The position numbers were made by a program, and so were the translations under genes. Below are positions 1 through 64,000 of a DNA stretch of 64,000 bases, in pieces; the stretch's first letter is position 1; each line of letters begins with the position of its first letter. The DNA comes from Solirhodobacter olei. Lineage in GTDB: Bacteria; Pseudomonadota; Alphaproteobacteria; Rhodobacterales; Rhodobacteraceae. The stretch spans positions 1-64,000 of the forward strand of contig NZ_RRYH01000010.1 in NCBI RefSeq assembly GCF_004010155.1, given 5' to 3'. Under the pieces are notes generated by a model. The model was not told the DNA's origin. It ran no database searches and worked only from the letters and a program-made list of their open reading frames with translations.

Positions 1-356
1 CGCGCCAGCAGGATGTGCTCGCGCGTCTGCGGCATCGGGCCGTCGGCCGCCGAAACCACGAGGATCGCGCCGTCCATCTGCGCCGCACCCGTGATCATGT
101 TCTTCACGTAGTCGGCGTGGCCGGGGCAGTCGACGTGCGCGTAGTGGCGCGCCGGCGTCTCGTATTCCACGTGCGCGGTCGAGATCGTGATCCCACGGGC
201 GCGTTCTTCCGGCGCCGCGTCGATCATGTCATAGGCCTTGAACTCGCCGAAATACTTCGTGATCGCCGCCGTCAGCGTCGTCTTGCCGTGGTCAACGTGG
301 CCGATCGTGCCGACGTTCACATGCGGCTTGTTGCGTTCGAATTTTGCCTTCGCCAT
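1..356 (-). CDS. tuf: Elongation factor Tu, N-terminal part (runs off left edge)
   Basis: EF-Tu carries aminoacyl-tRNA to the ribosome as a GTPase. Only about the first 118 residues lie in the window. They contain the P-loop GHVDHGKT at residues 19-26, the switch I motif RGITI at 54-58 and the G3 motif DCPGH at 76-80. The ATG at 354-356 is preceded on its own strand by an AGGAG Shine-Dalgarno. It is the last visible gene of the rpsL-rpsG-fusA-tuf operon and is separated from fusA by an 84-nt structured spacer. The identity is certain; the C-terminal two-thirds are not seen. Confidence 0.97.
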
Positions 357-375
357 CTTTCTTCTCCTATCGGGC

Positions 376-435
376 GGTGCGTGAGAACACGCACCCTACT
401 GGGTTGGGGGTAGGGTGCGCGCTCGCGCGCGCACC
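376..435 (-). repeat. Inverted pair of GTAGGGTGCG-type repeats in the fusA-tuf spacer
   Basis: The spacer holds two inverted copies of a GTAGGGTGCG...CGCACC unit. On the mRNA strand they give hairpin H1 (arms 427-435 and 414-422, GCGA tetraloop) and hairpin H3 (arms 388-395 and 376-383, TTCT loop). A third hairpin, H2, can form between 411-418 and 391-398. It uses the 3' arm of H1 and the 5' arm of H3, so it excludes both. The core resembles the five single repeats found elsewhere in this window. A role in processing or attenuating the fusA-tuf message is inference. Confidence 0.7.
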
Positions 436-440
436 GACCG

Positions 441-2564
441 TTATGCGTATTTCTTCTGGATCTCGTCCGAGATGTTCTGCGGAACCGCGTCGTAGTGGTC
501 GAACTGCATGGTGAAGACCGCGCGGCCCGACGACATCGAACGCAGGTTGTTGATGTAGCCGAACATGTTGGCGAGCGGCACCATCGCCGTGATGACGTTG
601 GCATTGCCACGGCTGTCCTGGCCCTGAACCATGCCGCGACGGCTGGTCAGGTCGCCGATGATGCCACCGGTGTATTCTTCCGGCGTCACCACTTCCACCT
701 TCATGATCGGCTCCAGCAGCTTCGCGCCGGCCTTCTTCAGGCCCTCGCGCATACCTGCACGGGAGGCGATCTCGAAGGCCAGGACCGACGAGTCGACGTC
801 GTGGAAGGCACCGTCGACCAGCGCCACCTTGAAGTCGATCACCGGGAAGCCCGCCAGCGGACCGGAGTCCATGACCGACTTGATCCCCTTCTCGACGCCG
901 GGGATGTATTCCTTCGGCACCGCGCCGCCGACGATCTTGGACTCGAAGGAATAGCCTTCGCCCGGTTCCGTCGGGGTGATGATCAGCTTGACGCGGGCGA
1001 ACTGGCCCGTGCCGCCGGTCTGCTTCTTGTGGGTGTAGTCGATCTCGGCTTCGCGCGAGATGGTCTCGCGATAGGCCACCTGCGGCGCACCGATGTTCGC
1101 CTCAACCTTGAACTCCCGCTTCATGCGGTCGACCAGGATGTCGAGGTGAAGTTCGCCCATGCCCTTCATGATCGTCTGGCCCGATTCGAAGTCGGTCTCG
1201 ACGCGGAAGGACGGGTCTTCGGCGGCCAGGCGGGCGAGCGCGAGGCCCATCTTCTCCTGGTCAGCCTTCGACTTCGGTTCCACCGCGATCTCGATGACCG
1301 GATCGGGGAAGGTCATGGTTTCCAGAACCACCGGCTTGGCGGGATCGCAGAGCGTGTCACCCGTGGTGGTTTCCTTCAGACCCGCCAGCGCGATGATGTC
1401 ACCCGCGAAGGCCTCTTCGATTTCCTCGCGGTTGATGGCGTGCATCATCATCATCCGGCCGACGCGCTCGCGCTTGCCCTTCGTGGAGTTCATCATCTGG
1501 TCGCCCTTCTTCAGGACGCCGGAATAGATCCGCGTGAAGGTGAGCGAGCCGACGAACGGGTCGTTCATGATCTTGAACGCGAGCGCCGAGAACGGCTGCG
1601 CGTCATCGGCAGACCGCTCGATGTTCCGGGTTTCCGTCTCGTCGCCCGGCAGGAAGCCCATGTAGGGCTTCACGTCCAGCGGCGACGGCAGGTAGTCGAT
1701 CACCGCGTTGAGCAGCGGCTGGACACCCTTGTTCTTGAACGCGGAGCCCGCGGTGACCGGAACGAAGGTCAGCGACAGCGTGCCCTTGCGGATCAGCCCG
1801 TGCAGCGTCTCCACGTCGGGCTCGGTGCCTTCCAGGTAGGCTTCCATCGCCTCGTCGTCCTGCTCCACGGCAAGCTCGACCAGGTTGTGGCGCCACTCGT
1901 CGGCCAGTTCCTTCAGCTCCGGACGGATCGCCTGACGGGTCCAGGAGGCGCCGAGGTCCTCGCCCTTCCAGGTCCACTCTTCCATCGTGACGAGGTCGAT
2001 CAGGCCTTCCAGCTTGTCCTCGGCGCCGATCGGCAGGGCGATCGGGCACGGGGTCGCGCCGGTACGGTCCTTGATCATCTTCACACAGTTGAAGAAGTCG
2101 GCGCCGATCTTGTCCATCTTGTTGACGAACACGATCCGCGGGACGTGGTAGCGGTCGGCCTGGCGCCAGACGGTCTCGGTCTGCGGCTCGACACCGGCGT
2201 TGGCGTCGAGAAGGCAGACGGCACCGTCGAGCACGGCGAGCGAACGCTCGACTTCGATGGTGAAGTCGACGTGGCCGGGGGTGTCGATGATGTTGAAGCG
2301 GTACTTGGTATCAGAGGTCCCCTCGGCGGTCGGATCTTCCTGGCGCTGCCAGAAGGTCGTCGTCGCGGCCGAGGTGATGGTGATCCCGCGTTCCTGCTCC
2401 TGCTCCATCCAGTCCATCGTGGCGGCGCCGTCATGGACTTCGCCGATCTTGTGGGACTTGCCGGTGTAGTAGAGGATCCGCTCCGTCGTCGTGGTCTTGC
2501 CCGCGTCGATGTGGGCCATGATCCCGAAGTTGCGGTATCGCTTAAGTTGGTAGTCGCGTGCCAT
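441..2564 (-). CDS. fusA: Elongation factor G
   Basis: This 707-residue translocation GTPase moves tRNA and mRNA through the ribosome. The G1 motif AHIDAGKT is at residues 17-24, the switch sequence RGITI near 60 and DTPGH near 93. The remaining domains are intact and the length is standard for EF-G. The start ATG at 2562-2564 lies 10 nt after the rpsG stop, as expected in the str operon. Nothing is truncated. There is no sign of the shorter, diverged EF-G2 paralogue. Confidence 0.98.
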
Positions 2565-2574
2565 CAGAATTGCC

Positions 2575-3045
2575 TCACCAGCGGTAGTGGCTGAACGCCT
2601 TGTTAGCGTCGGCCATCTTGTGGGTGTCTTCGCGCTTCTTCACCGCGGTGCCGCGGTTGTTCACCGCATCGGACAGCTCGGCAGCCAGACGCTCTTCCAT
2701 GGTGTTCTCGTTGCGCTTGCGGGCGGCGATGATCAGCCAGCGGATGGCCAGAGCCTCGCGGCGCTCGGGGCGCACTTCGACCGGCACCTGGTAGGTGGCG
2801 CCGCCGACCCGGCGGGAACGCACCTCGACCGAGGGCTTCACGTTGTCGAGGGCTTCGTGGAAGCACTCGATCGGCTCGCGCTTGAGACGGGTCTGAACCC
2901 GGTCCAGCGCGTCGTAGACGATCCGCTCGGCAGTCGACTTCTTGCCGTCGATCATCAGGTTGTTCATGAATTTCGTCAGAACCCGATCGCCGAACTTGGC
3001 ATCGGGCAGGACTTCGCGCTTCTCGGCGGCGTGACGACGGGACAT
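2575..3045 (-). CDS. rpsG: 30S ribosomal protein S7
   Basis: S7 (156 residues) nucleates assembly of the 30S head by binding the 3' domain of 16S rRNA. The sequence begins [15 protein letters not shown] and ends FSHYRW, and the length is normal. It sits between rpsL (11-nt gap) and fusA (10-nt gap) in the classical str operon. Translational feedback by S7 on the str mRNA is known in Escherichia coli. With an 11-nt gap here, the E. coli-type regulatory stem between rpsL and rpsG cannot exist in the same form. Confidence 0.98.
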
Positions 3046-3056
3046 GCTCTATCTCC

Positions 3057-3428
3057 TCACTTCGGCCGCTTCGCGCCGTACTTCGAACGCCGCTGACGGC
3101 GATCCTTCACGCCCTGGGTATCCAGAACGCCGCGCAGAATGTGATAGCGCACGCCCGGAAGGTCCTTCACCCGGCCGCCGCGGATGAGCACGACGGAGTG
3201 CTCCTGCAGGTTGTGCTTTTCGCCGGGGATGTAGCTGATCACTTCGTAGCCGTTGGTCAGGCGGACCTTGGCCACCTTACGCATGGCCGAGTTCGGCTTC
3301 TTCGGCGTCGTGGTGTAGACACGGGTGCAGACGCCGCGCTTTTGCGGGCACTGCTCCAGGTGCTGCGACTTGGATTTCCGGACGTTCGGCTGCCGCGGCT
3401 TGCGGATCAGCTGCTGAATAGTTGGCAT
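3057..3428 (-). CDS. rpsL: 30S ribosomal protein S12
   Basis: S12 (123 residues) sits at the decoding centre and is the streptomycin target. The start is placed at [12 protein letters not shown], the universal beginning of S12, rather than at an in-frame start 27 nt upstream. PKKPNSA, which contains the lysine associated with streptomycin sensitivity, is present and unmutated. It is the first gene of the str operon. The long upstream gap holds the best promoter in the window. Confidence 0.98.
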
Positions 3429-3650
3429 ACACTTTCCTCGTGTTAAGCCTGTCAATACTCACCCCCGGTCGGGGATGCCGCTTCTCGACATGCTCCGCGG
3501 CCTATCCGCAAAGCACCAAAACCGCATTCACCCCCTTCGCGAGGGCGACGCGGTGGAATTCCAGAGGATCGGGGCAAAGGCCCGGATCTTGACCACTTCC
3601 GTTCGTGACATGCAGGCAGGGAGGGTCCCCTCGCTGCCCGAAGTGCGCGC

Positions 3651-3679
3651 CGTATATGGGGAGTCGGGGGGGATGTCAA
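3651..3679 (-). promoter_or_regulatory. Sigma-70 promoter for the str operon
   Basis: On the minus strand a perfect -35 hexamer TTGACA (3674-3679) is followed after exactly 17 nt by TATACG (3651-3656). Transcription should begin near 3643-3645, leaving a leader of about 215 nt before rpsL. A second TTGACA on the same strand (3450-3455) is too close to the rpsL start to serve as a promoter. Confidence 0.75.
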
Positions 3680-3781
3680 CAGCCGGGGCGGGGGCGGGGC
3701 CTTTAGAGCAAGGGCGAAACCCCGCCGGCCATTCCCGACCCGAAACAGGGGGATACAACCCGGCCGAGGCTTCCGCCACCC

Positions 3782-3899
3782 CGGCCCGAAACAGCGGTGC
3801 GCAGCACCACCGGGCCAGCGGCCGTCCGCCCTCAAGGGCGGGCGCGCCTTGGGCCTCACCGCAAGACCCGTAGGGTGCGCATTCATTGCGCACCCTACG
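3782..3899 (+). repeat. Composite three-hairpin repeat, copy A
   Basis: Part 1 is an outer stem GGCCCG/CGGGCC enclosing an inner stem GGTGC/GCACC (3782-3815). Part 2 is a GCCCG...GGGCGGGC hairpin ending near 3843. Part 3 is a 31-bp element (3869-3899) with 13-bp perfect arms around a TTCAT loop. Copies B (20205) and C (21623) share the order and nearly the same spacing. Part 3 abuts the 3' end of the enoyl-CoA hydratase gene and could act as its terminator or RNA-stabilising hairpin. Confidence 0.8.
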
Positions 3900-3902
3900 G
3901 CC

Positions 3903-4517
3903 TCAGATCATCCGCTTGATCGCCGCCACATGCTCCGCCTTGGCGCCGAGCGCATCGGCCGCCAGCGCCTCCACCTCGGCGTCCAGCGCCGCCTTCGGCA
4001 CCAGCCGGTCGACGAGGCCCCAGCCCAGGGCCTCTTCCATCGTCACCCGCGCGCCAGCCATCAGGATCAGCTTCGCCCGCGCCGGCCCTATCAGCGCCGC
4101 CAGCCGCCCGGGGTCCGAGGGCTGCGGCAGGAACCCCAGCTTCATCACCGGGTAGAAGATCTTCCCGCTCTCCGCCGCTGCCACCCGCAGGTCGGCCGCA
4201 AGCACCATCCCCAGCGCGCCCCCGGCGACAGAGCCGTTAAGCGCCGCCACCGTCAGCCCCGGAAACCCCGCCACGGCGGCCGAGAGCCGTTCCCAGATGG
4301 GATCGGTGGCAAGCCCCGCCCGCGCCTCGTCCAGATCCGCCCCGGCGGAAAAGACGCTGTCGGTCCCGGTCAGCACCAGCACCCGGGCCCCGGCGGCGCG
4401 GGCGGCAGCGACGCCCTCCTCCAGCGCCACCAGCATGGCGCGGGTCAGCGAATTGGCCTTCTCCGGACGCATGATCCGGAGCCGCCAGATGCCATCCCGC
4501 GCCTCGGTGACGATCAT
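3903..4517 (-). CDS. Enoyl-CoA hydratase/isomerase family protein
   Basis: This 204-residue protein belongs to the crotonase superfamily, whose members bind acyl-CoA thioesters and stabilise an enolate in an oxyanion hole. The oxyanion signatures are FSAGADLDEA (near 56-65) and NGSVAGGALGM (near 94-104). It is shorter than typical 255-residue enoyl-CoA hydratases and lacks most of the C-terminal helical region. The usual catalytic glutamates cannot be placed with confidence, so the exact reaction is unknown. Its ATG overlaps the stop of the upstream SDR gene (ATGA, 4514-4517), implying translational coupling. Confidence 0.8.
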   Translation of the reverse strand: MIVTEARDGIWRLRIMRPEKANSLTRAMLVALEEGVAAARAAGARVLVLTGTDSVFSAGADLDEARAGLATDPIWERLSAAVAGFPGLTVAALNGSVAGGALGMVLAADLRVAAAESGKIFYPVMKLGFLPQPSDPGRLAALIGPARAKLILMAGARVTMEEALGWGLVDRLVPKAALDAEVEALAADALGAKAEHVAAIKRMI

Positions 4518-5263
4518 GCCGGCAGGCCCAGCCGGGCGCGAATCGCAGCGTCGCGCAGCTGGATCTCCTGGCCGCGGAAGGCATCGGCATCGGCGGTAAA
4601 CATCCAGACCAGCGCCTTCGCCGGCCAGTCGGCGGGAACATGCGCATTCGGGTCAAGGCGGCTGACCGGGTTGATCCCGCTGGCCTTGATCTTCACCTGC
4701 ATCTCGGTCGCCACCGTTCCCGGCGAAAGCCCCATGACGCGGACGCCGGCAGGCCCGGCCTCGACATGGGCCACGCGGGTCAGCATCGCCGCACCCGCCT
4801 TGGCGGCGCAATAGGCGCTCCACCCCTCCAGCGGGTTGTGCGCGGCGCCCGAGCTGACGGTGATGATCGTGCCGGAATGCCGCGCCATCATCCCCGGCAG
4901 CACCGCGCGCATGCCGTTGAAGACGCCCTTCAGGTTCACGTCGATATTGCGGCCCCAGGCCTCGGCATCGGTCTCTGCAATATGGCCGATCGGGTCGATC
5001 ATGCCGGCGTTGTTGATCAGCACGTCGACCGGGCCGAAGGCCGCCTCGACCGCCTCCAGCGCGGCGGCGACCGCCGCAGGGTCGGCCACGTCGCAGGCCA
5101 CCGCGTGGCCGCCCGTCTCCTCGGCCAGCGCCGCGATCGCGTCCGCGTCGCGCGCCAGAAGCCCGACCTTCGCGCCCTCTGCCGCGAACTCCCGCGCCGC
5201 CGCCGCGCCGATCCCCCGGCTCGCCCCGGTGATCACAACGACCTTGCCTGCCAGTTCCGCCAT
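4514..5263 (-). CDS. SDR family NAD(P)-dependent oxidoreductase
   Basis: A 249-residue classical short-chain dehydrogenase. The start is MAELAGKVVVITG at 5263, because the frame upstream has no domain sequence. The cofactor motif TGASRGIG is near residues 12-19, NNAG near 83-86 and the catalytic YxxxK (YCAAK) near 150-154. It is coupled to the downstream crotonase-fold gene, so the pair may act on the same acyl or keto substrate. The substrate cannot be predicted from sequence. Confidence 0.88.
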   Translation of the reverse strand: MAELAGKVVVITGASRGIGAAAAREFAAEGAKVGLLARDADAIAALAEETGGHAVACDVADPAAVAAALEAVEAAFGPVDVLINNAGMIDPIGHIAETDAEAWGRNIDVNLKGVFNGMRAVLPGMMARHSGTIITVSSGAAHNPLEGWSAYCAAKAGAAMLTRVAHVEAGPAGVRVMGLSPGTVATEMQVKIKASGINPVSRLDPNAHVPADWPAKALVWMFTADADAFRGQEIQLRDAAIRARLGLPA

Positions 5264-5393
5264 AACACCCTCCGTCCTGCTGCTTTCGGGGCCTGTTAGC
5301 CCGTCCCGCGGGCCGAGGGAATCCCTTGACCGGCGCCCCGCCCCGCAAGATGCTGAGGAGAGATCCCTTAATGTATATCCGGAGAGGTTTATT

Positions 5394-6899
5394 ATGAAGT
5401 CTTTGCGCCTGCTCGGCGCGGCCACGGTTGCGGCCGCCCTCCTGTCCGGCAGCGCCGCAGCCGCGCTGACGGCAGATGCCGTATGGTCCGCGCTGCAATC
5501 CCGCATCGAAGCCCAGGGCAGCAAGATCGCCGTCGGATCGAGGTCGAGCGCCGGCGGCACGTTGCAGCTGAAGGACGTGACGCTCACCACGGCCCATGGG
5601 CCGACCACCAGCACGGTCTCGCTGCCCGAGCTCGACCTCGCCGAGGGCGCGGACGGCAAGGTCACCGTCACCGCTGCGCCCGGCGCGACGGTGGCGATTC
5701 ATGCCGCGCCCGAGCCTGGCAAGAAGGGCCAGGACCGCTCCGCCGACGTCACGCTGAAGCTGAGCCAATCCGGGCTGAAGACCGTGGTCTCCGGCACCAC
5801 GGACGACCTGACGCTGCAGAGCAGCGCCGCCAGCGTCGGCCTCGCCATCGGCTCGATCGTCGCAGACGGCAAGCCGGTCGACGCCAAGGGCGGGATCACC
5901 TTCACCGGGATGGAGAGCACGGCGCATATCACCGGCACGGACCCGGCGATCACCGATGCAAGCGGCTCGGTACAGTCGTTCAAGCTCGCGCTCGACGTCG
6001 CAAACCCCGAGAAAAAGGGATCCGCCCATGTCGAGGCGGAGGTCGCAGACCTCAAGGGCACCAGCCATGCCGTGCTCCCGAAGGGCGTCGACATCCAGGC
6101 CGACATGGCCAAGGCGCTGGCGGCGGGCTACAGCCTGTCGAGCGCGCTGACCCACGGGCCCGCCAGCCTCAAGGTCGCCTATGTCTCGCCCAAGGGGCCC
6201 GGCACGATCACCGGAAGCACCGGCACCGGCACGCTCACCGTCGACATGAGCAAGGACCACCTGCGCTACGGCGCGCAGGACAATGACAGCGAGCTGACCC
6301 TGCAGGTGCCCGACCTCCCCCTGCCGGAGGTCAAGATTAGCCAGAAGTCGGGAGAGTTCCAGCTGACCGTGCCGATTGCGAAATCCGACACCCCGCAGGA
6401 CTTCAGCCTGCTGACCCGGATCATCGGCCTCAGCGTGAACAAGGAGGTCTGGGGCCTCTTCGATCCGACCGGCGCACTGCCCCACACCCCCGCGACCCTG
6501 ATCGTCGACCTCGCCGGCCAGGGCAAGCTGGGGATGGACCTGCTCGACCCGAAGCTGGCAGAGCATCCGCCGATGGATCCGGGCCAGTTGCAGTCGCTGA
6601 AGCTGAACCAGCTTCAGCTGACCGCGCTCGGAGCAGAGTTGACCGGCAAGGGCGCCGTCACCTTCGACAACTCCGGCCCGGCGCCGCGCCCCGTGGGCGA
6701 TGTCGAGCTGAAGCTCACCGGCGGCAACGCGCTGATGGAGAAGCTGACGCAGATGGGCCTCCTGCCCGAGAACCAGGCGGCAGGGGTGCGGATGATGCTC
6801 GGCATGTTCACCGAGCCCGCCGGCGACGACGTGCTGAAGACCAAGATCGAGTTCAAGCAGGACGGCGCCATCCTCGCCAACGGCCAGCGCATCCAGTAG
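5394..6899 (+). CDS. DUF2125-type exported protein
   Basis: This 501-residue protein starts MKSLRLLGAATVAAALLSG and has a signal peptide ending near residue 23 (AAA-A). The rest is repetitive beta-strand-rich sequence with many short Gly/Thr/Lys segments. The overall look and the ending (GAILANGQRIQ) match Rhodobacterales DUF2125 proteins. Function is unknown; a periplasmic or outer-membrane location is inferred. The start has a GGAGAGG ribosome-binding site at 5381-5387. It is transcribed alone, and a strong hairpin follows the stop. Confidence 0.8.
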   Translation: MKSLRLLGAATVAAALLSGSAAAALTADAVWSALQSRIEAQGSKIAVGSRSSAGGTLQLKDVTLTTAHGPTTSTVSLPELDLAEGADGKVTVTAAPGATVAIHAAPEPGKKGQDRSADVTLKLSQSGLKTVVSGTTDDLTLQSSAASVGLAIGSIVADGKPVDAKGGITFTGMESTAHITGTDPAITDASGSVQSFKLALDVANPEKKGSAHVEAEVADLKGTSHAVLPKGVDIQADMAKALAAGYSLSSALTHGPASLKVAYVSPKGPGTITGSTGTGTLTVDMSKDHLRYGAQDNDSELTLQVPDLPLPEVKISQKSGEFQLTVPIAKSDTPQDFSLLTRIIGLSVNKEVWGLFDPTGALPHTPATLIVDLAGQGKLGMDLLDPKLAEHPPMDPGQLQSLKLNQLQLTALGAELTGKGAVTFDNSGPAPRPVGDVELKLTGGNALMEKLTQMGLLPENQAAGVRMMLGMFTEPAGDDVLKTKIEFKQDGAILANGQRIQ

Positions 6900-6924
6900 C
6901 GGGTTTGGGCGCAAGGAACAAAAG

Positions 6925-6950
6925 GGCCGCCCCGGGCAACCGGGGCGGCC
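6925..6950. terminator. Hairpin between converging DUF2125 and GNAT genes
   Basis: A perfect 11-bp GC stem (6925-6935 and 6940-6950) closed by a GCAA tetraloop, followed by TTCG on the plus strand and CCC/TTTTG on the other side. It lies between two convergent stops and probably terminates both. Confidence 0.75.
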
Positions 6951-6971
6951 TTCGCCATCTCAGGCCGCATC

Positions 6972-7475
6972 TCAGGCCGCAGCCCCGCCCGTCAGCGCCA
7001 TGCGGAACAGTCCGCCGTCGCGCGCCACCGGCTCGAAACCGCAGGCCCGGTAGACGGTTTGGGCATGCCAGTTCCCGCTCGCCGTGCCGACGGTAAGGAA
7101 GCTGCACCCCGCCGCCCCCGCCCGCGCCGCCGCCGCCCGGATCAGCCGCCGGCCAAGACCCTTTCCGCGCGCCACCGGCGCCACGTAGAGGTGATGCAGG
7201 TCCATCCCCCGCAGCCCGAACTGCAGCTGCGCCCGCGGACAGAGCGCGGCATAGCCCAGTAGCCCGGTCTCCCCCTCCGCCACCAGCACCTGGAGCCAGG
7301 GCGCGGGCCCCAGCACGTCGCGTGCCAGCGCCGCGACATCCGCCCGCGCCGTGTCGCCGTGATGCGCGGCAAGCGCCGCCACCATTGCCGCCAGTGCCGG
7401 CAGGTCCCCCGCCGCCACCGCGCGGATCCGCACGCCAGCCCCCGCGTCGTCTTCAGTTTCGATATCGCCTTCCAT
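6972..7475 (-). CDS. GNAT family N-acetyltransferase
   Basis: A 167-residue acetyl-CoA-dependent acyltransferase. The acetyl-CoA loop is APVARGKGLGRRLI (the R/QxxGxG/A motif, near residues 104-117). It is followed by a conserved NWHAQTVYRACGFEPV segment typical of motif B. The start at 7475 (MEGDIETED) is preferred because it has GGAGAGG about 10 nt upstream. A start at 7532 would lie inside an intrinsic terminator. The substrate is unknown. Upstream lies a candidate leader-peptide attenuator. Confidence 0.83.
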   Translation of the reverse strand: MEGDIETEDDAGAGVRIRAVAAGDLPALAAMVAALAAHHGDTARADVAALARDVLGPAPWLQVLVAEGETGLLGYAALCPRAQLQFGLRGMDLHHLYVAPVARGKGLGRRLIRAAAARAGAAGCSFLTVGTASGNWHAQTVYRACGFEPVARDGGLFRMALTGGAAA

Positions 7476-7510
7476 CTTCCTCTCCATCCTCGGGTTCTGC
7501 CCGCCATGGT

Positions 7511-7539
7511 TCGGAAGAAAAGGCCGCCCCATGGCGGCC
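7511..7539 (-). terminator. Intrinsic terminator upstream of the GNAT gene
   Basis: On the minus strand GGCCGCC-ATGG-GGCGGCC is followed directly by TTTTCTT, a textbook rho-independent terminator. It lies 36 nt before the GNAT start and 29 nt after a small ORF, so it sits in the 5' leader rather than at the end of a gene. CCGCC in its 5' arm (7533-7537) can instead pair with GGCGG (7563-7567). Confidence 0.75.
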
Positions 7540-7568
7540 TTCGATCACATGCGAAAAGACCACCGCCG

Positions 7569-7619
7569 CTATCTGCGACGGCCGTAAAAGAGCCCGGTGG
7601 TCTGCTGCATCGTGGTCAT
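7569..7619 (-). CDS. Putative 16-residue leader peptide
   Basis: The ORF reads MTTMQQTTGLFYGRRR and then TAG. It is preceded by AAGGAT 7 nt upstream, which could be either a ribosome-binding site or the -10 hexamer of a promoter whose start point would be at or next to the ATG. Codons 6-9 form one arm of a hairpin (7595-7602 with 7558-7565), and the stop lies just before the other arm. No single amino acid is strongly repeated except three arginines at the end. I do not recognise it; it may instead be part of a small RNA. Confidence 0.45.
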   Translation of the reverse strand: MTTMQQTTGLFYGRRR

Positions 7620-7626
7620 GGCGGCG

Positions 7627-7662
7627 ATCCTTCGGGCAATCGGGCGCGCTGTCAAGCGCGCC
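7627..7662 (-). promoter_or_regulatory. Promoter and overlapping palindrome for the small leader ORF
   Basis: On the minus strand TTGACA (7650-7655) is followed after 17 nt by AAGGAT (7627-7632). A perfect 8-4-8 palindrome (GGCGCGCT 7643-7650, AGCGCGCC 7655-7662) overlaps the -35 hexamer and could be an operator. The start point should be near 7620, essentially at the ATG of the 16-codon ORF. Confidence 0.5.
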
Positions 7663-7813
7663 GCGCCCTCGCTCCCCTGCCCTCCTCGCCCTCGAAAGCG
7701 CCCGCGGGCGGGTCAGCGCCCCATCCACCCCTCGCGCAGGATTGCCCCATCGGTGCTTGCAGTCCGGGCCCGGCCCCACTAGGTCCGAATGGTCCGAACC
7801 GAAAGGCCTGGCC

Positions 7814-9160
7814 ATGCCCGATACGCTTGAATCCCTTGCCCATGCGCTGCTCGAGGCAGCCACGAAGGCAGGCGCCGATGCCGCCGACGCGCTCGCCGTC
7901 GAGGGCCGCTCGATCTCGGTCGAAACCCGGGCGGGCAAGCTCGAACAGGCCGAACGCTCCGAGGGCGTTGACATCGGCCTGCGGGTGCTGATCGGCCAGC
8001 GCCAGGCCTGCGTCTCCGCCTCCGACACGCGGGCCGAGACCATGGCCGCAATGGCCGAACGCGCCGTCGCAATGGCGCGCGAGGCGCCGGAGGATCCCAA
8101 CATCGGCCTCGCCGACCCGTCCGAGATCGCGCGGGACTGGGATCTCGCCGCGCTCGACCTCGCCGACCCGGCCGCCGAGCCCGCCGCCGCCGCGCTGGAG
8201 GAAGACGCGCTCCGCGCCGAGGCCGCCGCCCGCGCGGTGAAGGGCGTGAGCCAGGTCGACGGGGCGGGTGCCGGCTATGGGCGAAGCGCGCTGCACATCG
8301 CGCTGTCGAACGGCTTTTCGGGCGGGTTCGCGCAGACCTCCCGCTCGCTCTCCTGCGTCGCGATCACTGGCACCGGCACGGGGATGGAGCGGGACTGGTA
8401 CGCCGACGCCCGCACCTACCAGGCCGACCTGATGGATGCAGAAGAGATCGGCCGCCGCGCCGGCGAGCGCGCGGTTTCCCGCGCCGGGGCCCGGAAGCCC
8501 AAGACCGGCGCCTATCCCGTCGTCTATGACGAGCGTGTGGCCGGCTCGCTGATCGGCCACCTGATCGGTGCGATCAACGGCAGCGCCATCGCCCGCGGCT
8601 CCTCCTGGCTGCGCGACGCCCTGGGCGAACAGGTGCTCCCCACCGGCCTGACACTGACCGAGGATCCGCACCGCCCCCGCGTCAGCGGCTCCCGCCCCTT
8701 CGATGCCGAGGGCCTGCCGACCCACGCCCGCAGGATCGTCGATGCCGGCGTGCTGACCGGCTGGACGCTCGACCTCGCCACCGCCCGCAAGCTCGGCCTC
8801 AAGAGCACCGCGAACGCCAGCCGCTCCACCTCTGCCCCGCCCTCGCCCGGGACCTCGAACCTCCTCCTCACCCAGGGGACGCAGACCCAGGCGGAGCTGC
8901 TGGCCGAGATGGGCACGGGGCTTCTGATCACCTCGCTCATGGGCTCCTCGATCAACCCGACGACGGGGGACTATTCGCGCGGCGCCTCCGGTTTCTGGGT
9001 CGAGAAGGGCGAGATTGCCTACCCTGTCAACGAATGCACCGTCGCCGGAAACCTGCGGGACATGCTTAAGACGCTGACCCCGGCCAATGACGGTCGCGAC
9101 TGGCTGTCTCTCGTCTGCCCGTCGCTCCGCGTCGAGGGGCTGACCCTTGCCGGAGAGTGA
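7814..9160 (+). CDS. pmbA: PmbA/TldE family metalloprotease subunit
   Basis: This 448-residue protein of the TldD/TldE (PmbA) family forms the non-catalytic partner in a zinc protease that, in enterobacteria, cleaves microcin B17 and the CcdA antitoxin. The family pattern is complete: N-terminal VETRAGKLEQAERSE, central YPVVYDERVAGSLIGHL, and C-terminal NPTTGDYSRGASGFWVEKGE. No HExxH is seen, which fits TldE rather than TldD. No tldD lies in the window. The gene overlaps cysQ by 14 nt. Confidence 0.93.
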   Translation: MPDTLESLAHALLEAATKAGADAADALAVEGRSISVETRAGKLEQAERSEGVDIGLRVLIGQRQACVSASDTRAETMAAMAERAVAMAREAPEDPNIGLADPSEIARDWDLAALDLADPAAEPAAAALEEDALRAEAAARAVKGVSQVDGAGAGYGRSALHIALSNGFSGGFAQTSRSLSCVAITGTGTGMERDWYADARTYQADLMDAEEIGRRAGERAVSRAGARKPKTGAYPVVYDERVAGSLIGHLIGAINGSAIARGSSWLRDALGEQVLPTGLTLTEDPHRPRVSGSRPFDAEGLPTHARRIVDAGVLTGWTLDLATARKLGLKSTANASRSTSAPPSPGTSNLLLTQGTQTQAELLAEMGTGLLITSLMGSSINPTTGDYSRGASGFWVEKGEIAYPVNECTVAGNLRDMLKTLTPANDGRDWLSLVCPSLRVEGLTLAGE

Positions 9161-9926
9161 CCTCCAGCTCCTGACCCGCGCCGCGCGCGAGGCGGGCCAG
9201 ATCGCCATGGCCCATTGGCGGCATTCGCCGGAGGTCTGGCAGAAGCCCGACGGCGCCGGCCCCGTCACCACCGCGGATATCGAGGCCGACCGCCTGATCG
9301 CTACCGTCCTGCGCTCCGCCCGCCCCGACTACGGCTGGCTTTCCGAGGAAACGGAGGACACCAAGGCCCGGCTCGATACCAAGCGCATCTTCATCGTCGA
9401 CCCGATCGACGGCACGCGGGCCTTCATCCAGGGCGAGGCGGGCTTCGCCCATTCCATCGCGGTCGCCGAAGCCGGCGAGATCACCGCCGCCGTGGTCTTC
9501 CTTCCCGCGCTGGAGCTTCTCTACACCGCCTCCATCGACACCCCGGCAGAGCTGAACGGCGCGCCCCTGACCCCTTCGGCCGTGCATCGGGCCGAGGGCG
9601 CAAGCGTGCTGACCAGCGGCGGCGCACTGGCGGCAGAAAACTGGCCCGGCGGCGTGCCGGACCTGAAGCGCGCCTTCCGGCCGTCGCTCGCCTGGCGGCT
9701 CTGCCTCGTGGCGGAGGGTCAGCACGACGGCCTCGTCACCTTCCGCGACACCTGGGAATGGGACATTGCCGCCGGCGCGCTGATCTGCGCCCGCGCGGGG
9801 GTGACGGTGACCGACGGCACCGGCCAGCCCTTGCGTTTCAACCGGGACTCGCCGCTCGGCCCCGGTGTTCTGGCCGCGCCGCCCGCGCTTCACGCCGATC
9901 TGCTGTCCCGCCGCCTCGGCCACTGA
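9147..9926 (+). CDS. cysQ: 3'(2'),5'-bisphosphate nucleotidase / inositol monophosphatase family
   Basis: A 259-residue Mg-dependent phosphatase. The metal-binding motifs are SEET (near 67-70), DPIDGTRAFI (near 86-95) and WEWDIAAG (near 201-208). CysQ clears the sulfate-assimilation by-product 3'-phosphoadenosine 5'-phosphate. The start appears to be TTG at 9147, with GAGGGG seven bases upstream; the next in-frame ATG at 9207 would remove the first helix. It overlaps pmbA by 14 nt. An inositol monophosphatase activity cannot be excluded. Confidence 0.88.
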   Translation: MPESDLQLLTRAAREAGQIAMAHWRHSPEVWQKPDGAGPVTTADIEADRLIATVLRSARPDYGWLSEETEDTKARLDTKRIFIVDPIDGTRAFIQGEAGFAHSIAVAEAGEITAAVVFLPALELLYTASIDTPAELNGAPLTPSAVHRAEGASVLTSGGALAAENWPGGVPDLKRAFRPSLAWRLCLVAEGQHDGLVTFRDTWEWDIAAGALICARAGVTVTDGTGQPLRFNRDSPLGPGVLAAPPALHADLLSRRLGH

Positions 9927-10001
9927 CACGCGCGACCAGCCCCACGCCCAGCACCGTCCCCCGCGCGCTCCGCAAGCCCCCACGCCCCTGCCGCCCTCGT
10001 C

Positions 10002-10029
10002 TTGACCCGGGGCCGCTTTTGGCTAGGGT
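10002..10029 (+). promoter_or_regulatory. Promoter for the DUF4170-waaA-lpxK operon
   Basis: TTGACC (10002-10007), 16 nt, TAGGGT (10024-10029), with the ATG 30 nt downstream. The same TTGACC-16-TARGGT layout occurs before the epimerase gene at 37234-37261, which supports it as a native promoter type. Confidence 0.55.
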
Positions 10030-10058
10030 CGCGGCCAGATCCCCCAAGGAGCAGAACA

Positions 10059-10304
10059 ATGGCCCAGCGTCTCCATCTCGTCTTCGGCGGCGAACTCGCC
10101 GACCCGTCCAAGAACGTCTTCAAGGACGTCTCGCAGATCCACATCGTCGGCATGTTCCCCGATTACCAGAGCGCCCATGCCGCCTGGAAAGCCGAGGCCC
10201 AGCGGACCGTGGACGACGCCCACATGCGCTACTTCATCGCCCATATCCACCGGCTGCGGGACGAGGAACAGGCCGCCGGCCCGACCGAGGAACTCGGGGC
10301 CTGA
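10059..10304 (+). CDS. DUF4170 family small protein
   Basis: An 81-residue acidic protein starting MAQRLHLVFGGELADPS, with no signal peptide or membrane segment. Rhodobacterales members of DUF4170 commonly sit directly before waaA (kdtA), as here, only 11 nt upstream of waaA. The function is unknown; a role in lipid A/Kdo synthesis is inferred from position alone. AAGGAGCAG at 10046-10054 gives a strong ribosome-binding site. Confidence 0.8.
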   Translation: MAQRLHLVFGGELADPSKNVFKDVSQIHIVGMFPDYQSAHAAWKAEAQRTVDDAHMRYFIAHIHRLRDEEQAAGPTEELGA

Positions 10305-10315
10305 CCCCGACCACC

Positions 10316-11527
10316 ATGCCGCGCCCGGCAGGCCTTTCGCTCTACCTCGCGCTGACCGCCCGGCGCCGGCGCGCCGCGCGGGCCGAGGACGCGGAGCCGG
10401 CCCGTCCGCGCGGGCCGCTGATCTGGCTGCACGTGCCGCGGGCCGAGGGGCTTTCGGCAGCGATGGAGCTGGTCCGCCGCCTGTCCGAGGAACGCGCGCG
10501 GCTGACGATCCTGCTCACCTGCCCCGCCGATCCGCCCGCCCTGCCGCGGCGCGTGCTCCACCGCCCGCCCCCGGTCGAGGATCCGGCCCGGCTCGCCGCC
10601 TTCCTCACCCACTGGCAGCCCGAGGCGATCGCCCAGGTTGGCGGCCCGCTTTCGCCGGTGCTGCTCGCCGGCGCCGGGGCGCAGCGGCCCTTTCACCTGA
10701 TCCAGCCAGACCTGCCCGCGCCGATGCTGCTGCGGCTGATCCCCGGCCTTTCGCGCGGGTTGATGGGGCCCCTGGCGCGCATCCTCGCCCCCCATGCCCA
10801 GGACGCCCGCCGCCTGCGCCGCCTCGCCGGCCCCGGCGCCGCGATCGAGACGCTGGCGCCGCTGGAGCCGGTGCCGGAGGCGCTCCCCTGCAACGACGCC
10901 GAGCGCGAGGCGATGACAGCCCAGCTCGCCGCCCGCCCGATCTGGCTCGTCGCCGGCCTGCCGGAGGCGGAGCTGCCCGCCGTCATCACCGCCCATCGCG
11001 CCGCGCTCCGGCTGGCGCACCGGCTGCTGCTGATCGTGGTGCCCGAGAACCCCGCCGACGGCCCCCGTTTCGCAAGGGCGCTGGCGGAACCCGAAGGCTG
11101 GCTGACCGCCCTGCGCTCCATCGACGAGGAGCTGGGCGAGGAGACCCAGGTCTACGTCGCCGATACCGAGGGGGAGATGGGCCTCTGGTACCGCCTCGCG
11201 CCGATGAGCTTCCTTGGCGGCAGCCTTGCCGGGACGGGCAGCCTGCGCTCGCCCTACGAACCGGCCGCGCTCGGCTCCGCCATCCTGCATGGCCCCCGGC
11301 ACGGCGGGCACGACCCGGCCTTCGCGCTGCTCGCCCGGGCGCACGCCACGCGCGAGGTTCGCTCCGCCGCCGAACTGGGCGAGGCGGTGGGCGATCTTCT
11401 CGCCGCCGACCGCGCCGCGGCGCTGGCGCATGACGCCTGGGCCGCAACCACGGCCGGGGCAGAGGTGACGGACCGCGTTGCCCGGCTCCTCCTTGGCGCG
11501 GTGGAGCCGCCGAAGGACGCGCAATGA
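10316..11527 (+). CDS. waaA: 3-deoxy-D-manno-octulosonate (Kdo) transferase
   Basis: A 403-residue GT30-type glycosyltransferase that adds Kdo to the lipid A precursor at the inner membrane. The C-terminal nucleotide-sugar part is recognisable: [18 protein letters not shown] and [22 protein letters not shown] are WaaA signatures. The N-terminal acceptor domain is diverged: the usual WxHAxSxGE motif reads [13 protein letters not shown], so the catalytic glutamate is probably the E of AEG. It is coupled by a 4-nt overlap to lpxK, the next enzyme class in the same pathway. Confidence 0.88.
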
Positions 11528-12525
11528 CGCCGCCCGGCTTCTGGCAGAACCCGCCCTCCGCGCCGGGCTGGCAGGCCCGGGTGCTGGCGCCTCTCGGCAC
11601 GCTCTATGCAATGGGGACCGCCCGGCGGCTGCGGCAGGGGCCGGGGGAACGCGTCGGCCCGCCGGTGATCTGCGTCGGCAACCTCAACGCCGGCGGCACA
11701 GGCAAGACGCCGACCGCCATCGCGATCGTCGAGCGGCTGAAGGCCCGTGGCCTGACCCCGCATGTCGTGTCCCGGGGCTACGGCGGCAGCCTCACCGGCC
11801 CGACCCGTGTCGACCCCCGCCGCCATCGCGCCGCGGAAACCGGGGACGAGCCACTGCTGCTGGCCGGCTTCACGCCCTGCTGGATCGCCCGCGACCGCGC
11901 CGCCGGCGCCCGTGCAGCGGCGGCCGGAGGGGCAGACATCATCCTGCTCGACGACGGCTTCCAGAATCCCGGCCTCGCCAAGGACCTGTCGCTCGTCGTC
12001 GCCGATGCCGCGCTCGGCTTCGGCAACGGCCGCTGCCTTCCCGCCGGCCCGCTGAGAGAGCCCGTCGCCACAGGCCTCGCCCGCGCCGACCTGATGCTGA
12101 CGATCGGCGGACCCGAAGCGCAGGACCGCTTCACCCGAACCTGGGGCGCCGCCACCGCCACGCTCCCCCGCCTCACCGGCGCGCTGGCGCCGCTGGAGAT
12201 GGGGATCGACTGGCAGGACCACCCCGTCATGGCCTTCGCCGGCATCGGCCATCCGGAAAAGTTCTTCGCCACGCTCCGCAGCCTCGGCGCCCGGCTTCTT
12301 CGGACCGAGGCGCTGGCCGATCACCAGCCCCTCTCCGAAGGCCTGATGCGCCGCCTCGACGCCGAGGCCCGAGCGGCGGGCGCCCAGCTCGTCACCACCG
12401 AGAAGGACGCCGTGCGCCTGCCCGAAAGCTTCCGGATGCGCGTCCTCGCCCTGCCGGTACGGCTTCAGCTTGACGACTGGGCGCCCCTCGACGCGGCATT
12501 GGACCGCATCCTGCCGATCCGCTGA
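11524..12525 (+). CDS. lpxK: Tetraacyldisaccharide 4'-kinase
   Basis: LpxK (333 residues) phosphorylates the 4' position of the lipid A disaccharide at the inner membrane. The P-loop is [14 protein letters not shown] (near 52-65). The hallmark [15 protein letters not shown] (near 140-154) and a C-terminal [10 protein letters not shown] are present. The ATG overlaps the waaA stop. The pair forms the lipid A/Kdo part of the operon. Length and motifs are complete. Confidence 0.95.
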
Positions 12526-12613
12526 GGCCGCACCCGCCGCGGGGGACGACCGGGACCGGGTGCATCGGAAACGCCGCGCAACGTCATCAGGTCAGGGAAA
12601 GGTCCCCCGCCTC

Positions 12614-12943
12614 TCAGTTCAGCTGGAACTGCAGCGGGTAACGGCCGTCCTGAAAATCGCCGAACAGCTCGGGCAGGTCGGGGTGGTCGACCGGCTCGCC
12701 GGTCTCGTCCGGCACCAGGTTCTGCTCCGAGACATAGGCCACGTAGTAGCTCTGATCGTTCTCGGCCAGCAGGTGGTAGAACGGCTGGTCCTTGGAGGGG
12801 CGGCTTTCTTCCGGGATGGCCTGGTACCAGTCCTCGGTATTGGCGAACATGGCGTCCACATCGAAGACGACCCCCCGGAAGGGGTGCTTGCGGTGGCGCA
12901 GAACCTGGCCGATATGATACTTCGCTTGCGTGGCCAACATCAT
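12614..12943 (-). CDS. hspQ: Heat-shock protein HspQ (YccV-like)
   Basis: A 109-residue member of the HspQ/YccV family, first described as binding hemimethylated oriC DNA and later as a Lon-protease specificity enhancer in Salmonella. The core KYHIGQVLRHRKHPFRGVVFDVD and DQPFYHLLAEND is diagnostic. The start at 12943 (MMLATQAKYH) has AGGGGAC upstream; a further in-frame ATG at 12979 adds residues not seen in the family. No clear RpoH-type promoter was identified. Confidence 0.9.
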   Translation of the reverse strand: MMLATQAKYHIGQVLRHRKHPFRGVVFDVDAMFANTEDWYQAIPEESRPSKDQPFYHLLAENDQSYYVAYVSEQNLVPDETGEPVDHPDLPELFGDFQDGRYPLQFQLN

Positions 12944-13064
12944 GAACTTCGTCCCCTGAACTGGTTTACTAATCCTCACGCGTATTCCTGTCCATCCGGC
13001 GAAGTTGAAAAAACCAACGCCGATTGTGGTACGAAACCCGACAGTTACCCTCCTGCCGCCTCAT

Positions 13065-13094
13065 CCGGGTCAGCATTTGACCCGGTCATTGACC
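13065..13094. promoter_or_regulatory. Clustered GGTCA/TGACC palindromes between hspQ and the SLT lipoprotein gene
   Basis: A perfect palindrome with arms CCGGGTCA (13065-13072) and TGACCCGG (13078-13085) directly adjoins a second inverted pair GGTCA (13084-13088) and TGACC (13090-13094). Four half-sites in 27 bp between divergent genes look like a regulator-binding site rather than a terminator. Confidence 0.5.
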
Positions 13095-13182
13095 AAGAAT
13101 TCGCCCCACGTCCGCGACGCGGGCATTCCCTTGCCACCTCATTTTCGTTATTCTTAACACAAAATAAGAATGTGAGAGGCAG

Positions 13183-13761
13183 ATGGGCAAGTTCTTGCGG
13201 GCAGCGCTGCTGCTCACCATTTTGGCATCCTGCGGCTACCGGGCACCGCCGCAGAATCAGGACGACGCCTGCGCGATCGCGCGGGAAAGGCCAGGATACA
13301 TGCGCGACATGATGGCAACGGAACGCCGCTGGGGCGTGCCCGTCGCGGTGCAGATGGCCACGATCTACCAGGAATCCGGCTTCAGGCGCGGCGCGCGCAC
13401 GCCCTACCGCTGGGCGCTCGGGATCATCCCGATGGGCCGGGCGTCCTCGGCGCTCGGCTATGCCCAGGTGCTGAATTCCACGTGGGACGACTACCGATCG
13501 CAGACCGGCCGCTACGGCGCCAGCCGCAAGAACTTCCGCGACGCGTCGGATTTCATCGGCTGGTACATGGACCGCTCCTACCGCCAGGCGGGCATCCCGA
13601 AATCCGATGCGCGGGACCAATACCTGGCCTACCACGAGGGCATCGGCGGTTACCTGTCGCGCAGCTACCGCTCCAAGGGCTGGCTGATCGGGGTGGCAAA
13701 CCGGGTGGAATCCCGCGCCAAGCTGTACAACACCCAGCTTCTGTCCTGCGGCTGGTACTGA
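13183..13761 (+). CDS. Lytic transglycosylase-like lipoprotein (SLT domain)
   Basis: A 192-residue protein whose signal peptide ends in the lipobox LASC (Cys 17), so it is probably a lipoprotein. The SLT-like region has ATIYQESGFRRGARTPYRWALG (near 60-80), where the glutamate of ESGF is the expected catalytic acid, followed by AQVLNSTWDDYR. The fold would cleave peptidoglycan glycan strands. It is monocistronic. A short inverted repeat ATTCTTA/TAAGAAT (13150-13171) lies just before the start. Confidence 0.85.
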   Translation: MGKFLRAALLLTILASCGYRAPPQNQDDACAIARERPGYMRDMMATERRWGVPVAVQMATIYQESGFRRGARTPYRWALGIIPMGRASSALGYAQVLNSTWDDYRSQTGRYGASRKNFRDASDFIGWYMDRSYRQAGIPKSDARDQYLAYHEGIGGYLSRSYRSKGWLIGVANRVESRAKLYNTQLLSCGWY

Positions 13762-13807
13762 GGGCCCGCCGCAGCCTTCCTCCTTCGCCAACCCGCCGGG
13801 CGCGGCG

Positions 13808-14425
13808 CTAGCGGCCCAGCCGCTTCTGCGTCTCGGCGCGGATGTCGAACAGGCTGTCGGGCAGCGTCATCCCGGTCTTCAGCGCCGAAAGCTGCACCTC
13901 GGTCCGCCCGCCGGAGGCATCGGTGATGATCCAGCCCTTCAGCGTGATCGGATCGGCAGCGAAGTAGAGCGCGATCTGCCCGTCGTCGGGATGCGCCGGA
14001 TCCTGCGCCACCACCTCGGTCAGCCCCCCCGGCGTCTCGCGATGCGACACGACCATCTTCGCCTCCCCCAGGTCGATCCGCGGCGCCAGGATCAGCGCCA
14101 GCGGCGTGCGGCCCAGCGGGTACTGCTCCGGCGGCTGGTTCGACTTCGGATCGAAGACCGCAACCGATCCCGCCCCCGCGATTACCAGCGCCTTGTTCGG
14201 CGGGTCGTACTGGAAACGCATCCGGTAGGGCCGGTGGATGAACAGCTCGCCGTTGGAGACGGTCCCGTCGGAATTCTTCTGGGCGAAGGTCGCCTTGGCG
14301 GTGTCGAGCGCGTTGAGATAGGCCGAAATCGCAGGCAGCGGGATCTCGGCGGCGCCTGCCGCGGCGGGGCTTGCCAGCAGGGCGCAAAACAGGGCCACGG
14401 CACAGGCACGAAGGGAACGGAGCAT
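13808..14425 (-). CDS. lolA: Outer-membrane lipoprotein carrier protein LolA
   Basis: LolA (205 residues) ferries lipoproteins across the periplasm from LolCDE to the outer membrane. A signal peptide ends at about ASPAAAGA-AE. The mature part has the beta-barrel pattern with NGELFIHRPYRMRFQYD, characteristic of the family. The start at 14425 is preferred to an ATG at 14431, because GAGG lies 8 nt from it instead of 2. It follows ftsK in the same direction, an arrangement common in Alphaproteobacteria. Confidence 0.9.
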   Translation of the reverse strand: MLRSLRACAVALFCALLASPAAAGAAEIPLPAISAYLNALDTAKATFAQKNSDGTVSNGELFIHRPYRMRFQYDPPNKALVIAGAGSVAVFDPKSNQPPEQYPLGRTPLALILAPRIDLGEAKMVVSHRETPGGLTEVVAQDPAHPDDGQIALYFAADPITLKGWIITDASGGRTEVQLSALKTGMTLPDSLFDIRAETQKRLGR

Positions 14426-14520
14426 GGTCATGGCCTCGATCTAGGGGCGGGGGCGGTCACAATCCATCCCCCACCGGTCACGGCCTGCGGAACACGCGGC
14501 TGGATGGGCGGCGATCCGCC

Positions 14521-17475
14521 CTATTGCTCCGGCACCAGGATCTCGCGCTTACCGACATGGTTCGCCGGCGTCACCAGCCCCTGTTCCTCCATCTGCTCGA
14601 CCAGGCGCGCGGCCTTGTTGTAGCCGATGCCCAGCTTGCGCTGGATGTAGGAGGTGGAGCACTTGCGGTCCTTCAGAACCACCTGCACCGCCTGATCGTA
14701 AAGCGCATCCTCGCCGTCGGTGTTGCCGCCGAGGCCGAGAACCAGGTCGATGTCGTCGGCCTTGTCGTCCTCCGGCCCGTCGACCACGCCCGACATGTAT
14801 TCCGGCGGGCCGAAGCTCTTCAGATGGGTCACGATCTCCTCGACCTCCTCGTCAGAAACGAAGGGGCCGTGGATCCGGGTGATCCGCGCGCCGCCGGCCA
14901 TGTAGAGCATGTCGCCCATGCCGAGAAGCTGCTCGGCCCCCTGCTCGCCAAGGATGGTGCGGCTGTCGATCTTCGACGTCACCTGGAACGAGATCCGGGT
15001 GGGGAAGTTCGCCTTGATCGTGCCGGTGATGACGTCGACAGAGGGCCGCTGCGTCGCCATGATCAGGTGGATGCCCGAGGCCCGCGCCATCTGCGCCAGC
15101 CGCTGGATGCAGGCCTCGATCTCCTTGCCGGCGACCATCATCAGATCGGCCATCTCGTCGACGATGACGACGATATAGGGGATCGACTTCGGCTCGAACT
15201 CCTCGGTCTCGAACACCGGATCGCCCGTATCCTCGTCAAACCCCGTCTGGATCGTGCGCTTGAACATCTCGCCCTTGGCCAGCGCCTCGCGTACGCGGCC
15301 GTTGAAGCCCTCGATGTTGCGCACGCCCATCTTGGACATCTTGCGATAGCGTTCCTCCATCTCGCCGACGACCCATTTCAGGGCCACGACCGCCTTCTTC
15401 GGATCGGTCACGACGGGGGAGAGGAGATGCGGGATACCGTCATAGACGGAAAGCTCCAGCATCTTCGGGTCGATCATGATCAGCCGGCATTCCTCGGGCG
15501 AAAGCTTGTAGAGGAGGCTGAGGATCATGGTGTTGATGGCGACCGACTTGCCCGAGCCGGTGGTACCGGCAATCAGCAGGTGGGGCATCTTGGCGAGGTT
15601 GGCGACGACCGGATCGCCGCCGATGTCCTTGCCGAGCGCCAGCGGCAGCTTCATATGGCTGTCGCCGAAGTCGCGCGCGGCGAGGATCTCGCGCAGCACC
15701 ACCTTCTCGCGGCTGGCGTTCGGCAGTTCGATCCCGATGACCGAGCGGCCCGGCACGGTCGAGACCCGCGCCGACAGCGCCGACATCGAACGGGCGATGT
15801 CATCGGCCAGCCCGATCACGCGGCTGGCCTTCAGCCCCGGTGCCGGTTCCAGCTCGTATTGGGTAACGACCGGGCCCGGGCGGACCGAGACGATCTCGCC
15901 CTTCACGCCGTAGTCGTCCAGCACGCTTTCCAGCATCCGCGCGTTTTCCTCCAGCGCCTCCTGGGAAAGGTAGTGGCGGGTCACGTCGGCGGGGTTGGTC
16001 AGAAGGTTGAGCGGCGGCGCCTCGTACGCGATCCCCTCCGGCGCATCGAAGCGCAGCGCGGGCTGGGCCTCGGCGCGGGCCTGGCGCGAAGGCTGGGCGG
16101 GCTTGGCCGCCGGGGCCTGCACAACACGCCGGGGCTCGGCCTGGGAGGGCAGGAAGCGCGGCGTCTCCTCATAGTCCGGATCAACGTCGTAGGGGTCGAG
16201 CGGCTCGAGCATCTCGTCGGCCGGTTCCTCGGCGAAAAGCGTCGGCTGGGCGGGCGCCTCGCCCGCGGTCACCCGCGGCTGCGGCGGCAGGCCGGTGCCG
16301 GGCCCGCCCCGGCCCATCACGGGCGGCTCCATCCGCGCGGCGGCGGCGGCCGGCGCAGGCGACAGGACGAGCGGCTTCGGTCCGCGGAAGCGCGGCGCGG
16401 TCGGCTCGACCGGCGCCGGGGCCGGGCGGCCGCGGGCGCTGATCGCATGAGCGATGCGGGCGCGGATGCGGTCCTCGCTCGGCGCATCGGACCATTCGTC
16501 CTCGGCGAAGGTCGGCGCCACCTGCTCCGGCTCCGGCGCCGGGCGGCGCTTGAGCGGCGACATGCGGCTGAGGAACGAACCGCGCGCGGGCTGCGGCGCC
16601 GGCGCGGGGGCCGGGGCGGCGGCATAGGCCGGGGCCTCCGCCATCGGCACGGCATGGCGGCGCGCGATCAGCGGCTCGGGCCGGCCATAGCCGTCCTCCT
16701 CGCCACGTCCCAGCGCCGCGTCCATCATCTCGGCCTCGCGCCGCGCGGCCTGCCGGTCGCGGATCGCCGCGGCGGCCTTGACCGAGCCCACCGCCCCGGC
16801 CTGGGCCGCGCGATAGGACCCCGCGGCGCCGTGGCGGGTCATCCGCAGGATCATGTCATAGGTCCGGATCGTGCCGACCAGCAGGAACCGCCCCACCACG
16901 CCCAGTTCCGCCAGATCGAAGCCCAGAACGAAAAGGCTCATGCCGATGAACCCCGCGCCGACCAGGACGGACAGCAGCTTCAGCGACAGCCCCACGCCGA
17001 AGGGCAGCATCCCGATCAGCGTGCCAAGCACGGTGTCGCCGAACAGCCCGCCAAGGCCGAAGGCATGGCCCCAGTCCGCCGCCGGCGTATAGGTCGAGGC
17101 GAAGATCGAGGTCAGCGCCACCGCGATCGGCGCGAAGATCACCCGGTTCATCGCCCGGTCCTCGCCGCGATGGGTGACCAGCCGCGCGCCCCAGGTCAGC
17201 AGCGCCACCGGCACACCCCAGGCACCCATCCCCGCGATGACGACAAGCGGCGAGGCGACGGTGGCGCCCAGCGTGCCCAGAAGGTTCTTCGTCGGCGCAT
17301 GTGTGTCCGACATCCAGCCCGGATCGCCCGGCGCGTAGGACCCGAGCAGGATCACCGCCAGCACCCCGAGCGCCAGCAGCGCGAGGCCGATCAGCTCCTT
17401 GCCGCGCCGTTCCAGCAATGCCTGGGTGTCCTGATCCAGAAGCGGATCGCGCTGCCTCATCTGATAGGATGCCAT
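14521..17475 (-). CDS. ftsK: DNA translocase FtsK
   Basis: A 984-residue septal DNA pump that helps resolve chromosome dimers and clear DNA from the closing septum. An N-terminal domain with four or five membrane segments (about 25-200) is followed by a long Pro/Ala/Arg-rich linker (about 230-480). The RecA-like motor has Walker A GTTGSGKS and Walker [14 protein letters not shown]-terminal winged-helix gamma domain ends in [17 protein letters not shown]. The start MASYQMRQ at 17475 has AGGACGAGG upstream. Confidence 0.97.
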
Positions 17476-17489
17476 GCCGTGCCTCGTCC

Positions 17490-18668
17490 TCACTTGTATA
17501 GACAGTCGCGAAGCTGGATCAGCCCGCGGCGCATCTCGTCTCTCGGGGCGACCATTGCGACGCGAATGTAGCCCCGCCCCGGATTGCCCCCCTCGACCTC
17601 GCGGCCGAGATAGGCCCCCGGCAGCACCCTGACCCCGGTCTGACGCCAGAGCTTCAGGGCCGCCTGTTCCCCATCTTCCACCGGCAGCCAGAGGAAAAAG
17701 CCCCCCTCCGGCGCCTGGTAGGCCTGAAGACCGCCGAAGACCTCGTCGGCGATCCGGTATTTTTCCTGGTAGAGCGCGCGGTTCTCCACCACATGCGCCT
17801 CGTCGGACCAGACCCGCTCCGCCACCCGCTGCAACGGCAGCGGCAGCGGCGCTCCGGCATAGGCCCGAAGCTGCCGGATCCGCGCCATGCCGCGCGGGCC
17901 GCCGGCCACGAAGCCCGAGCGCAGCCCCGGCAGGTTCGACCGCTTGGAAAGCGAGTGGAACACATAGACGCGCTCCGGATTCGCGCCGATCTCGGCCGCG
18001 ACCTCAAGCGCGCCGGTCGGCGGCGCATCGCGGTAGATCTCGGAATAGCATTCATCGGCGAAGATGATGAAATCGTGCTTTTCCGCCAGCCCGATCAGCT
18101 CGGCGAGGTATTCCTTCGAGGCCACGGCCCCCTGCGGGTTCGAGGGCGAGCAGAGATAGGCCACCGCCACCCGGTCCAGCACCTCGGCAGGCAGCCCGGC
18201 ATAATCCGGCAGGAACCCGGTCGCCGCCGTCGCGGGCACGAAGACCGGCTCGGCATCGATCGCGATCGCGGCCACGGCGTAGACCTGGTAGAACGGGTTC
18301 GGCACGAGGACGAGCGGCCGCCGCCCGGCCTTCGCTTCCGGGCAGAGCGCGATGAGCGCGCCGAAAAGGCCCTCGCGCGTGCCGTTCAGCGCCATGATGC
18401 CCTCGGCCGGAACATCGGCCCCGAAGCGCCGCTTCACCCAGGCCGAGATCGCCGCCAGCAGCTCCGGCGTGCCGTCGTTTGGCGGGTACTTGCCGAAGCC
18501 ACCAAGGTTCGCCGCCAGGACCTCGCCCACGAAGCCCGGCGGGGCATGCTGCGGCTCGCCGATCGTCATCGCAATAGCCGGCCCGCCCGGCTCGTGATGA
18601 TCGAGCAGGCTCCGCAGACGCGGAAACGCGTATTCTGGCAGGTTCGAAAACCGCTCTGGAAAGTTCAT
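17490..18668 (-). CDS. Class I/II aminotransferase (DapC-like)
   Basis: A 392-residue PLP enzyme of fold type I. The PLP lysine is in [14 protein letters not shown] (near 230-243), and the substrate-carboxylate arginine region GYIRVAM is near the end. It resembles the aminotransferase often called succinyldiaminopimelate transaminase in Alphaproteobacteria, but the substrate is not certain. It is the first gene of an aminotransferase-ftsK-lolA operon, ending 15 nt before ftsK. The leader contains a tandem GTGTCGCCCC-type 10-bp repeat around 18690-18709. Confidence 0.85.
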
Positions 18669-18764
18669 ATCTGCCTCAAACCGGGATCGTGTCGCCCCGT
18701 GTCGCCCGAACGATACCGTCCGATCCGGCCCGCGTCCAGAAAGGGCTTTGCCTTCCGCCGCTTG

Positions 18765-20123
18765 TCAGGCGAAATTGTGGCTTTTCCGCCGGATACCCAG
18801 CGCAGCCTCGGCCGCAAGCCCCGTCCGCAGCAGGCTCTCCTCGCCCATCGGCGCCCCCATGAGCATGATCCCGGTCGAGGGGATTCCCGTCGGCAGGGTC
18901 AGCGCGGGAAGCCCCATGAGGTTCGCCACGCGCGTGTTGCGCAGCGTCAGCAGGTTCTCCGTCGTATAATGCTCCGCGTCCGTCAGAAGCCGGGCGGCCT
19001 TTGGCGGCAGGATCGCGCAGCTCGGCGCCAGGACGGCATCATATCCCGCCACCCGCGTGGCCCAGATGCGGCGCAGCGCGCGCAGCCGCCGCCACGCGGC
19101 GATGTGATCGGCGGCAGAGACGCTTGCGCCCCCTTCGAACCGCTCACGGATACGGTCGAACATCTTCTCCGGTGCCGCCCGGATCACGTCCCGCCAGATC
19201 GCCCAGGCCTCCGGCCCGAAGGTCGCCCCGGCAAACCCCATCGCCTCGTCGAGCTCCGGCACCGCGACCCTCTCGATCACCGCGCCCGCCTCGGCAAAGG
19301 CAGCGAGGGCCCGTTCGAACCCCTGCCGCGGCGCCTCGCGCAGATCGTCCAGCACCACGTTCTCCAGCACCATCAACCGCGCGCCCTTCAGGCTCGCACC
19401 CCCCAGATCGGCCGGCTTTGTGCCCTCCAGCACGGCCAGCAGCAGCCCCGCATCCTCGACCGAGCGGCAGAGCGGCCCGACCGTGTCGAAACTCTCCACC
19501 AGCGGCACGACACCGGCCGAGGAGACCCGGCCATGCGTCGTCTTCAGCCCGACGAGATCGTTCCAGGCCGAGGGCACCCGCACCGATCCCCCGGTGTCCG
19601 ACCCGATCCCCGCCGGCGCCAGCCCGAAGGCCACCGAGGCCGCGGCGCCCGAGGAAGATCCCCCCGGCACCGCCTCGGCATCGTTCACGCAGGGCGGCGT
19701 CGCGGTCACGGGGTTGAGGCCGAGGCCGGAGAAGGCGAGCTCCGACATGTGCGTCTTGCCAAGACAGACCAGACCCGCCGCCGTGGCATTGCGAAGCACC
19801 TCCGCATCCGTCCCCGGCACCCGGCCCGCGAGCAGCGCCGAGCCCGCCTCCGTCGCGACGCCGGCGGTGTCGAAAAGGTCCTTCCAGCTGACCGGCACGC
19901 CGTCCAGAAGCCCGCGCCGCAGCCCGGCCTTCGCGCGCTCCGCCGCTGCGCTGGCCTCGGCCAGCGCCCGGTCCTCGGTCAGGCGGGCATAGATTCGGTC
20001 GCCCAGATCATGGGAACGGATCGCCTGCAGATAGGCCTCGGTCAGCGCCACAGGGTCGATCGCCCCGGCACCGATCCCGCGCCCCAGATCCGCCGCCGTC
20101 ATCCACAGCCAATCCGCCGACAT
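18765..20123 (-). CDS. Amidase (amidase-signature family)
   Basis: A 452-residue hydrolase of the GatA/amidase family. The Ser-cisSer-Lys triad is present: Lys in GVPVSWKDLFD, cis-Ser in PGGSSSGAAAS and the nucleophile in GSDTGGSVRVP. It is not GatA, since there are no gatB or gatC neighbours and the C-terminus is short. The start MSADWLWMTAADLG at 20123 has GGGAGG upstream. The substrate is unknown; it could be an amide, a carbamate or a ureido compound. Confidence 0.88.
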   Translation of the reverse strand: MSADWLWMTAADLGRGIGAGAIDPVALTEAYLQAIRSHDLGDRIYARLTEDRALAEASAAAERAKAGLRRGLLDGVPVSWKDLFDTAGVATEAGSALLAGRVPGTDAEVLRNATAAGLVCLGKTHMSELAFSGLGLNPVTATPPCVNDAEAVPGGSSSGAAASVAFGLAPAGIGSDTGGSVRVPSAWNDLVGLKTTHGRVSSAGVVPLVESFDTVGPLCRSVEDAGLLLAVLEGTKPADLGGASLKGARLMVLENVVLDDLREAPRQGFERALAAFAEAGAVIERVAVPELDEAMGFAGATFGPEAWAIWRDVIRAAPEKMFDRIRERFEGGASVSAADHIAAWRRLRALRRIWATRVAGYDAVLAPSCAILPPKAARLLTDAEHYTTENLLTLRNTRVANLMGLPALTLPTGIPSTGIMLMGAPMGEESLLRTGLAAEAALGIRRKSHNFA

Positions 20124-20204
20124 GCCCGCCTCCCGTTTCCGCCTGCCCCCTCTGCCTAAAGCGCAATCGCGGTAGGGGGAATAGGAGAAAAGCCACCGCC
20201 CCTT

Positions 20205-20315
20205 CGGCCCGAAACAGCGGGGCGCGAGCCCCGCCGGGCCAGCGCCCGTCCGCCCCCCCAAGGGCGGGCGCTTCTGCCCCTCCTCTCCGCGCAGGGTGCG
20301 CATTCATTGCGCACC
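20205..20315 (+). repeat. Composite three-hairpin repeat, copy B
   Basis: Same order as copy A. The outer stem GGCCCG/CGGGCC encloses inner stem CGGGGC/GCCCCG with a GCGA loop (20205-20240). A GCCCG...GGGCGGGC hairpin ends at 20269. The terminal unit GGTGCGCA-TTCAT-TGCGCACC spans 20295-20315. It lies between divergent genes, so it is not simply a terminator. Confidence 0.8.
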
Positions 20316-20349
20316 GGCCCTCCGACACCCCCCTGCCCAAACCGACGCA

Positions 20350-20377
20350 TGGACAATCCCGCGCAACTGCCCATATT
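20350..20377 (+). promoter_or_regulatory. Promoter positioned for a leaderless ubiH-like transcript
   Basis: TGGACA (20350-20355), 16 nt, CATATT (20372-20377), then 7 nt to the ATG at 20385. The predicted start point coincides with the ATG, which would explain the lack of any ribosome-binding site there. Confidence 0.45.
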
Positions 20378-20384
20378 GCCCCCC

Positions 20385-21611
20385 ATGACAACGGACTGCG
20401 ACGTGATCATCCTCGGCGGCGGCCTCAACGGCCCGCCCCTCGCCCTGGCCCTCGCCCAGGCCGGGCTCTCCGTCACGGTCATCGACGCCCTGCCCCAGGC
20501 GATCCGCGCCGACGACGCCTTCGACGGCCGCGCCTACGCGCTGGCGCTCGCCTCGCAGCGCCTTCTTGCCGCCGTGGGCGTCTGGCCCGCCGTCGCCGCC
20601 AAGGCCCAGCCCATCCTCGGCGTCCGCGCCTCCGACGGGCGGGTGGGCGAAGGGCCCTCGCCCTTCTTCCTCGACTTCGCAAATGGCGAGCTGGAGGAAG
20701 GCCCGATGGGCTTCATGCTGGAGGACCGCCACCTGCGGCAGGCCTTCCTCGCCGCGATGGGGACGACCCCGGGCATCACCCAGATCTCCGGCGATACCGT
20801 GGTCGCGCAGGAGACCGGCCCCGGCGGCATCACCGTGACGCTCGCCTCCGGCCGGACCCTTTCCGCCCGGCTCCTCGCCGGCTGTGACGGCCGCGCCTCC
20901 GGCACTGCGCGGCGCGCCGGCATCTCGCGCAGCGGCTGGGGCTACGGCCAGACCGCGCTGGTCTGCGCCATCGCGCATGAGAAACCGCACGAGGGCATCG
21001 CCCAGCAGTTCTTCACCCCCGCTGGCCCCCTCGCCATCCTGCCGCTGACCGGCAACCGCTCCGCCATCGTCTGGTCGGAGCGGGAGGAAACGGCGAGGGC
21101 GATCCAGGCGCTCGACGACGAGGGCTACCTCGCCGCGCTCCGCGAGCGGGTCGGCGACTACCTCGGCACGCTGCGCCTCGAGGGTAAGCGCTTCACCTAC
21201 CCGCTGAACCTGACGCTGGCCAACAGTTTCGTGGCCGAGCGCGTCGCGCTCGTGGGCGACGCGGCGCATGGCGTCCACCCGATCGCCGGGCAGGGGCTGA
21301 ACCTCGGGCTGCGCGACGTAGGGGCCCTGGCAGAGGTCGTCATCGAGGCCCAGCGCATCGGCGAGGATATCGGCGCGCTCGACGTGCTGGAGCGCTACCA
21401 GCGCTGGCGGCGGTTCGACTCGACGGCGCTGGCACTCGGGATGGATACGGTCAACCGGCTGTTCTCGAACGACAACCCGCTGCTGCGCGCCGCGCGGGAC
21501 ATCGGCATGGGAACGGTTAATGCCTTCCCGGGCCTGCGCCGCCGCTTCATCCGGGAGGCCGCCGGCCTGACCGGGGACCTCCCCAAGCTCCTGCAAGGCC
21601 GCGCGATCTGA
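20385..21611 (+). CDS. UbiH/UbiF/VisC-type FAD-dependent hydroxylase
   Basis: A 408-residue flavoprotein monooxygenase of the ubiquinone-hydroxylase family. The dinucleotide motif is GGGLNGPPLALALAQAG (near 9-25), and the FAD ribityl motif is VGDAAHGVHPIAGQGLNLGL (near 285-304). These enzymes hydroxylate the ubiquinone ring. Which position this one modifies cannot be read from sequence. Neither the ATG at 20385 nor one at 20349 has a Shine-Dalgarno. The first is chosen because it begins just before the FAD motif and sits at the predicted transcription start. Confidence 0.87.
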   Translation: MTTDCDVIILGGGLNGPPLALALAQAGLSVTVIDALPQAIRADDAFDGRAYALALASQRLLAAVGVWPAVAAKAQPILGVRASDGRVGEGPSPFFLDFANGELEEGPMGFMLEDRHLRQAFLAAMGTTPGITQISGDTVVAQETGPGGITVTLASGRTLSARLLAGCDGRASGTARRAGISRSGWGYGQTALVCAIAHEKPHEGIAQQFFTPAGPLAILPLTGNRSAIVWSEREETARAIQALDDEGYLAALRERVGDYLGTLRLEGKRFTYPLNLTLANSFVAERVALVGDAAHGVHPIAGQGLNLGLRDVGALAEVVIEAQRIGEDIGALDVLERYQRWRRFDSTALALGMDTVNRLFSNDNPLLRAARDIGMGTVNAFPGLRRRFIREAAGLTGDLPKLLQGRAI

Positions 21612-21622
21612 CACCCCTCCCC

Positions 21623-21727
21623 CGGCCCGAAACAGCGTCGCGCAGCGACGCCGGGCCTGCGCCCGTCCGCTCCGAAGGGCGGGCACCGGCTCTCCTCCCC
21701 ACGTAGGGTGCGCATTCATTGCGCACC
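21623..21727 (+). repeat. Composite three-hairpin repeat, copy C
   Basis: The outer stem GGCCCG/CGGGCC encloses inner stem CGTCGC/GCGACG with a GCA loop. The second hairpin ends at 21684, and the terminal unit GGTGCGCA-TTCAT-TGCGCACC spans 21707-21727 with GTAG before it. It lies between convergent stops (21611 and 21742). The inner stem differs from copies A and B on both sides in a pairing-preserving way. Confidence 0.8.
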
Positions 21728-21741
21728 AAACCGCCCCCGCG

Positions 21742-22449
21742 TCACATGCCCAGCCGGTCCGCCAGCTCCCCCATCCCCGAGACGACGAAATCCCAATCCT
21801 CATCCGGCACCAGGTCCGTCACCTGCCCCGGCCCATGCTCCTCGGGCCGCAAGACAAACGCCGTCCGCATCCCGCACCCGCGCGCCGCCGCCAGGTCCCC
21901 GTTATGCGCCGCCACCATCAGCACGTCGGCACAATCGAGCCCCAGGGTCTCCGCCGCGCCGAGATAGACCTCCGGCGCCGGCTTGTAGGCCCGCGCCACC
22001 TCCGCCCCGAGGATCGCGTCCCAGGGCAGCCCCGCGCGCCGCGCCATGTTCACCATCATCCCGATGTTCCCGTTCGAGAGCGGCGCCACGATCATCCCAG
22101 TCTTCATCCGGGCGATCCCCGCCACCGCATCAGGCCAGGGATCGAGCCGGTGCCAGGCCTGGTTCAGGTCCTCCAGCTCCGCATCCGCGAACGCTCCGGG
22201 CGAGAGGCCGAACTCCACGAGGCTCGCCTCCAGGTTTTCCCGATGCAGCACGTCGAGCCGCACGAAGCCGCGCCTTCCGGAACCGATCTCCGCCATCGCC
22301 GGCCCGTAGCGCCGCCGCCAGGCATCGGCGAAGGCGAAGGCATCGACCCCCTGCACGCCGTGGCGGGCCAGGAAGGCGGCCACATCCCGCGCCACGCCGG
22401 AACGCCAGTCGACCACTGTCCCGAACACATCGAAAATCGCAGCCTTCAT
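21742..22449 (-). CDS. Haloacid dehalogenase, type II
   Basis: A 235-residue HAD-superfamily hydrolase resembling L-2-haloacid dehalogenase. The nucleophile Asp is in FDVFGTVVDW (near residue 7), SNGNIGM carries motif II, and KPAPEVYL and AHNGDLAAARG supply motifs III and IV. Type II enzymes displace halide from 2-haloalkanoic acids, but many homologues act on other substrates. Upstream lies a phased CGGT array, starting 49 bp before the ATG. Confidence 0.85.
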   Translation of the reverse strand: MKAAIFDVFGTVVDWRSGVARDVAAFLARHGVQGVDAFAFADAWRRRYGPAMAEIGSGRRGFVRLDVLHRENLEASLVEFGLSPGAFADAELEDLNQAWHRLDPWPDAVAGIARMKTGMIVAPLSNGNIGMMVNMARRAGLPWDAILGAEVARAYKPAPEVYLGAAETLGLDCADVLMVAAHNGDLAAARGCGMRTAFVLRPEEHGPGQVTDLVPDEDWDFVVSGMGELADRLGM

Positions 22450-22497
22450 CCCGGCTCCCTCTCCCGTTCCCGGCGTGGAGCTTAACGCCTGCAACGT

Positions 22498-22557
22498 CGG
22501 TAGGATACGGTGGCCATGCGGTGCGGTTACGGTGCGATTGCGGTATGGTTTAACGGT
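22498..22557. repeat. Phased CGGT array 1
   Basis: CGGT occurs at 22498, 22508, 22519, 22530, 22541 and 22554 (steps 10, 11, 11, 11, 13), with one extra copy at 22524. The same spacing occurs at 61429-61475. It sits between the arsR stop and the haloacid dehalogenase start. No function is known to me. Confidence 0.7.
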
Positions 22558-22600
22558 TGAACCAGTTTGGCCCCACCGAAGGTCCCGCGGACCACCCCCG

Positions 22601-22665
22601 GCCCCCTTCTTCTGTCCGCAAATATCGTCCGGGAGCGCGAGGGGCAGACAGCCCCTCGCCCCCGG
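22601..22665 (+). repeat. Second repeat family (CAAATA core), copy 1
   Basis: TTCTTCTGTCCGCAAATATC is followed by a GC-rich hairpin with arms GCGAGGGGC and GCCCCTCGC (22637-22659). Related copies lie at 30329, 37138 and 56918. It is downstream of arsR. Confidence 0.6.
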
Positions 22666-22691
22666 CACCTCCGCCTCACGGGCGAAAGGGT

Positions 22692-23036
22692 TCAGTCACA
22701 GAATTCGGTGTAAAGCGTGCCGATCACCCGCCGCGTCCGCTCGCCCTTCAACGAATATGTGATCGAGCGGCCATCGCGGCGGAATTCAACAAGGTCGTCG
22801 TCCCGCAGCCGCGCCAGCTGCTTCGAGACGGCCGATTGCGGCAGGTCGAGGAAGGCCTCCAGCTCGCCCACAGTCAGCGGCCCTTCGGCGAGCTTGCACA
22901 GGATCACCAGCCGCGCCGGATGCGACAGCGCCTTGAGGAAATCCGTGGTCCGCTGCGCATTTGCCAGCATGTGGCTGGCGGTGTGAGGCGGGGCGACCGG
23001 TGCCGTGGTCTCGCCCTGGAATTCGGTCAGGCTCAT
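22692..23036 (-). CDS. ArsR/SmtB-family transcriptional regulator
   Basis: A 114-residue winged-helix repressor. The DNA-binding region FLKALSHPARLVILCKLAEG and VGELEAFLDLPQSAVSKQLARLRDDDLV spans about residues 33-84. No cysteine pair of the ArsR CVC type is present (only C46 and C113 are seen), so arsenite or metal sensing through that site is unlikely. It has a strong AAGGAGGA ribosome-binding site. It follows the MFS transporter gene in the same direction and may regulate it. Confidence 0.88.
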   Translation of the reverse strand: MSLTEFQGETTAPVAPPHTASHMLANAQRTTDFLKALSHPARLVILCKLAEGPLTVGELEAFLDLPQSAVSKQLARLRDDDLVEFRRDGRSITYSLKGERTRRVIGTLYTEFCD

Positions 23037-23135
23037 ACAGTCCTCCTTCCGATGACAGGGACCGATGGCTCCGCTCTAATCTTTTCTCGCGCTTGCAGCA
23101 ACATAACAAACGTTAATGGCCGGCTGCCGTCCGGC

Positions 23136-24533
23136 TCAGACCGCCAGGCGGGTGAGGCTGAGAAGCGCCGCCACCCCGGCGAACCCTGCCCCCAGCGCCA
23201 GCGCCAGGTCGGTGCCGACCATGCCCATCCGGCCCAGAAGAAGCGCCACCAGCGCCGCGCCGATCGACTGGCCGGTAAGCCGTGCGGTGCCCAGCATTCC
23301 GTTGGCCGCGCCGCTGCGCGCCTTGGGGGCAGACCCGATCAGGATGCGGTTGTTTGGCGCCTGGAACATGCCGAAGCCAAAGCCGCAGACCGCCATCCGC
23401 CAGGCGATGTCCCATTGCACCGGATGGCTCGGCAGCATCGCCAGCAGCGTCAGCCCGATGCAGAGCGCCACCAGCCCGATCCCGCCCAGGATCGCCGGCG
23501 AATGCCGGTCGGCCAGCCAGCCAGCCACCGGCGCCGTCACGGCAAGCACAAGCGGCCAGGGCATCATCAGGATCCCCACCATCTCCGGCGGATAGCCCGC
23601 GACGGTCTGGAAGGCGAAGGGCAGCGACACGAAGGCCAGCATCTGCGCCGTGAACGCGGCGGTTGAGGCGAAGATGGACAGGCTGAAGATCGGCCGTGAG
23701 ATCAGGTCGAGCGGCAGCATCGGCCGGGCCGAGCGGCGCGAGCGATGGACCAGCGCCCAGCCGGCCAGCACCATGCCCAGCGCCTGCGGCAGAAGCTCCG
23801 CCAGGCCAATCTCGTGGCCGAGCGAGTCGATTGTGGTGATCAGAAGCCCGATCGCCGCGGCGGAACAGATCGCGCTCAGCCAGTCGAACGGATGATCCGT
23901 CCGGTCGCTCTCCGGCAGGTTCTTCCAGCCAAGCGCGATGGTCAGAAGCCCCAGAGGAATGTTCAGCGCGAAAAGCCAGCGCCAGCTCGCCACCGACAGG
24001 ATCACCCCGGCGATCACCGGCCCGGCGGTTGCGGCAGAGGCGACGACAAGGCCGTTGATCCCGATCGCCACGCCGAATTTCGCCTGCGGCACCGTGTAGC
24101 GCAGCACGGCCGCGTTCACCGCCATCAGACCCGCCGCGCCGAGCCCCTGCACGATCCGCGCCGCGGTCAGCATGCCGAGCGAGGTCGCTTCCATGCAGAA
24201 GAACGATGACAGGGTGAAGAGTGCGATTCCGGTCAGGTAGACCCGGCGGTAGCCGAACTTCTCGCCCAGCGACGAAAGCGGCAGCAGCACCATGACGATG
24301 GCAAGCTGGTAGCCGTTCACGATCCAGATCGAGGTCGACGCAGGGGCATTGAACTCCTGCGCGATGGTCGGCAGCGCCACGTTGGCGATCGTCCCGTCGA
24401 GCACCGCAAGCGTCAGCCCGACGATGATGGTCGCCCAGGCCAGCGCGCGGCGGGGCATCGGCAGGCCATCCGCTTCCACCGGGCGCCGCCCCTTCCGGGC
24501 CGCTGTTGCATCCTGTTCCACCACGCGATCCAT
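23136..24533 (-). CDS. MFS transporter, DHA2-type multidrug exporter
   Basis: A 465-residue membrane protein, probably with 14 transmembrane helices. The motif LDGTIANVALPTIA (helix 1) and GEKFGYRRVY (loop 2-3) are characteristic of the drug:H+ antiporter family 2. The start MDRVVEQDATAARKG at 24533 has GAGGGAA upstream. It is divergent from the ABC permease operon. Its cargo is not predictable. The ArsR gene lies 99 bp downstream. Confidence 0.88.
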   Translation of the reverse strand: MDRVVEQDATAARKGRRPVEADGLPMPRRALAWATIIVGLTLAVLDGTIANVALPTIAQEFNAPASTSIWIVNGYQLAIVMVLLPLSSLGEKFGYRRVYLTGIALFTLSSFFCMEATSLGMLTAARIVQGLGAAGLMAVNAAVLRYTVPQAKFGVAIGINGLVVASAATAGPVIAGVILSVASWRWLFALNIPLGLLTIALGWKNLPESDRTDHPFDWLSAICSAAAIGLLITTIDSLGHEIGLAELLPQALGMVLAGWALVHRSRRSARPMLPLDLISRPIFSLSIFASTAAFTAQMLAFVSLPFAFQTVAGYPPEMVGILMMPWPLVLAVTAPVAGWLADRHSPAILGGIGLVALCIGLTLLAMLPSHPVQWDIAWRMAVCGFGFGMFQAPNNRILIGSAPKARSGAANGMLGTARLTGQSIGAALVALLLGRMGMVGTDLALALGAGFAGVAALLSLTRLAV

Positions 24534-24684
24534 GCCCGTTCCCTCGTGCAAGCCGGCGGCCCCGGCACCGACGACTCGTGCGCAACATATTCCCGGCCGC
24601 GCCAAGGTCCAGCCCTCTTGCCGGATTTCCGGAGGCGACCTCCGCATCCCTTGGCGCCTGTTGTGCGGGCCCGCGTCCGGAGGC

Positions 24685-24713
24685 TGGACCTGCCGCGCAG
24701 GCCCGCTTAGGCT
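24685..24713 (+). promoter_or_regulatory. Promoter for the ABC-permease/catabolic operon
   Basis: TGGACC (24685-24690), 17 nt, TAGGCT (24708-24713), 22 nt ahead of the first permease ATG. The TAGGnT -10 recurs at other promoters in the window. Confidence 0.45.
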
Positions 24714-24734
24714 CCGCGTCGGAAAGGGGGGCCG

Positions 24735-25682
24735 ATGCTGAGCTTCGTGCTGTCGCGCCTGGGATCGCTTGCGCTCAGCCTGGTCGTCGCCAGCCTGGTG
24801 ATATTTGCCGTCGTGCAGATCATCCCGGGCGACCCCGCGACTTTCATGATGGGGCTGAACGCGACACCGGCGTCGGTGGAGACCCTGCGCAAGGCCCTGG
24901 GGCTGACGGGGTCGCTGCCGGTCCGCTACCTGCATTGGGTGGGCGGCATGCTGAGCGGTGATCTCGGCACCTCCTATACCTACCGCGTCCCGGTCGCGGG
25001 TCTGGTGCTGCAACGGCTTCAGGTCTCGCTGCCACTGACGCTCTTTGCGCTCTTCCTGTCCCTTGCGCTGGCGCTACCGGCCGGGATCCTCGCCGCCGCA
25101 CGGCGGGGGCGCGGGGCGGACCTCACCGTCATGGGCTTCACCCAGCTCGGCATCGCGGTGCCGAACTTCTGGTTCGCCATGCTGCTGGCGCTGCTTTTCG
25201 CGCTGAAGCTGCACTGGCTGCCCGCCGGGGGCTTTCCCGGCTGGAAGGCGGGGGTCCTTCCCGTGCTCCGCTCGCTCACGCTTCCGGCCATCGCGCTTGC
25301 CCTGCCGCAGGCGGCCATCCTCGCGCGGGTGATGCGCTCCTCGCTGATCGACACGCTGGGGCAGGATTTCATCCGCACCGCCCGCGCAAAGGGGCTCTCG
25401 AGCGGGCAGGCCGTGCGCCGCCATGCGGTCAGGAATGCGCTGATCCCGGTCCTGACGATCCTAGGGCTGCAGTTCTCCTTCCTCCTCGCCGGCGGGATCA
25501 TCATCGAGAACGTGTTCTACCTGCCCGGCCTCGGCCGGCTGATCTTCCAGGGCATCACCCAGCGCGACCTGATCGTGGTGCAATCGGTGGTGATGCTTCT
25601 GGTCGCCGCCGTGATCGTGGTGAATTTCGTCGTCGAGATCGCCTATGCGCTGATCGACCCGCGGCTGAGGCGGCAGGCATGA
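24735..25682 (+). CDS. ABC transporter permease, dipeptide/oligopeptide type (DppB-like)
   Basis: A 315-residue inner-membrane protein with six predicted helices. The N-terminal IIPGDPATFMMG and the EAA loop HAVRNALIPVLTILG (near 234-248) are typical of the DppB/GsiC family. It pairs with the next gene to form the translocation pore. AAGGGGGG precedes the ATG. No substrate-binding protein is in this operon; one of the right family lies at 61607. Confidence 0.93.
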   Translation: MLSFVLSRLGSLALSLVVASLVIFAVVQIIPGDPATFMMGLNATPASVETLRKALGLTGSLPVRYLHWVGGMLSGDLGTSYTYRVPVAGLVLQRLQVSLPLTLFALFLSLALALPAGILAAARRGRGADLTVMGFTQLGIAVPNFWFAMLLALLFALKLHWLPAGGFPGWKAGVLPVLRSLTLPAIALALPQAAILARVMRSSLIDTLGQDFIRTARAKGLSSGQAVRRHAVRNALIPVLTILGLQFSFLLAGGIIIENVFYLPGLGRLIFQGITQRDLIVVQSVVMLLVAAVIVVNFVVEIAYALIDPRLRRQA

Positions 25683-25692
25683 GGTCCGGCGC

Positions 25693-26513
25693 ATGAGGGG
25701 AAGGGGACGCGCCACGCTCTGGATCGGCGCCTGCCTCGCCGGGTTCTTCCTGGCGCTGGCAATTCTGTCCTATGTCTGGACGCCCTATCCCTATGCCGCG
25801 ATGGACATCGCGCAGAAATTCCGCCCGCCGGGGCCGCTGCACTGGCTCGGCACCGACCAGTTCGGGCGCGACGTCGCCTCCCAGCTGATGGTCGGCGCCC
25901 GCACGTCGATCGCCGTCGCCGTCGTCGCCGTGGCAATCGGCATGGCCGGGGGCGTGCCGCTCGGCCTCTGGGCTGCCGCCCGCCGCGGCAGCCTGACCGA
26001 CGAGGTGATCCAGCGCGGCGGCGACCTGGTCTTCGCCTTCCCGGCCATCGTCATCGCCATCCTGATCACCTCGGTCTTCGGGCCCTCGGCGCTGAACGCG
26101 ATCCTCGCCATCGGGATCTTCAACATCCCGGTTTTCGCCCGCGTCACCCGGGCCGGCGCGCTGAGCCTCTGGACGCTCGACTACATCCGCGCGGCGCAGG
26201 TGGCGGGCAAGCGCCGGGCCCGGATCTCGGTGGAGCATATCCTGCCGAACGTGGCGAACCTCCTGATCGTGCAGGGCACCATCCAGTTCTCCCTCGGCAT
26301 CCTCGCCGAGGCGGGGCTGAGCTATGTCGGCCTCGGCGCGCAGCCACCCACGCCCTCCTGGGGCAGGATGCTGGCCGACAGCCAGACGATGATGGCCTTC
26401 GCGCCGCAGCTCGCCATCTTCCCCGGCCTCGCCATCGTGCTGACGGTGCTGGGGCTGAACCTGATGGGCGACGGGCTGCGCGACCTCCTCGACCCACGGC
26501 TGAGGCGCCGGTC

Positions 26514-26517
<4 letters not shown>
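25693..26517 (+). CDS. ABC transporter permease, dipeptide/oligopeptide type (DppC-like)
   Basis: A 274-residue second permease. The N-terminal helix and the HWLGTDQFGRDV motif (near 51-62) are diagnostic for DppC/OppC proteins. The EAA segment is EHILPNVANLLIVQGTI. It begins 10 nt after the first permease and overlaps the ATPase gene by four bases, so the three are coupled. Confidence 0.93.
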
Positions 26518-28101
<1,584 letters not shown>

Positions 28102-28127
<26 letters not shown>

Positions 28128-29550
28128 CCCCGCGCAGATGTTCATCGGCGGGCGCTGGATTGCCGCCGCCGCGACCCTGCCGCTGGAGGATCCCTCCACC
28201 GGCCTCGGCATTGGCACCATCGCCCGGGGCGGCAGGGACGAGATCGACGCCGCCGTTGCGGCCGCCGAGGGCGCGCTTCTGGGCGACTGGGGCCGGATGA
28301 GCGCGGCCGAACGTGGGCGCATCCTCGCCCGCATCGGGCAGCTGGTGCTGGCGCGGGTGGACGACCTCGCCGTGCTAGAGGCCACCGATGTCGGCAAGCC
28401 GCTGAAACAGGCCAGGGCCGACGCGCTGGCGCTGGCGCGCTACATGGAGTTCTACGCCGGCGCCGCGGACAAGGTGATGGGCGAGACGATCCCCTATCTC
28501 GACGGCTACACCGTCTACACGCTGCGCGAGCCGCATGGGGTGACGGGCCATATCATCCCCTGGAACTACCCGATGCAGATCATCGGCCGCTCGGTCGGCG
28601 CGGCGCTCGCCATGGGCAATGCCTGCGTGCTGAAACCCGCCGAGGAGGCGTGCCTCACCGCCCTCGCCTTCGCCCGGCTGGCGGAGGAGGCGGGCCTGCC
28701 CGCCGGCGCGCTGAACGTCGTCCCGGGCCTGGGCGAAGAGGCGGGCGCGGCGCTTTCCGCCCATCCCGGCGTGCGTCATCTGAGCTTCACCGGCTCCGTC
28801 GCGGTGGGTCAGCTGGTGCAGGAGGCTGCCGCGCGCAACGTCGTGCCGGTGACGCTCGAACTCGGCGGCAAGTCCCCCCAGGTGGTCTTCGCCGATGCCG
28901 ATCTCGACAAGGCCCTGCCCTTCCTCGTCAACGCCGGGATCCAGAACGCGGGGCAGACCTGCTCGGCCTCCTCCCGCATCCTGGTGGAGCGCGCCCGCTA
29001 CGCCGAGGTGGTGGAGCGCATGGCCGCCCGCTATGCCGCGCTCCGCGTCGGCCCGGCAATGGCGGATCTCGACGTCGGCCCGCTGATCTCCGCCCGGCAG
29101 AAGGAGATCGTGGAGGGCTTCCTCGCCCTCTCCTCCGACCTCACCGTCGCCGCGCGCGGCAGGATCGTGGAAGACGCCCCCGCGGGCGGCCATTACGTCG
29201 CCCCCATACTGCTGGCCGATGTCCGCCCCGACCACCGGCTGGCGCAGGACGAGATCTTCGGCCCGGCGCAGGTCGTCATCCCTTTCGAGGGCGAGGAAGA
29301 GGCCGTGGCGATCGCCAATGGCACCGGCTACGGCCTCGTCGCCAGCTGCTGGAGCGAGAACGGCGGCCGCGCGATGCGGATGGCGCGGCGGCTCCGCGCC
29401 GGGCAGGTGTTTCTGAACAACTACGGCGCCGGCGGTGGGGTGGAGCTGCCCTTCGGCGGCATCGGCAAGTCCGGCCATGGCCGCGAGAAGGGGTTCGAGG
29501 CGCTCTACGGCTTCTCGACACTGAAGACCGTGGCGGCGCATCACGGCTGA
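28102..29550 (+). CDS. NAD-dependent aldehyde dehydrogenase 1 (betaine-aldehyde-type)
   Basis: A 482-residue ALDH. The general base is in VTLELGGKSPQ (near 251-261) and the catalytic Cys in NAGQTCSASSR (near 280-290). PWNYPMQ and FGGIGKSGHGREKG are standard. The start at 28102 (MPLDRLWFDPAQ) has GGAGGGAAG upstream and overlaps the transporter ATPase, linking uptake with oxidation of an aldehyde. The substrate is uncertain. Confidence 0.9.
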
Positions 29551-29587
29551 GAGGCGCAGGACAGAGGAAACCGCAGGGGAGGCAAGG

Positions 29588-30328
29588 ATGCGGCTGGAGG
29601 GAAAGACGGCAATCGTGACGGGCGGCGGCTCGGGCTTCGGGGCGGGTATCGCGCGCGCCTTCGCGGCAGAGGGCGCGCGGGTCATGGTGGCCGATATCAA
29701 CGCCGAAGCCGCCCGGGCCGTTGCGGCGGACATCGGCGGGCTCGGCCAAGTGGTAGACGTGAGCCAGGACGCCTCGGTCCGCGCCATGGGCGAGGCGGCG
29801 ATGGCGGCGTTCGGCAAGATCGACATCCTGGTGAACAACGCCGGCGTCACCCATCTCCCTGCGCCGATGGAGGAGGTGAGCGAGGCGGATTTCGACCGCG
29901 TCCTCGCCGTCAACACCAAGTCCGTATACCTCGCCGCCCGCCATATCGTGCCGCGGATGAAGGCGGCCAATGCCGGGGCGATCCTCAACGTCGCCTCCAC
30001 CGCCGGGCTGTCGCCCCGGCCGCGGCTGAGCTGGTACAACGCCTCGAAGGGCTGGATGATCACAGCCACGAAGTCCATGGCGGTGGAGCTGGCGCCGTTC
30101 GGCGTGCGGGTGAACGCGATCTGCCCGGTGGCGGGGGAGACGCCGCTTCTGAAAAGCTTCATGGGAGAGGATACGCCCGAGATGCGGGCGAAGTTCCTCG
30201 CCACCATCCCGATCGGGCGCTTCTCGACCCCGGCAGACATGGGTGCGGCGGCGCTCTATCTCTGCTCGGACGAGGCCTCTATGGTGACGGGGGTCGCGCT
30301 TGAAGTCGACGGCGGGCGGTGTATCTGA
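29588..30328 (+). CDS. SDR family oxidoreductase
   Basis: A 246-residue short-chain dehydrogenase: TGGGSGFGAGIA cofactor motif (near 12-23), NNAG near 84-87 and catalytic YNASK near 152-156. The C-terminus SMVTGVALEVDGGRCI is typical of the classical family, such as 3-oxoacyl or glucose dehydrogenases. It follows the aldehyde dehydrogenase by 37 nt. The reaction in this operon is unknown. Confidence 0.88.
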   Translation: MRLEGKTAIVTGGGSGFGAGIARAFAAEGARVMVADINAEAARAVAADIGGLGQVVDVSQDASVRAMGEAAMAAFGKIDILVNNAGVTHLPAPMEEVSEADFDRVLAVNTKSVYLAARHIVPRMKAANAGAILNVASTAGLSPRPRLSWYNASKGWMITATKSMAVELAPFGVRVNAICPVAGETPLLKSFMGEDTPEMRAKFLATIPIGRFSTPADMGAAALYLCSDEASMVTGVALEVDGGRCI

Positions 30329-30385
30329 CGGGTCCCGCCAGGGGCGCCGCCCCCTGACCCGCGGAACATTCTTGCCAGGATGAAA
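30329..30385 (-). repeat. Second repeat family (CAAATA-like core), copy 2, inverted
   Basis: On the minus strand CTTTCATCCTGGCAAGAATG is followed by a GC-rich hairpin (around 30334-30362) in which CAGGGGC pairs with GCCCCTG. The head and hairpin arrangement match copies at 56918 and 37138, although the core is diverged. It lies inside the operon between the SDR and GhrA genes. Confidence 0.5.
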
Positions 30386-30416
30386 GACAGGGCCGATGCG
30401 CCCGAGGGAGAGAGCA

Positions 30417-31352
30417 ATGCCGATCACCGTCCAGTTCGCCGCCGGGCCCGACCTCTGGCCGGCATACCGCGCGCCGCTGGCAGAAGCCTTCGCCGAGGCC
30501 GGGCTGGACGTGGAGATGGCCGAGAAGATCGCACCGGAGCAGGTCGACTATATCGTCTTCGCCCCGGGCGGCACGATCTCGGATTTCGCGCCCTACACCC
30601 GCTGCAAGGCGGTGCTGAACCTCTGGGCGGGGGTGGAGAAGATCGTGGGCCTACCGGGGCTGACGATGCCGCTCTGCCGCATGGTCGACCCGGCGCTGAC
30701 CGAGGGGATGGTGGAATATGTCGTGGGCAACGTGCTGCGCCACCACCTGGGCCTCGATACCCATGTGCTGAACCAGGACGGCATCTGGCGCCACAACCTG
30801 ATCCCGCCGGTAGCGCGCGAGCGGAAGGTGACGATGCTCGGGCTTGGCGCGCTGGGGGCGGCCTGCGGCCAGGCCCTCGCCGCGCTGAACTTCCCCGTCA
30901 CGGGGTGGAGCCGGACGCCGAAGGAGGTGCCGGGCCTCACCTGCCTCAGCGGGCCGGAGGGGCTGGCCCGGGCGCTCACGGGAGCGGAGATCGTGGTGCT
31001 GCTGCTGCCGCTGACGGCGGAGACGACGAACCTGATCGATGCCGGGCGCCTCGCGCTTCTCGCGCCAGGGGCCGCGCTGATCAACCCCGGCCGCGGGCCG
31101 CTGATCGACGACGCGGCGCTTCTGGCCGCGCTCGACGCGGGCCGGCTCGGCCATGCCACGCTCGACGTCTTCCGCACCGAGCCGCTACCGCCGGAGCATC
31201 CGTTCTGGGCCCACCCCCGCGTCACCGTCACGCCCCATATCGCCGCCGACACGCGCCCCGCCAGCGCCTCGCGCGTGATCGCCGAGAACATCCGCCGCGG
31301 CGAGGCGGGCGTGCCCTTCCTCCACCGCGTCGACCGCGCCCGGGGCTACTGA
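30417..31352 (+). CDS. Glyoxylate/hydroxypyruvate reductase A-like dehydrogenase
   Basis: A 311-residue D-2-hydroxyacid dehydrogenase of the GhrA type. The Rossmann motif is LGLGALGAACGQAL (near 141-154), with a catalytic Arg/Glu/His pattern in NPGRGPLIDD, DVFRTEPLP and VTPHIAA. It reduces glyoxylate or hydroxypyruvate in homologues. The start MPITVQFAAGPD at 30417 has GGGAGAGAG upstream. A terminator-like hairpin (CCGCCGG 31354-31360, CCGGCGG 31365-31371) follows the stop, so it probably ends the first transcript. Confidence 0.85.
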   Translation: MPITVQFAAGPDLWPAYRAPLAEAFAEAGLDVEMAEKIAPEQVDYIVFAPGGTISDFAPYTRCKAVLNLWAGVEKIVGLPGLTMPLCRMVDPALTEGMVEYVVGNVLRHHLGLDTHVLNQDGIWRHNLIPPVARERKVTMLGLGALGAACGQALAALNFPVTGWSRTPKEVPGLTCLSGPEGLARALTGAEIVVLLLPLTAETTNLIDAGRLALLAPGAALINPGRGPLIDDAALLAALDAGRLGHATLDVFRTEPLPPEHPFWAHPRVTVTPHIAADTRPASASRVIAENIRRGEAGVPFLHRVDRARGY

Positions 31353-31578
31353 GCCGCCGGAACCCCGGCGGGCCGCGCGATCCCGCTTGACAGGGCTCGG
31401 GCCGAGCGGGCAGCCTCGGCGCAAAGGTCCGCGGGATCTCCCGCTGCCGCTCTGCGGGTCGGTCCTCTCCCCTGTTGCCGCTGCCGCGAGGGCCCCGGCG
31501 CGGACGAAGCCAGGCGACATCCGGGAACGGCCAGCCGGGCGGTCAGCCGCCGGACGCAAGCGCGCAAGGGGGAATGAC

Positions 31579-32943
31579 ATGGCCGGCAATCTGAGCTTCG
31601 AGGATCTGAAGGCGGAGGCGGCCGCGGGCCGGATCGACACCGTCGTACTCTGCATGGTGGACATGCAGGGCCGCCTGATGGGCAAGCGCTTCCACGCCAG
31701 CCACTTCATCGAAAGCGCCCATGAAGAGACGCATTGCTGCAACTACCTGCTGACCGTCGACATGGATATGGTCCCGGTGCCCGGCTATGCCTCCGCCTCC
31801 TGGGCGGGCGGCTACGGCGACTACACGCTGAAGCCCGACATGAAGACGCTGCACCGCGTGCCCTGGCTCGAGGGTACGGCGATGGTCCTCGGAGACGTCT
31901 TCGACCACGAGACGCACGAGGAGGTTGCCCAGTCCCCCCGCGCGATCCTGAAGAAGCAGGTCGCCCGCGCCAAGGCGATGGGGTTCGACGCGATGATGGC
32001 GACGGAGCTGGAGTTCTTCCTCTTCGAGCAGAGCTACGCCCAGCTCCGCGACGCGAACTGGCGCGACCCGAAGACGCTCGGCGCCCATAACATCGACTAT
32101 TCCATCTTCGGCACCACGAAGGAGGAAGAGGTGATGCGCGCCGTCCGCAACGGGCTTTTCGGCGCCGGCATCCCGGTCGAATGCTCCAAGGGCGAGGCCG
32201 AAGTCGGCCAGGAGGAGATCAACGTCAAGTATTCCGACGCGCTCGACACCGCCGACAACCACGCCATCGTCAAGAACGCGGTGAAGGAGATCGCCTTCGC
32301 CAGGGGCCGCTCTGTCACCTTCATGGCGAAATACGATCACGCCCGGGCGGGATCCTCCTCGCATGTCCACCAGTCGCTCTGGAAGGACGGCAAGCCCGCC
32401 TTCCGCGACCCGGACGGCCCGCATGGCATGTCGAAGGTGATGGAGCACTACCTCGCCGGGCTTCTCGCCCATGCCGAGGAGATCACCTATTTCCTCGCCC
32501 CCTACGTCAACAGCTACAAGCGCTTCGTCGTAGGCATGTTCGCGCCGACCAAGGCCGTCTGGAGCTTCGACAACCGCACCGCGGGGTTCCGCATCTGCGG
32601 CGAGAACACCAAGGCGATCCGCGTCGAATGCCGCATCGGCGGGTCGGACCTGAACCCCTATCTGGCGCTCGCCGCCATGCTCGCCGCCGGCCTCGACGGC
32701 ATCGAGCGCAAGCTGGAGCTGGAGCCGATGGCCTCCGGCGACGCCTACCACGCCGCGAACGTGCGCGAGATCCCGAAGACGCTGCGCGCCGCGGCCGAGC
32801 GGCTGCATGGCTCGAAGATGCTCCGCGCCGCCTTCGGCGACGGGGTGGTGGAGCACTACACCCGCGCCGCCACCTGGGAGATCGAGGAGATGGACCGCGT
32901 GGTGACGGATTTCGAGCTTCAGCGGGGGCTGGAGCGGGCCTGA
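31579..32943 (+). CDS. Glutamine-synthetase-family ligase (gamma-glutamyl-amide synthetase-like)
   Basis: A 454-residue member of the GS superfamily, related to GlnT/PuuA/IpuC-type ligases rather than housekeeping GlnA. ATP/glutamate motifs are present: ATELEFFLFE, EVGQEEINVKYS, GSSSHVHQSLW, NSYKRF and NPYLALAAM. Such enzymes join glutamate's gamma-carboxyl to an amine. The MVDMQGRLMGKRF N-terminus and absence of an adenylylation-type tail are typical. AAGGGGGA at 31567-31574 is a strong ribosome-binding site. It opens an operon with VOC, ALDH, Fe-ADH and DAO genes. Confidence 0.87.
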   Translation: MAGNLSFEDLKAEAAAGRIDTVVLCMVDMQGRLMGKRFHASHFIESAHEETHCCNYLLTVDMDMVPVPGYASASWAGGYGDYTLKPDMKTLHRVPWLEGTAMVLGDVFDHETHEEVAQSPRAILKKQVARAKAMGFDAMMATELEFFLFEQSYAQLRDANWRDPKTLGAHNIDYSIFGTTKEEEVMRAVRNGLFGAGIPVECSKGEAEVGQEEINVKYSDALDTADNHAIVKNAVKEIAFARGRSVTFMAKYDHARAGSSSHVHQSLWKDGKPAFRDPDGPHGMSKVMEHYLAGLLAHAEEITYFLAPYVNSYKRFVVGMFAPTKAVWSFDNRTAGFRICGENTKAIRVECRIGGSDLNPYLALAAMLAAGLDGIERKLELEPMASGDAYHAANVREIPKTLRAAAERLHGSKMLRAAFGDGVVEHYTRAATWEIEEMDRVVTDFELQRGLERA

Positions 32944-32944
32944 G

Positions 32945-33313
32945 ATGATCGAGGCGATCGACCACCTGGTCCTGACCGTGCGCGACCCGGACGCCGCGGC
33001 GCGCTTCTACGCCCGGGTGCTGGACATGGAGCCTGTGACATTCGGCGACGGCCGCCGCGCCTTGCGCTTCGGCGCGCAGAAGATCAACCTGCAGAGGCTT
33101 GGTCAGGAGACCCGCAACCATGCCTGCATCGGCTCGGGCGATCTCTGCCTTCTCACCCGCTGGGCGCCGCAAGCGGTACTCGACCGGCTCGGCGCGGAAG
33201 GCGTTGTGGTCGCCGAGGGCCCGGTGCAGAAATCCGGGGCAAGAGGGCCGATCACCTCGATCTATTTCAACGACCCGGACGGGAACCTGATCGAAGTCAG
33301 CAGCTACGGCTGA
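32945..33313 (+). CDS. VOC superfamily (glyoxalase/dioxygenase-fold) protein
   Basis: A 122-residue single-domain vicinal-oxygen-chelate protein. IDHLVLTVRDPDAAARFY holds the first His and NLIEVSSYG the Glu metal ligand. The sequence resembles the virulence-protein/biphenyl-diol group. It starts two nt after the ligase stop, so the two are translationally linked. Whether it is a lyase, dioxygenase or resistance protein cannot be told. Confidence 0.83.
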   Translation: MIEAIDHLVLTVRDPDAAARFYARVLDMEPVTFGDGRRALRFGAQKINLQRLGQETRNHACIGSGDLCLLTRWAPQAVLDRLGAEGVVVAEGPVQKSGARGPITSIYFNDPDGNLIEVSSYG

Positions 33314-33340
33314 TCCCGGCCCGGACCAAATGAGGACACC

Positions 33341-34729
33341 ATGACCAAGACGATCGAACTGATCTCGCCCGTGGACGGGCGGGTCTATGCCGAGCGGCAG
33401 ACGCTTTCGCACGAGGATGCGCAGGCGGCGGTGGACCGCGCCCGCGCGGCGCAGCCGGACTGGGCGGCGCTGCCGCTGGCGGAGCGGGTCGCGAAGGTGA
33501 AGGCCGGCATCGCCGCGCTCACCGCGATGAAGGACGCCGCGGTCGAGGAACTCGCCTGGCAGATGGGCCGTCCGGTCCGCTTCGGCGGCGAATTCGGCGG
33601 CGTGAACGAACGCGCCGACTACATGGCGAGCATCGCCGAGACCGCGCTCGCCCCCACCGTGGTCGAGGCCTCCGACCGGTTCGAGCGGCGGATCGAGCGC
33701 GAGCCGCTGGGCGTGGTCCTCGTCCTCGCGCCCTGGAACTACCCCTATCTCACCGCGATCAACACCGTCGTCCCGGCGCTGATCGCCGGCAACGCCGTGA
33801 TCCTGAAGCACGCGAGCCAGACGCTGCTCGTCGGCGAGCGCCTCGCGCAGGCGCTGCACGAAGGCGGCGTTCCGGCCGATGTCTTCCAGAACGTCATCCT
33901 CGACCACGCCACGACCGAGGATCTGATTGCCGACCGCGCGTTCGACTTCGTGAACTTCACCGGCTCGGTCGCGGGCGGGCAGGCGATCGAACGCGCCGCG
34001 GCGGGCACCTTCACGCCCTTGGGGCTGGAACTCGGCGGCAAGGACCCGGGTTACGTGATGGACGACGCCGACCTCGACGCCGCCGTCGACGGGCTGATGG
34101 ACGGCGCGATGTTCAACGCCGGCCAGTGCTGCTGCGGGATCGAGCGGATCTACGTCCACCAGAGCCTCTACAGCGCCTTCGTCGAAAAGGCGGTGGAGTG
34201 GGTGAAGAAGCTCCACCTCGGCCATCCGATGGACGAGGCGACGACGCTTGGCCCGATGGCGCACACCCGCTTCGCCCATGTCGTGCGCAGCCAGATCGCC
34301 GATGCGCTGGCCGAGGGCGCGACCGCGCTGATCGACCCGCACCTCTTCCCCGCCGACGACGGCGGCGCCTACCTCGCCCCCCAGATCCTCATCAACGTGA
34401 ACCACGAGATGCGGGTGATGCGCGAGGAAAGCTTCGGCCCGGTCGTAGGCATCATGCCAGTGAAGAACGATGACGAGGCGGTGGCGGTGATGAACGACTC
34501 GCCCTACGGCCTGACCGCCTCGCTCTGGACCTCGGACCCGGAACGCGCCGCCGCGGTGGGCGCCCAGATCCAGACCGGCACCGTCTACATGAACCGCTGC
34601 GACTACCTCGACCCGGCCTTGTGCTGGACGGGCTGCAAGGATACCGGCCGGGGCGCCTCGCTCTCCGCGCTCGGCTACATGGCGGTGACGCGCCCGAAAT
34701 CCTACCATCTGAAGAAGGTGACGAAATGA
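33341..34729 (+). CDS. NAD-dependent aldehyde dehydrogenase 2
   Basis: A 462-residue ALDH. LELGGKDPGYV (general base) and NAGQCCCGIERIYV (catalytic Cys within a Cys-Cys-Cys run) are typical of the semialdehyde-type group. The N-terminus is short. Its stop overlaps the iron alcohol dehydrogenase start (ATGA), so an alcohol-to-aldehyde-to-acid sequence is likely. It differs from the ALDH at 28102 and is not a recent duplicate. Confidence 0.9.
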   Translation: MTKTIELISPVDGRVYAERQTLSHEDAQAAVDRARAAQPDWAALPLAERVAKVKAGIAALTAMKDAAVEELAWQMGRPVRFGGEFGGVNERADYMASIAETALAPTVVEASDRFERRIEREPLGVVLVLAPWNYPYLTAINTVVPALIAGNAVILKHASQTLLVGERLAQALHEGGVPADVFQNVILDHATTEDLIADRAFDFVNFTGSVAGGQAIERAAAGTFTPLGLELGGKDPGYVMDDADLDAAVDGLMDGAMFNAGQCCCGIERIYVHQSLYSAFVEKAVEWVKKLHLGHPMDEATTLGPMAHTRFAHVVRSQIADALAEGATALIDPHLFPADDGGAYLAPQILINVNHEMRVMREESFGPVVGIMPVKNDDEAVAVMNDSPYGLTASLWTSDPERAAAVGAQIQTGTVYMNRCDYLDPALCWTGCKDTGRGASLSALGYMAVTRPKSYHLKKVTK

Positions 34730-35874
34730 CCCCGCCCACCGCCAACTGGTCCTATCCCACCGCCGTCAAGTTCGGCCCCGGCCGGATCCAGGAGCTTGCC
34801 CATTTCTGCAAGGAAGCGGGGCTGAAAAGGCCGCTCCTGGTGACCGACCGCGCGCTGGCCGCCCTGCCCATCACCGCCCAGGCGCTCGGGATCATGGAGG
34901 CCGCCGGCCTCGGCCGCGGCATGTTCTGCGAGGTCGATCCGAACCCGACCGAGGCCAACATGAAGGCCGGCATAGCCGCCTTCAAGGCCGGCGGGCATGA
35001 CGGGGTGATCTGCTTCGGCGGCGGCTCCGCGCTCGACCTCGGCAAGATGATCGCGCTGATGCATGCCCAGACCGTCAGCGTCTGGGACCTCGAAGATGTC
35101 GGCGACTGGTGGACCCGCGCCGACGCCGCCAGGATCGCCCCCATCGTCGCCGTGCCCACCACCGCCGGCACCGGATCGGAGGTCGGCCGCGCCGGCGTGC
35201 TGACCAACACCGAGACCCACAAGAAGAAGATCATCTTCCACCCGAAGCTCATGCCCGCGGTGACGATCTGCGACCCGGAGCTGACTGTCGGCATGCCGAA
35301 GGCGATCACCGCCGGAACCGGCATGGACGCGCTGGCCCACTGCCTGGAGGCCTACTGCTCGCCGCATTACCACCCGATGAGCCAGGGCATCGCCCTCGAA
35401 GGCATGCGGCTGGTGTTCGAGAACCTGCCCAAGGCCTATGCCAGCCCGGATGACCTCGAAGCCCGCGCCCATATGATGAGCGCGGCCGCGATGGGGGCCG
35501 TGGCCTTCCAGAAGGGTCTCGGCGCGATCCACTCGCTCTCGCACCCGGTCGGCGCGGTCTACGGCACGCATCACGGCACCACCAATGCCGTGGTGATGCC
35601 GATGGTGCTGGAGTTCAACCGCCCCGCGATCGAGGAGCGGATCGCCCGCGCGTCCGCCTATCTCGGCATCCCCGGCGGCTTCGGCGGCTTCCACGAGGCG
35701 GTGCTGGAACTGCGCGCCACCCTCTCCATCCCGGAAAACCTCTCGGCCATGGGCGTGGAATATTCCCGTCTCGACGAGCTGACCGAGATGGCGCTGGAGG
35801 ATCCCTCCTGCGGCGGCAACCCGGTCACGATGACGCGCGAGAACACCCGCGCCCTCTTCGACGCCTGCATGTAA
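34726..35874 (+). CDS. Iron-containing alcohol dehydrogenase
   Basis: A 382-residue group III (Fe) alcohol dehydrogenase. The NAD motif is GVICFGGGSALDLGK (near 89-103). The metal ligands are Asp and His in the TAGTGSEVGR to DALAHCLEAY region, and two His in HSLSHPVGAVYGTHHG. It shares an ATGA overlap with the upstream ALDH. Substrates in this family range from ethanol to lactaldehyde and hydroxy acids. Here oxidation of a gamma-glutamyl-linked alcohol is a reasonable inference from context. Confidence 0.9.
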   Translation: MTPPTANWSYPTAVKFGPGRIQELAHFCKEAGLKRPLLVTDRALAALPITAQALGIMEAAGLGRGMFCEVDPNPTEANMKAGIAAFKAGGHDGVICFGGGSALDLGKMIALMHAQTVSVWDLEDVGDWWTRADAARIAPIVAVPTTAGTGSEVGRAGVLTNTETHKKKIIFHPKLMPAVTICDPELTVGMPKAITAGTGMDALAHCLEAYCSPHYHPMSQGIALEGMRLVFENLPKAYASPDDLEARAHMMSAAAMGAVAFQKGLGAIHSLSHPVGAVYGTHHGTTNAVVMPMVLEFNRPAIEERIARASAYLGIPGGFGGFHEAVLELRATLSIPENLSAMGVEYSRLDELTEMALEDPSCGGNPVTMTRENTRALFDACM

Positions 35875-35877
35875 GCC

Positions 35878-37131
35878 ATGGCCGCGCGGGAGGCAGAAGT
35901 CGCAATCGTCGGGGCCGGCGTGGTCGGCCTCACCCTCGCGCTCCGGCTCGCCCGGGCGGGGCGGGAGGTCGTTCTGATCGACCCGAACCCGCCCGGTTCG
36001 GGTGCGAGCTTCGGCAATGCCGGCACCATCGCGGATTACGCCGTGATGCCGGTCGGCACGCCCGATGTGCTGAAATCCCTGCCCTCGCTCCTGTTCGACC
36101 GGAACTCGCCGCTCGCGATCCGCAAGGCGGCGCTGCCGACGCTCGCCCCCTGGCTACTGCGCTTCGCGGCGCAGTCGCTCCCCGGCCCGGCCCGCCGCAA
36201 TTCGGCCGTGCTGGCCCGGCTGCTCTCGGACGCGGGCGCCCGCTGGCGCGATCTCGCGGCAGAGGTCGGCGCGGCAGAGGGCCTCGGGCAGACCGGCAAC
36301 CTCTACCTCTACGACACGCCCCGCGACGTCGAGGCCGCCAAGGCCGACCTCGCCCACCGCCGCACCCTCGGCGTAACGGTGGAAATCCTTACGGCCGACG
36401 AGCTTGGCCAGCTGGAGCCGAACCTGCCACGCCGCTTCGCCGGCGCCGCCTTCTTCCCCAACACCTGGTTTCTCTCCGACCCGGGCCGCACCGTCACGGC
36501 GATCGCAACGGCCGCCCAGGCCGCCGGCGCCCGCATCGTCACCGCCGAGGCTCGGGCGCTGCGCCGGGAGGGCGGCGGCGTCACCATCGAAACGCAGGGC
36601 CCCGAAGGCCCCCGCACCCTCGGCGCCGCCCGCGCCGTCATCGCCGCCGGCGCCCGCTCCCGCGCGCTCGCGCGCTCGGCAGGCGACCGCATCCCGCTCG
36701 ACACCGAACGCGGCTACCATGTCGAATGGGACATGGCAGAGGCCCCCGTCGCCCGCCCCAGCTGCCCGGTTTCCCGCGGCTTCTACTTCTGCCCGATGTC
36801 GGGGCGCCTGCGCGCCGCCGGCACGGTGGAACTCGGCGGGCTGAATGCCCCGCCTTCTCCCCATCGCATCGCGCGGATCATCGAGGGCAGCCGCGCGGTC
36901 TTCCCCGACCTGCCGGCGCCCTCGCGCACCTGGCTCGGCTTCCGCCCCTCGATGCCGGATTCCCTTCCGGTCATCGGCCCGTCGAAGGCCGGCCCCGAGA
37001 TCCTCCTCGCCTTCGGCCACGGTCATATCGGCCTGACCCTCGCCCCCCGCACCGCCGCGCTGATCGAGGGGCACCTCGCCGGCACCCCGCCCGACCCGGC
37101 CCTCGCCGGTGTCCTTCCCGCCCGGTTCTGA
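35878..37131 (+). CDS. FAD-dependent oxidoreductase (DadA/DAO family)
   Basis: A 417-residue flavoprotein. The N-terminal VAIVGAGVVGLTLALRLARAG is the FAD dinucleotide motif, and the C-terminal GFRPSMPDSLPVIGPS with GHGHIGLTLAP is the DAO/D-amino-acid-dehydrogenase signature. It probably oxidises an amine or amino acid. It begins 3 nt after the alcohol dehydrogenase stop and closes the operon. The substrate is unknown. Confidence 0.88.
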   Translation: MAAREAEVAIVGAGVVGLTLALRLARAGREVVLIDPNPPGSGASFGNAGTIADYAVMPVGTPDVLKSLPSLLFDRNSPLAIRKAALPTLAPWLLRFAAQSLPGPARRNSAVLARLLSDAGARWRDLAAEVGAAEGLGQTGNLYLYDTPRDVEAAKADLAHRRTLGVTVEILTADELGQLEPNLPRRFAGAAFFPNTWFLSDPGRTVTAIATAAQAAGARIVTAEARALRREGGGVTIETQGPEGPRTLGAARAVIAAGARSRALARSAGDRIPLDTERGYHVEWDMAEAPVARPSCPVSRGFYFCPMSGRLRAAGTVELGGLNAPPSPHRIARIIEGSRAVFPDLPAPSRTWLGFRPSMPDSLPVIGPSKAGPEILLAFGHGHIGLTLAPRTAALIEGHLAGTPPDPALAGVLPARF

Positions 37132-37137
37132 CCGGCC

Positions 37138-37217
37138 CTTTTTCCTGGCGCAAATACTCTCGCCGGGGGCGCGGCGGACGGGCCGGGCGCCCGGCGGGAG
37201 TATTTCGACCAGGCAAA
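37138..37217. repeat. Second repeat family, inverted pair (copy 3)
   Basis: The left arm (37138-37165) is CTTTTTCCTGGCGCAAATAC plus GC-rich sequence, and the right arm (37190-37217) is its near-inverse. 23 of 28 positions pair. The middle is a GC-rich loop with GCCGGG/CCCGGC. This is an inverted pair of the unit seen singly at 56918, analogous to an inverted REP pair. It follows the DAO gene and could end its transcript. Confidence 0.65.
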
Positions 37218-37233
37218 AGCCCAGGCCCCCGGC

Positions 37234-37261
37234 TTGACCCCGGCCCGCCCGCGCCTAAGGT
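37234..37261 (+). promoter_or_regulatory. Promoter for the UDP-sugar epimerase gene
   Basis: TTGACC (37234-37239), 16 nt, TAAGGT (37256-37261), 25 nt ahead of the ATG. It matches the promoter at 10002-10029 in hexamers and spacing. Confidence 0.55.
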
Positions 37262-37286
37262 GGCCGCGCTTTCCAGGGAGGCCCAG

Positions 37287-38291
37287 ATGACCCGCACCGC
37301 CCTCGTCACCGGCTCGGCCGGGTTCATCGGCTACCACCTCTGCGCGCGTCTGCTGGCCGAGGGGTTCGAGGTCACCGGCTTCGACGGCATGACCGATTAC
37401 TACGACCCCGCGCTGAAGCGCCGGCGGCACGAGATGCTGGCAGAGAACCCCGCCTTCCGCCCCGTCGAGGCGATGCTGGAGGAGCCCGGCCGCCTCCGCG
37501 CCCTGATGGCGGAAGTCAGGCCCCAGGTCGTCGTCCACCTCGCTGCCCAGGCGGGCGTGCGCTACTCGATCGAGGCGCCGCAATCCTACGTGACCGCCAA
37601 CCTGCAGGGCACATTCGAACTGCTGGAGGCCGCCCGCGCCCATCCGCCCGCCCATATGCTGATGGCTTCCACCTCCTCGGTCTACGGCGCCAATACCGAG
37701 ATGCCGTATCGCGAGACCGACAAGGCCGATGCCCAGATGTCCTTCTACGCCGCGACCAAGAAGGCGAACGAGGCGATGGCCCATTCCTACGCCCATCTCT
37801 ACGGCCTGCCGGTGACGATGTTCCGCTTCTTCACCGTCTACGGGCCGTGGGGGCGCCCGGACATGGCGCTTTTCAAGTTCACCCGGGCGATCCTCGAAGG
37901 CCAGCCGATCGACATCTACAACCACGGCGAGATGATGCGCGATTTCACCTATGTCGACGACCTCGTCGAGGGCATCCACCGCCTGATCGGCGCCATCCCC
38001 GGCGCGGGCGCGCCAGTGGCCGGCGACAGCCTTTCGCCCGTCGCGCCCTGGCGGGTGGTCAACATTGGCAACGGCGCGCCGGTGAAACTGCTGGATTTCG
38101 TCGCCGCCGTAGAGGCCGCCCTCGGCCAGCCCGCGCAGCGCAACTACCTTCCGATGCAGCCCGGCGACGTGCCCGCCACCTGGGCCTCGACCGACCTGCT
38201 GGAAGGCCTGGTGGGCGCGCTCCCCAAGACAGACATCCGAGAGGGCGTGCAGAAATTCGTCGACTGGTACCGCGGCTTCTACGCGGTCTGA
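37287..38291 (+). CDS. NAD-dependent epimerase, UDP-glucuronate 4-epimerase-like
   Basis: A 334-residue extended SDR. GSAGFIGYHLCARLL (near 9-23) binds NAD, and STSSVYG plus YAATKKANE supply the catalytic Ser and YxxxK. The DYYDPALKRRR segment is typical of CapI/LspL-type UDP-glucuronate 4-epimerases. Together with ugd, which makes UDP-glucuronate, it would supply UDP-galacturonate for surface polysaccharide or LPS. The exact epimer is inferred. Confidence 0.87.
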   Translation: MTRTALVTGSAGFIGYHLCARLLAEGFEVTGFDGMTDYYDPALKRRRHEMLAENPAFRPVEAMLEEPGRLRALMAEVRPQVVVHLAAQAGVRYSIEAPQSYVTANLQGTFELLEAARAHPPAHMLMASTSSVYGANTEMPYRETDKADAQMSFYAATKKANEAMAHSYAHLYGLPVTMFRFFTVYGPWGRPDMALFKFTRAILEGQPIDIYNHGEMMRDFTYVDDLVEGIHRLIGAIPGAGAPVAGDSLSPVAPWRVVNIGNGAPVKLLDFVAAVEAALGQPAQRNYLPMQPGDVPATWASTDLLEGLVGALPKTDIREGVQKFVDWYRGFYAV

Positions 38292-38297
38292 TCCGCC

Positions 38298-38924
38298 TCA
38301 ACCGGCGAACATCTGCGATAGATAGAACGTCCCGCAGAAGCTCCCCCGCCGGTCGAACCCGAACCCTGTCCCGCTCCACCGGAAGGCCGGGTTGAGGATG
38401 TTGCGCCGGTGGCCGGGAGAGGCCATCCAGTTCGCCACCACCTCGGCGGCGAGACTTGCGTAGCTCTGCCGCGGGATCGCGTGGCCATTCATATCGCGGA
38501 AGTCGCAGGCCCCCGGCCCCAGCCGGATCCGCCGGTTGTCGATCCGGTAGGCCGAGACGGTGGCGATGTTCTCACCCCCCGTCCGGTATTCGATCCGGCT
38601 CGCCGCCAGCCGGGCGCGCAGGCTCGTGAGCCCCGGCGGCCCGCCGTTATGCGTCAGCCGCTGCCGGATCGCCATCCAGCGCCCCTGCGCCATGGCCACC
38701 TGCCGCAGCGACGGCGCAGGCCCCAGCGCGGCCACACCCGCCCGGCAGCGCGCGTAATTCACCTGCATCAGGATCGCCAGATCCAGCCGCGCCGCGTCGA
38801 TCGCCGCCGCCTCCGGCAGTTGGGCCGCGGCCCCCGAGACAGGCACAAGCCGGCAGGTCGCCGCCAGCGCCGGCCCCGGCAGGGCCAGCAACACCACGAT
38901 CAGCAGGCGGCACATCCGCAGCAT
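38298..38924 (-). CDS. CAP (SCP-like) domain protein, exported
   Basis: A 208-residue secreted protein. A signal peptide ends near LPGPALA-A. The body holds the CAP fold, with RLTHNGG (His), GGENIA and AAEVVANWMASPGHRRNIL (second His). Function in bacterial CAP proteins is mostly unknown. It lies between the epimerase and ugd genes but on the opposite strand, so its own promoter is required. GGGGAGG precedes the start. Confidence 0.87.
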   Translation of the reverse strand: MLRMCRLLIVVLLALPGPALAATCRLVPVSGAAAQLPEAAAIDAARLDLAILMQVNYARCRAGVAALGPAPSLRQVAMAQGRWMAIRQRLTHNGGPPGLTSLRARLAASRIEYRTGGENIATVSAYRIDNRRIRLGPGACDFRDMNGHAIPRQSYASLAAEVVANWMASPGHRRNILNPAFRWSGTGFGFDRRGSFCGTFYLSQMFAG

Positions 38925-39029
38925 CGAACGCCTCCCCGGCGGCGGGATTCGCCCCGCCTCCCGGCGCGGCGATTGACAGCCTACACCGGATCGCGCAGGA
39001 CCGGTACGACTTGGCCTGAGGAGTGTTTC

Positions 39030-40334
39030 ATGAAGATTGCGATGATCGGGACGGGCTACGTGGGCCTGGTGTCCGGGGTGTGTTTCTCCGATTTCGGCCA
39101 TGAGGTGACCTGCGTCGACAAGGACCCCCGCAAGATCGAGATGCTGGAGGCGGGCGAGGTGCCGATCTACGAGCCCGGGCTCGACGAGGTCATGGCCCGC
39201 AACGTCGCCGCCGGGCGGCTCTCGTTCACCACCGCCCTTGCCTCTGCCGTCGCCGGGGCCGATGCCGTCTTCATCGCTGTCGGCACGCCGACCCGGCGCG
39301 GCGACGGCCACGCGGACCTCACCTACGTCATGGCCGCGGCAGAGGACATCGCGAAGGCGCTGACCGGCTACGCCGTCGTCGTCACCAAATCGACCGTCCC
39401 CGTCGGCACCAACGCGAAGGTGGCCGAGGTCATCCGCGCCGCCAACCCGCGGGCGGACTTCGACGTCGCCTCCAACCCCGAGTTCCTGCGCGAAGGCGCC
39501 GCGATCGACGATTTCATGCGCCCCGACCGCGTGGTCGTCGGCGTCGAGACGCCGCGGGCTCGGGAGGTGATGGCTGAGGTGTACCGCCCGCTCTTCCTGC
39601 GCGAATTCCCGATCGTCTACACCGACCTCGAGTCGGCGGAGATGATCAAATACGCCGCCAACGCCTTCCTCGCGACCAAGATCACCTTCATCAACGAGAT
39701 CGCCGCGCTCTGCGAACGCGTCGGCGCGGACGTGAAGGACGTGGCCCGCGGCATGGGGCTCGACGGGCGGATCGGCAACAAGTTCCTGCACGCCGGCCCC
39801 GGCTACGGCGGCTCCTGCTTCCCGAAGGACACCCGCGCGCTGGCCCGCATCGGCCAGGAATATGCCGTGCCAATGCAGATCACCGAGACGGTTATCAAGG
39901 TCAACGACGAGATCAAGCGGCGCATGATCGACCGGATCATCGACCTCTGCGACGGCACGGTGAACGGCAAGACGGTGGCCGTCCTCGGCGTCACCTTCAA
40001 GCCCAACACCGACGACATGCGCGAGGCGCCGTCGCTCACCATCGTGCCGGCGCTGGTCGGCGGCGGCGCGCGGGTCCGCGTGGTCGATCCCCAGGGCCGC
40101 AAGGAGGGCGAGGCGCTGCTGCCCGGCGTCACCTGGGAGGAGGACGCCTATGCCGCCGCCAAAGGCGCCGATGTCCTCGTCATCCTGACCGAGTGGAACG
40201 AATTCCGCGCGCTCGACCTCTCCCGCATCGCCAGGGGGATGACACGCCCGGCCATGGCCGACCTGCGCAACATCTATTCCGCCAAGGATGCGGAGAAGGC
40301 CGGCTTTACCGCCTACGTCAGCGTCGGCCGGTAA
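39030..40334 (+). CDS. ugd: UDP-glucose 6-dehydrogenase
   Basis: A 434-residue enzyme that oxidises UDP-glucose to UDP-glucuronate. MKIAMIGTGYVGLVSG is the NAD motif, and GYGGSCFPKDT carries the catalytic Cys (near 260). GVTFKPNTDDMREAPS and the C-terminal domain are complete. TTGACA at 38973-38978 with CAGGAC 17 nt downstream is a possible promoter. It lies near the UDP-glucuronate epimerase, on the same strand, but 739 bp away across the CAP gene. Confidence 0.95.
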   Translation: MKIAMIGTGYVGLVSGVCFSDFGHEVTCVDKDPRKIEMLEAGEVPIYEPGLDEVMARNVAAGRLSFTTALASAVAGADAVFIAVGTPTRRGDGHADLTYVMAAAEDIAKALTGYAVVVTKSTVPVGTNAKVAEVIRAANPRADFDVASNPEFLREGAAIDDFMRPDRVVVGVETPRAREVMAEVYRPLFLREFPIVYTDLESAEMIKYAANAFLATKITFINEIAALCERVGADVKDVARGMGLDGRIGNKFLHAGPGYGGSCFPKDTRALARIGQEYAVPMQITETVIKVNDEIKRRMIDRIIDLCDGTVNGKTVAVLGVTFKPNTDDMREAPSLTIVPALVGGGARVRVVDPQGRKEGEALLPGVTWEEDAYAAAKGADVLVILTEWNEFRALDLSRIARGMTRPAMADLRNIYSAKDAEKAGFTAYVSVGR

Positions 40335-40347
40335 GCGCCACAGCGCC

Positions 40348-41142
40348 CTATCCGGCCCGCCGCAAAGCCGACGCTACGGCCGAGACCGCGAAGATCCCCG
40401 CCGCCACCGCGACGATCGAGGGCCCGGCCGGCGTGTCGAACTGCAGCGAGGCGCCCAGCCCGCCCAGCGCGGAGATGGCCGCCACCCCCATCGCGCCCAC
40501 CGCCATCGCCTCAGGCGTCCGGGCCAGGCCGCGCGCGGCGGCGGCCGGTATGATCAGCATCGCCGCGATCAGGAGCGCCCCCACCACCTTGATCGCGACC
40601 GCGACCACGACGGCGAGCGCCAGCGTCAGCACCAGCCGCTCCCGTCCCGGGCTGACCCCGGAGGCCTGGGCGAGGTCCTCCGACAGCGTCGCGGTCAGAA
40701 GCGCCGACCAGCGCAAGCCGATCAGCACCGCCACCAGCGCCGCGCCGGACCAGATCACCACCAGATCGGATTTCGAGACGGCGAGGATATCGCCGAAAAG
40801 ATAGGCCTCCAGGTCCACCCGCACGCCATGCACGAAGCTGATCGCGATCAGCCCCAGCGCCAGCGCCGAATGCGCCAGCACCCCCAGCGTCGTATCCACC
40901 GCCCAGCCGCGCCCGGCCAGCGTGGAGACCAGAAGCGCCATCAGCAGCGCCGCCCCCAGCGTCCCCGCGAAGATCGAGGCCGCGAAGGCCAGCGACAGCG
41001 CAACGCCCAGGATCGCCGCATGCGCCGTCGCATCGCCGAAGAAGGCCATCCGCCGCCAGACGACGAAGCAGCCCAAAGGCCCCGCCGCCAGAGCAAGACC
41101 CAGCCCCGCAAGCGCGGCGCGGACAAGGAAATCGTCAAGCAT
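40348..41142 (-). CDS. znuB: Zinc ABC transporter permease
   Basis: A 264-residue ABC-3 family permease with about eight hydrophobic helices. It starts MLDDFLVRAALAG at 41142 and overlaps znuC by 8 nt. It forms the membrane channel of the ZnuABC zinc importer. MAFFGDATAHAAILGVAL is the conserved loop of ABC-3 permeases. It converges on ugd with only 13 nt between the stops. Confidence 0.92.
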   Translation of the reverse strand: MLDDFLVRAALAGLGLALAAGPLGCFVVWRRMAFFGDATAHAAILGVALSLAFAASIFAGTLGAALLMALLVSTLAGRGWAVDTTLGVLAHSALALGLIAISFVHGVRVDLEAYLFGDILAVSKSDLVVIWSGAALVAVLIGLRWSALLTATLSEDLAQASGVSPGRERLVLTLALAVVVAVAIKVVGALLIAAMLIIPAAAARGLARTPEAMAVGAMGVAAISALGGLGASLQFDTPAGPSIVAVAAGIFAVSAVASALRRAG

Positions 41143-41905
41143 CCTGGCCCCCTTCGGCGTGATGCGGATGGGCGTGATCGTGGCCGTGGCCGTGATCATG
41201 CTCGTGGTCGTGGTCATGCGCGTGCCGGTAAAGCGCCAGCGCCCCCTGCGTTCCCAGCCCGAAGAGCGCGCGGTATTCCGGCGCGTTGGACACGACCTGC
41301 GGCGTCCCCTCGCAGCAGACATGCCCGTTGAGGCAGATCACCCGGTCCGAGGCCGCCATCACCACATGCAGGTCATGGCTCACCATCAGCACGGCGCAGC
41401 CCATCTCTCGGCGGACCTCGTCGATCAGCCGGTAGAACCCAGCCTCGCCCGGCTGGTCGAGGCCCTGTGTCGGCTCGTCGAGGATCAGGATCTCTGGCGC
41501 CATGAGAAGCGCGCGCGCCAGCAGCACCCGCTGGAACTGCCCGCCGGAAAGATCGGCCATCGCCCGCGCCTCGGCGCCCGGCAGCCCGACCCGCGCCAGC
41601 GCCGCCGCCACCTCTGCCGCACCGCGCCGCCGCGGCAGCGACAGGAATCGCCCGACCGGCATCGGCAGGCCCCGGTCGATATGCAGCCTTTGCGGCACAT
41701 AGCCGATCCGGAGCCCGGGCTTGCGTCTCACCTCCCCGGTCGAGGGCACGATACCCAGAAGCGCCCGCAGCAGCGTCGACTTGCCCGACCCGTTCGGCCC
41801 GACCACGGTGACGATCTCCCCCGGCTCGACGGCGAAATTCACCGCCTCCAGCACCGTGGCCCCGCCAAAGCGGACCGTAAGGCCCTTCGCCTCGATCAGC
41901 TTCAT
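41135..41905 (-). CDS. znuC: Zinc ABC transporter ATPase
   Basis: A 256-residue ATPase: GPNGSGKSTLL Walker A (near 34-44), LSGGQFQRVLLARALL signature and ILDEPTQGLD Walker B. The last 25 residues are His/Asp-rich (HDHDHEHDHGHGHDHAHPHH), which can bind Zn and is common in ZnuC of Proteobacteria. It lies between zur, which overlaps it by 4 nt, and znuB. Confidence 0.94.
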   Translation of the reverse strand: MKLIEAKGLTVRFGGATVLEAVNFAVEPGEIVTVVGPNGSGKSTLLRALLGIVPSTGEVRRKPGLRIGYVPQRLHIDRGLPMPVGRFLSLPRRRGAAEVAAALARVGLPGAEARAMADLSGGQFQRVLLARALLMAPEILILDEPTQGLDQPGEAGFYRLIDEVRREMGCAVLMVSHDLHVVMAASDRVICLNGHVCCEGTPQVVSNAPEYRALFGLGTQGALALYRHAHDHDHEHDHGHGHDHAHPHHAEGGQDA

Positions 41906-42420
41906 GCCGCTGCCGCCTCCCGGCAGGACGGGCAGAGGCCCAGCGCCTCCACCGTCGCGCGCTCCACCTGGAAACCGACCGCGCCGGCCGCCGCCTCCAG
42001 CGCCACGCGGACCGGGTCGGCCTCGGCCTCCGCAACCGCGTGGCAGGCGCGGCAGATCAGGAAGGCCGCGGAATGCGCCTCGCCCGGGTGAACACAGGCC
42101 GTGAAGGCGTTGAGCCGCGCGATCCGATGCGCCAGCCCCTGCTCCACGAGGAAATCGAGCGCCCGGTAGGCCACCGGCGGCTGCTTGCCGAAGCCCTCGG
42201 CCGACAGCCGGTCGAGCACCTCATAGGCCCCCATCGCCCGGTGCGCCTCCAGCAGGATCTCCAGCGCACGGCGGCGTACCGGCGTCAGCCGCGCGCCGCG
42301 TGCGGCACTCACCGCCTCGGCCCGGGCCAGCACCTCTCCGGCGCAGGCCTCATGGTCATGCGCCGAGAAGGCCCGCGCGGCGGCGCTGTCGGTCGTCTCG
42401 GGCGTGTCGCGATCGGTCAT
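41902..42420 (-). CDS. zur: Zinc uptake regulator Zur (Fur family)
   Basis: A 172-residue Fur-family repressor. RRRALEILLEAH and VAYRALDFLVEQGLAHRI make the winged helix. ICRACHAVAE and the C-terminal CPSC are CxxC structural zinc sites. The N-terminal SAHDHEACAGEV resembles the zinc-site region. Zur-Zn represses zinc importers. It is the first gene of zur-znuC-znuB and divergent from znuA across a 105-bp gap holding two boxes. Confidence 0.92.
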   Translation of the reverse strand: MTDRDTPETTDSAAARAFSAHDHEACAGEVLARAEAVSAARGARLTPVRRRALEILLEAHRAMGAYEVLDRLSAEGFGKQPPVAYRALDFLVEQGLAHRIARLNAFTACVHPGEAHSAAFLICRACHAVAEAEADPVRVALEAAAGAVGFQVERATVEALGLCPSCREAAAA

Positions 42421-42433
42421 CTCACCCTCGCAC

Positions 42434-42446
42434 GTTATAGAATAAC
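42434..42446. promoter_or_regulatory. Zur-like box 1
   Basis: Palindrome GTTAT-AGA-ATAAC, 14 bp upstream of zur. It resembles known alphaproteobacterial Zur sites, which have a GTTATA/TATAAC-type core. Confidence 0.7.
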
Positions 42447-42458
42447 ATATCTTGACAT

Positions 42459-42471
42459 GTTATCTCGTAAC
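42459..42471. promoter_or_regulatory. Zur-like box 2
   Basis: GTTA-TCTCG-TAAC, 54 bp upstream of znuA. The two box centres are 25 bp apart. Confidence 0.65.
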
Positions 42472-42525
42472 GTATTTGAGGGAAGCCCGAACAGCAAGCC
42501 CCATCCGCAGCCCCCGGAGGCCCCA

Positions 42526-43398
42526 ATGCGCCGCTTCGCCCTCGCCCTCTCCGCCCTGCTCCTTGCCGGACCCGCCTGCGCCGCTGTGCCGAGGGTCGTC
42601 ACCGATTTCGCGCCGATCCAGTCGCTCACCCTGCAGGTGATGGGCAATCTCGGCACGCCCGTCATGCTCAACAGGGTCGGCGGCGACCCGCATGACTTCC
42701 AGCTGCGCCCCTCGCAGGCAGAAGCGCTGGCGCGTGCCGACGTGGTGTTCTGGGACGGGCCGGAACTGATGCCCGGCCTCGCCAAGGCCCTGAAAACGCT
42801 GGGCGCCAGGGCGCAGTCGGTGCCGCTTCTCCATGACGGCGGCGGTCATGTCCGCCAGCTCGACGGCGGCGGCGGCACCGACCCGCACGCCTGGCTCGAC
42901 CCGACCAATGCCGAGGCCTGGCTCGGCACCATCGCGGCGACGCTGGGCAGGCTCGACCCGGCACATGCCACCACCTACAACGCCAATGCCAAGGCCGCGC
43001 AGGCCAGGCTCCAGGCCCTCGACGCGAAGCTCATGGTCCAGCTGGCCCCCGCCCGCGGCAAGCCCATCGTCGAGTTCCACGACGCCTTCGGCTATTTCGC
43101 CGATCACTACCACCTGACCGTCGTCGGAACGATCGAGCTTGGCGATGCCGCAGCACCATCCGCCGCCCGCCTCGCCGCCATCCGCAAGGTGATCCGCGAC
43201 GGCAAGGCCGTCTGCGTCTTCCCCGAGGTCGGCCGCGACCCGCGCTACATCGCCGCCGTGACCGAGGGCACGGGCGTGAAGATCGGCGCCGGCCAGGATT
43301 TCGCCGGCACCGCGGCGGCGGACGTACCCTCCCCCGGCCTCTACGCCCGGCTCCTCACCAACCTCGCGAAGACGGTTGCCGACTGCGTGACCGGCTAG
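42526..43398 (+). CDS. znuA: Zinc ABC transporter substrate-binding protein
   Basis: A 290-residue periplasmic cluster A-I protein. A signal peptide ends near AGPACA-A. Three metal histidines are visible in GGDPHDFQLRPS, GTDPHAWLDP and EFHDAFGYFADHY. The loop between the first two is short (HDGGGHVRQLDGGGG), lacking the long His-rich stretch of some ZnuA. It is divergent from zur-znuCB and shares its Zur boxes. Confidence 0.92.
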   Translation: MRRFALALSALLLAGPACAAVPRVVTDFAPIQSLTLQVMGNLGTPVMLNRVGGDPHDFQLRPSQAEALARADVVFWDGPELMPGLAKALKTLGARAQSVPLLHDGGGHVRQLDGGGGTDPHAWLDPTNAEAWLGTIAATLGRLDPAHATTYNANAKAAQARLQALDAKLMVQLAPARGKPIVEFHDAFGYFADHYHLTVVGTIELGDAAAPSAARLAAIRKVIRDGKAVCVFPEVGRDPRYIAAVTEGTGVKIGAGQDFAGTAAADVPSPGLYARLLTNLAKTVADCVTG

Positions 43399-43423
43399 GG
43401 TATGCCGGCCCCGCCCCCGCCCC

Positions 43424-43452
43424 TTGAACTCCCCGGCGCGCCCGCCCATTGT
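43424..43452 (+). promoter_or_regulatory. Promoter for dgoK
   Basis: TTGAAC (43424-43429), 17 nt, CATTGT (43447-43452), start point near 43459. Confidence 0.4.
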
Positions 43453-43517
43453 CGCCGCCGGAGGGTTCCAAGCATGTCTCACGTCCCGTTTCACCGCCCC
43501 TGCGCCGAGCCGCGCGC

Positions 43518-44450
43518 ATGAGCGCCCCGCTCGCCCCCGCACCCGTCCGCCCCGACTGGATCGCCGTCGACTGGGGCACCTCGCGGCTGCGCGCCTGGGC
43601 GCTCGACGCCGAGGGCGGCATCGCGGCCGAGGCCAGCTCCGACGCGGGGATGAGCCGAATGGAACCCGGCGGGTTCGAGGCCGCCCTTCTGGCCCTGATC
43701 GGCGACTGGCTGCCCCCGGGTCGGGTGACGCCGGTCCTCGCCTGCGGCATGGTCGGCTCCCGTCAGGGCTGGGTCCAGGCGCCGTATCGTGCGGTGCCCT
43801 GCACGCCGCTCGTCGCCGGCAGCTTCGCCGAAGCGCCGGTGCAGGATCCGCGCCTCGCCGTCCACATCCTGCCCGGCCTGAGCCAGCCCGTGCCCGCCGA
43901 CGTGATGCGCGGGGAAGAGACGCAGATCGCGGGCTTCCTGGCCGGCACTCCCGATTTCGACGGCGTCCTCTGCCTGCCCGGCACACATACCAAGTGGGTC
44001 CGCATCAGCGCGGGCGAGGTGGTGAGCTTCCAGACCTTCATGACCGGCGAGCTTTTCGCACTGCTCGCCAACCAGTCCGTCCTGCGCCATTCGGTGAAGA
44101 CCGCGGGCTGGAGCGATGACGCCTTCGCCATGGCCGTGGACGATGCCCTCTCCCGCCCGGACCGGCTGGCCGCCCGGCTCTTCGCGCTGCGGGCGGAGGG
44201 GCTTCTGGACGATCTCCCGCCGGAAACCGCCCGCGCCCGCCTCTCGGGTGCCCTGATCGGGGCGGAACTGGCCGCCGCCAAGCCCTACTGGCTGGGGCAG
44301 GAGATCGTCATCATCGGCGCCGAGGAGGTGAGCGAGGCCTATGCCGCCGCCCTCACCCGCCAGGGCCTCGCGCCGCAATGGGTGTCAGGCGACACCGCCG
44401 CGCTGGCCGGCCTCGCCGCCGCCCGCGGCCTGCTGAGGCAGGGCAAATGA
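43518..44450 (+). CDS. dgoK: 2-dehydro-3-deoxygalactonokinase
   Basis: A 310-residue sugar-acid kinase. WIAVDWGTSRLRAWALD (near 13-29) is the phosphate-binding motif, and CLPGTHTKWVRIS and ACGMVGSRQGW are conserved in DgoK. It phosphorylates 2-dehydro-3-deoxy-D-galactonate in the De Ley-Doudoroff route. The start MSAPLAPAPVRPDW at 43518 is preferred to longer options. The partner aldolase (dgoA) is not adjacent. Confidence 0.88.
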   Translation: MSAPLAPAPVRPDWIAVDWGTSRLRAWALDAEGGIAAEASSDAGMSRMEPGGFEAALLALIGDWLPPGRVTPVLACGMVGSRQGWVQAPYRAVPCTPLVAGSFAEAPVQDPRLAVHILPGLSQPVPADVMRGEETQIAGFLAGTPDFDGVLCLPGTHTKWVRISAGEVVSFQTFMTGELFALLANQSVLRHSVKTAGWSDDAFAMAVDDALSRPDRLAARLFALRAEGLLDDLPPETARARLSGALIGAELAAAKPYWLGQEIVIIGAEEVSEAYAAALTRQGLAPQWVSGDTAALAGLAAARGLLRQGK

Positions 44451-44481
44451 CCCGGAACACCCCCCGCACAAAGGCCCGGAC

Positions 44482-45339
44482 ATGAGCGAGATCTTCGACG
44501 CCACCCCCTGCGAGCTGGGCGAGGGTCCGCTCTGGCATCCGGAACGTGAACAACTGTTCTGGTTCGACATCCTGAACAACCGCCTGCTGACCCGTGAGCA
44601 GGGCGAGACCCGCCACTGGGCCTTCGACGAACGCGTGTCCGCCGCCGGCTGGATCTCCCGCGACAGCCTGCTGGTCGCCTCCGAGACGGCGCTGTTCCGG
44701 TTCGACCTCGCCACCGGCGCCCGCCGCAATGTCTGCGCGCTGGAGGCCGACAACCCGGCCACCCGCTCCAACGACGGGCGCGCCGACCCGCTCGGCGGCT
44801 TCTGGATCGGCACCATGGGCAAGAAGGCCGAGGCCGGCGCCGGCGCGATCTACCGCTACCACAAGGGCGAGCTTCGCCGCCTTGTCCCCGGCCTCTCCAT
44901 CCCGAACGCCATCAGCTTCGCGCCGGATGGCAAGTCGGCCTGCTTCTCCGACACCGCGATCGGCAAGGTCTGGCGCGTCGCGCTGGATGCAGAGGGCTGG
45001 CCCGCGGCGGAGCCGGAGCTGTTCCTCGACCTCTCCCCCGAGGGCCTCAACCCCGACGGGGCGACCTTCGATGCCGAGGGCAACCTCTGGCTCGCCGAAT
45101 GGGGCGCCTCCCGCGTCGCCGTCCACGCGCCGGACGGCAGCTTCCTGCGCGCCGTCACCTTCGGCGCGCCGCAGACCTCCTGCCCCGCCTTCGGCGGCCC
45201 CGACCTCTCCACGCTCTTCTGCACCTCCGCGCGCGAGGGGATGTCGGCCAGGGCACTGGCCGCCCATCCACTCAGTGGCAGCACCTTCACCGCCCCCGCG
45301 GGCGCGCGCGGCCTGCCCGCGCCGCGGGTCCTATTGTAA
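44482..45339 (+). CDS. SMP-30/gluconolactonase family lactonase
   Basis: A 285-residue six-bladed propeller. GEGPLWHPEREQLFWFDI, RSNDGRADPLGGFWIGT, and NPDGATFDAEGNLWLAEWG hold the metal ligands. Homologues open sugar lactones such as galactono- or arabinonolactone. It follows dgoK by 31 nt and precedes the aldose epimerase, consistent with galactose/arabinose-type oxidation. Confidence 0.88.
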   Translation: MSEIFDATPCELGEGPLWHPEREQLFWFDILNNRLLTREQGETRHWAFDERVSAAGWISRDSLLVASETALFRFDLATGARRNVCALEADNPATRSNDGRADPLGGFWIGTMGKKAEAGAGAIYRYHKGELRRLVPGLSIPNAISFAPDGKSACFSDTAIGKVWRVALDAEGWPAAEPELFLDLSPEGLNPDGATFDAEGNLWLAEWGASRVAVHAPDGSFLRAVTFGAPQTSCPAFGGPDLSTLFCTSAREGMSARALAAHPLSGSTFTAPAGARGLPAPRVLL

Positions 45340-45361
45340 ACATTTATTCGGAAATCCGCTC

Positions 45362-46351
45362 ATGGCATCGACCCGCTCCTTCGGCACCACCGCTTCCGGC
45401 GACAGGATCGAGGCGATCCGCCTGGCCGCGGGCGAGCTTTCCGCCACGATCCTGACCCGCGGCGCGATCCTGCAGGACCTGCGGCTCGCCGGCGTGCCCT
45501 ACAGCCTGACGCTCGGCTCCGGCACGCTCGCGGCCTATGAAGGCCCGCTGGCCTATGCCGGTGCCGTGGTCGGCCCGGTCGCGAACCGGATCGGCGGCGC
45601 GCAGGCGCAGATCGGCGGGAAAAACTTCCGCTTCGAGGCAAACGAGGGCCCGAACCTCCTCCACTCCGGCGCCACGGGCACCCATGCCCGCACCTGGCGC
45701 ATCGTGGAGGCCACCGGGGCCGGGGCGACGCTCGCGCTCACCCTGCCGGACGGGCTCGGCGGTTTCCCGGGCACCCGAGAGATCTCGGCCCGCTTCGCCC
45801 TCGACGGCCGGGCGCTGACGCTCGAGCTGACCGCCACGACCGACGCGCCGACGCTGATGAACCTCGCCAACCACAGCTACTGGGCGCTCGACGGCCGCGC
45901 CGACATCGGGGGCCACCGGCTCCGCGTCGCGGCGGACAGCTACCTGCCCGTCGACGCCGCCCTGCTGCCGCTCGGCGCCCCCGCCCCGGTGTCCGGCGCC
46001 TTCGACCTGCGCACGGGCCGGGTGCTGGACCTGAGCGAAGGGTTCGACCACAACTTCTGCCTTGCCTCCGCCCGCCGCCCCCTCGCCTTCGCGGCAGAGC
46101 TGACGGGCCGAAGCGGCGTCACCATGACAATCGAAACGACCGAGCCGGGCCTTCAGGTCTACGACGGCGCGGGCCTGAAGACCGCTCCCTACCTCGGCCA
46201 TTCGGGCCAGCCCTACGGCCACCACGCCGGCATCGCGATGGAGGCCCAGGGCTGGCCCGACGCGGCCGCGCATGACAGCTTTCCCCCGGTCACGCTGGCG
46301 CCGGGCGAAACCTACCGCCAGACCACGCGCTGGACCTTCGGGCGCGCCTAG
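45362..46351 (+). CDS. Aldose 1-epimerase
   Basis: A 329-residue galactose mutarotase-fold protein. GPVANRIGGAQAQIGG, NLANHSYWALDG (catalytic His) and FDHNFCLA plus GLQVYDGAGL (catalytic Glu is expected near this part) are recognisable. It interconverts alpha and beta aldoses. It is the last gene of dgoK-lactonase-epimerase; the start is at 45362. Confidence 0.88.
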   Translation: MASTRSFGTTASGDRIEAIRLAAGELSATILTRGAILQDLRLAGVPYSLTLGSGTLAAYEGPLAYAGAVVGPVANRIGGAQAQIGGKNFRFEANEGPNLLHSGATGTHARTWRIVEATGAGATLALTLPDGLGGFPGTREISARFALDGRALTLELTATTDAPTLMNLANHSYWALDGRADIGGHRLRVAADSYLPVDAALLPLGAPAPVSGAFDLRTGRVLDLSEGFDHNFCLASARRPLAFAAELTGRSGVTMTIETTEPGLQVYDGAGLKTAPYLGHSGQPYGHHAGIAMEAQGWPDAAAHDSFPPVTLAPGETYRQTTRWTFGRA

Positions 46352-46370
46352 AGGCGGGGGCCGCAGGCGC

Positions 46371-47123
46371 TCAGATCAGCGCGTCCCAGATCAGCTTGCC
46401 GCCGGTGGCGACCAGCAGCACGTAGGTCAGCGCGAAGAACACCTTCTCGGGCACCGCGTGATGCGCCTTGACCCCCAGCCATGCGCCGATCAGCGCCACG
46501 GGGGCCAGCATCAGGTCCGCCAGCAGTGTCTGATGCGTGGCGATGCCCAGGCTCAGGAACGGGATGAACTTGATCAGGTTCACGATCCAGAAGACGATCA
46601 CGTTGGTCGCCTGGTACTCGGTCTTCGTGACGCCCTTCAGCAGCAGGTAGACCGCCGCCGGCGGGCTGCCCGCATTGGCGACGAAGCTGGTGAACCCGGT
46701 CCCGAAGCCCGAGACGAGCCCCGCCCGCGGCCCCACGCCATGCCCCTCCAGCCGCAGAAGGCCGGTGGAGCGCGCCATCTGGAAGGCGACGAACCCGATC
46801 GAGATCGCCCCGATGAGCAGCTTGAAGACATTGGGATTGGTCAGATGGTAGATCGCGGCGCCAAGCGCGATGCCGGGCAGCGCGCCGATCAGCAGCAGCT
46901 TCGCCGCGGTGCCGTCCCACTTGCCCCAATAGGGCTTCAGGGTGGCCACATCCATCATCATGAGAAGCGGCAGCATCAGGCCCACGGCGTGGCCGGGCGC
47001 GATCACAAGCGCCAGAATCGGCGTCGACGCAAAGGCCCCGCCACCGGCAAAACCGCCCTTGGAGACACCCGCGAACAGGACCGCGGGCACCGCCACGGCG
47101 AAGAACAGAAGATCGAAATGCAT
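46371..47123 (-). CDS. TauE/SafE family membrane protein
   Basis: A 250-residue inner-membrane protein with about eight helices. MHFDLLFFAVAVPAVLFAGVSKGG and VSGFGTGFTSFVANAGSPPA are typical repeats of the sulfite-exporter TauE/SafE family. The cargo could be sulfite, sulfoacetate or another small anion. The start at 47123 follows a GGCGGGGGGGC run. It converges on the epimerase gene and diverges from mdh. Confidence 0.87.
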   Translation of the reverse strand: MHFDLLFFAVAVPAVLFAGVSKGGFAGGGAFASTPILALVIAPGHAVGLMLPLLMMMDVATLKPYWGKWDGTAAKLLLIGALPGIALGAAIYHLTNPNVFKLLIGAISIGFVAFQMARSTGLLRLEGHGVGPRAGLVSGFGTGFTSFVANAGSPPAAVYLLLKGVTKTEYQATNVIVFWIVNLIKFIPFLSLGIATHQTLLADLMLAPVALIGAWLGVKAHHAVPEKVFFALTYVLLVATGGKLIWDALI

Positions 47124-47177
47124 GCCCCCCCGCCTCGTGCCGCCCGGGGATTTGCCCAGCGGGCCTTGCGGCTTTAG

Positions 47178-48254
<1,077 letters not shown>

Positions 48255-48328
48255 GCAGGCCGCCGCGCGCCGGGCGAAGGCCCGGGGCACGCCGCACCGC
48301 CTGCTTTCCTTAAGAATTGATGCAAACG

Positions 48329-48359
48329 AATCAGCGCCCTCGCGGCGCTGATTTCTTTT
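48329..48359 (+). terminator. Intrinsic terminator after mdh
   Basis: AATCAGCGCC (48329-48338), 5-nt loop, GGCGCTGATT (48344-48353), then TCTTTT. Good stem and U-tract. Confidence 0.85.
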
Positions 48360-48388
48360 GTGATCACACTTTTTCAGACCGTGATCAC
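48360..48388. promoter_or_regulatory. Pair of GTGATCAC palindromes upstream of sucC
   Basis: GTGATCAC at 48360-48367 and 48381-48388 (both followed by A), centres 21 bp apart, i.e. two helical turns. They lie after the mdh terminator and 108 bp before the sucC ATG. A dimeric regulator binding both in cooperation is plausible. The TGTGATCACA core lacks the 6-bp spacer of CRP sites. Confidence 0.6.
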
Positions 48389-48495
48389 AAAATCCGCTAT
48401 TTTCCCCCGAAACCCGCTCATCGCGTCGAATTGCGTTTATGGCCCCGGCCCGTTGTGCCAAGCCTCCGCCAAACTTCACCAGACGGGACGGTTTC

Positions 48496-49689
<1,194 letters not shown>

Positions 49690-49694
49690 ATCTG

Positions 49695-50579
49695 ATGGCC
49701 ATTCTCGTCGACGAAACGACCCGCGTCATCTGCCAGGGCCTCACCGGCTCGCAGGGCACCTTCCACTCCGAACAGGCCATCGCCTATGGCACCAAGATGG
49801 TTGGCGGCGTGACGCCCGGGAAGGGCGGCACCGAACACCTCGGCCTGCCGGTCTTCAACTCTGTGCACGAGGCCCGCGCCGTGACCGGCGCCAACGCCTC
49901 CGTCATCTACGTGCCGCCGCCCTATGCCGCCGACTCGATCCTCGAGGCGATCGACGCGGAGATGGAGCTGATCGTCTGTATCACCGAAGGCATCCCGGTT
50001 CTGGACATGATGAAGGTGAAGCGCGCGCTCGACGGCTCCGCTTCGCGCCTGATCGGGCCGAACTGCCCGGGCGTCATCACGCCCGACGCCTGCAAGATCG
50101 GCATCATGCCCGGCCACATCCACAAGCGCGGCAGCGTCGGCGTCGTCAGCCGCTCCGGCACGCTCACCTACGAGGCCGTGAAGCAGACCACCGACATGGG
50201 CCTCGGCCAGTCGACCGCGGTCGGCATCGGCGGCGACCCGATCAAGGGGACCGAGCATATCGACGTGCTCGAGATGTTCCTCGCCGACCCGGAAACCACC
50301 TCGCTGATCATGATCGGCGAGATCGGCGGTTCGGCCGAAGAGGAAGCCGCCCAGTTCCTCAAGGACGAGGCGAAGCGCGGCCGGGCCAAGCCCTGCGCAG
50401 GCTTCATCGCGGGCCGCACCGCGCCGAAGGGCCGCCGCATGGGTCACGCGGGCGCCATCGTCGCCGGCGGCAAGGGCGATGCGGAGAGTAAGATCGAGGC
50501 GATGCGTTCCGCCGGCATCGTCGTGGCCGACAGCCCGGCGACGCTGGGCGAGGCCGTCATGAAGGCGATCAAGGGGTAG
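49695..50579 (+). CDS. sucD: Succinyl-CoA synthetase alpha subunit
   Basis: A 294-residue CoA-binding subunit. [15 protein letters not shown] binds CoA, and [21 protein letters not shown] holds the phospho-His. It follows sucC with only five bases between. Downstream, an unrelated protein gene precedes sucA. Confidence 0.97.
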
Positions 50580-50587
50580 CCGGGGCC

Positions 50588-51400
50588 ATGCAGCCGGGCG
50601 CGATGCCAGAGCCGGAGCTTGGGCGACAGGGCCGTTGGGCCTCTGCCGCGCTGGCCCTCGGCTTGGCCATCGCGCCTCAGGCCCCGGCCCAGCCGCTGCC
50701 CGACAGCGCGGCCAAGTCCCCGCCCAGCCTGCAGGCGGTCCTGGCCGCCTGCACCGCGCCCGACGCGCGCTATGACACGACGGTAAAGGCCGTCGCTGCG
50801 ATGGGCTGGCAGCCCGTCACCCCGCCTGCCAAGCCGCCAAGCCAGGACGGGCGCTTCATGGCGCTGGCGAAGTCCGTTGGCCTCTACATCGCCCAGACGA
50901 AGACCGCGGCCGAGATCGGGGCCTTGTCCACGCCGCAGGGCGTGGCCCTCGCCCTCGGGCTTCAGGCGCTGCAGAGCATGGCCTTCCCCGGCACCAAGGC
51001 GGCCCCTGCCGCGGCCCGCTCGGTCTCCTTCTCCGGCCCCGGCGTCTCCATCAGCGTCGCCCGCCCGTCGGAGCGGACGGCGAACCTCATCCGCCGCTAT
51101 TTCGAACCGCAGCACTACCTGCCCGCCTCCGCCGGGGTCGCCTGCACCCTCGCCCTGGCCCCGGCCGACGAGGCGCTGCTGACCGGCCTGCCGGGCCTCG
51201 TCCGCGACCCGGGCGCCGCCAGCGGCGCCGTGCTCGGCGCCGGCCGGTTCGAGGCCGCGGCCGGCCGCTCCTCGCTGCAGGGCAGCTACTATCTCTACGA
51301 TCTCCCGGGTCTCTGGAAAGTGGCGGGCGCCGATCCGCAGTCGCCGCCGCCCCCGACCCTTCTCATCCTCAAAACCAGCTCAATTCGCGCGAACCGGTAG
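50588..51400 (+). CDS. Hypothetical exported protein between sucD and sucA
   Basis: A 270-residue protein that I do not recognise. A hydrophobic N-terminal stretch (WASAALALGLAIAPQAPAQ, about residues 17-35) looks like a signal peptide. The remainder is Ala/Pro-rich with a YLYDLPGLWKV segment near 240. A second ATG at 50603 is possible. It is on the same strand and spaced tightly between sucD (8 nt) and sucA (9 nt), so it is probably co-transcribed. No domain links it to the TCA cycle. Confidence 0.7.
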   Translation: MQPGAMPEPELGRQGRWASAALALGLAIAPQAPAQPLPDSAAKSPPSLQAVLAACTAPDARYDTTVKAVAAMGWQPVTPPAKPPSQDGRFMALAKSVGLYIAQTKTAAEIGALSTPQGVALALGLQALQSMAFPGTKAAPAAARSVSFSGPGVSISVARPSERTANLIRRYFEPQHYLPASAGVACTLALAPADEALLTGLPGLVRDPGAASGAVLGAGRFEAAAGRSSLQGSYYLYDLPGLWKVAGADPQSPPPPTLLILKTSSIRANR

Positions 51401-51409
51401 GGTATCCCC

Positions 51410-54373
51410 ATGACCGAACACTCCCCCAACGACGCCTTCCACGCCTCCTCCTTCCTGCAGGGGGCGAATGCCGAATACGTGGCCCAGCTCGAGGCGCGAT
51501 ACGCCGCCGATCCGGCCTCCGTCGACGCGCAATGGGCGGAATTCTTCGCCGCGCTCGGCGACAGCGAGGCCGAGGCCCGCCGCCAGGCCGCAGGCCCCTC
51601 CTGGGCCCGCACCGACTGGCCGCCCGTCCCGACCGACGAGCTGACCGCCGCGATGACCGGCGAATGGCCGATGATCCCGGCCAAGGACGTGAAGGCCGCC
51701 GGCGACAAGATCGCCGCCAAGGCCGCCGAGAAGGGCGTCAGCCTCTCCGACGCCCAGCTGCAGCGCGCCGTGCTCGATTCGATCCGCGCGCTGATGATCA
51801 TCCGCGCCTACCGGATCCGCGGCCATCTCGTCGCCGATCTCGACCCGCTGCGCATCTCCGACAAGGGCACCCATCCGGAGCTGGAGCCCAAGTCCTACGG
51901 CTTCGCCGAGGCCGACATGGACCGGCCGATCTTCATCGACAACGTGCTGGGGCTGCAGACCGCCTCCATGCGCCAGATCCTGGAGATCGTGAAGCGCACC
52001 TACTGCGGCACCTTCGCGCTGCAGTACATGCACATCTCCGACCCCGAGGAAGCCGCCTGGCTGAAGGAGCGGATCGAGGGCTACGGCAAGGAAATCAGCT
52101 TCACCCGCGAAGGCCGCCGGGCCATCCTGAACAAGCTGGTCGAGGCCGAGGGCTTCGAGAAGTTCCTCCACGTCAAGTACATGGGCACCAAGCGCTTCGG
52201 CCTCGACGGCGGCGAAAGCCTGATCCCGGCGATGGAGCAGATCGTCAAGCGCGGCGGCGCGCTGGGGGTGAAGGAGATCGTGATCGGCATGCCGCACCGC
52301 GGCCGCCTCTCGGTCCTCGCCAATGTGATGCAGAAGCCCTACCGCGCGATCTTCAACGAATTCCAGGGCGGCAGCTTCAAGCCCGAGGACGTCGACGGCT
52401 CGGGCGACGTGAAATACCACCTCGGCGCCTCGTCCGATCGCAGCTTCGACGGCAACACCGTCCACCTGTCGCTCACCGCCAACCCCTCGCACCTGGAAGC
52501 CGTGAACCCGGTCGTGCTCGGCAAGGCCCGCGCCAAGCAGGACCAGCGCGCCGACACCGACCGCCACCAGATCCTGCCGATCCTGCTGCATGGCGACGCG
52601 GCCTTCGCGGGCCAGGGCGTCGTCGCGGAATGCTTCGGGCTTTCCGGGCTGAAGGGCCACCGCACCGGCGGCACCATCCATATCGTGGTGAACAACCAGA
52701 TCGGCTTCACCACCGCACCCAGCTTCTCGCGCTCCTCGCCGTACCCGACCGACATCGCCCTGATGGTCGAGGCGCCGATCTTCCACGTCAACGGCGACGA
52801 CCCGGAGGCCGTGGTCCACGCCGCTAAGGTCGCCACCGAGTTCCGCCAGAAGTTCCACAAGGACGTGGTGATCGACATCTTCTGCTACCGCCGCTTCGGC
52901 CACAACGAGGGGGATGAACCGATGTTCACCAACCCCCTCATGTACAACCGGATCAAGAAGCAGAAGACCACGCTCCAGCTCTACACCGAGCGGCTCGTCA
53001 AGGACGGGCTGATCCCGGAGGGCGAGATCGAGGACATGAAGGCCGCCTTCCAGTCCCACCTCAACGAAGAGTTCGAGGCTGGCAAGGACTACCGCCCGAA
53101 CAAGGCCGACTGGCTGGACGGGCGCTGGTCCGGCATGGGCCGCGAGGGCGAGGAATACCAGCCCGGCCAGACCGCGATCGCCCCCGAGACGCTGAAGGAG
53201 GTCGGCGCGGCGCTTACCCGCGTGCCGCAGGGCTTCGACCTGCACAAGACCGTCGGCCGCCTGCTCGAGGCCAAGGCCAAGATGGTCGAGACCCGGCAGG
53301 GCTTCGACTGGGCCACGGCCGAGGCGCTCGCCTTCGGCAGCCTGCTGACCGAGGGTTTCCCGGTCCGCCTGTCCGGACAGGACTGCACCCGCGGCACCTT
53401 CTCGCAGCGCCATTCCGGCTTCGTCGACCAGTCGACCGAGGAACGCTACTACCCGCTCAACAACATCCGCAACGGCCAGTCGCGCTACGAGGTCATCGAC
53501 TCGATGCTCTCCGAATACGCGGTGCTCGGGTTCGAATACGGCTACTCGATGGCAGAGCCCAACGCGCTGACGATGTGGGAAGCCCAGTTCGGCGACTTCG
53601 CCAACGGCGCGCAGATCATGTTCGACCAGTTCATCTCCTCGGGCGAGTCGAAGTGGCTGCGGATGTCAGGCCTCGTGATGCTCCTGCCGCACGGCTACGA
53701 GGGTCAGGGCCCCGAGCACTCCTCGGCCCGGCTGGAACGCTGGCTGCAGCTCTGCGCCCAGGACAACTGGATCGTCGCCAACTGCTCGACGCCGGCGAAC
53801 TACTTCCACATCCTGCGCCGCCAGATCCACCGCAGCTTCCGCAAGCCGCTGGTGCTGATGACGCCGAAGTCTCTGCTGCGCCACCCGCTGGCGATCTCGG
53901 ATGCCGCCGATTTCACCACCGGCTCCGCCTTCCACCGCGTCCTCTGGGACGACGCGCAGAAGGGGCATTCGGACACGACGCTGGTCGCCGACGCCAAGAT
54001 CAAGCGCGTGGTGCTCTGCTCCGGCAAGGTCTACTACGACCTGCTGGCCGAGCGCGACAAGCGCGGCATCGACGACGTCTACCTGATGCGGATCGAGCAG
54101 TTCTACCCCTTCCCGGCGATGGCGCTGTCGAAGGAACTCGACCGCTTCAAGCAGGCGGAAATCGTCTGGTGCCAGGAAGAGCCGAAAAACCAGGGCGCCT
54201 GGACCTTCATCGAGCCGAACATCGAATGGGTGCTGACGCGCCTCGGCTCGAAGCACCAGCGCCCGCGCTACGTCGGCCGCGCCGCCTCGGCCTCGCCCGC
54301 CACTGGCCTCATGAGCCAGCACAAGAGCCAGCAGGAGACGCTCGTTAACGAAGCGTTGACCATCGGAGAATGA
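51410..54373 (+). CDS. sucA: 2-Oxoglutarate dehydrogenase E1 component
   Basis: A 987-residue thiamine-diphosphate decarboxylase. It starts with the [20 protein letters not shown] lipoyl-docking helix; [13 protein letters not shown] and [15 protein letters not shown] are hallmark motifs. It passes the succinyl group to SucB. The stop overlaps the sucB ATG (ATGAGCATG). The length is standard for an Alphaproteobacterium. Confidence 0.97.
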
Positions 54374-55917
54374 GCATGACGACGGAAGTCCGGGTTCCGA
54401 CCCTTGGGGAAAGCGTGTCGGAGGCGACGGTCGCCACCTGGTTCAGGAAGGTGGGCGACAACGTTGCCGAAGACGAGATCCTCTGCGAGCTGGAAACCGA
54501 CAAGGTGACGGTGGAAGTCCACGCCCCGTCCGCCGGCAAGCTGATCGAGATCGTGGCGCCGGAAGGCGCCACGGTAGGCATATCCGCCCTTCTGGCCCAG
54601 CTCGGGGCCGCAGAGGAAGGCGCGAAGGACAATCAACCGCCAAAGGCGGCCGCGAAGGCCCGGGCCAATGGCGCAGGAGAGGCGAAGATGATCGACGTGA
54701 TGGTGCCGACCCTCGGCGAAAGCGTGACCGAGGCAACCGTTGCCAGCTGGTTCAAGAAGCCCGGCGACCATGTCGCGCAGGACGAGATGCTGTGCGAACT
54801 GGAAACCGACAAGGTCTCGGTCGAGGTTCCCGCCCCCGCCTCGGGCGTGCTGAAGGAAATCATCGCCGAGGAGGGCGCGACCGTCGCCGCCTCCGCCAGG
54901 CTCGCCGTGATCGCCGAGGGCGAAGCGGGCGACGCGCCCGCCGCCGACACCGCTTCGGCCCCCGCCCCGGCCAGGGCCGAGGAGGCCCCGGCCCCCGCCG
55001 CAGCGCCCGCGCGCTCTGACGTGGAAGACGCGCCCTCGGCCAAGAAGGCCATGGCCGACGCCGGCCTCGACCGCGCGCAGGTCCAGGGCACCGGCCGCGA
55101 CGGCCGCGTGATGAAGGAAGACGTGGCCCGCGCCGTCTCGGCGACGAAATCCGCCCCGCCGCCGCCCGCCGCCGAGGCCCCGGCCCTGCCGCGCGGCCCG
55201 GTCTCTGCCGATGACGCCGCCCGCGAGGAACGCGTGAAGATGACCCGCCTGCGCCAGACCATCGCGCGCCGGCTGAAGGACGCGCAGAACTCCGCGGCGA
55301 TGCTGACGACCTACAACGAGGTCGACATGTCCGCGATCATGGAACTGCGCAACGAATACAAAGGCGTCTTCGAGAAGAAGCACGGCGTGAAGCTCGGCTT
55401 CATGTCCTTCTTCGTGAAGGCCTGCTGCCATGCCCTGAAGGAAGTGCCCGACGTCAACGCCGAGATCGACGGCACCGAGGTGATCTACAAGAACTACGTC
55501 CACATGGGCGTGGCCGTGGGCACCCCCTCGGGCCTCGTCGTCCCGGTGGTGCGCGACGCCGACCAGATGGGCTTCGCCGCGATCGAGAAGAAGATCGCCG
55601 AACTGGGCACCCGCGCTCGCGACGGCAAGCTCTCGATGGCCGAGATGCAGGGCGGCTCCTTCACCATCTCCAACGGCGGCGTCTACGGCTCGCTGATGTC
55701 CTCGCCGATCCTCAACCCGCCGCAGTCGGGCATCCTCGGGATGCACAAGATCCAGGACCGCCCGGTCGTGGTCGGCGGCCAGATCGTCATCCGCCCGATG
55801 ATGTATCTCGCGCTCAGCTACGACCACCGCATCGTCGACGGCAAGGGCGCGGTGACCTTCCTCGTCCGCGTCAAGGAAGCGCTCGAGGATCCGCGCCGCC
55901 TGCTGATGGATCTGTGA
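54370..55917 (+). CDS. sucB: Dihydrolipoyllysine succinyltransferase (E2) with two lipoyl domains
   Basis: A 515-residue E2 core. Two lipoyl domains are present, with lipoyl lysines in [12 protein letters not shown] (near residue 45) and [12 protein letters not shown] (near 148). A peripheral-subunit-binding helix ([13 protein letters not shown]) follows, then the catalytic domain ending in [12 protein letters not shown]. Most E. coli-type SucB have one lipoyl domain. An alternative start at 54376 removes two residues. It is coupled to sucA by overlap. Confidence 0.96.
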
Positions 55918-55924
55918 GGCGGCC

Positions 55925-56485
55925 ATGCTCGCCAGGCTGACCGCGAACTGGGTCTATGGTGGCGCGATGGCGGGGATCCTGCTCCTCGTCCTCGCGCCGC
56001 TTCTCACCCGCGCACTCGGCCCGGCGGGCACGCTCTGCTATCTCGCCCTGCCGGTCTACATGCTCCACCAGTGGGAGGAGCATGACGGCGACCGCTTCCG
56101 CCTCTACATCAACGGAACCGTGGCGAAGGGCCGGGCCGGGCTGACCCACGGCGACGTCTTCATCGTCAACATCGTCGCCGTCTGGGCCCTTTTCGCCGCC
56201 GCGCTCTGGCTGACCGAGGACGCCGGCCCCGGCTGGGCCCTCGTTCCCATCTGGCTGATCCTGGTCAACGGCGTCATCCATCTCCTGCCCGCGGCGTTCA
56301 GGCGCCGTTACAACCCCGGGGCCTGGACCGCGCTCGTCCTCTTCCTGCCCTTCGGCCTCTGGAGCCTCGCGCGGCTCGCGCCGCAGGCCGGCGCCGGGGC
56401 CGAGGCCGGCGCACTGGCCCTTGCCCTCGCCATTCATCTCGCCATCATGGCCCGGGCAATGCGCCCCGTTGCGGCGCGCCCCTAG
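55925..56485 (+). CDS. HXXEE-domain membrane protein
   Basis: A 186-residue protein with about five membrane segments and the HXXEE hallmark in MLHQWEEHDGDRFR (near 47-60), a motif of unknown function. It begins 7 nt after sucB, so it is probably transcribed with the oxoglutarate dehydrogenase genes. Confidence 0.83.
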   Translation: MLARLTANWVYGGAMAGILLLVLAPLLTRALGPAGTLCYLALPVYMLHQWEEHDGDRFRLYINGTVAKGRAGLTHGDVFIVNIVAVWALFAAALWLTEDAGPGWALVPIWLILVNGVIHLLPAAFRRRYNPGAWTALVLFLPFGLWSLARLAPQAGAGAEAGALALALAIHLAIMARAMRPVAARP

Positions 56486-56498
56486 ACGGAGCCCAAAG

Positions 56499-56888
56499 AT
56501 GCTCACCCACGAAATGACCATCCTCGCCCTCTACGGCCTCCTGGTCGCCCTCACCCTTCTCGGGCAGGCCACGGGCGCCGCGACCCAGCTCGACATGGGC
56601 TACCTGCTTTCCTCCCGCGACGAGAAGCGGACGCTGGAGGGCATGGCCGGCCGCTTCGACCGCGCGCTGAACAACTCCGTCGTCGCCATGGCGCTCTTCG
56701 CCCCGGCAATCCTGATCCTGAACGCGAACGACGCCTTCAGCCCCGACACGCTGATCCTCGCCCAGCTCTTCCTCGGCGCCCGCGTGCTCTACCTGCCGGC
56801 CTATGTCTTCAACCTCGTCGGCTTCCGCACCCTTTTCTGGCTGATCGGCTTCGCCTCCACCGTCCTGCTGCTGCTCCTCGCCCTCTGA
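56499..56888 (+). CDS. MAPEG family membrane protein
   Basis: A 129-residue four-helix protein. EKRTLEGMAGRFDRALNNSVVAM and LYLPAYVFNLVGFRTLFW are MAPEG-type sequences (eicosanoid/glutathione metabolism family). The activity in bacteria is largely unknown. It follows the HXXEE gene by 13 nt and precedes lpd. A repeat unit lies between them. Confidence 0.83.
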   Translation: MLTHEMTILALYGLLVALTLLGQATGAATQLDMGYLLSSRDEKRTLEGMAGRFDRALNNSVVAMALFAPAILILNANDAFSPDTLILAQLFLGARVLYLPAYVFNLVGFRTLFWLIGFASTVLLLLLAL

Positions 56889-56917
56889 GCCGATGACGCG
56901 ACAGCCGCACAACACCG

Positions 56918-56970
56918 CTTTTTCTTGGCACAAATACTCCGGGGGTCCGGGGGCAGAGCCCCCGGCCCCG
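56918..56970 (+). repeat. Second repeat family, copy 4
   Basis: TTTTTCTTGGCACAAATAC then CCGGGGGTCC and a hairpin GGGGGC-AGA-GCCCCC (56949-56963). It is within the sucB-lpd cluster, 22 bp upstream of lpd. Confidence 0.65.
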
Positions 56971-56990
56971 ACACAGAAAGGACCCCTCCC

Positions 56991-58379
56991 ATGGCCAGCT
57001 ATGATGTGATCGTGATCGGTTCCGGACCGGGGGGCTACGTCTGCGCGATCCGCTGCGCCCAGCTCGGCCTCAAGACCGCCTGCGTCGAGGGCCGCGAGAC
57101 GCTCGGCGGCACCTGCCTCAACATCGGCTGCATCCCCTCGAAGGCGCTGCTGCACGCCTCGCACATGGTCCACGAGGCCGAAACCAGCTTCGCCGAGATG
57201 GGCGTGAAGGTCTCCGCCCCCAAGGTCGACTGGGCCAAGATGCAGGCCTTCAAGGAAGACGTCGTCTCCCAGAACACCAAGGGTGTGGAGTTCCTGTTCA
57301 AGAAGAACAAGATCGACCGGCTCACCGGCTGGGCCTCGATCCCCGCCGCGGGCAAGGTGAAAATCGGCGACGAGGTCCACGAGGCGAAGCACATCGTCAT
57401 CGCCTCCGGCTCCGAAGCCTCCAGCCTGCCCGGCGTGACGGTGGACGAGGAGAGCGTCGTCACCTCCACCGGCGCGCTCAGCCTGCCGAAGATTCCCAAG
57501 ACCATGGTTGTGATCGGCGGCGGCGTCATCGGGCTGGAACTCGGCTCGGTCTACTCCCGCCTCGGCACCAAGGTGACCGTCGTGGAATTCCTCGACACGC
57601 TGATCCCGGGCTCGGACGCAGAGGTCCAGCGCACCTTCGCGCGACTCCTGAAGAAACAGGGGCTGGAGATCATCACCGGCGCCGCGGTCCAGAAGGTCGA
57701 GAGCACCAAGACCAAGTCCAAGGTCAGCTACAAGATGCGCAAGGACGGCAAGGAGGCGGTGATCGAGGCAGAGACCGTGCTCGTCGCCACCGGCCGGCGC
57801 GCCTACACCAAGGGCCTCGGGCTGGAGGCGCTGGGCGTGACCCTGACCGAGCGCGGCCAGATCGCGACCGACAAGAGCTGGCGCACCAACGTGCCGGGCG
57901 TCTACGCCATCGGCGACGCCATCGCCGGCCCGATGCTCGCCCACAAGGCCGAGGACGAGGGCATGGCCGTGGCAGAGGTCATCGCCGGCCAGCATGGCCA
58001 TGTGAACTACGGCGTCATCCCCGGCGTCATCTACACCTCGCCCGAGGTCGCATCCGTCGGCGAGACCGAGGAAAGCCTTAAGGCCGCGGGCCGCGCCTAC
58101 AAGGCCGGCAAGTTCTCCTTCATGGGCAACGGCCGGGCGCGGGCGACCTTCTCCGCCGAGGGCTTCGTGAAGATCCTCGCCGACAAGGAGACGGACCGCA
58201 TCCTCGGCGCCCATATCATCGGCCCGGCGGCGGGAGAGCTGATTGCCGAGATCTGCGTCGCCATGGAATTCGGCGCCGCGGCAGAAGACGTCGCCCGCAC
58301 CTGCCACGCCCACCCGACCTATTCGGAAGCGGTGCGCGAGGCGGCGCTCGCCTGCGGCGACGGCGCCATCCACGCCTGA
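56991..58379 (+). CDS. lpd: Dihydrolipoyl dehydrogenase (E3)
   Basis: A 462-residue flavoprotein. The redox disulfide is in [16 protein letters not shown] (near 39-54), the FAD motif is [13 protein letters not shown] (near 8-20), the NAD motif [13 protein letters not shown] and the active-site His-Glu pair in [12 protein letters not shown]. It reoxidises the SucB lipoyl groups. It completes the 2-oxoglutarate dehydrogenase set. Confidence 0.97.
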
Positions 58380-58407
58380 TCGGCCGGGGACGGCCGGCTC
58401 GCCGAAG

Positions 58408-58428
58408 GGTGCGCATTCATTGCGCACC
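58408..58428 (+). repeat. Single GGTGCGCA/TGCGCACC repeat, copy D
   Basis: GGTGCGCA-TTCAT-TGCGCACC between convergent lpd and DUF1523 genes. It is the third unit of the composite repeat without its GC-rich hairpins; a different hairpin (GGGGGGC/GCCCCCC, 58460-58480) follows. Confidence 0.75.
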
Positions 58429-58493
58429 ACCCCACCGTAACGCCCCGCCCCCCTTTCCATGGGGGGCGCAGCCCCCCGCCCGATAAGGCGGCG

Positions 58494-59126
58494 CTACCGC
58501 CCGCCGAACCGCCGCCAGAACCCCTTGGCCCGGTCGTCTGCTTCGTCCAGCACATCGGCCACATCCGCCAGCACCGGCGCCACCCGCCGCCGCTGGAACC
58601 GGATCCACCAGCGCCGGATGAACAGCAGCAGCAGCGCCAGAAGCGCCAGCACGATCACGCTGGTCCAGGGAAAGACCGTCACATCGGGGCCAGAGACCTT
58701 CCGGATGCTCAGCGCATTGGGAAAGATCGTCAGCAGCTGGCTGCGCCAGCCGTAGAAGGTCACCATCGCCCAGACCGGCTGGTCGGTCTTGGAGACCAGC
58801 TCCTGCGCCCGCGTCTGCAGGTTGAACGTGTCGAATTTGAAATAGGGCGGCCAGCCCCAGCCGGTATCCTCGTTGCGGAACACCATTGGCTCGCCGTTCG
58901 GCTTCACCGTCTGGATGAACTTGATGTCGCGCCCCTGCCCCGGCGCGTTCGAGCCCTTCGTCCCCGCGTCGGGAGAGGCGAAGAACCAGCCGTTGATCCC
59001 CATGTCGATCCGCTGGCTGGTGACGCCCACGACGCGGACGACCTGGTGGCTCGGCAGGGTGTAATCGAGGAACGCGATGACGATCAGCGCCAGCCCGAGC
59101 AGGAAACCCCATTTCACATATCGCAT
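58494..59126 (-). CDS. DUF1523 family membrane protein
   Basis: A 210-residue protein. One helix lies at the start (FLLGLALIVIAFLDYTL) and another near 160-180 (VIVLALLALLLLFIRRWW), so the middle part (residues 30-155) should face the periplasm. The GINGWFFASPD and YGWRSQLLTIFPNA segments match Rhodobacterales DUF1523 proteins. Function is unknown. MRYVKWGF at 59126 is the preferred start, with GAGGG upstream. Confidence 0.83.
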   Translation of the reverse strand: MRYVKWGFLLGLALIVIAFLDYTLPSHQVVRVVGVTSQRIDMGINGWFFASPDAGTKGSNAPGQGRDIKFIQTVKPNGEPMVFRNEDTGWGWPPYFKFDTFNLQTRAQELVSKTDQPVWAMVTFYGWRSQLLTIFPNALSIRKVSGPDVTVFPWTSVIVLALLALLLLFIRRWWIRFQRRRVAPVLADVADVLDEADDRAKGFWRRFGGR

Positions 59127-59199
59127 CGCACCCTCGGTCTGCCCGGTTCCGGCCATCTCGGCCCTGCCCCAATCTAGGCACCATGCGGCAGCGCGGCAA

Positions 59200-59526
59200 T
59201 CACCTCCGCCGCGCGGGCGAGATCAGCGAGACGACAAGCACCGGCGCCCAGACCAGCCCCGCCATCCCGCCCAGCCCCGCGAAGTGCCGGAACGCCGCGC
59301 CCGGCTCCGCCCGCGCGAAGGTCAGCACGCGCGGGTCCTGCAACGTGTAGAGGAGCAGGAAATAGCCCCCCGCCAGCGCCACCAGCAGAACGGCCGAGGC
59401 CGCGGCATTCACCGCAAGCGCCCAGGGCCGCCGCCCCAGCCGCCGCTCGATCAGCCGCGGCAGAAGCGCGGCCACCACCACCAGCACCGCAAGCGGCAGG
59501 ATCATCCCGGCAATCAACGCGGCCAT
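59200..59526 (-). CDS. Small membrane protein of unknown function
   Basis: A 108-residue protein with three predicted helices, MAALIAGMILPLAVLVVVAAL and two others (residues about 35-55 and 80-100). I see no recognisable domain. The start at 59526 has GGGAGGG upstream. It is on the same strand as the DUF1523 gene, 73 nt before it, so they may be co-transcribed. Confidence 0.65.
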   Translation of the reverse strand: MAALIAGMILPLAVLVVVAALLPRLIERRLGRRPWALAVNAAASAVLLVALAGGYFLLLYTLQDPRVLTFARAEPGAAFRHFAGLGGMAGLVWAPVLVVSLISPARRR

Positions 59527-59580
59527 CACAGCCCTCCCGGCCGCCACCCTCCCCGCCCGGGCAGCCCGGCGCAAGCCCCG

Positions 59581-59609
59581 TTGCAGGACGCCCGGCGCCG
59601 GTCTACCGT
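59581..59609 (+). promoter_or_regulatory. Promoter positioned for a leaderless M20-deacylase transcript
   Basis: TTGCAG (59581-59586), 17 nt, TACCGT (59604-59609), then 6 nt to the ATG at 59616. No Shine-Dalgarno is visible between them. Confidence 0.45.
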
Positions 59610-59615
59610 CGCGCC

Positions 59616-60908
59616 ATGCTGAGCGCTGACACCCGCCTTGCCGCCGAGATCGCCGCCCGCCGCGCGCGGCTTATCGCGCTGACCCAGGGCCTCATCCGCA
59701 TCCCCACGCTGAACCCGCCCGGCCGGAAGTACCGCGAAATCTGCGACTACCTCGCCGCCGAGCTCGCGCCCGCCGGCTTCACCTGCCAGTTCCTCCGCGC
59801 CCGGGGCGCCATCGCCGACAGCGATACCTACCCGCGCTGGAACCTCCTCGCCCGGCGCGAGGGCACGCGCCCGGGCGAGACGGTGCATTTCAACGGCCAC
59901 CACGATGTTGTCGCCGTCGGCCACGGCTGGACCACCGATCCCTTCGGCGGCGAGCTGAAGGACGGGAAGATCTACGGCCGCGGCGCCTGCGACATGAAAG
60001 GCGGCATCGCCAGCGCCGTCGTCGCGGCAGAGGCCTTCCTCGCCGCCTTCCCCGACTTCTCCGGCGCGATCGAGATCTCGGCCACCGCGGACGAGGAATC
60101 CGGCGGCTACGGCGGCGTCGCCTGGCTCGCCGAACAGGGCCATTTCGCCCCCGAGCGGGTCCAGCACGTCATCATCCCCGAGCCGCTTAACAAGGACCGC
60201 ATCTGCCTCGGCCATCGCGGCGTCTGGTGGGCGGAGATCGAGACCAGGGGCCGCATCGCCCACGGCTCCATGCCCTTCCTCGGCGACAGCGCCATCCGCC
60301 ATATGGGCGCCGTGCTGGCCGAGATGGAGGAGACGCTCTACCCCCTGCTCGCCACCCGCACCACCGCCATGCCCGTGGTTCCCGAGGGTGCCCGCTCCTC
60401 CACGCTCAACGTCAACTCCGTCCACGGCGGCGAGCCGGAGCAGGACGAGGATTACACTGGCCTGCCCGCCGCCTGCGTCGCCGACCGCTGCACCATCACC
60501 ATCGACCGCCGCTTCCTGATCGAGGAGGACATCGGCGCGGTGAAAGCCGAGATCGCCGCGCTGATGGAGCGGGTGAAGGCGCGCCGGCCGAGCTTCGCCT
60601 ACGAGATCCGCGATCTCTTCGAGGTCCAGCCGACCATGACCGACCGCGCCGCGCCGGTCGTCCGCTCCACCGCCGCCGCGATCGAGACGGTGCTGGCCCG
60701 CCAGCCCGATTACGTCGTCTCGCCGGGCACCTACGACCAGAAGCACATCGACCGGATCGGAAAGCTCAGGAACTGCATCGCCTACGGCCCCGGCATCCTG
60801 GACCTCGCCCACCAGCCCGACGAATGGATCGGGGTCGACGACATGGCGGATGCGGCCCGCGTCATGGCGCTGGTTCTGGCCGAGCTGCTGATTGACGCGC
60901 CGCATTGA
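59616..60908 (+). CDS. M20 family deacylase (ArgE/DapE type)
   Basis: A 430-residue dizinc hydrolase. HFNGHHDVVAVGHGW (His and Asp, near 91-105), GRGACDMKGG, and TADEESGGYGG (catalytic Glu) are the M20 motifs. It could act on N-acetyl-ornithine, succinyl-diaminopimelate or an N-formyl/carbamoyl amino acid. The paralogue class cannot be chosen from sequence alone. Confidence 0.88.
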   Translation: MLSADTRLAAEIAARRARLIALTQGLIRIPTLNPPGRKYREICDYLAAELAPAGFTCQFLRARGAIADSDTYPRWNLLARREGTRPGETVHFNGHHDVVAVGHGWTTDPFGGELKDGKIYGRGACDMKGGIASAVVAAEAFLAAFPDFSGAIEISATADEESGGYGGVAWLAEQGHFAPERVQHVIIPEPLNKDRICLGHRGVWWAEIETRGRIAHGSMPFLGDSAIRHMGAVLAEMEETLYPLLATRTTAMPVVPEGARSSTLNVNSVHGGEPEQDEDYTGLPAACVADRCTITIDRRFLIEEDIGAVKAEIAALMERVKARRPSFAYEIRDLFEVQPTMTDRAAPVVRSTAAAIETVLARQPDYVVSPGTYDQKHIDRIGKLRNCIAYGPGILDLAHQPDEWIGVDDMADAARVMALVLAELLIDAPH

Positions 60909-60954
60909 CCGCGCCGGCCGGCCCCGGCACCGTCGGGGGCAGGAGGTATCCGCC

Positions 60955-61341
60955 ATGATCGACCATCTCGGCTTCCCCGTCGCCGATTATGCCCTCTCCC
61001 GAACCTTCTACGAACGCGCGCTGGCGCCCCTGTCGCTCTCCGTCGTGATGGAGGTCACGCCCGAGCAGACCGGCGGCGAGCGCTTCTGCGGCTTCGGCGC
61101 CGAACACCGCCCGTTCTTCTGGATCGGCACCGGCAAGCGCCCCGGCTCCGGCATGCACGTGGCCTTCGCCGCGAAGACCCGGGCCGAGGTCGACGCCTTC
61201 CACAAGGCGGCGCTGGCCGCCGGCGGCCGCGACAACGGCGCCCCGGGCCTGCGCCCGCAGTATCACCCGAGCTACTACGGCGCCTTCGTCCTCGACCCCG
61301 ACGGCAACAACGTCGAGGCCGTCTGCCACGCCGAGGAATAG
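60955..61341 (+). CDS. VOC-family protein (glyoxalase-like)
   Basis: A 128-residue VOC domain protein. It starts MIDHLGFPVADYALSRTFYERAL (first metal His), and NNVEAVCH near the end supplies the Glu. It resembles small glyoxalase/bleomycin-type proteins. AGGAGG at 60941-60946 is a strong ribosome-binding site. It may be co-transcribed with the M20 gene. Confidence 0.83.
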   Translation: MIDHLGFPVADYALSRTFYERALAPLSLSVVMEVTPEQTGGERFCGFGAEHRPFFWIGTGKRPGSGMHVAFAAKTRAEVDAFHKAALAAGGRDNGAPGLRPQYHPSYYGAFVLDPDGNNVEAVCHAEE

Positions 61342-61357
61342 CCACTCCTCCCCGTAG

Positions 61358-61378
61358 GGTGCGCATTCATTGCGCACC
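61358..61378 (+). repeat. Single GGTGCGCA/TGCGCACC repeat, copy E
   Basis: GGTGCGCA-TTCAT-TGCGCACC preceded by GTAG, same orientation as copies A-D, immediately downstream of the VOC gene. Confidence 0.75.
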
Positions 61379-61403
61379 GCCGCACGCTCAACCCGTTGCG
61401 CAA

Positions 61404-61475
61404 ACCGCCACACCACCGTCCCGAAAGACGGTACATTACGGTGCGAAAGCGGTGCCAAATCGGTGTTGAATCGGC
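61404..61475. repeat. Phased CGGT array 2 with opposed ACCG half-sites
   Basis: CGGT/CGGC at 61429, 61439, 61450, 61461 and 61472 (steps 10, 11, 11, 11). To their left lie ACCG at 61404 and 61415 (step 11), with a palindrome ACCGTC-CCGAAA-GACGGT (61415-61432) at the junction. It is 130 bp before the ABC binding-protein start. The spacing equals that of array 1. Confidence 0.7.
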
Positions 61476-61606
61476 ACCCCGATTTTCCGGCCCCGCCAGG
61501 GCTTTGCCGATCCCGCGGCAGCCCTCCCCCGGTTTAACTTGATTGGCCGCCCCATCCCGTGGAACATGCCCGGGCCGCAGCCCGGCCAGGATCCAGGGAG
61601 AGCCTC

Positions 61607-63082
61607 ATGTTGAAACGCCTCATGCTCGCCGCGGCCGCCGTGGCGCTCACGGCCGGCGCCGCCTTCGCCGTGAAGGACACCATCACCATCGGCATGCAGC
61701 TCGAACCGCCGATCCTCGATCCCACGGCCGGCGCCGCCGCCGCGATCAAGGAGGTGACCTACGCCAACATCTTCCAGGGCCTCACAAAAGTCACCGAGAA
61801 CGGCTCCATCGCCCCCGACCTCGCCAAGAGCTGGGACGTGACCGACGGCGGCAAGGTCTGGACCTTCCACCTCCACTCCGGCGTCACCTTCCAGGACGGC
61901 ACGCCGTTTTCCGCCTCGGATGTGAAGTTCAGCTTCGACCGCGCCCGCGGCCCCGACAGCCCCAATGCCCAGAAGCCGAAATACGAGGATATTGAAAGCG
62001 TTACGGTGGTCGACCCGACGACGGTGCGCTTCACCCTGAAGAACCCCGACGGCAATTTCATCTTCCTCACCGCGCTCGGCGACTCGGTCATCGTCTCTCC
62101 CAAGACGGTCGCGGAGGACAAGACCCACCCGATCGGCACCGGCCCGTTCGAGTTCGTAGACTGGGTGAAGGGTGACCACATCGACCTGAAGCGCTACCCC
62201 GGCTACTGGGGCAAGAAGCCCGCGCTGGCCAAGGCCACCTTCAAGTTCGTCTCGGACCCCAACGCCGCCTTCGCCGCCGTCATGTCCGGCCAGATCGACG
62301 CCTATCCCGCCTTCCCGGCGCCCGAGACGCTGCAGCAGTTCAAGTCGAACCCGGAGTTCAAGGTCATCGTCGGCACCACCCAGGGCGAGACGATCATGGC
62401 GATGAACAACCGCAACCCCCCGCTGAGCAACATTAAAGTCCGCGAGGCGATCGCCCATGCGATCAACCGCAAGGACATCATCGACGGCGCGATGTTCGGC
62501 TACGGCACGCCCATCGGCACCCATTTCCCGCCGACCGATCCGAACTACGTCGACCTCACGGGTCTGTCGAAATACGACCCCGCGCTGTCGAAGAAGCTCC
62601 TCGCCGAGGCCGGGGTGAAACTGCCGCTGAAGCTCCGCCTTGCCCTGCCGCCCCCCTCCTACGCGCGCCGCTCGGGCGAGATCATCCAGAACGAGCTGAA
62701 GGCCGTCGGCATCGACGTGACCATCACCGACATGGAATGGGCGCAATGGCTGGACCAGGTCTTCAAGCGGCATGATTTCGATCTGTCGATCGTCAGCCAC
62801 ACCGAGGCGAACGACATCGATATCTATGCCCGTCCGAACTATTATTTCGGCTATAACAACCCGAAATTCCAGAAACTGATCAAGACCTTGCAGGCCACCT
62901 CCGACCCGGCCGAGCGCGGCAAGCTCCTGAAGGAAGCGCAGACGATCATCGCCAAGGATTACGTTAACGCCTACCTCTTCCAATATCCCAAGCTCGGGGT
63001 GGCGAACGTGCATATCCACGGTCTCTGGGCCAACCAGCCGAACCAGTCGAACGACCTGACCGGCGTCTATTGGGACCAGTGA
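61607..63082 (+). CDS. ABC transporter substrate-binding protein, family 5 (peptide type)
   Basis: A 491-residue periplasmic protein. The signal peptide ends near AGAAFA-V. DTITIGMQLEPPILDPTAG and FQDGTPFSASDVKFSFDRA are the family 5 signature. It binds peptides or other small solutes. It stands apart from permease genes; the nearest matching permeases are the operon at 24735-28127. CAGGGAG precedes the ATG. Confidence 0.92.
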   Translation: MLKRLMLAAAAVALTAGAAFAVKDTITIGMQLEPPILDPTAGAAAAIKEVTYANIFQGLTKVTENGSIAPDLAKSWDVTDGGKVWTFHLHSGVTFQDGTPFSASDVKFSFDRARGPDSPNAQKPKYEDIESVTVVDPTTVRFTLKNPDGNFIFLTALGDSVIVSPKTVAEDKTHPIGTGPFEFVDWVKGDHIDLKRYPGYWGKKPALAKATFKFVSDPNAAFAAVMSGQIDAYPAFPAPETLQQFKSNPEFKVIVGTTQGETIMAMNNRNPPLSNIKVREAIAHAINRKDIIDGAMFGYGTPIGTHFPPTDPNYVDLTGLSKYDPALSKKLLAEAGVKLPLKLRLALPPPSYARRSGEIIQNELKAVGIDVTITDMEWAQWLDQVFKRHDFDLSIVSHTEANDIDIYARPNYYFGYNNPKFQKLIKTLQATSDPAERGKLLKEAQTIIAKDYVNAYLFQYPKLGVANVHIHGLWANQPNQSNDLTGVYWDQ

Positions 63083-63089
63083 GGCCAGC

Positions 63090-63431
63090 ATGCCCCACGC
63101 CTACCGCCTGAGCCGCGAGGGCTGCGCGCCGGAAACCTCGCGGCCCGATCCGGCAAGGCTTCTCTCCGGCGATCCGGTCCACACGACCTGGAACGTGGAG
63201 GAGCGCGAGGGCCTCTTCGCCGGGCTCTGGCAAAGCACGCCGGGCGCCTGGCGGGTGGAGTATACCGAGTGGGAATACTGCCGGATCCTCTCCGGCCGGT
63301 CCGTGCTCAGCGAGGATGGCGGGGAACCGCTGCTCCTCGGCCCGGGCGACGCGGTGGTGATCTGGCCGGGGTTCCGCGGGGTCTGGGAAGTGGTCGAGAC
63401 GACCTTGAAAGATTACGTCATCCGGGTCTGA
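63090..63431 (+). CDS. Cupin-domain protein (EutQ-like)
   Basis: A 113-residue single cupin. FAGLWQSTPGAWRVEYTEWEYCRILSG and LLGPGDAVVIWPGFRGVWEVVE are the two cupin motifs. The usual His-rich metal pattern is mostly replaced (E, no clear His triad), as in the EutQ-like group. It begins 7 nt after the binding-protein gene, so it is probably co-transcribed. Confidence 0.83.
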   Translation: MPHAYRLSREGCAPETSRPDPARLLSGDPVHTTWNVEEREGLFAGLWQSTPGAWRVEYTEWEYCRILSGRSVLSEDGGEPLLLGPGDAVVIWPGFRGVWEVVETTLKDYVIRV

Positions 63432-63454
63432 ACCGGGGTTATGGGAGAGAATGA

Positions 63455-63700
63455 ATGGCAATCATCGTCATGCTGATCGTGGGCGCGGTCGCAGGCTGGC
63501 TCGCCGGCAAGATCGTCGACGGCTACGGCTTCGGGCTGATCGGCAACATCGTCGTCGGCATTCTCGGCGCGCTCGTCGCGGGCTTCGTGCTGCCTGCGAT
63601 CGGGCTCGGCATCGGCGGCGGGCTGATCGCGGCGATCATCCGTGCCACGATCGGCGCGGTGATCCTGCTGTTCCTTATCAAGCTCGTCAAACGCGCCTGA
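63455..63700 (+). CDS. GlsB/YeaQ/YmgE family small membrane protein
   Basis: An 81-residue, three-helix protein with MAIIVMLIVGAVAGWLAGKI and a GNIVVGILGALVAGF glycine-rich helix, typical of transglycosylase-associated (YeaQ/YmgE) proteins. It is often stress-induced in homologues. ATGGGAGAG gives the ribosome-binding site. Confidence 0.88.
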   Translation: MAIIVMLIVGAVAGWLAGKIVDGYGFGLIGNIVVGILGALVAGFVLPAIGLGIGGGLIAAIIRATIGAVILLFLIKLVKRA

Positions 63701-63706
63701 CCGGCA

Positions 63707-63734
63707 CCGGGGCCGCCCTGGCGGACGACCCCGG
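63707..63734. terminator. Hairpin between converging YmgE and creatinase genes
   Basis: CCGGGG (63707-63712) pairs with CCCCGG (63729-63734) and CCGCC with GGCGG inside, with a short 4-nt bulge (ACGA). Probably a bidirectional terminator, without a U-tract. Confidence 0.55.
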
Positions 63735-63742
63735 CCCGCCTC

Positions 63743-64000
63743 TCACCCGACGACGTTGAACGCCGGCCCGTAGGGATAGCCGGTGATGTCCTCCGCGCCG
63801 TCCTCGGTGATCACCAGGATATCGTGCTCGCGATACCCGCCCGCGCCGGGCTGGCCGGCGGGAAGGGTCAGCATCGGTTCCATCGAGACGACCATGCCCG
63901 GCTCCAGCACCGTGTCGATATCCTCGCGCAGTTCCAGCCCCGCCTCGCGCCCGTAGTAATGCGACAGCACGCCGAAGGAATGGCCATAGCCGAATGTGCG
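63743..64000 (-). CDS. Creatinase (M24-fold), C-terminal part (runs off right edge)
   Basis: The last 85 residues only. RTFGYGHSFGVLSHYYGREAG, EDIDTVLEPGMVVSMEPML and GAGGYREHDILVI match the C-terminus of creatine amidinohydrolase (creatinase), which hydrolyses creatine to sarcosine and urea. M24-fold peptidases such as Xaa-Pro peptidase share the fold, so creatinase is favoured but not proven. The N-terminal part is beyond the window. Confidence 0.75.
   Translation of the reverse strand, partial: RTFGYGHSFGVLSHYYGREAGLELREDIDTVLEPGMVVSMEPMLTLPAGQPGAGGYREHDILVITEDGAEDITGYPYGPAFNVVG

Follow-up and report, generated by a model that had tools for sequence, protein, structure and literature searches.

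ERIC, BOX and similar repeats of other lineages are about 100–200 nt long, imperfectly palindromic or modular, and present as many intergenic copies that include internally deleted forms. REPs are simple hairpins of 20–40 bp with a GTAG or CGTC tag, dispersed in convergent or co-directional gaps close to gene 3′ ends, and the CGTC REPs of alphaproteobacteria have no dedicated transposase (PMC3733652). IS200/IS605 ends and RAYT-mobilised REPs have subterminal hairpins, with the ends set by base interactions with an adjacent internal guide (PMC6006769). Structured motifs restricted to Rhodobacterales, SAM/SAH (PMC2864571) and HRC-8-4 (PMC8632094), were found by comparative genomics.

The window (the whole 64,000-nt stretch analysed) contains three sites of a repeat first described in a sequence-only reading. 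The sites are real; the starts given there (3782, 20205 and 21623) each lie one base before the first base of GGCCCG, which is at 3783 (copy A), 20206 (copy B) and 21624 (copy C). The inner arms are also as described. The features are as follows.

3779..3782, + strand: pyrimidine tag CCCC, directly 5′ of copy A
3783..3846, + strand: copy A, with P1, inner stem and hairpin 2 (71.7 bits, local fold)
3783–3788 and 3811–3816, + strand: P1 arms of copy A, GGCCCG and CGGGCC
3796–3800 and 3804–3808, + strand: inner stem of copy A, GGTGC/GCACC
3870..3898, + strand: palindrome fitting the GTAG-tagged REP type, adjoining copy A, with CTAC at the 3′ end as well
20206..20272, + strand: copy B, with P1, inner stem CGGGGC/GCCCCG and hairpin 2 (68.5 bits), in a divergent gap
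20295..20315, + strand: palindrome fitting the GTAG-REP family, adjoining copy B, tag GCAG
21624..21687, + strand: copy C, with P1, inner stem CGTCGC/GCGACG and hairpin 2 (78.1 bits), in a convergent gap
21703..21727, + strand: GTAG-tagged palindrome adjoining copy C
58408..58428, + strand: palindrome fitting the GTAG-REP type, no element match near
61354..61378, + strand: GTAG-tagged palindrome, no element match near

Copies A, B and C had been taken as full copies. They are internally deleted forms of an element of ~166 nt, from which the long-range stem, the middle with its ATAAA and the 3′ module have been wholly or partly lost. Each is predicted to fold locally. Copy A is without the middle and 3′ module, and its inner stem has a single C·A mismatch, at the base. 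Starting at the 5′ end, the complete element comprises the pyrimidine tag, arm A (e.g. GGCCCG), an inner hairpin, A′ (CGGGCC), a1 and its local partner a′1, and then continues as a variable middle with a conserved ATAAA, a2, a′2 (the pairing partner of a1) and, as 3′ tail, A″, which matches A′ as well. The full fold is modelled as a 5′ hairpin (P1 plus the variable inner stem) and a long-range stem P2 enclosing the variable middle.

A covariance-model search of the genome, as the sequence-only reading had proposed, found about 110 copies, 51 of them distinct and full-length, so that a lack of further copies can no longer be held against the repeat. The other ground named for doubt, inner arms that change without compensation, applies to a minority; by reading, 8 of the 51 full-length copies are changed in one arm only, two of these still forming G·T pairs. 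The sequence GGCCCGAAACAGCG has 56 exact sites in the genome (zero-mismatch rows counted by hand) and 96 with at most one mismatch, compared with seven for the reversed pattern. When three mismatches are allowed, the 14-mer matches the window 20 times, which is within chance expectation (17.0).

The earlier argument that fold rather than letters is conserved is borne out by both-sided stem changes, which number 204; shuffles give 50.4 ± 5.0 and slid controls no more than 53. P2 pairing is present in 160 of 191 copies (3.3% with shuffled regions), and the 3′ tail matches A′ in 134 of 160 (7% with shuffled tails). P2 covaries strongly, as does the rival helix joining the 3′ arm of P1 to the 3′ tail, and the two predicted conformers are the best folds of two copies respectively. 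In sample A2, mostly from one genome, both-sided cells are again raised (22, with 5.2 in shuffles); the count of pairs so changed (188/500) and the pair-type count (346/500) are not above shuffles. The RNAalifold covariation term for 22 copies from the window's genome is small (−0.23), and the tree of copies built to count independent stem changes is uninformative, 2 of its 48 inner branches being well supported. The four positions preceding the element (−4 to −1) are pyrimidine in 83–92% of 108 copies in the window's genome and in 97–100% of 30 Frigidibacter copies. Of 248 distinct copies, 157 have C(GNA)G as the inner loop, and this loop is known to stabilise DNA mini-hairpins (work cited in PMC7432603).

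The fold bears on the main rival to the reading favoured below. The element could be a structured RNA (a 3′ untranslated region or small RNA) in which A′ would switch between P1 and an extended P2, serving mRNA processing, stability or protein binding; this is possible, though on balance unlikely. The compensated fold with its two competing helices is consistent with it, as are the conserved ATAAA and a predicted RNA fold stabler than shuffles (z = −4.75 and −5.63). Wobble pairing argues the other way. P1, which alone is usable for this test, has 19 G·T and 12 A·C pairs, no clear excess (p = 0.28); the P2 counts (86 A·C, 14 G·T) are biased because copies were picked by the 5′ arm, and those of the inner stem include a pair absent from some subtypes. 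Rfam also speaks against the RNA, with no match at or above the gathering score in the window and no element match at that score in 11 loci with full copies. A resemblance to a ribozyme, in hammerhead-like letters, was dropped, as it has no Rfam support and the letters are not common to different genera.

The element is an intergenic dispersed repeat of many Rhodobacteraceae. A covariance model built on its 5′ part (R1) has matches in 72 of the order's 292 genomes, representing 48 of 112 genera, with very unequal copy numbers between carriers (strict filters, with no more than 18 candidates scored in any genome). Among 240 genomes drawn across the class, the window's own is the only one with a match. 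Frigidibacter and Roseovarius genomes, searched more fully, have 62 matches each. The element is common in this well-studied family of marine and soil bacteria, and no Rfam entry matches it. With some 110 copies here and 62 matches in each of two other genomes, it becomes possible within one genome to distinguish selection on the fold from selection on the sequence. REP and BIME sequences bind gyrase or IHF, and the many copies, on both strands and in tandem arrays, might likewise be kept as binding sites for a host chromosomal protein. This is very improbable: with so restricted and uneven a distribution, under the scoring just given, a housekeeping role is not evident.

The sequence-only reading had joined these units to the palindrome as one composite of fixed order, with spacings from unit 1 to unit 3 of 87, 87 and 80 bp; measured from first base to first base these are 91, 89 and 83 bp, the anchor being different. 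The single composite is rejected because the distributions differ (palindrome in 15 of 292 genomes, element in 72) and half of the scorable element copies (54 of 108) lie within 300 bp of a palindrome. Neither order nor tag is shared; the palindrome is downstream of 36 copies and upstream of 20. A search of the Frigidibacter and Roseovarius genomes with 62 element matches each gave no palindrome. In the window the palindrome GGTGCGCATTCATTGCGCACC occurs at 3874, 20295 and 21707, and alone at 58408 and 61358, with 0.01 matches expected by chance. In the genome the 21-bp palindrome is found at 78 places (none for the reversed control), and 66 places have the tag. It has a 5′ GTAG in 42 of 56 typed copies and a 3′ CTAC in one of 56, a further 13 sites with other loops being set aside. 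Unit 3 stands apart as a palindrome of the GTAG-tagged REP type. A cognate RAYT, which such REPs often but not always have nearby, was not found; the genome has one Y1_Tnp gene, a 139-aa ORF that looks IS200-like, and the surrounding 7 kb contain no palindrome.

The contexts reported for copies A (3′ flank), B (divergent gap) and C (convergent gap) agree with the gene layout. Of 110 copies, 48 are in convergent, 47 in co-directional and six in divergent gaps, five are inside called ORFs and four are unusable. They cluster close to gene 3′ ends, and the 5′-side gene is co-directional with the element in five plasmid loci that were read completely; both observations would suit the structured RNA. 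The absence of a significant strand preference in co-directional gaps would not: here 22 copies share the strand of the genes and 25 oppose it, and over three genomes the numbers are 42 and 34 (p = 0.42). A strictly same-strand 3′ UTR element, first suggested by upstream stop codons and the plasmid loci, was rejected on the even co-directional gaps here, convergent gaps being uninformative on strand.

Of the 101 placed copies, 48 are in convergent gaps; among the window's gaps of at least 100 bp, three of 19 are convergent (p = 0.011). This enrichment would be expected of bidirectional terminator hairpins, spread by mobility or recombination and retained between convergent genes as insulation. 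Such a role is improbable: no T-run occurs in the 22 positions after a′2 (160 copies; T peaks at 54%, at a single position), an apparent ordinary terminator, by eye, is already present upstream of loci L038, L049, L053 and L126, and co-directional gaps contain roughly half of the placed copies, in both orientations. That a plain terminator does not fit every site had been recognised from the three window copies.

The reading favoured is that the element is probably, by a small margin over even, a DNA repeat that moves, or moved until recently, in Rhodobacteraceae genomes as a non-autonomous unit, its ends being recognised as hairpins in single-stranded DNA; it is REP-like in behaviour, yet longer and branched. 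The dispersed copies in three genomes, the compensated fold with its two predicted conformers, the even strands, the tandem copies and the DNA-stable C(GNA)G loop point to it, and the placement resembles that reported for REPs (PMC3733652). On an exposed strand, for example during replication, the hairpins would form, and because the single internal A′ is matched by both A and A″, the two ends could be presented in turn to a strand-transferring enzyme acting in trans. Surviving insertions would be those near gene 3′ ends and away from promoters, and slippage between short repeats in the arms might generate deleted forms such as those in the window.

Sites in congeners are consistent with mobility. 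The divergent gap of copy B is without the element in six of six congeners, R1 has no match at 25 congener loci, and no element copies were found at the testable orthologous sites, which also counts against a conserved structured RNA. Absence could reflect loss or divergence rather than insertion here. The congeners are 73–82% identical, so that empty sites are seen with flanks too diverged to define an exact junction or target-site duplication. Two loci were set aside as empty-site tests: site C, where congeners have another gene downstream, and L046, for which five of six congeners have the two flanks on separate contigs or at a great distance; in G294 the right-hand pieces share a contig, with no left match among those listed.

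Other observations weigh against the mobile repeat. The Frigidibacter copies are far more uniform in the 5′ part than in the middle (copies partly selected for high 5′ scores), which simple recent whole-unit transposition does not predict, and the Roseovarius copies lean to the genes' strand (eight to two). A Pfam Y1_Tnp search found no mobilising enzyme; Y1_Tnp is present in three of 15 element-rich genomes, as in the window's genome, and missing from 12, so a RAYT-driven REP was rejected as the identity of the element. The arm layout is not that of MITE terminal inverted repeats, the ends A and A″ being in direct orientation with their complement A′ inside. A bolder form of the mobile reading, a new class of hairpin-defined mobile DNA confined to Rhodobacteraceae, in which A′ pairs in turn with A and A″ for a non-Y1 enzyme, is doubtful; if true, a single guide A′ would specify both cut sites, and the mover would be an enzyme not yet recognised. 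Two questions become testable: how such repeats are moved or maintained where a genome has yielded no Y1 transposase, and whether one arm able to pair with both ends marks those ends.

Set beside ERIC and BOX, the element is alike in size range, modularity, multicopy intergenic location and deleted forms; those repeats are not known to have competing A/A′/A″ arms. Like the REPs of PMC3733652, it lies dispersed between genes, close to their 3′ ends, and carries at one end a short tag that is unpaired, and, like the CGTC REPs, has no dedicated transposase found (in the Y1_Tnp search); unlike them it is ~166 nt long and branched, carries a pyrimidine tag, and has both a long-range stem and a tail competing for the P1 arm. 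Unit 3 is the part that fits the GTAG type of that source. SAM/SAH and HRC-8-4 are likewise structured nucleic-acid motifs restricted to the order, but are linked to particular neighbour genes, whereas the element occupies many unrelated sites per genome. With IS200/IS605 and RAYT-mobilised REPs (PMC6006769) it shares subterminal hairpins and a putative internal guide for the ends. Those systems rely on a Y1 HUH transposase, which 12 of the 15 element-rich genomes lack, and their guides are tetranucleotides, whereas the arm of the element that matches both ends is 5–7 nt.

The element is a folded intergenic repeat of ~166 nt. The sequence-only reading had described three copies in the window, A, B and C; these are present with the stems claimed, starting at 3783, 20206 and 21624, and further copies lie beyond the window. 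A search of the 4.78 Mb genome (122 contigs) with R1, a covariance model of the 5′ part of the element trained on 35 sequences (5 from plasmids), scored 150 candidates and gave 110 matches at E ≤ 0.1, one pair of which is a single place counted on both strands; 88 have E ≤ 0.001. Sites matching GGCCCGAAACAGCG with at most one mismatch number 96 in the whole genome, compared with 7 for the reversed pattern, and our own tally finds 56 of them to be exact. Within the window the 14-mer, when three mismatches are allowed, is no more frequent than chance predicts (20 found, 17.0 expected).

Comparison of the copies together with their flanks reveals that those in the window are shortened versions of a longer unit. 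The 5′ stem P1 is formed by arms A and A′ and contains an inner stem. The strand a1 pairs locally with a′1 as hairpin 2, or over a longer range with a′2 to form P2, after which comes the 3′ tail A″. The ATAAA-bearing middle motif was found in 25 copies, of which 22 were aligned (172 columns, mean identity 83%), L016, L044 and L064 being excluded because of inserts in hairpin 2. The middle motif and 3′ arm are also present in 51 distinct copies among 109 matches examined, where both the search motif and R1 favour an intact 5′ part. In L016, L050, L051 and L054 the loop of hairpin 2 is replaced by a block of ~50 nt comprising two small hairpins and ATCGGCACGCC, and long hairpin 2 loops also occur in the Sulfitobacter loci L244, L250, L275 and L290. 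The four positions 5′ of the element are pyrimidines in most copies. Directly upstream of L008, L013, L018, L040 and L059 is a common stretch like CTTCTTGGCCCRAATACTC, by eye another intergenic repeat, and a further repeat resembling ATACGGTNC..TTACGGTGC..AAAGCGGTGCC lies downstream of L012, L021, L024, L028 and L047. The Roseovarius genome has two subtypes of the element with different P1 and P2 arms, and its loci L111–L120 and L209–L228 share other flanks, about ..GCCCATTGCGGACATTGC on the 5′ side and ..GCTTTGTCCGCAA on the 3′ side.

The fold is maintained by compensated changes, including those in the long-range and competing helices. Between genera, covariation is seen in P1, in the inner stem and in the local hairpin 2. 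In copy alignment A4 (107 rows, 83 distinct) both sides of a pair have changed in 204 cells, compared with 50.4 ± 5.0 on shuffling (0 of 500 shuffles) and at most 53 with slid partners; in A3 (68 rows, 63 distinct) the count is 97 against 28.5 ± 3.5. These alignments give strong support for the three stems, to which no formal probability is attached because the rows are related and the alignments were fitted to the model. Support from A2, drawn mostly from one genome, is narrower, with 22 such cells against 5.2 shuffled, and neither its count of both-side-changed pairs (3) nor that of pair types (11) exceeds the shuffles. RNAalifold found compensated changes in 4 of 33 pairs for 22 copies from the own genome.

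One column of hairpin 2 is unpaired in 44 of 83 rows, and has its partner in the distal 3′ module instead. The a1/a′2 pairing is the long-range stem P2, with at least 11 of 13 pairs formed in 160 of 191 copies; this falls to 3.3% with a shuffled downstream region, and to 43% if a1 is tested on a copy whose own a1 differs. Within P2 of the 160 copies the same column is TA in 57, AT in 83, GC in 5, CG in 9 and others in 6. The tail following a′2 makes at least four Watson–Crick pairs with the P1 3′ arm in 134 of the 160 (7% with shuffled tails, 49% with tails taken from copies whose arm differs), as in CCGGGC/GCCC, CGGGCC/GGCCC, CGCGCG/CGCGCG and CGGGCG/CGCCCG. Since the tail tracks an arm that is itself a strand of P1, this 3′ arm can pair with either of two conserved partners but not with both at once. 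The best RNA fold of L046 has P1 formed (z −4.75), while that of L029 has P1 open and the tail pairing formed (z −5.63).

Among 248 distinct copies, 157 have C(GNA)G as their inner loop. GNA triloops were reportedly found by Yoshizawa et al. in 1997 (listed among the references of PMC7432603) to give unusually stable DNA mini-hairpins, a subject also touched on in PMC10527192. Selection on the RNA of the element strand predicts an excess of G.T over A.C in P1; the counts are 19 and 12, with no clear G.T excess (p 0.28). Neither the GNA loops nor the wobble counts are decisive between DNA and RNA.

The palindrome is a separate GTAG-tagged repeat of the REP type. The sequence GGTGCGCATTCATTGCGCACC occurs at 5 sites in the window, where 0.01 are expected, and 78 palindromes are present genome-wide against 0 in a reversed control. 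The 5′ GTAG is found in 42 of 56 typed copies, 13 with other loops being set aside. The tagged pattern occurs 66 times in the own genome. A scan of 292 genomes from the order found it in 15, and the Frigidibacter and Roseovarius genomes gave no match. The sequence-only reading had placed stems and palindrome in a composite of fixed order. This does not hold, as the palindrome is within 300 bp of just 54 of 108 scorable element copies, and was not found in those Frigidibacter and Roseovarius genomes. It lies downstream of 36 copies, with the TTCAT orientation in 29 of these. The association is local and common with no fixed composite, and the palindrome is independent of the element.

The element is multicopy, intergenic and present in many Rhodobacteraceae. 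R1 at E ≤ 0.001 matched 72 genomes, counting the own one, among 292 from the order, and these fall into 48 of 112 genera; both counts are lower bounds because of strict filters and the scoring of at most 18 candidates per genome. At E ≤ 0.01, fuller searches of the genomes taken as Frigidibacter albus SP32 and Roseovarius sp. MMSF_3359 gave 62 matches apiece. Of 240 genomes drawn from across the class, among them the own genome and two or more others of the same family, the own genome alone matched. An exact-pattern scan of named genomes returned at least 107 stretches; among 80 loci listed, 77 are under Rhodobacterales names (judged from record names), 2 are in unplaced alphaproteobacterial bins and 1 is in an Actinomycetales bin (RI_321, contig WGLX01000014.1), this last likely a binning error. 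Matches occur on plasmid records of Pseudosulfitobacter, Leisingera, Paroceanicella and Sulfitobacter and in one Diaphorobacter record, with none in phage records.

The element is absent from the orthologous sites tested. The neighbouring genes of copy B are kept in six congeners (73–82% identity), where the element is absent and the gap between matched parts is 28–99 bp or overlapping, compared with 169–264 bp in the own genome. Locus L170 has two further copies with neighbours conserved in congeners, and R1 at E ≤ 0.5 gave no match in the 25 congener loci of the copy B and L170 tests. One congener, G191, has eight R1 copies at other places. Tandem copies exist, mostly 200–275 bp apart; G191 contigs C73, C75, C86, C87, C91 and C92 have two to three at a spacing of about 200 bp, and several G191 contigs start at an element copy. 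The genes flanking L046 (own-genome contig C47, near 354305) are on separate contigs or far apart in congeners, and this copy is therefore at a synteny break.

The favoured reading is that the element moves as hairpin DNA, with A, A′ and A″ acting in its mobility and an enzyme supplied in trans mobilising it. A Pfam Y1_Tnp search of the own genome found one gene, which looks IS200-like:

L035 1462–1881 (own-genome contig C41, near 107198–107545), minus strand: sole Y1_Tnp gene, 139-aa open reading frame (Pfam Y1_Tnp)

Its surroundings (7 kb) contain neither element nor palindrome, and the Pfam search found no Y1_Tnp in 12 of 15 element-rich genomes.

No prior account of the element was recognised among the titles and opening lines of abstracts on such repeats and RNAs in these bacteria, and an earlier description is possible. 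The passages covered from small-RNA papers on P. denitrificans and R. pomeroyi (PMC5107571, PMC4809877), from two structured-RNA surveys (PMC2864571, PMC8632094) and from a stem-loop survey (PMC2267715, whose text makes no mention of Rhodobacter) do not describe it.

Gene contexts were assigned with a purpose-made gene caller trained on the window. The 110 own-genome matches comprise 48 in convergent gaps, 22 between genes on the element strand, 25 between genes on the opposite strand, 6 in divergent gaps, 5 within called open reading frames and 4 unusable. Compared with the 19 window gaps of at least 100 bp (12 co-directional, 4 divergent, 3 convergent), convergent gaps are over-represented (p 0.011). 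Of 33 Roseovarius matches, 18 are convergent, 8 same-strand, 2 opposite-strand, 1 within a called open reading frame and 4 at an edge; the 30 from Frigidibacter divide into 6 convergent, 12 same-strand, 7 opposite-strand and 4 divergent, with the remaining one at an edge. Convergent gaps are uninformative on strand, and co-directional gaps pooled over the three genomes have 42 copies on the same strand and 34 on the opposite (p 0.42). The element lies near gene 3′ ends, as is reported for REPs (PMC3733652, section 15).
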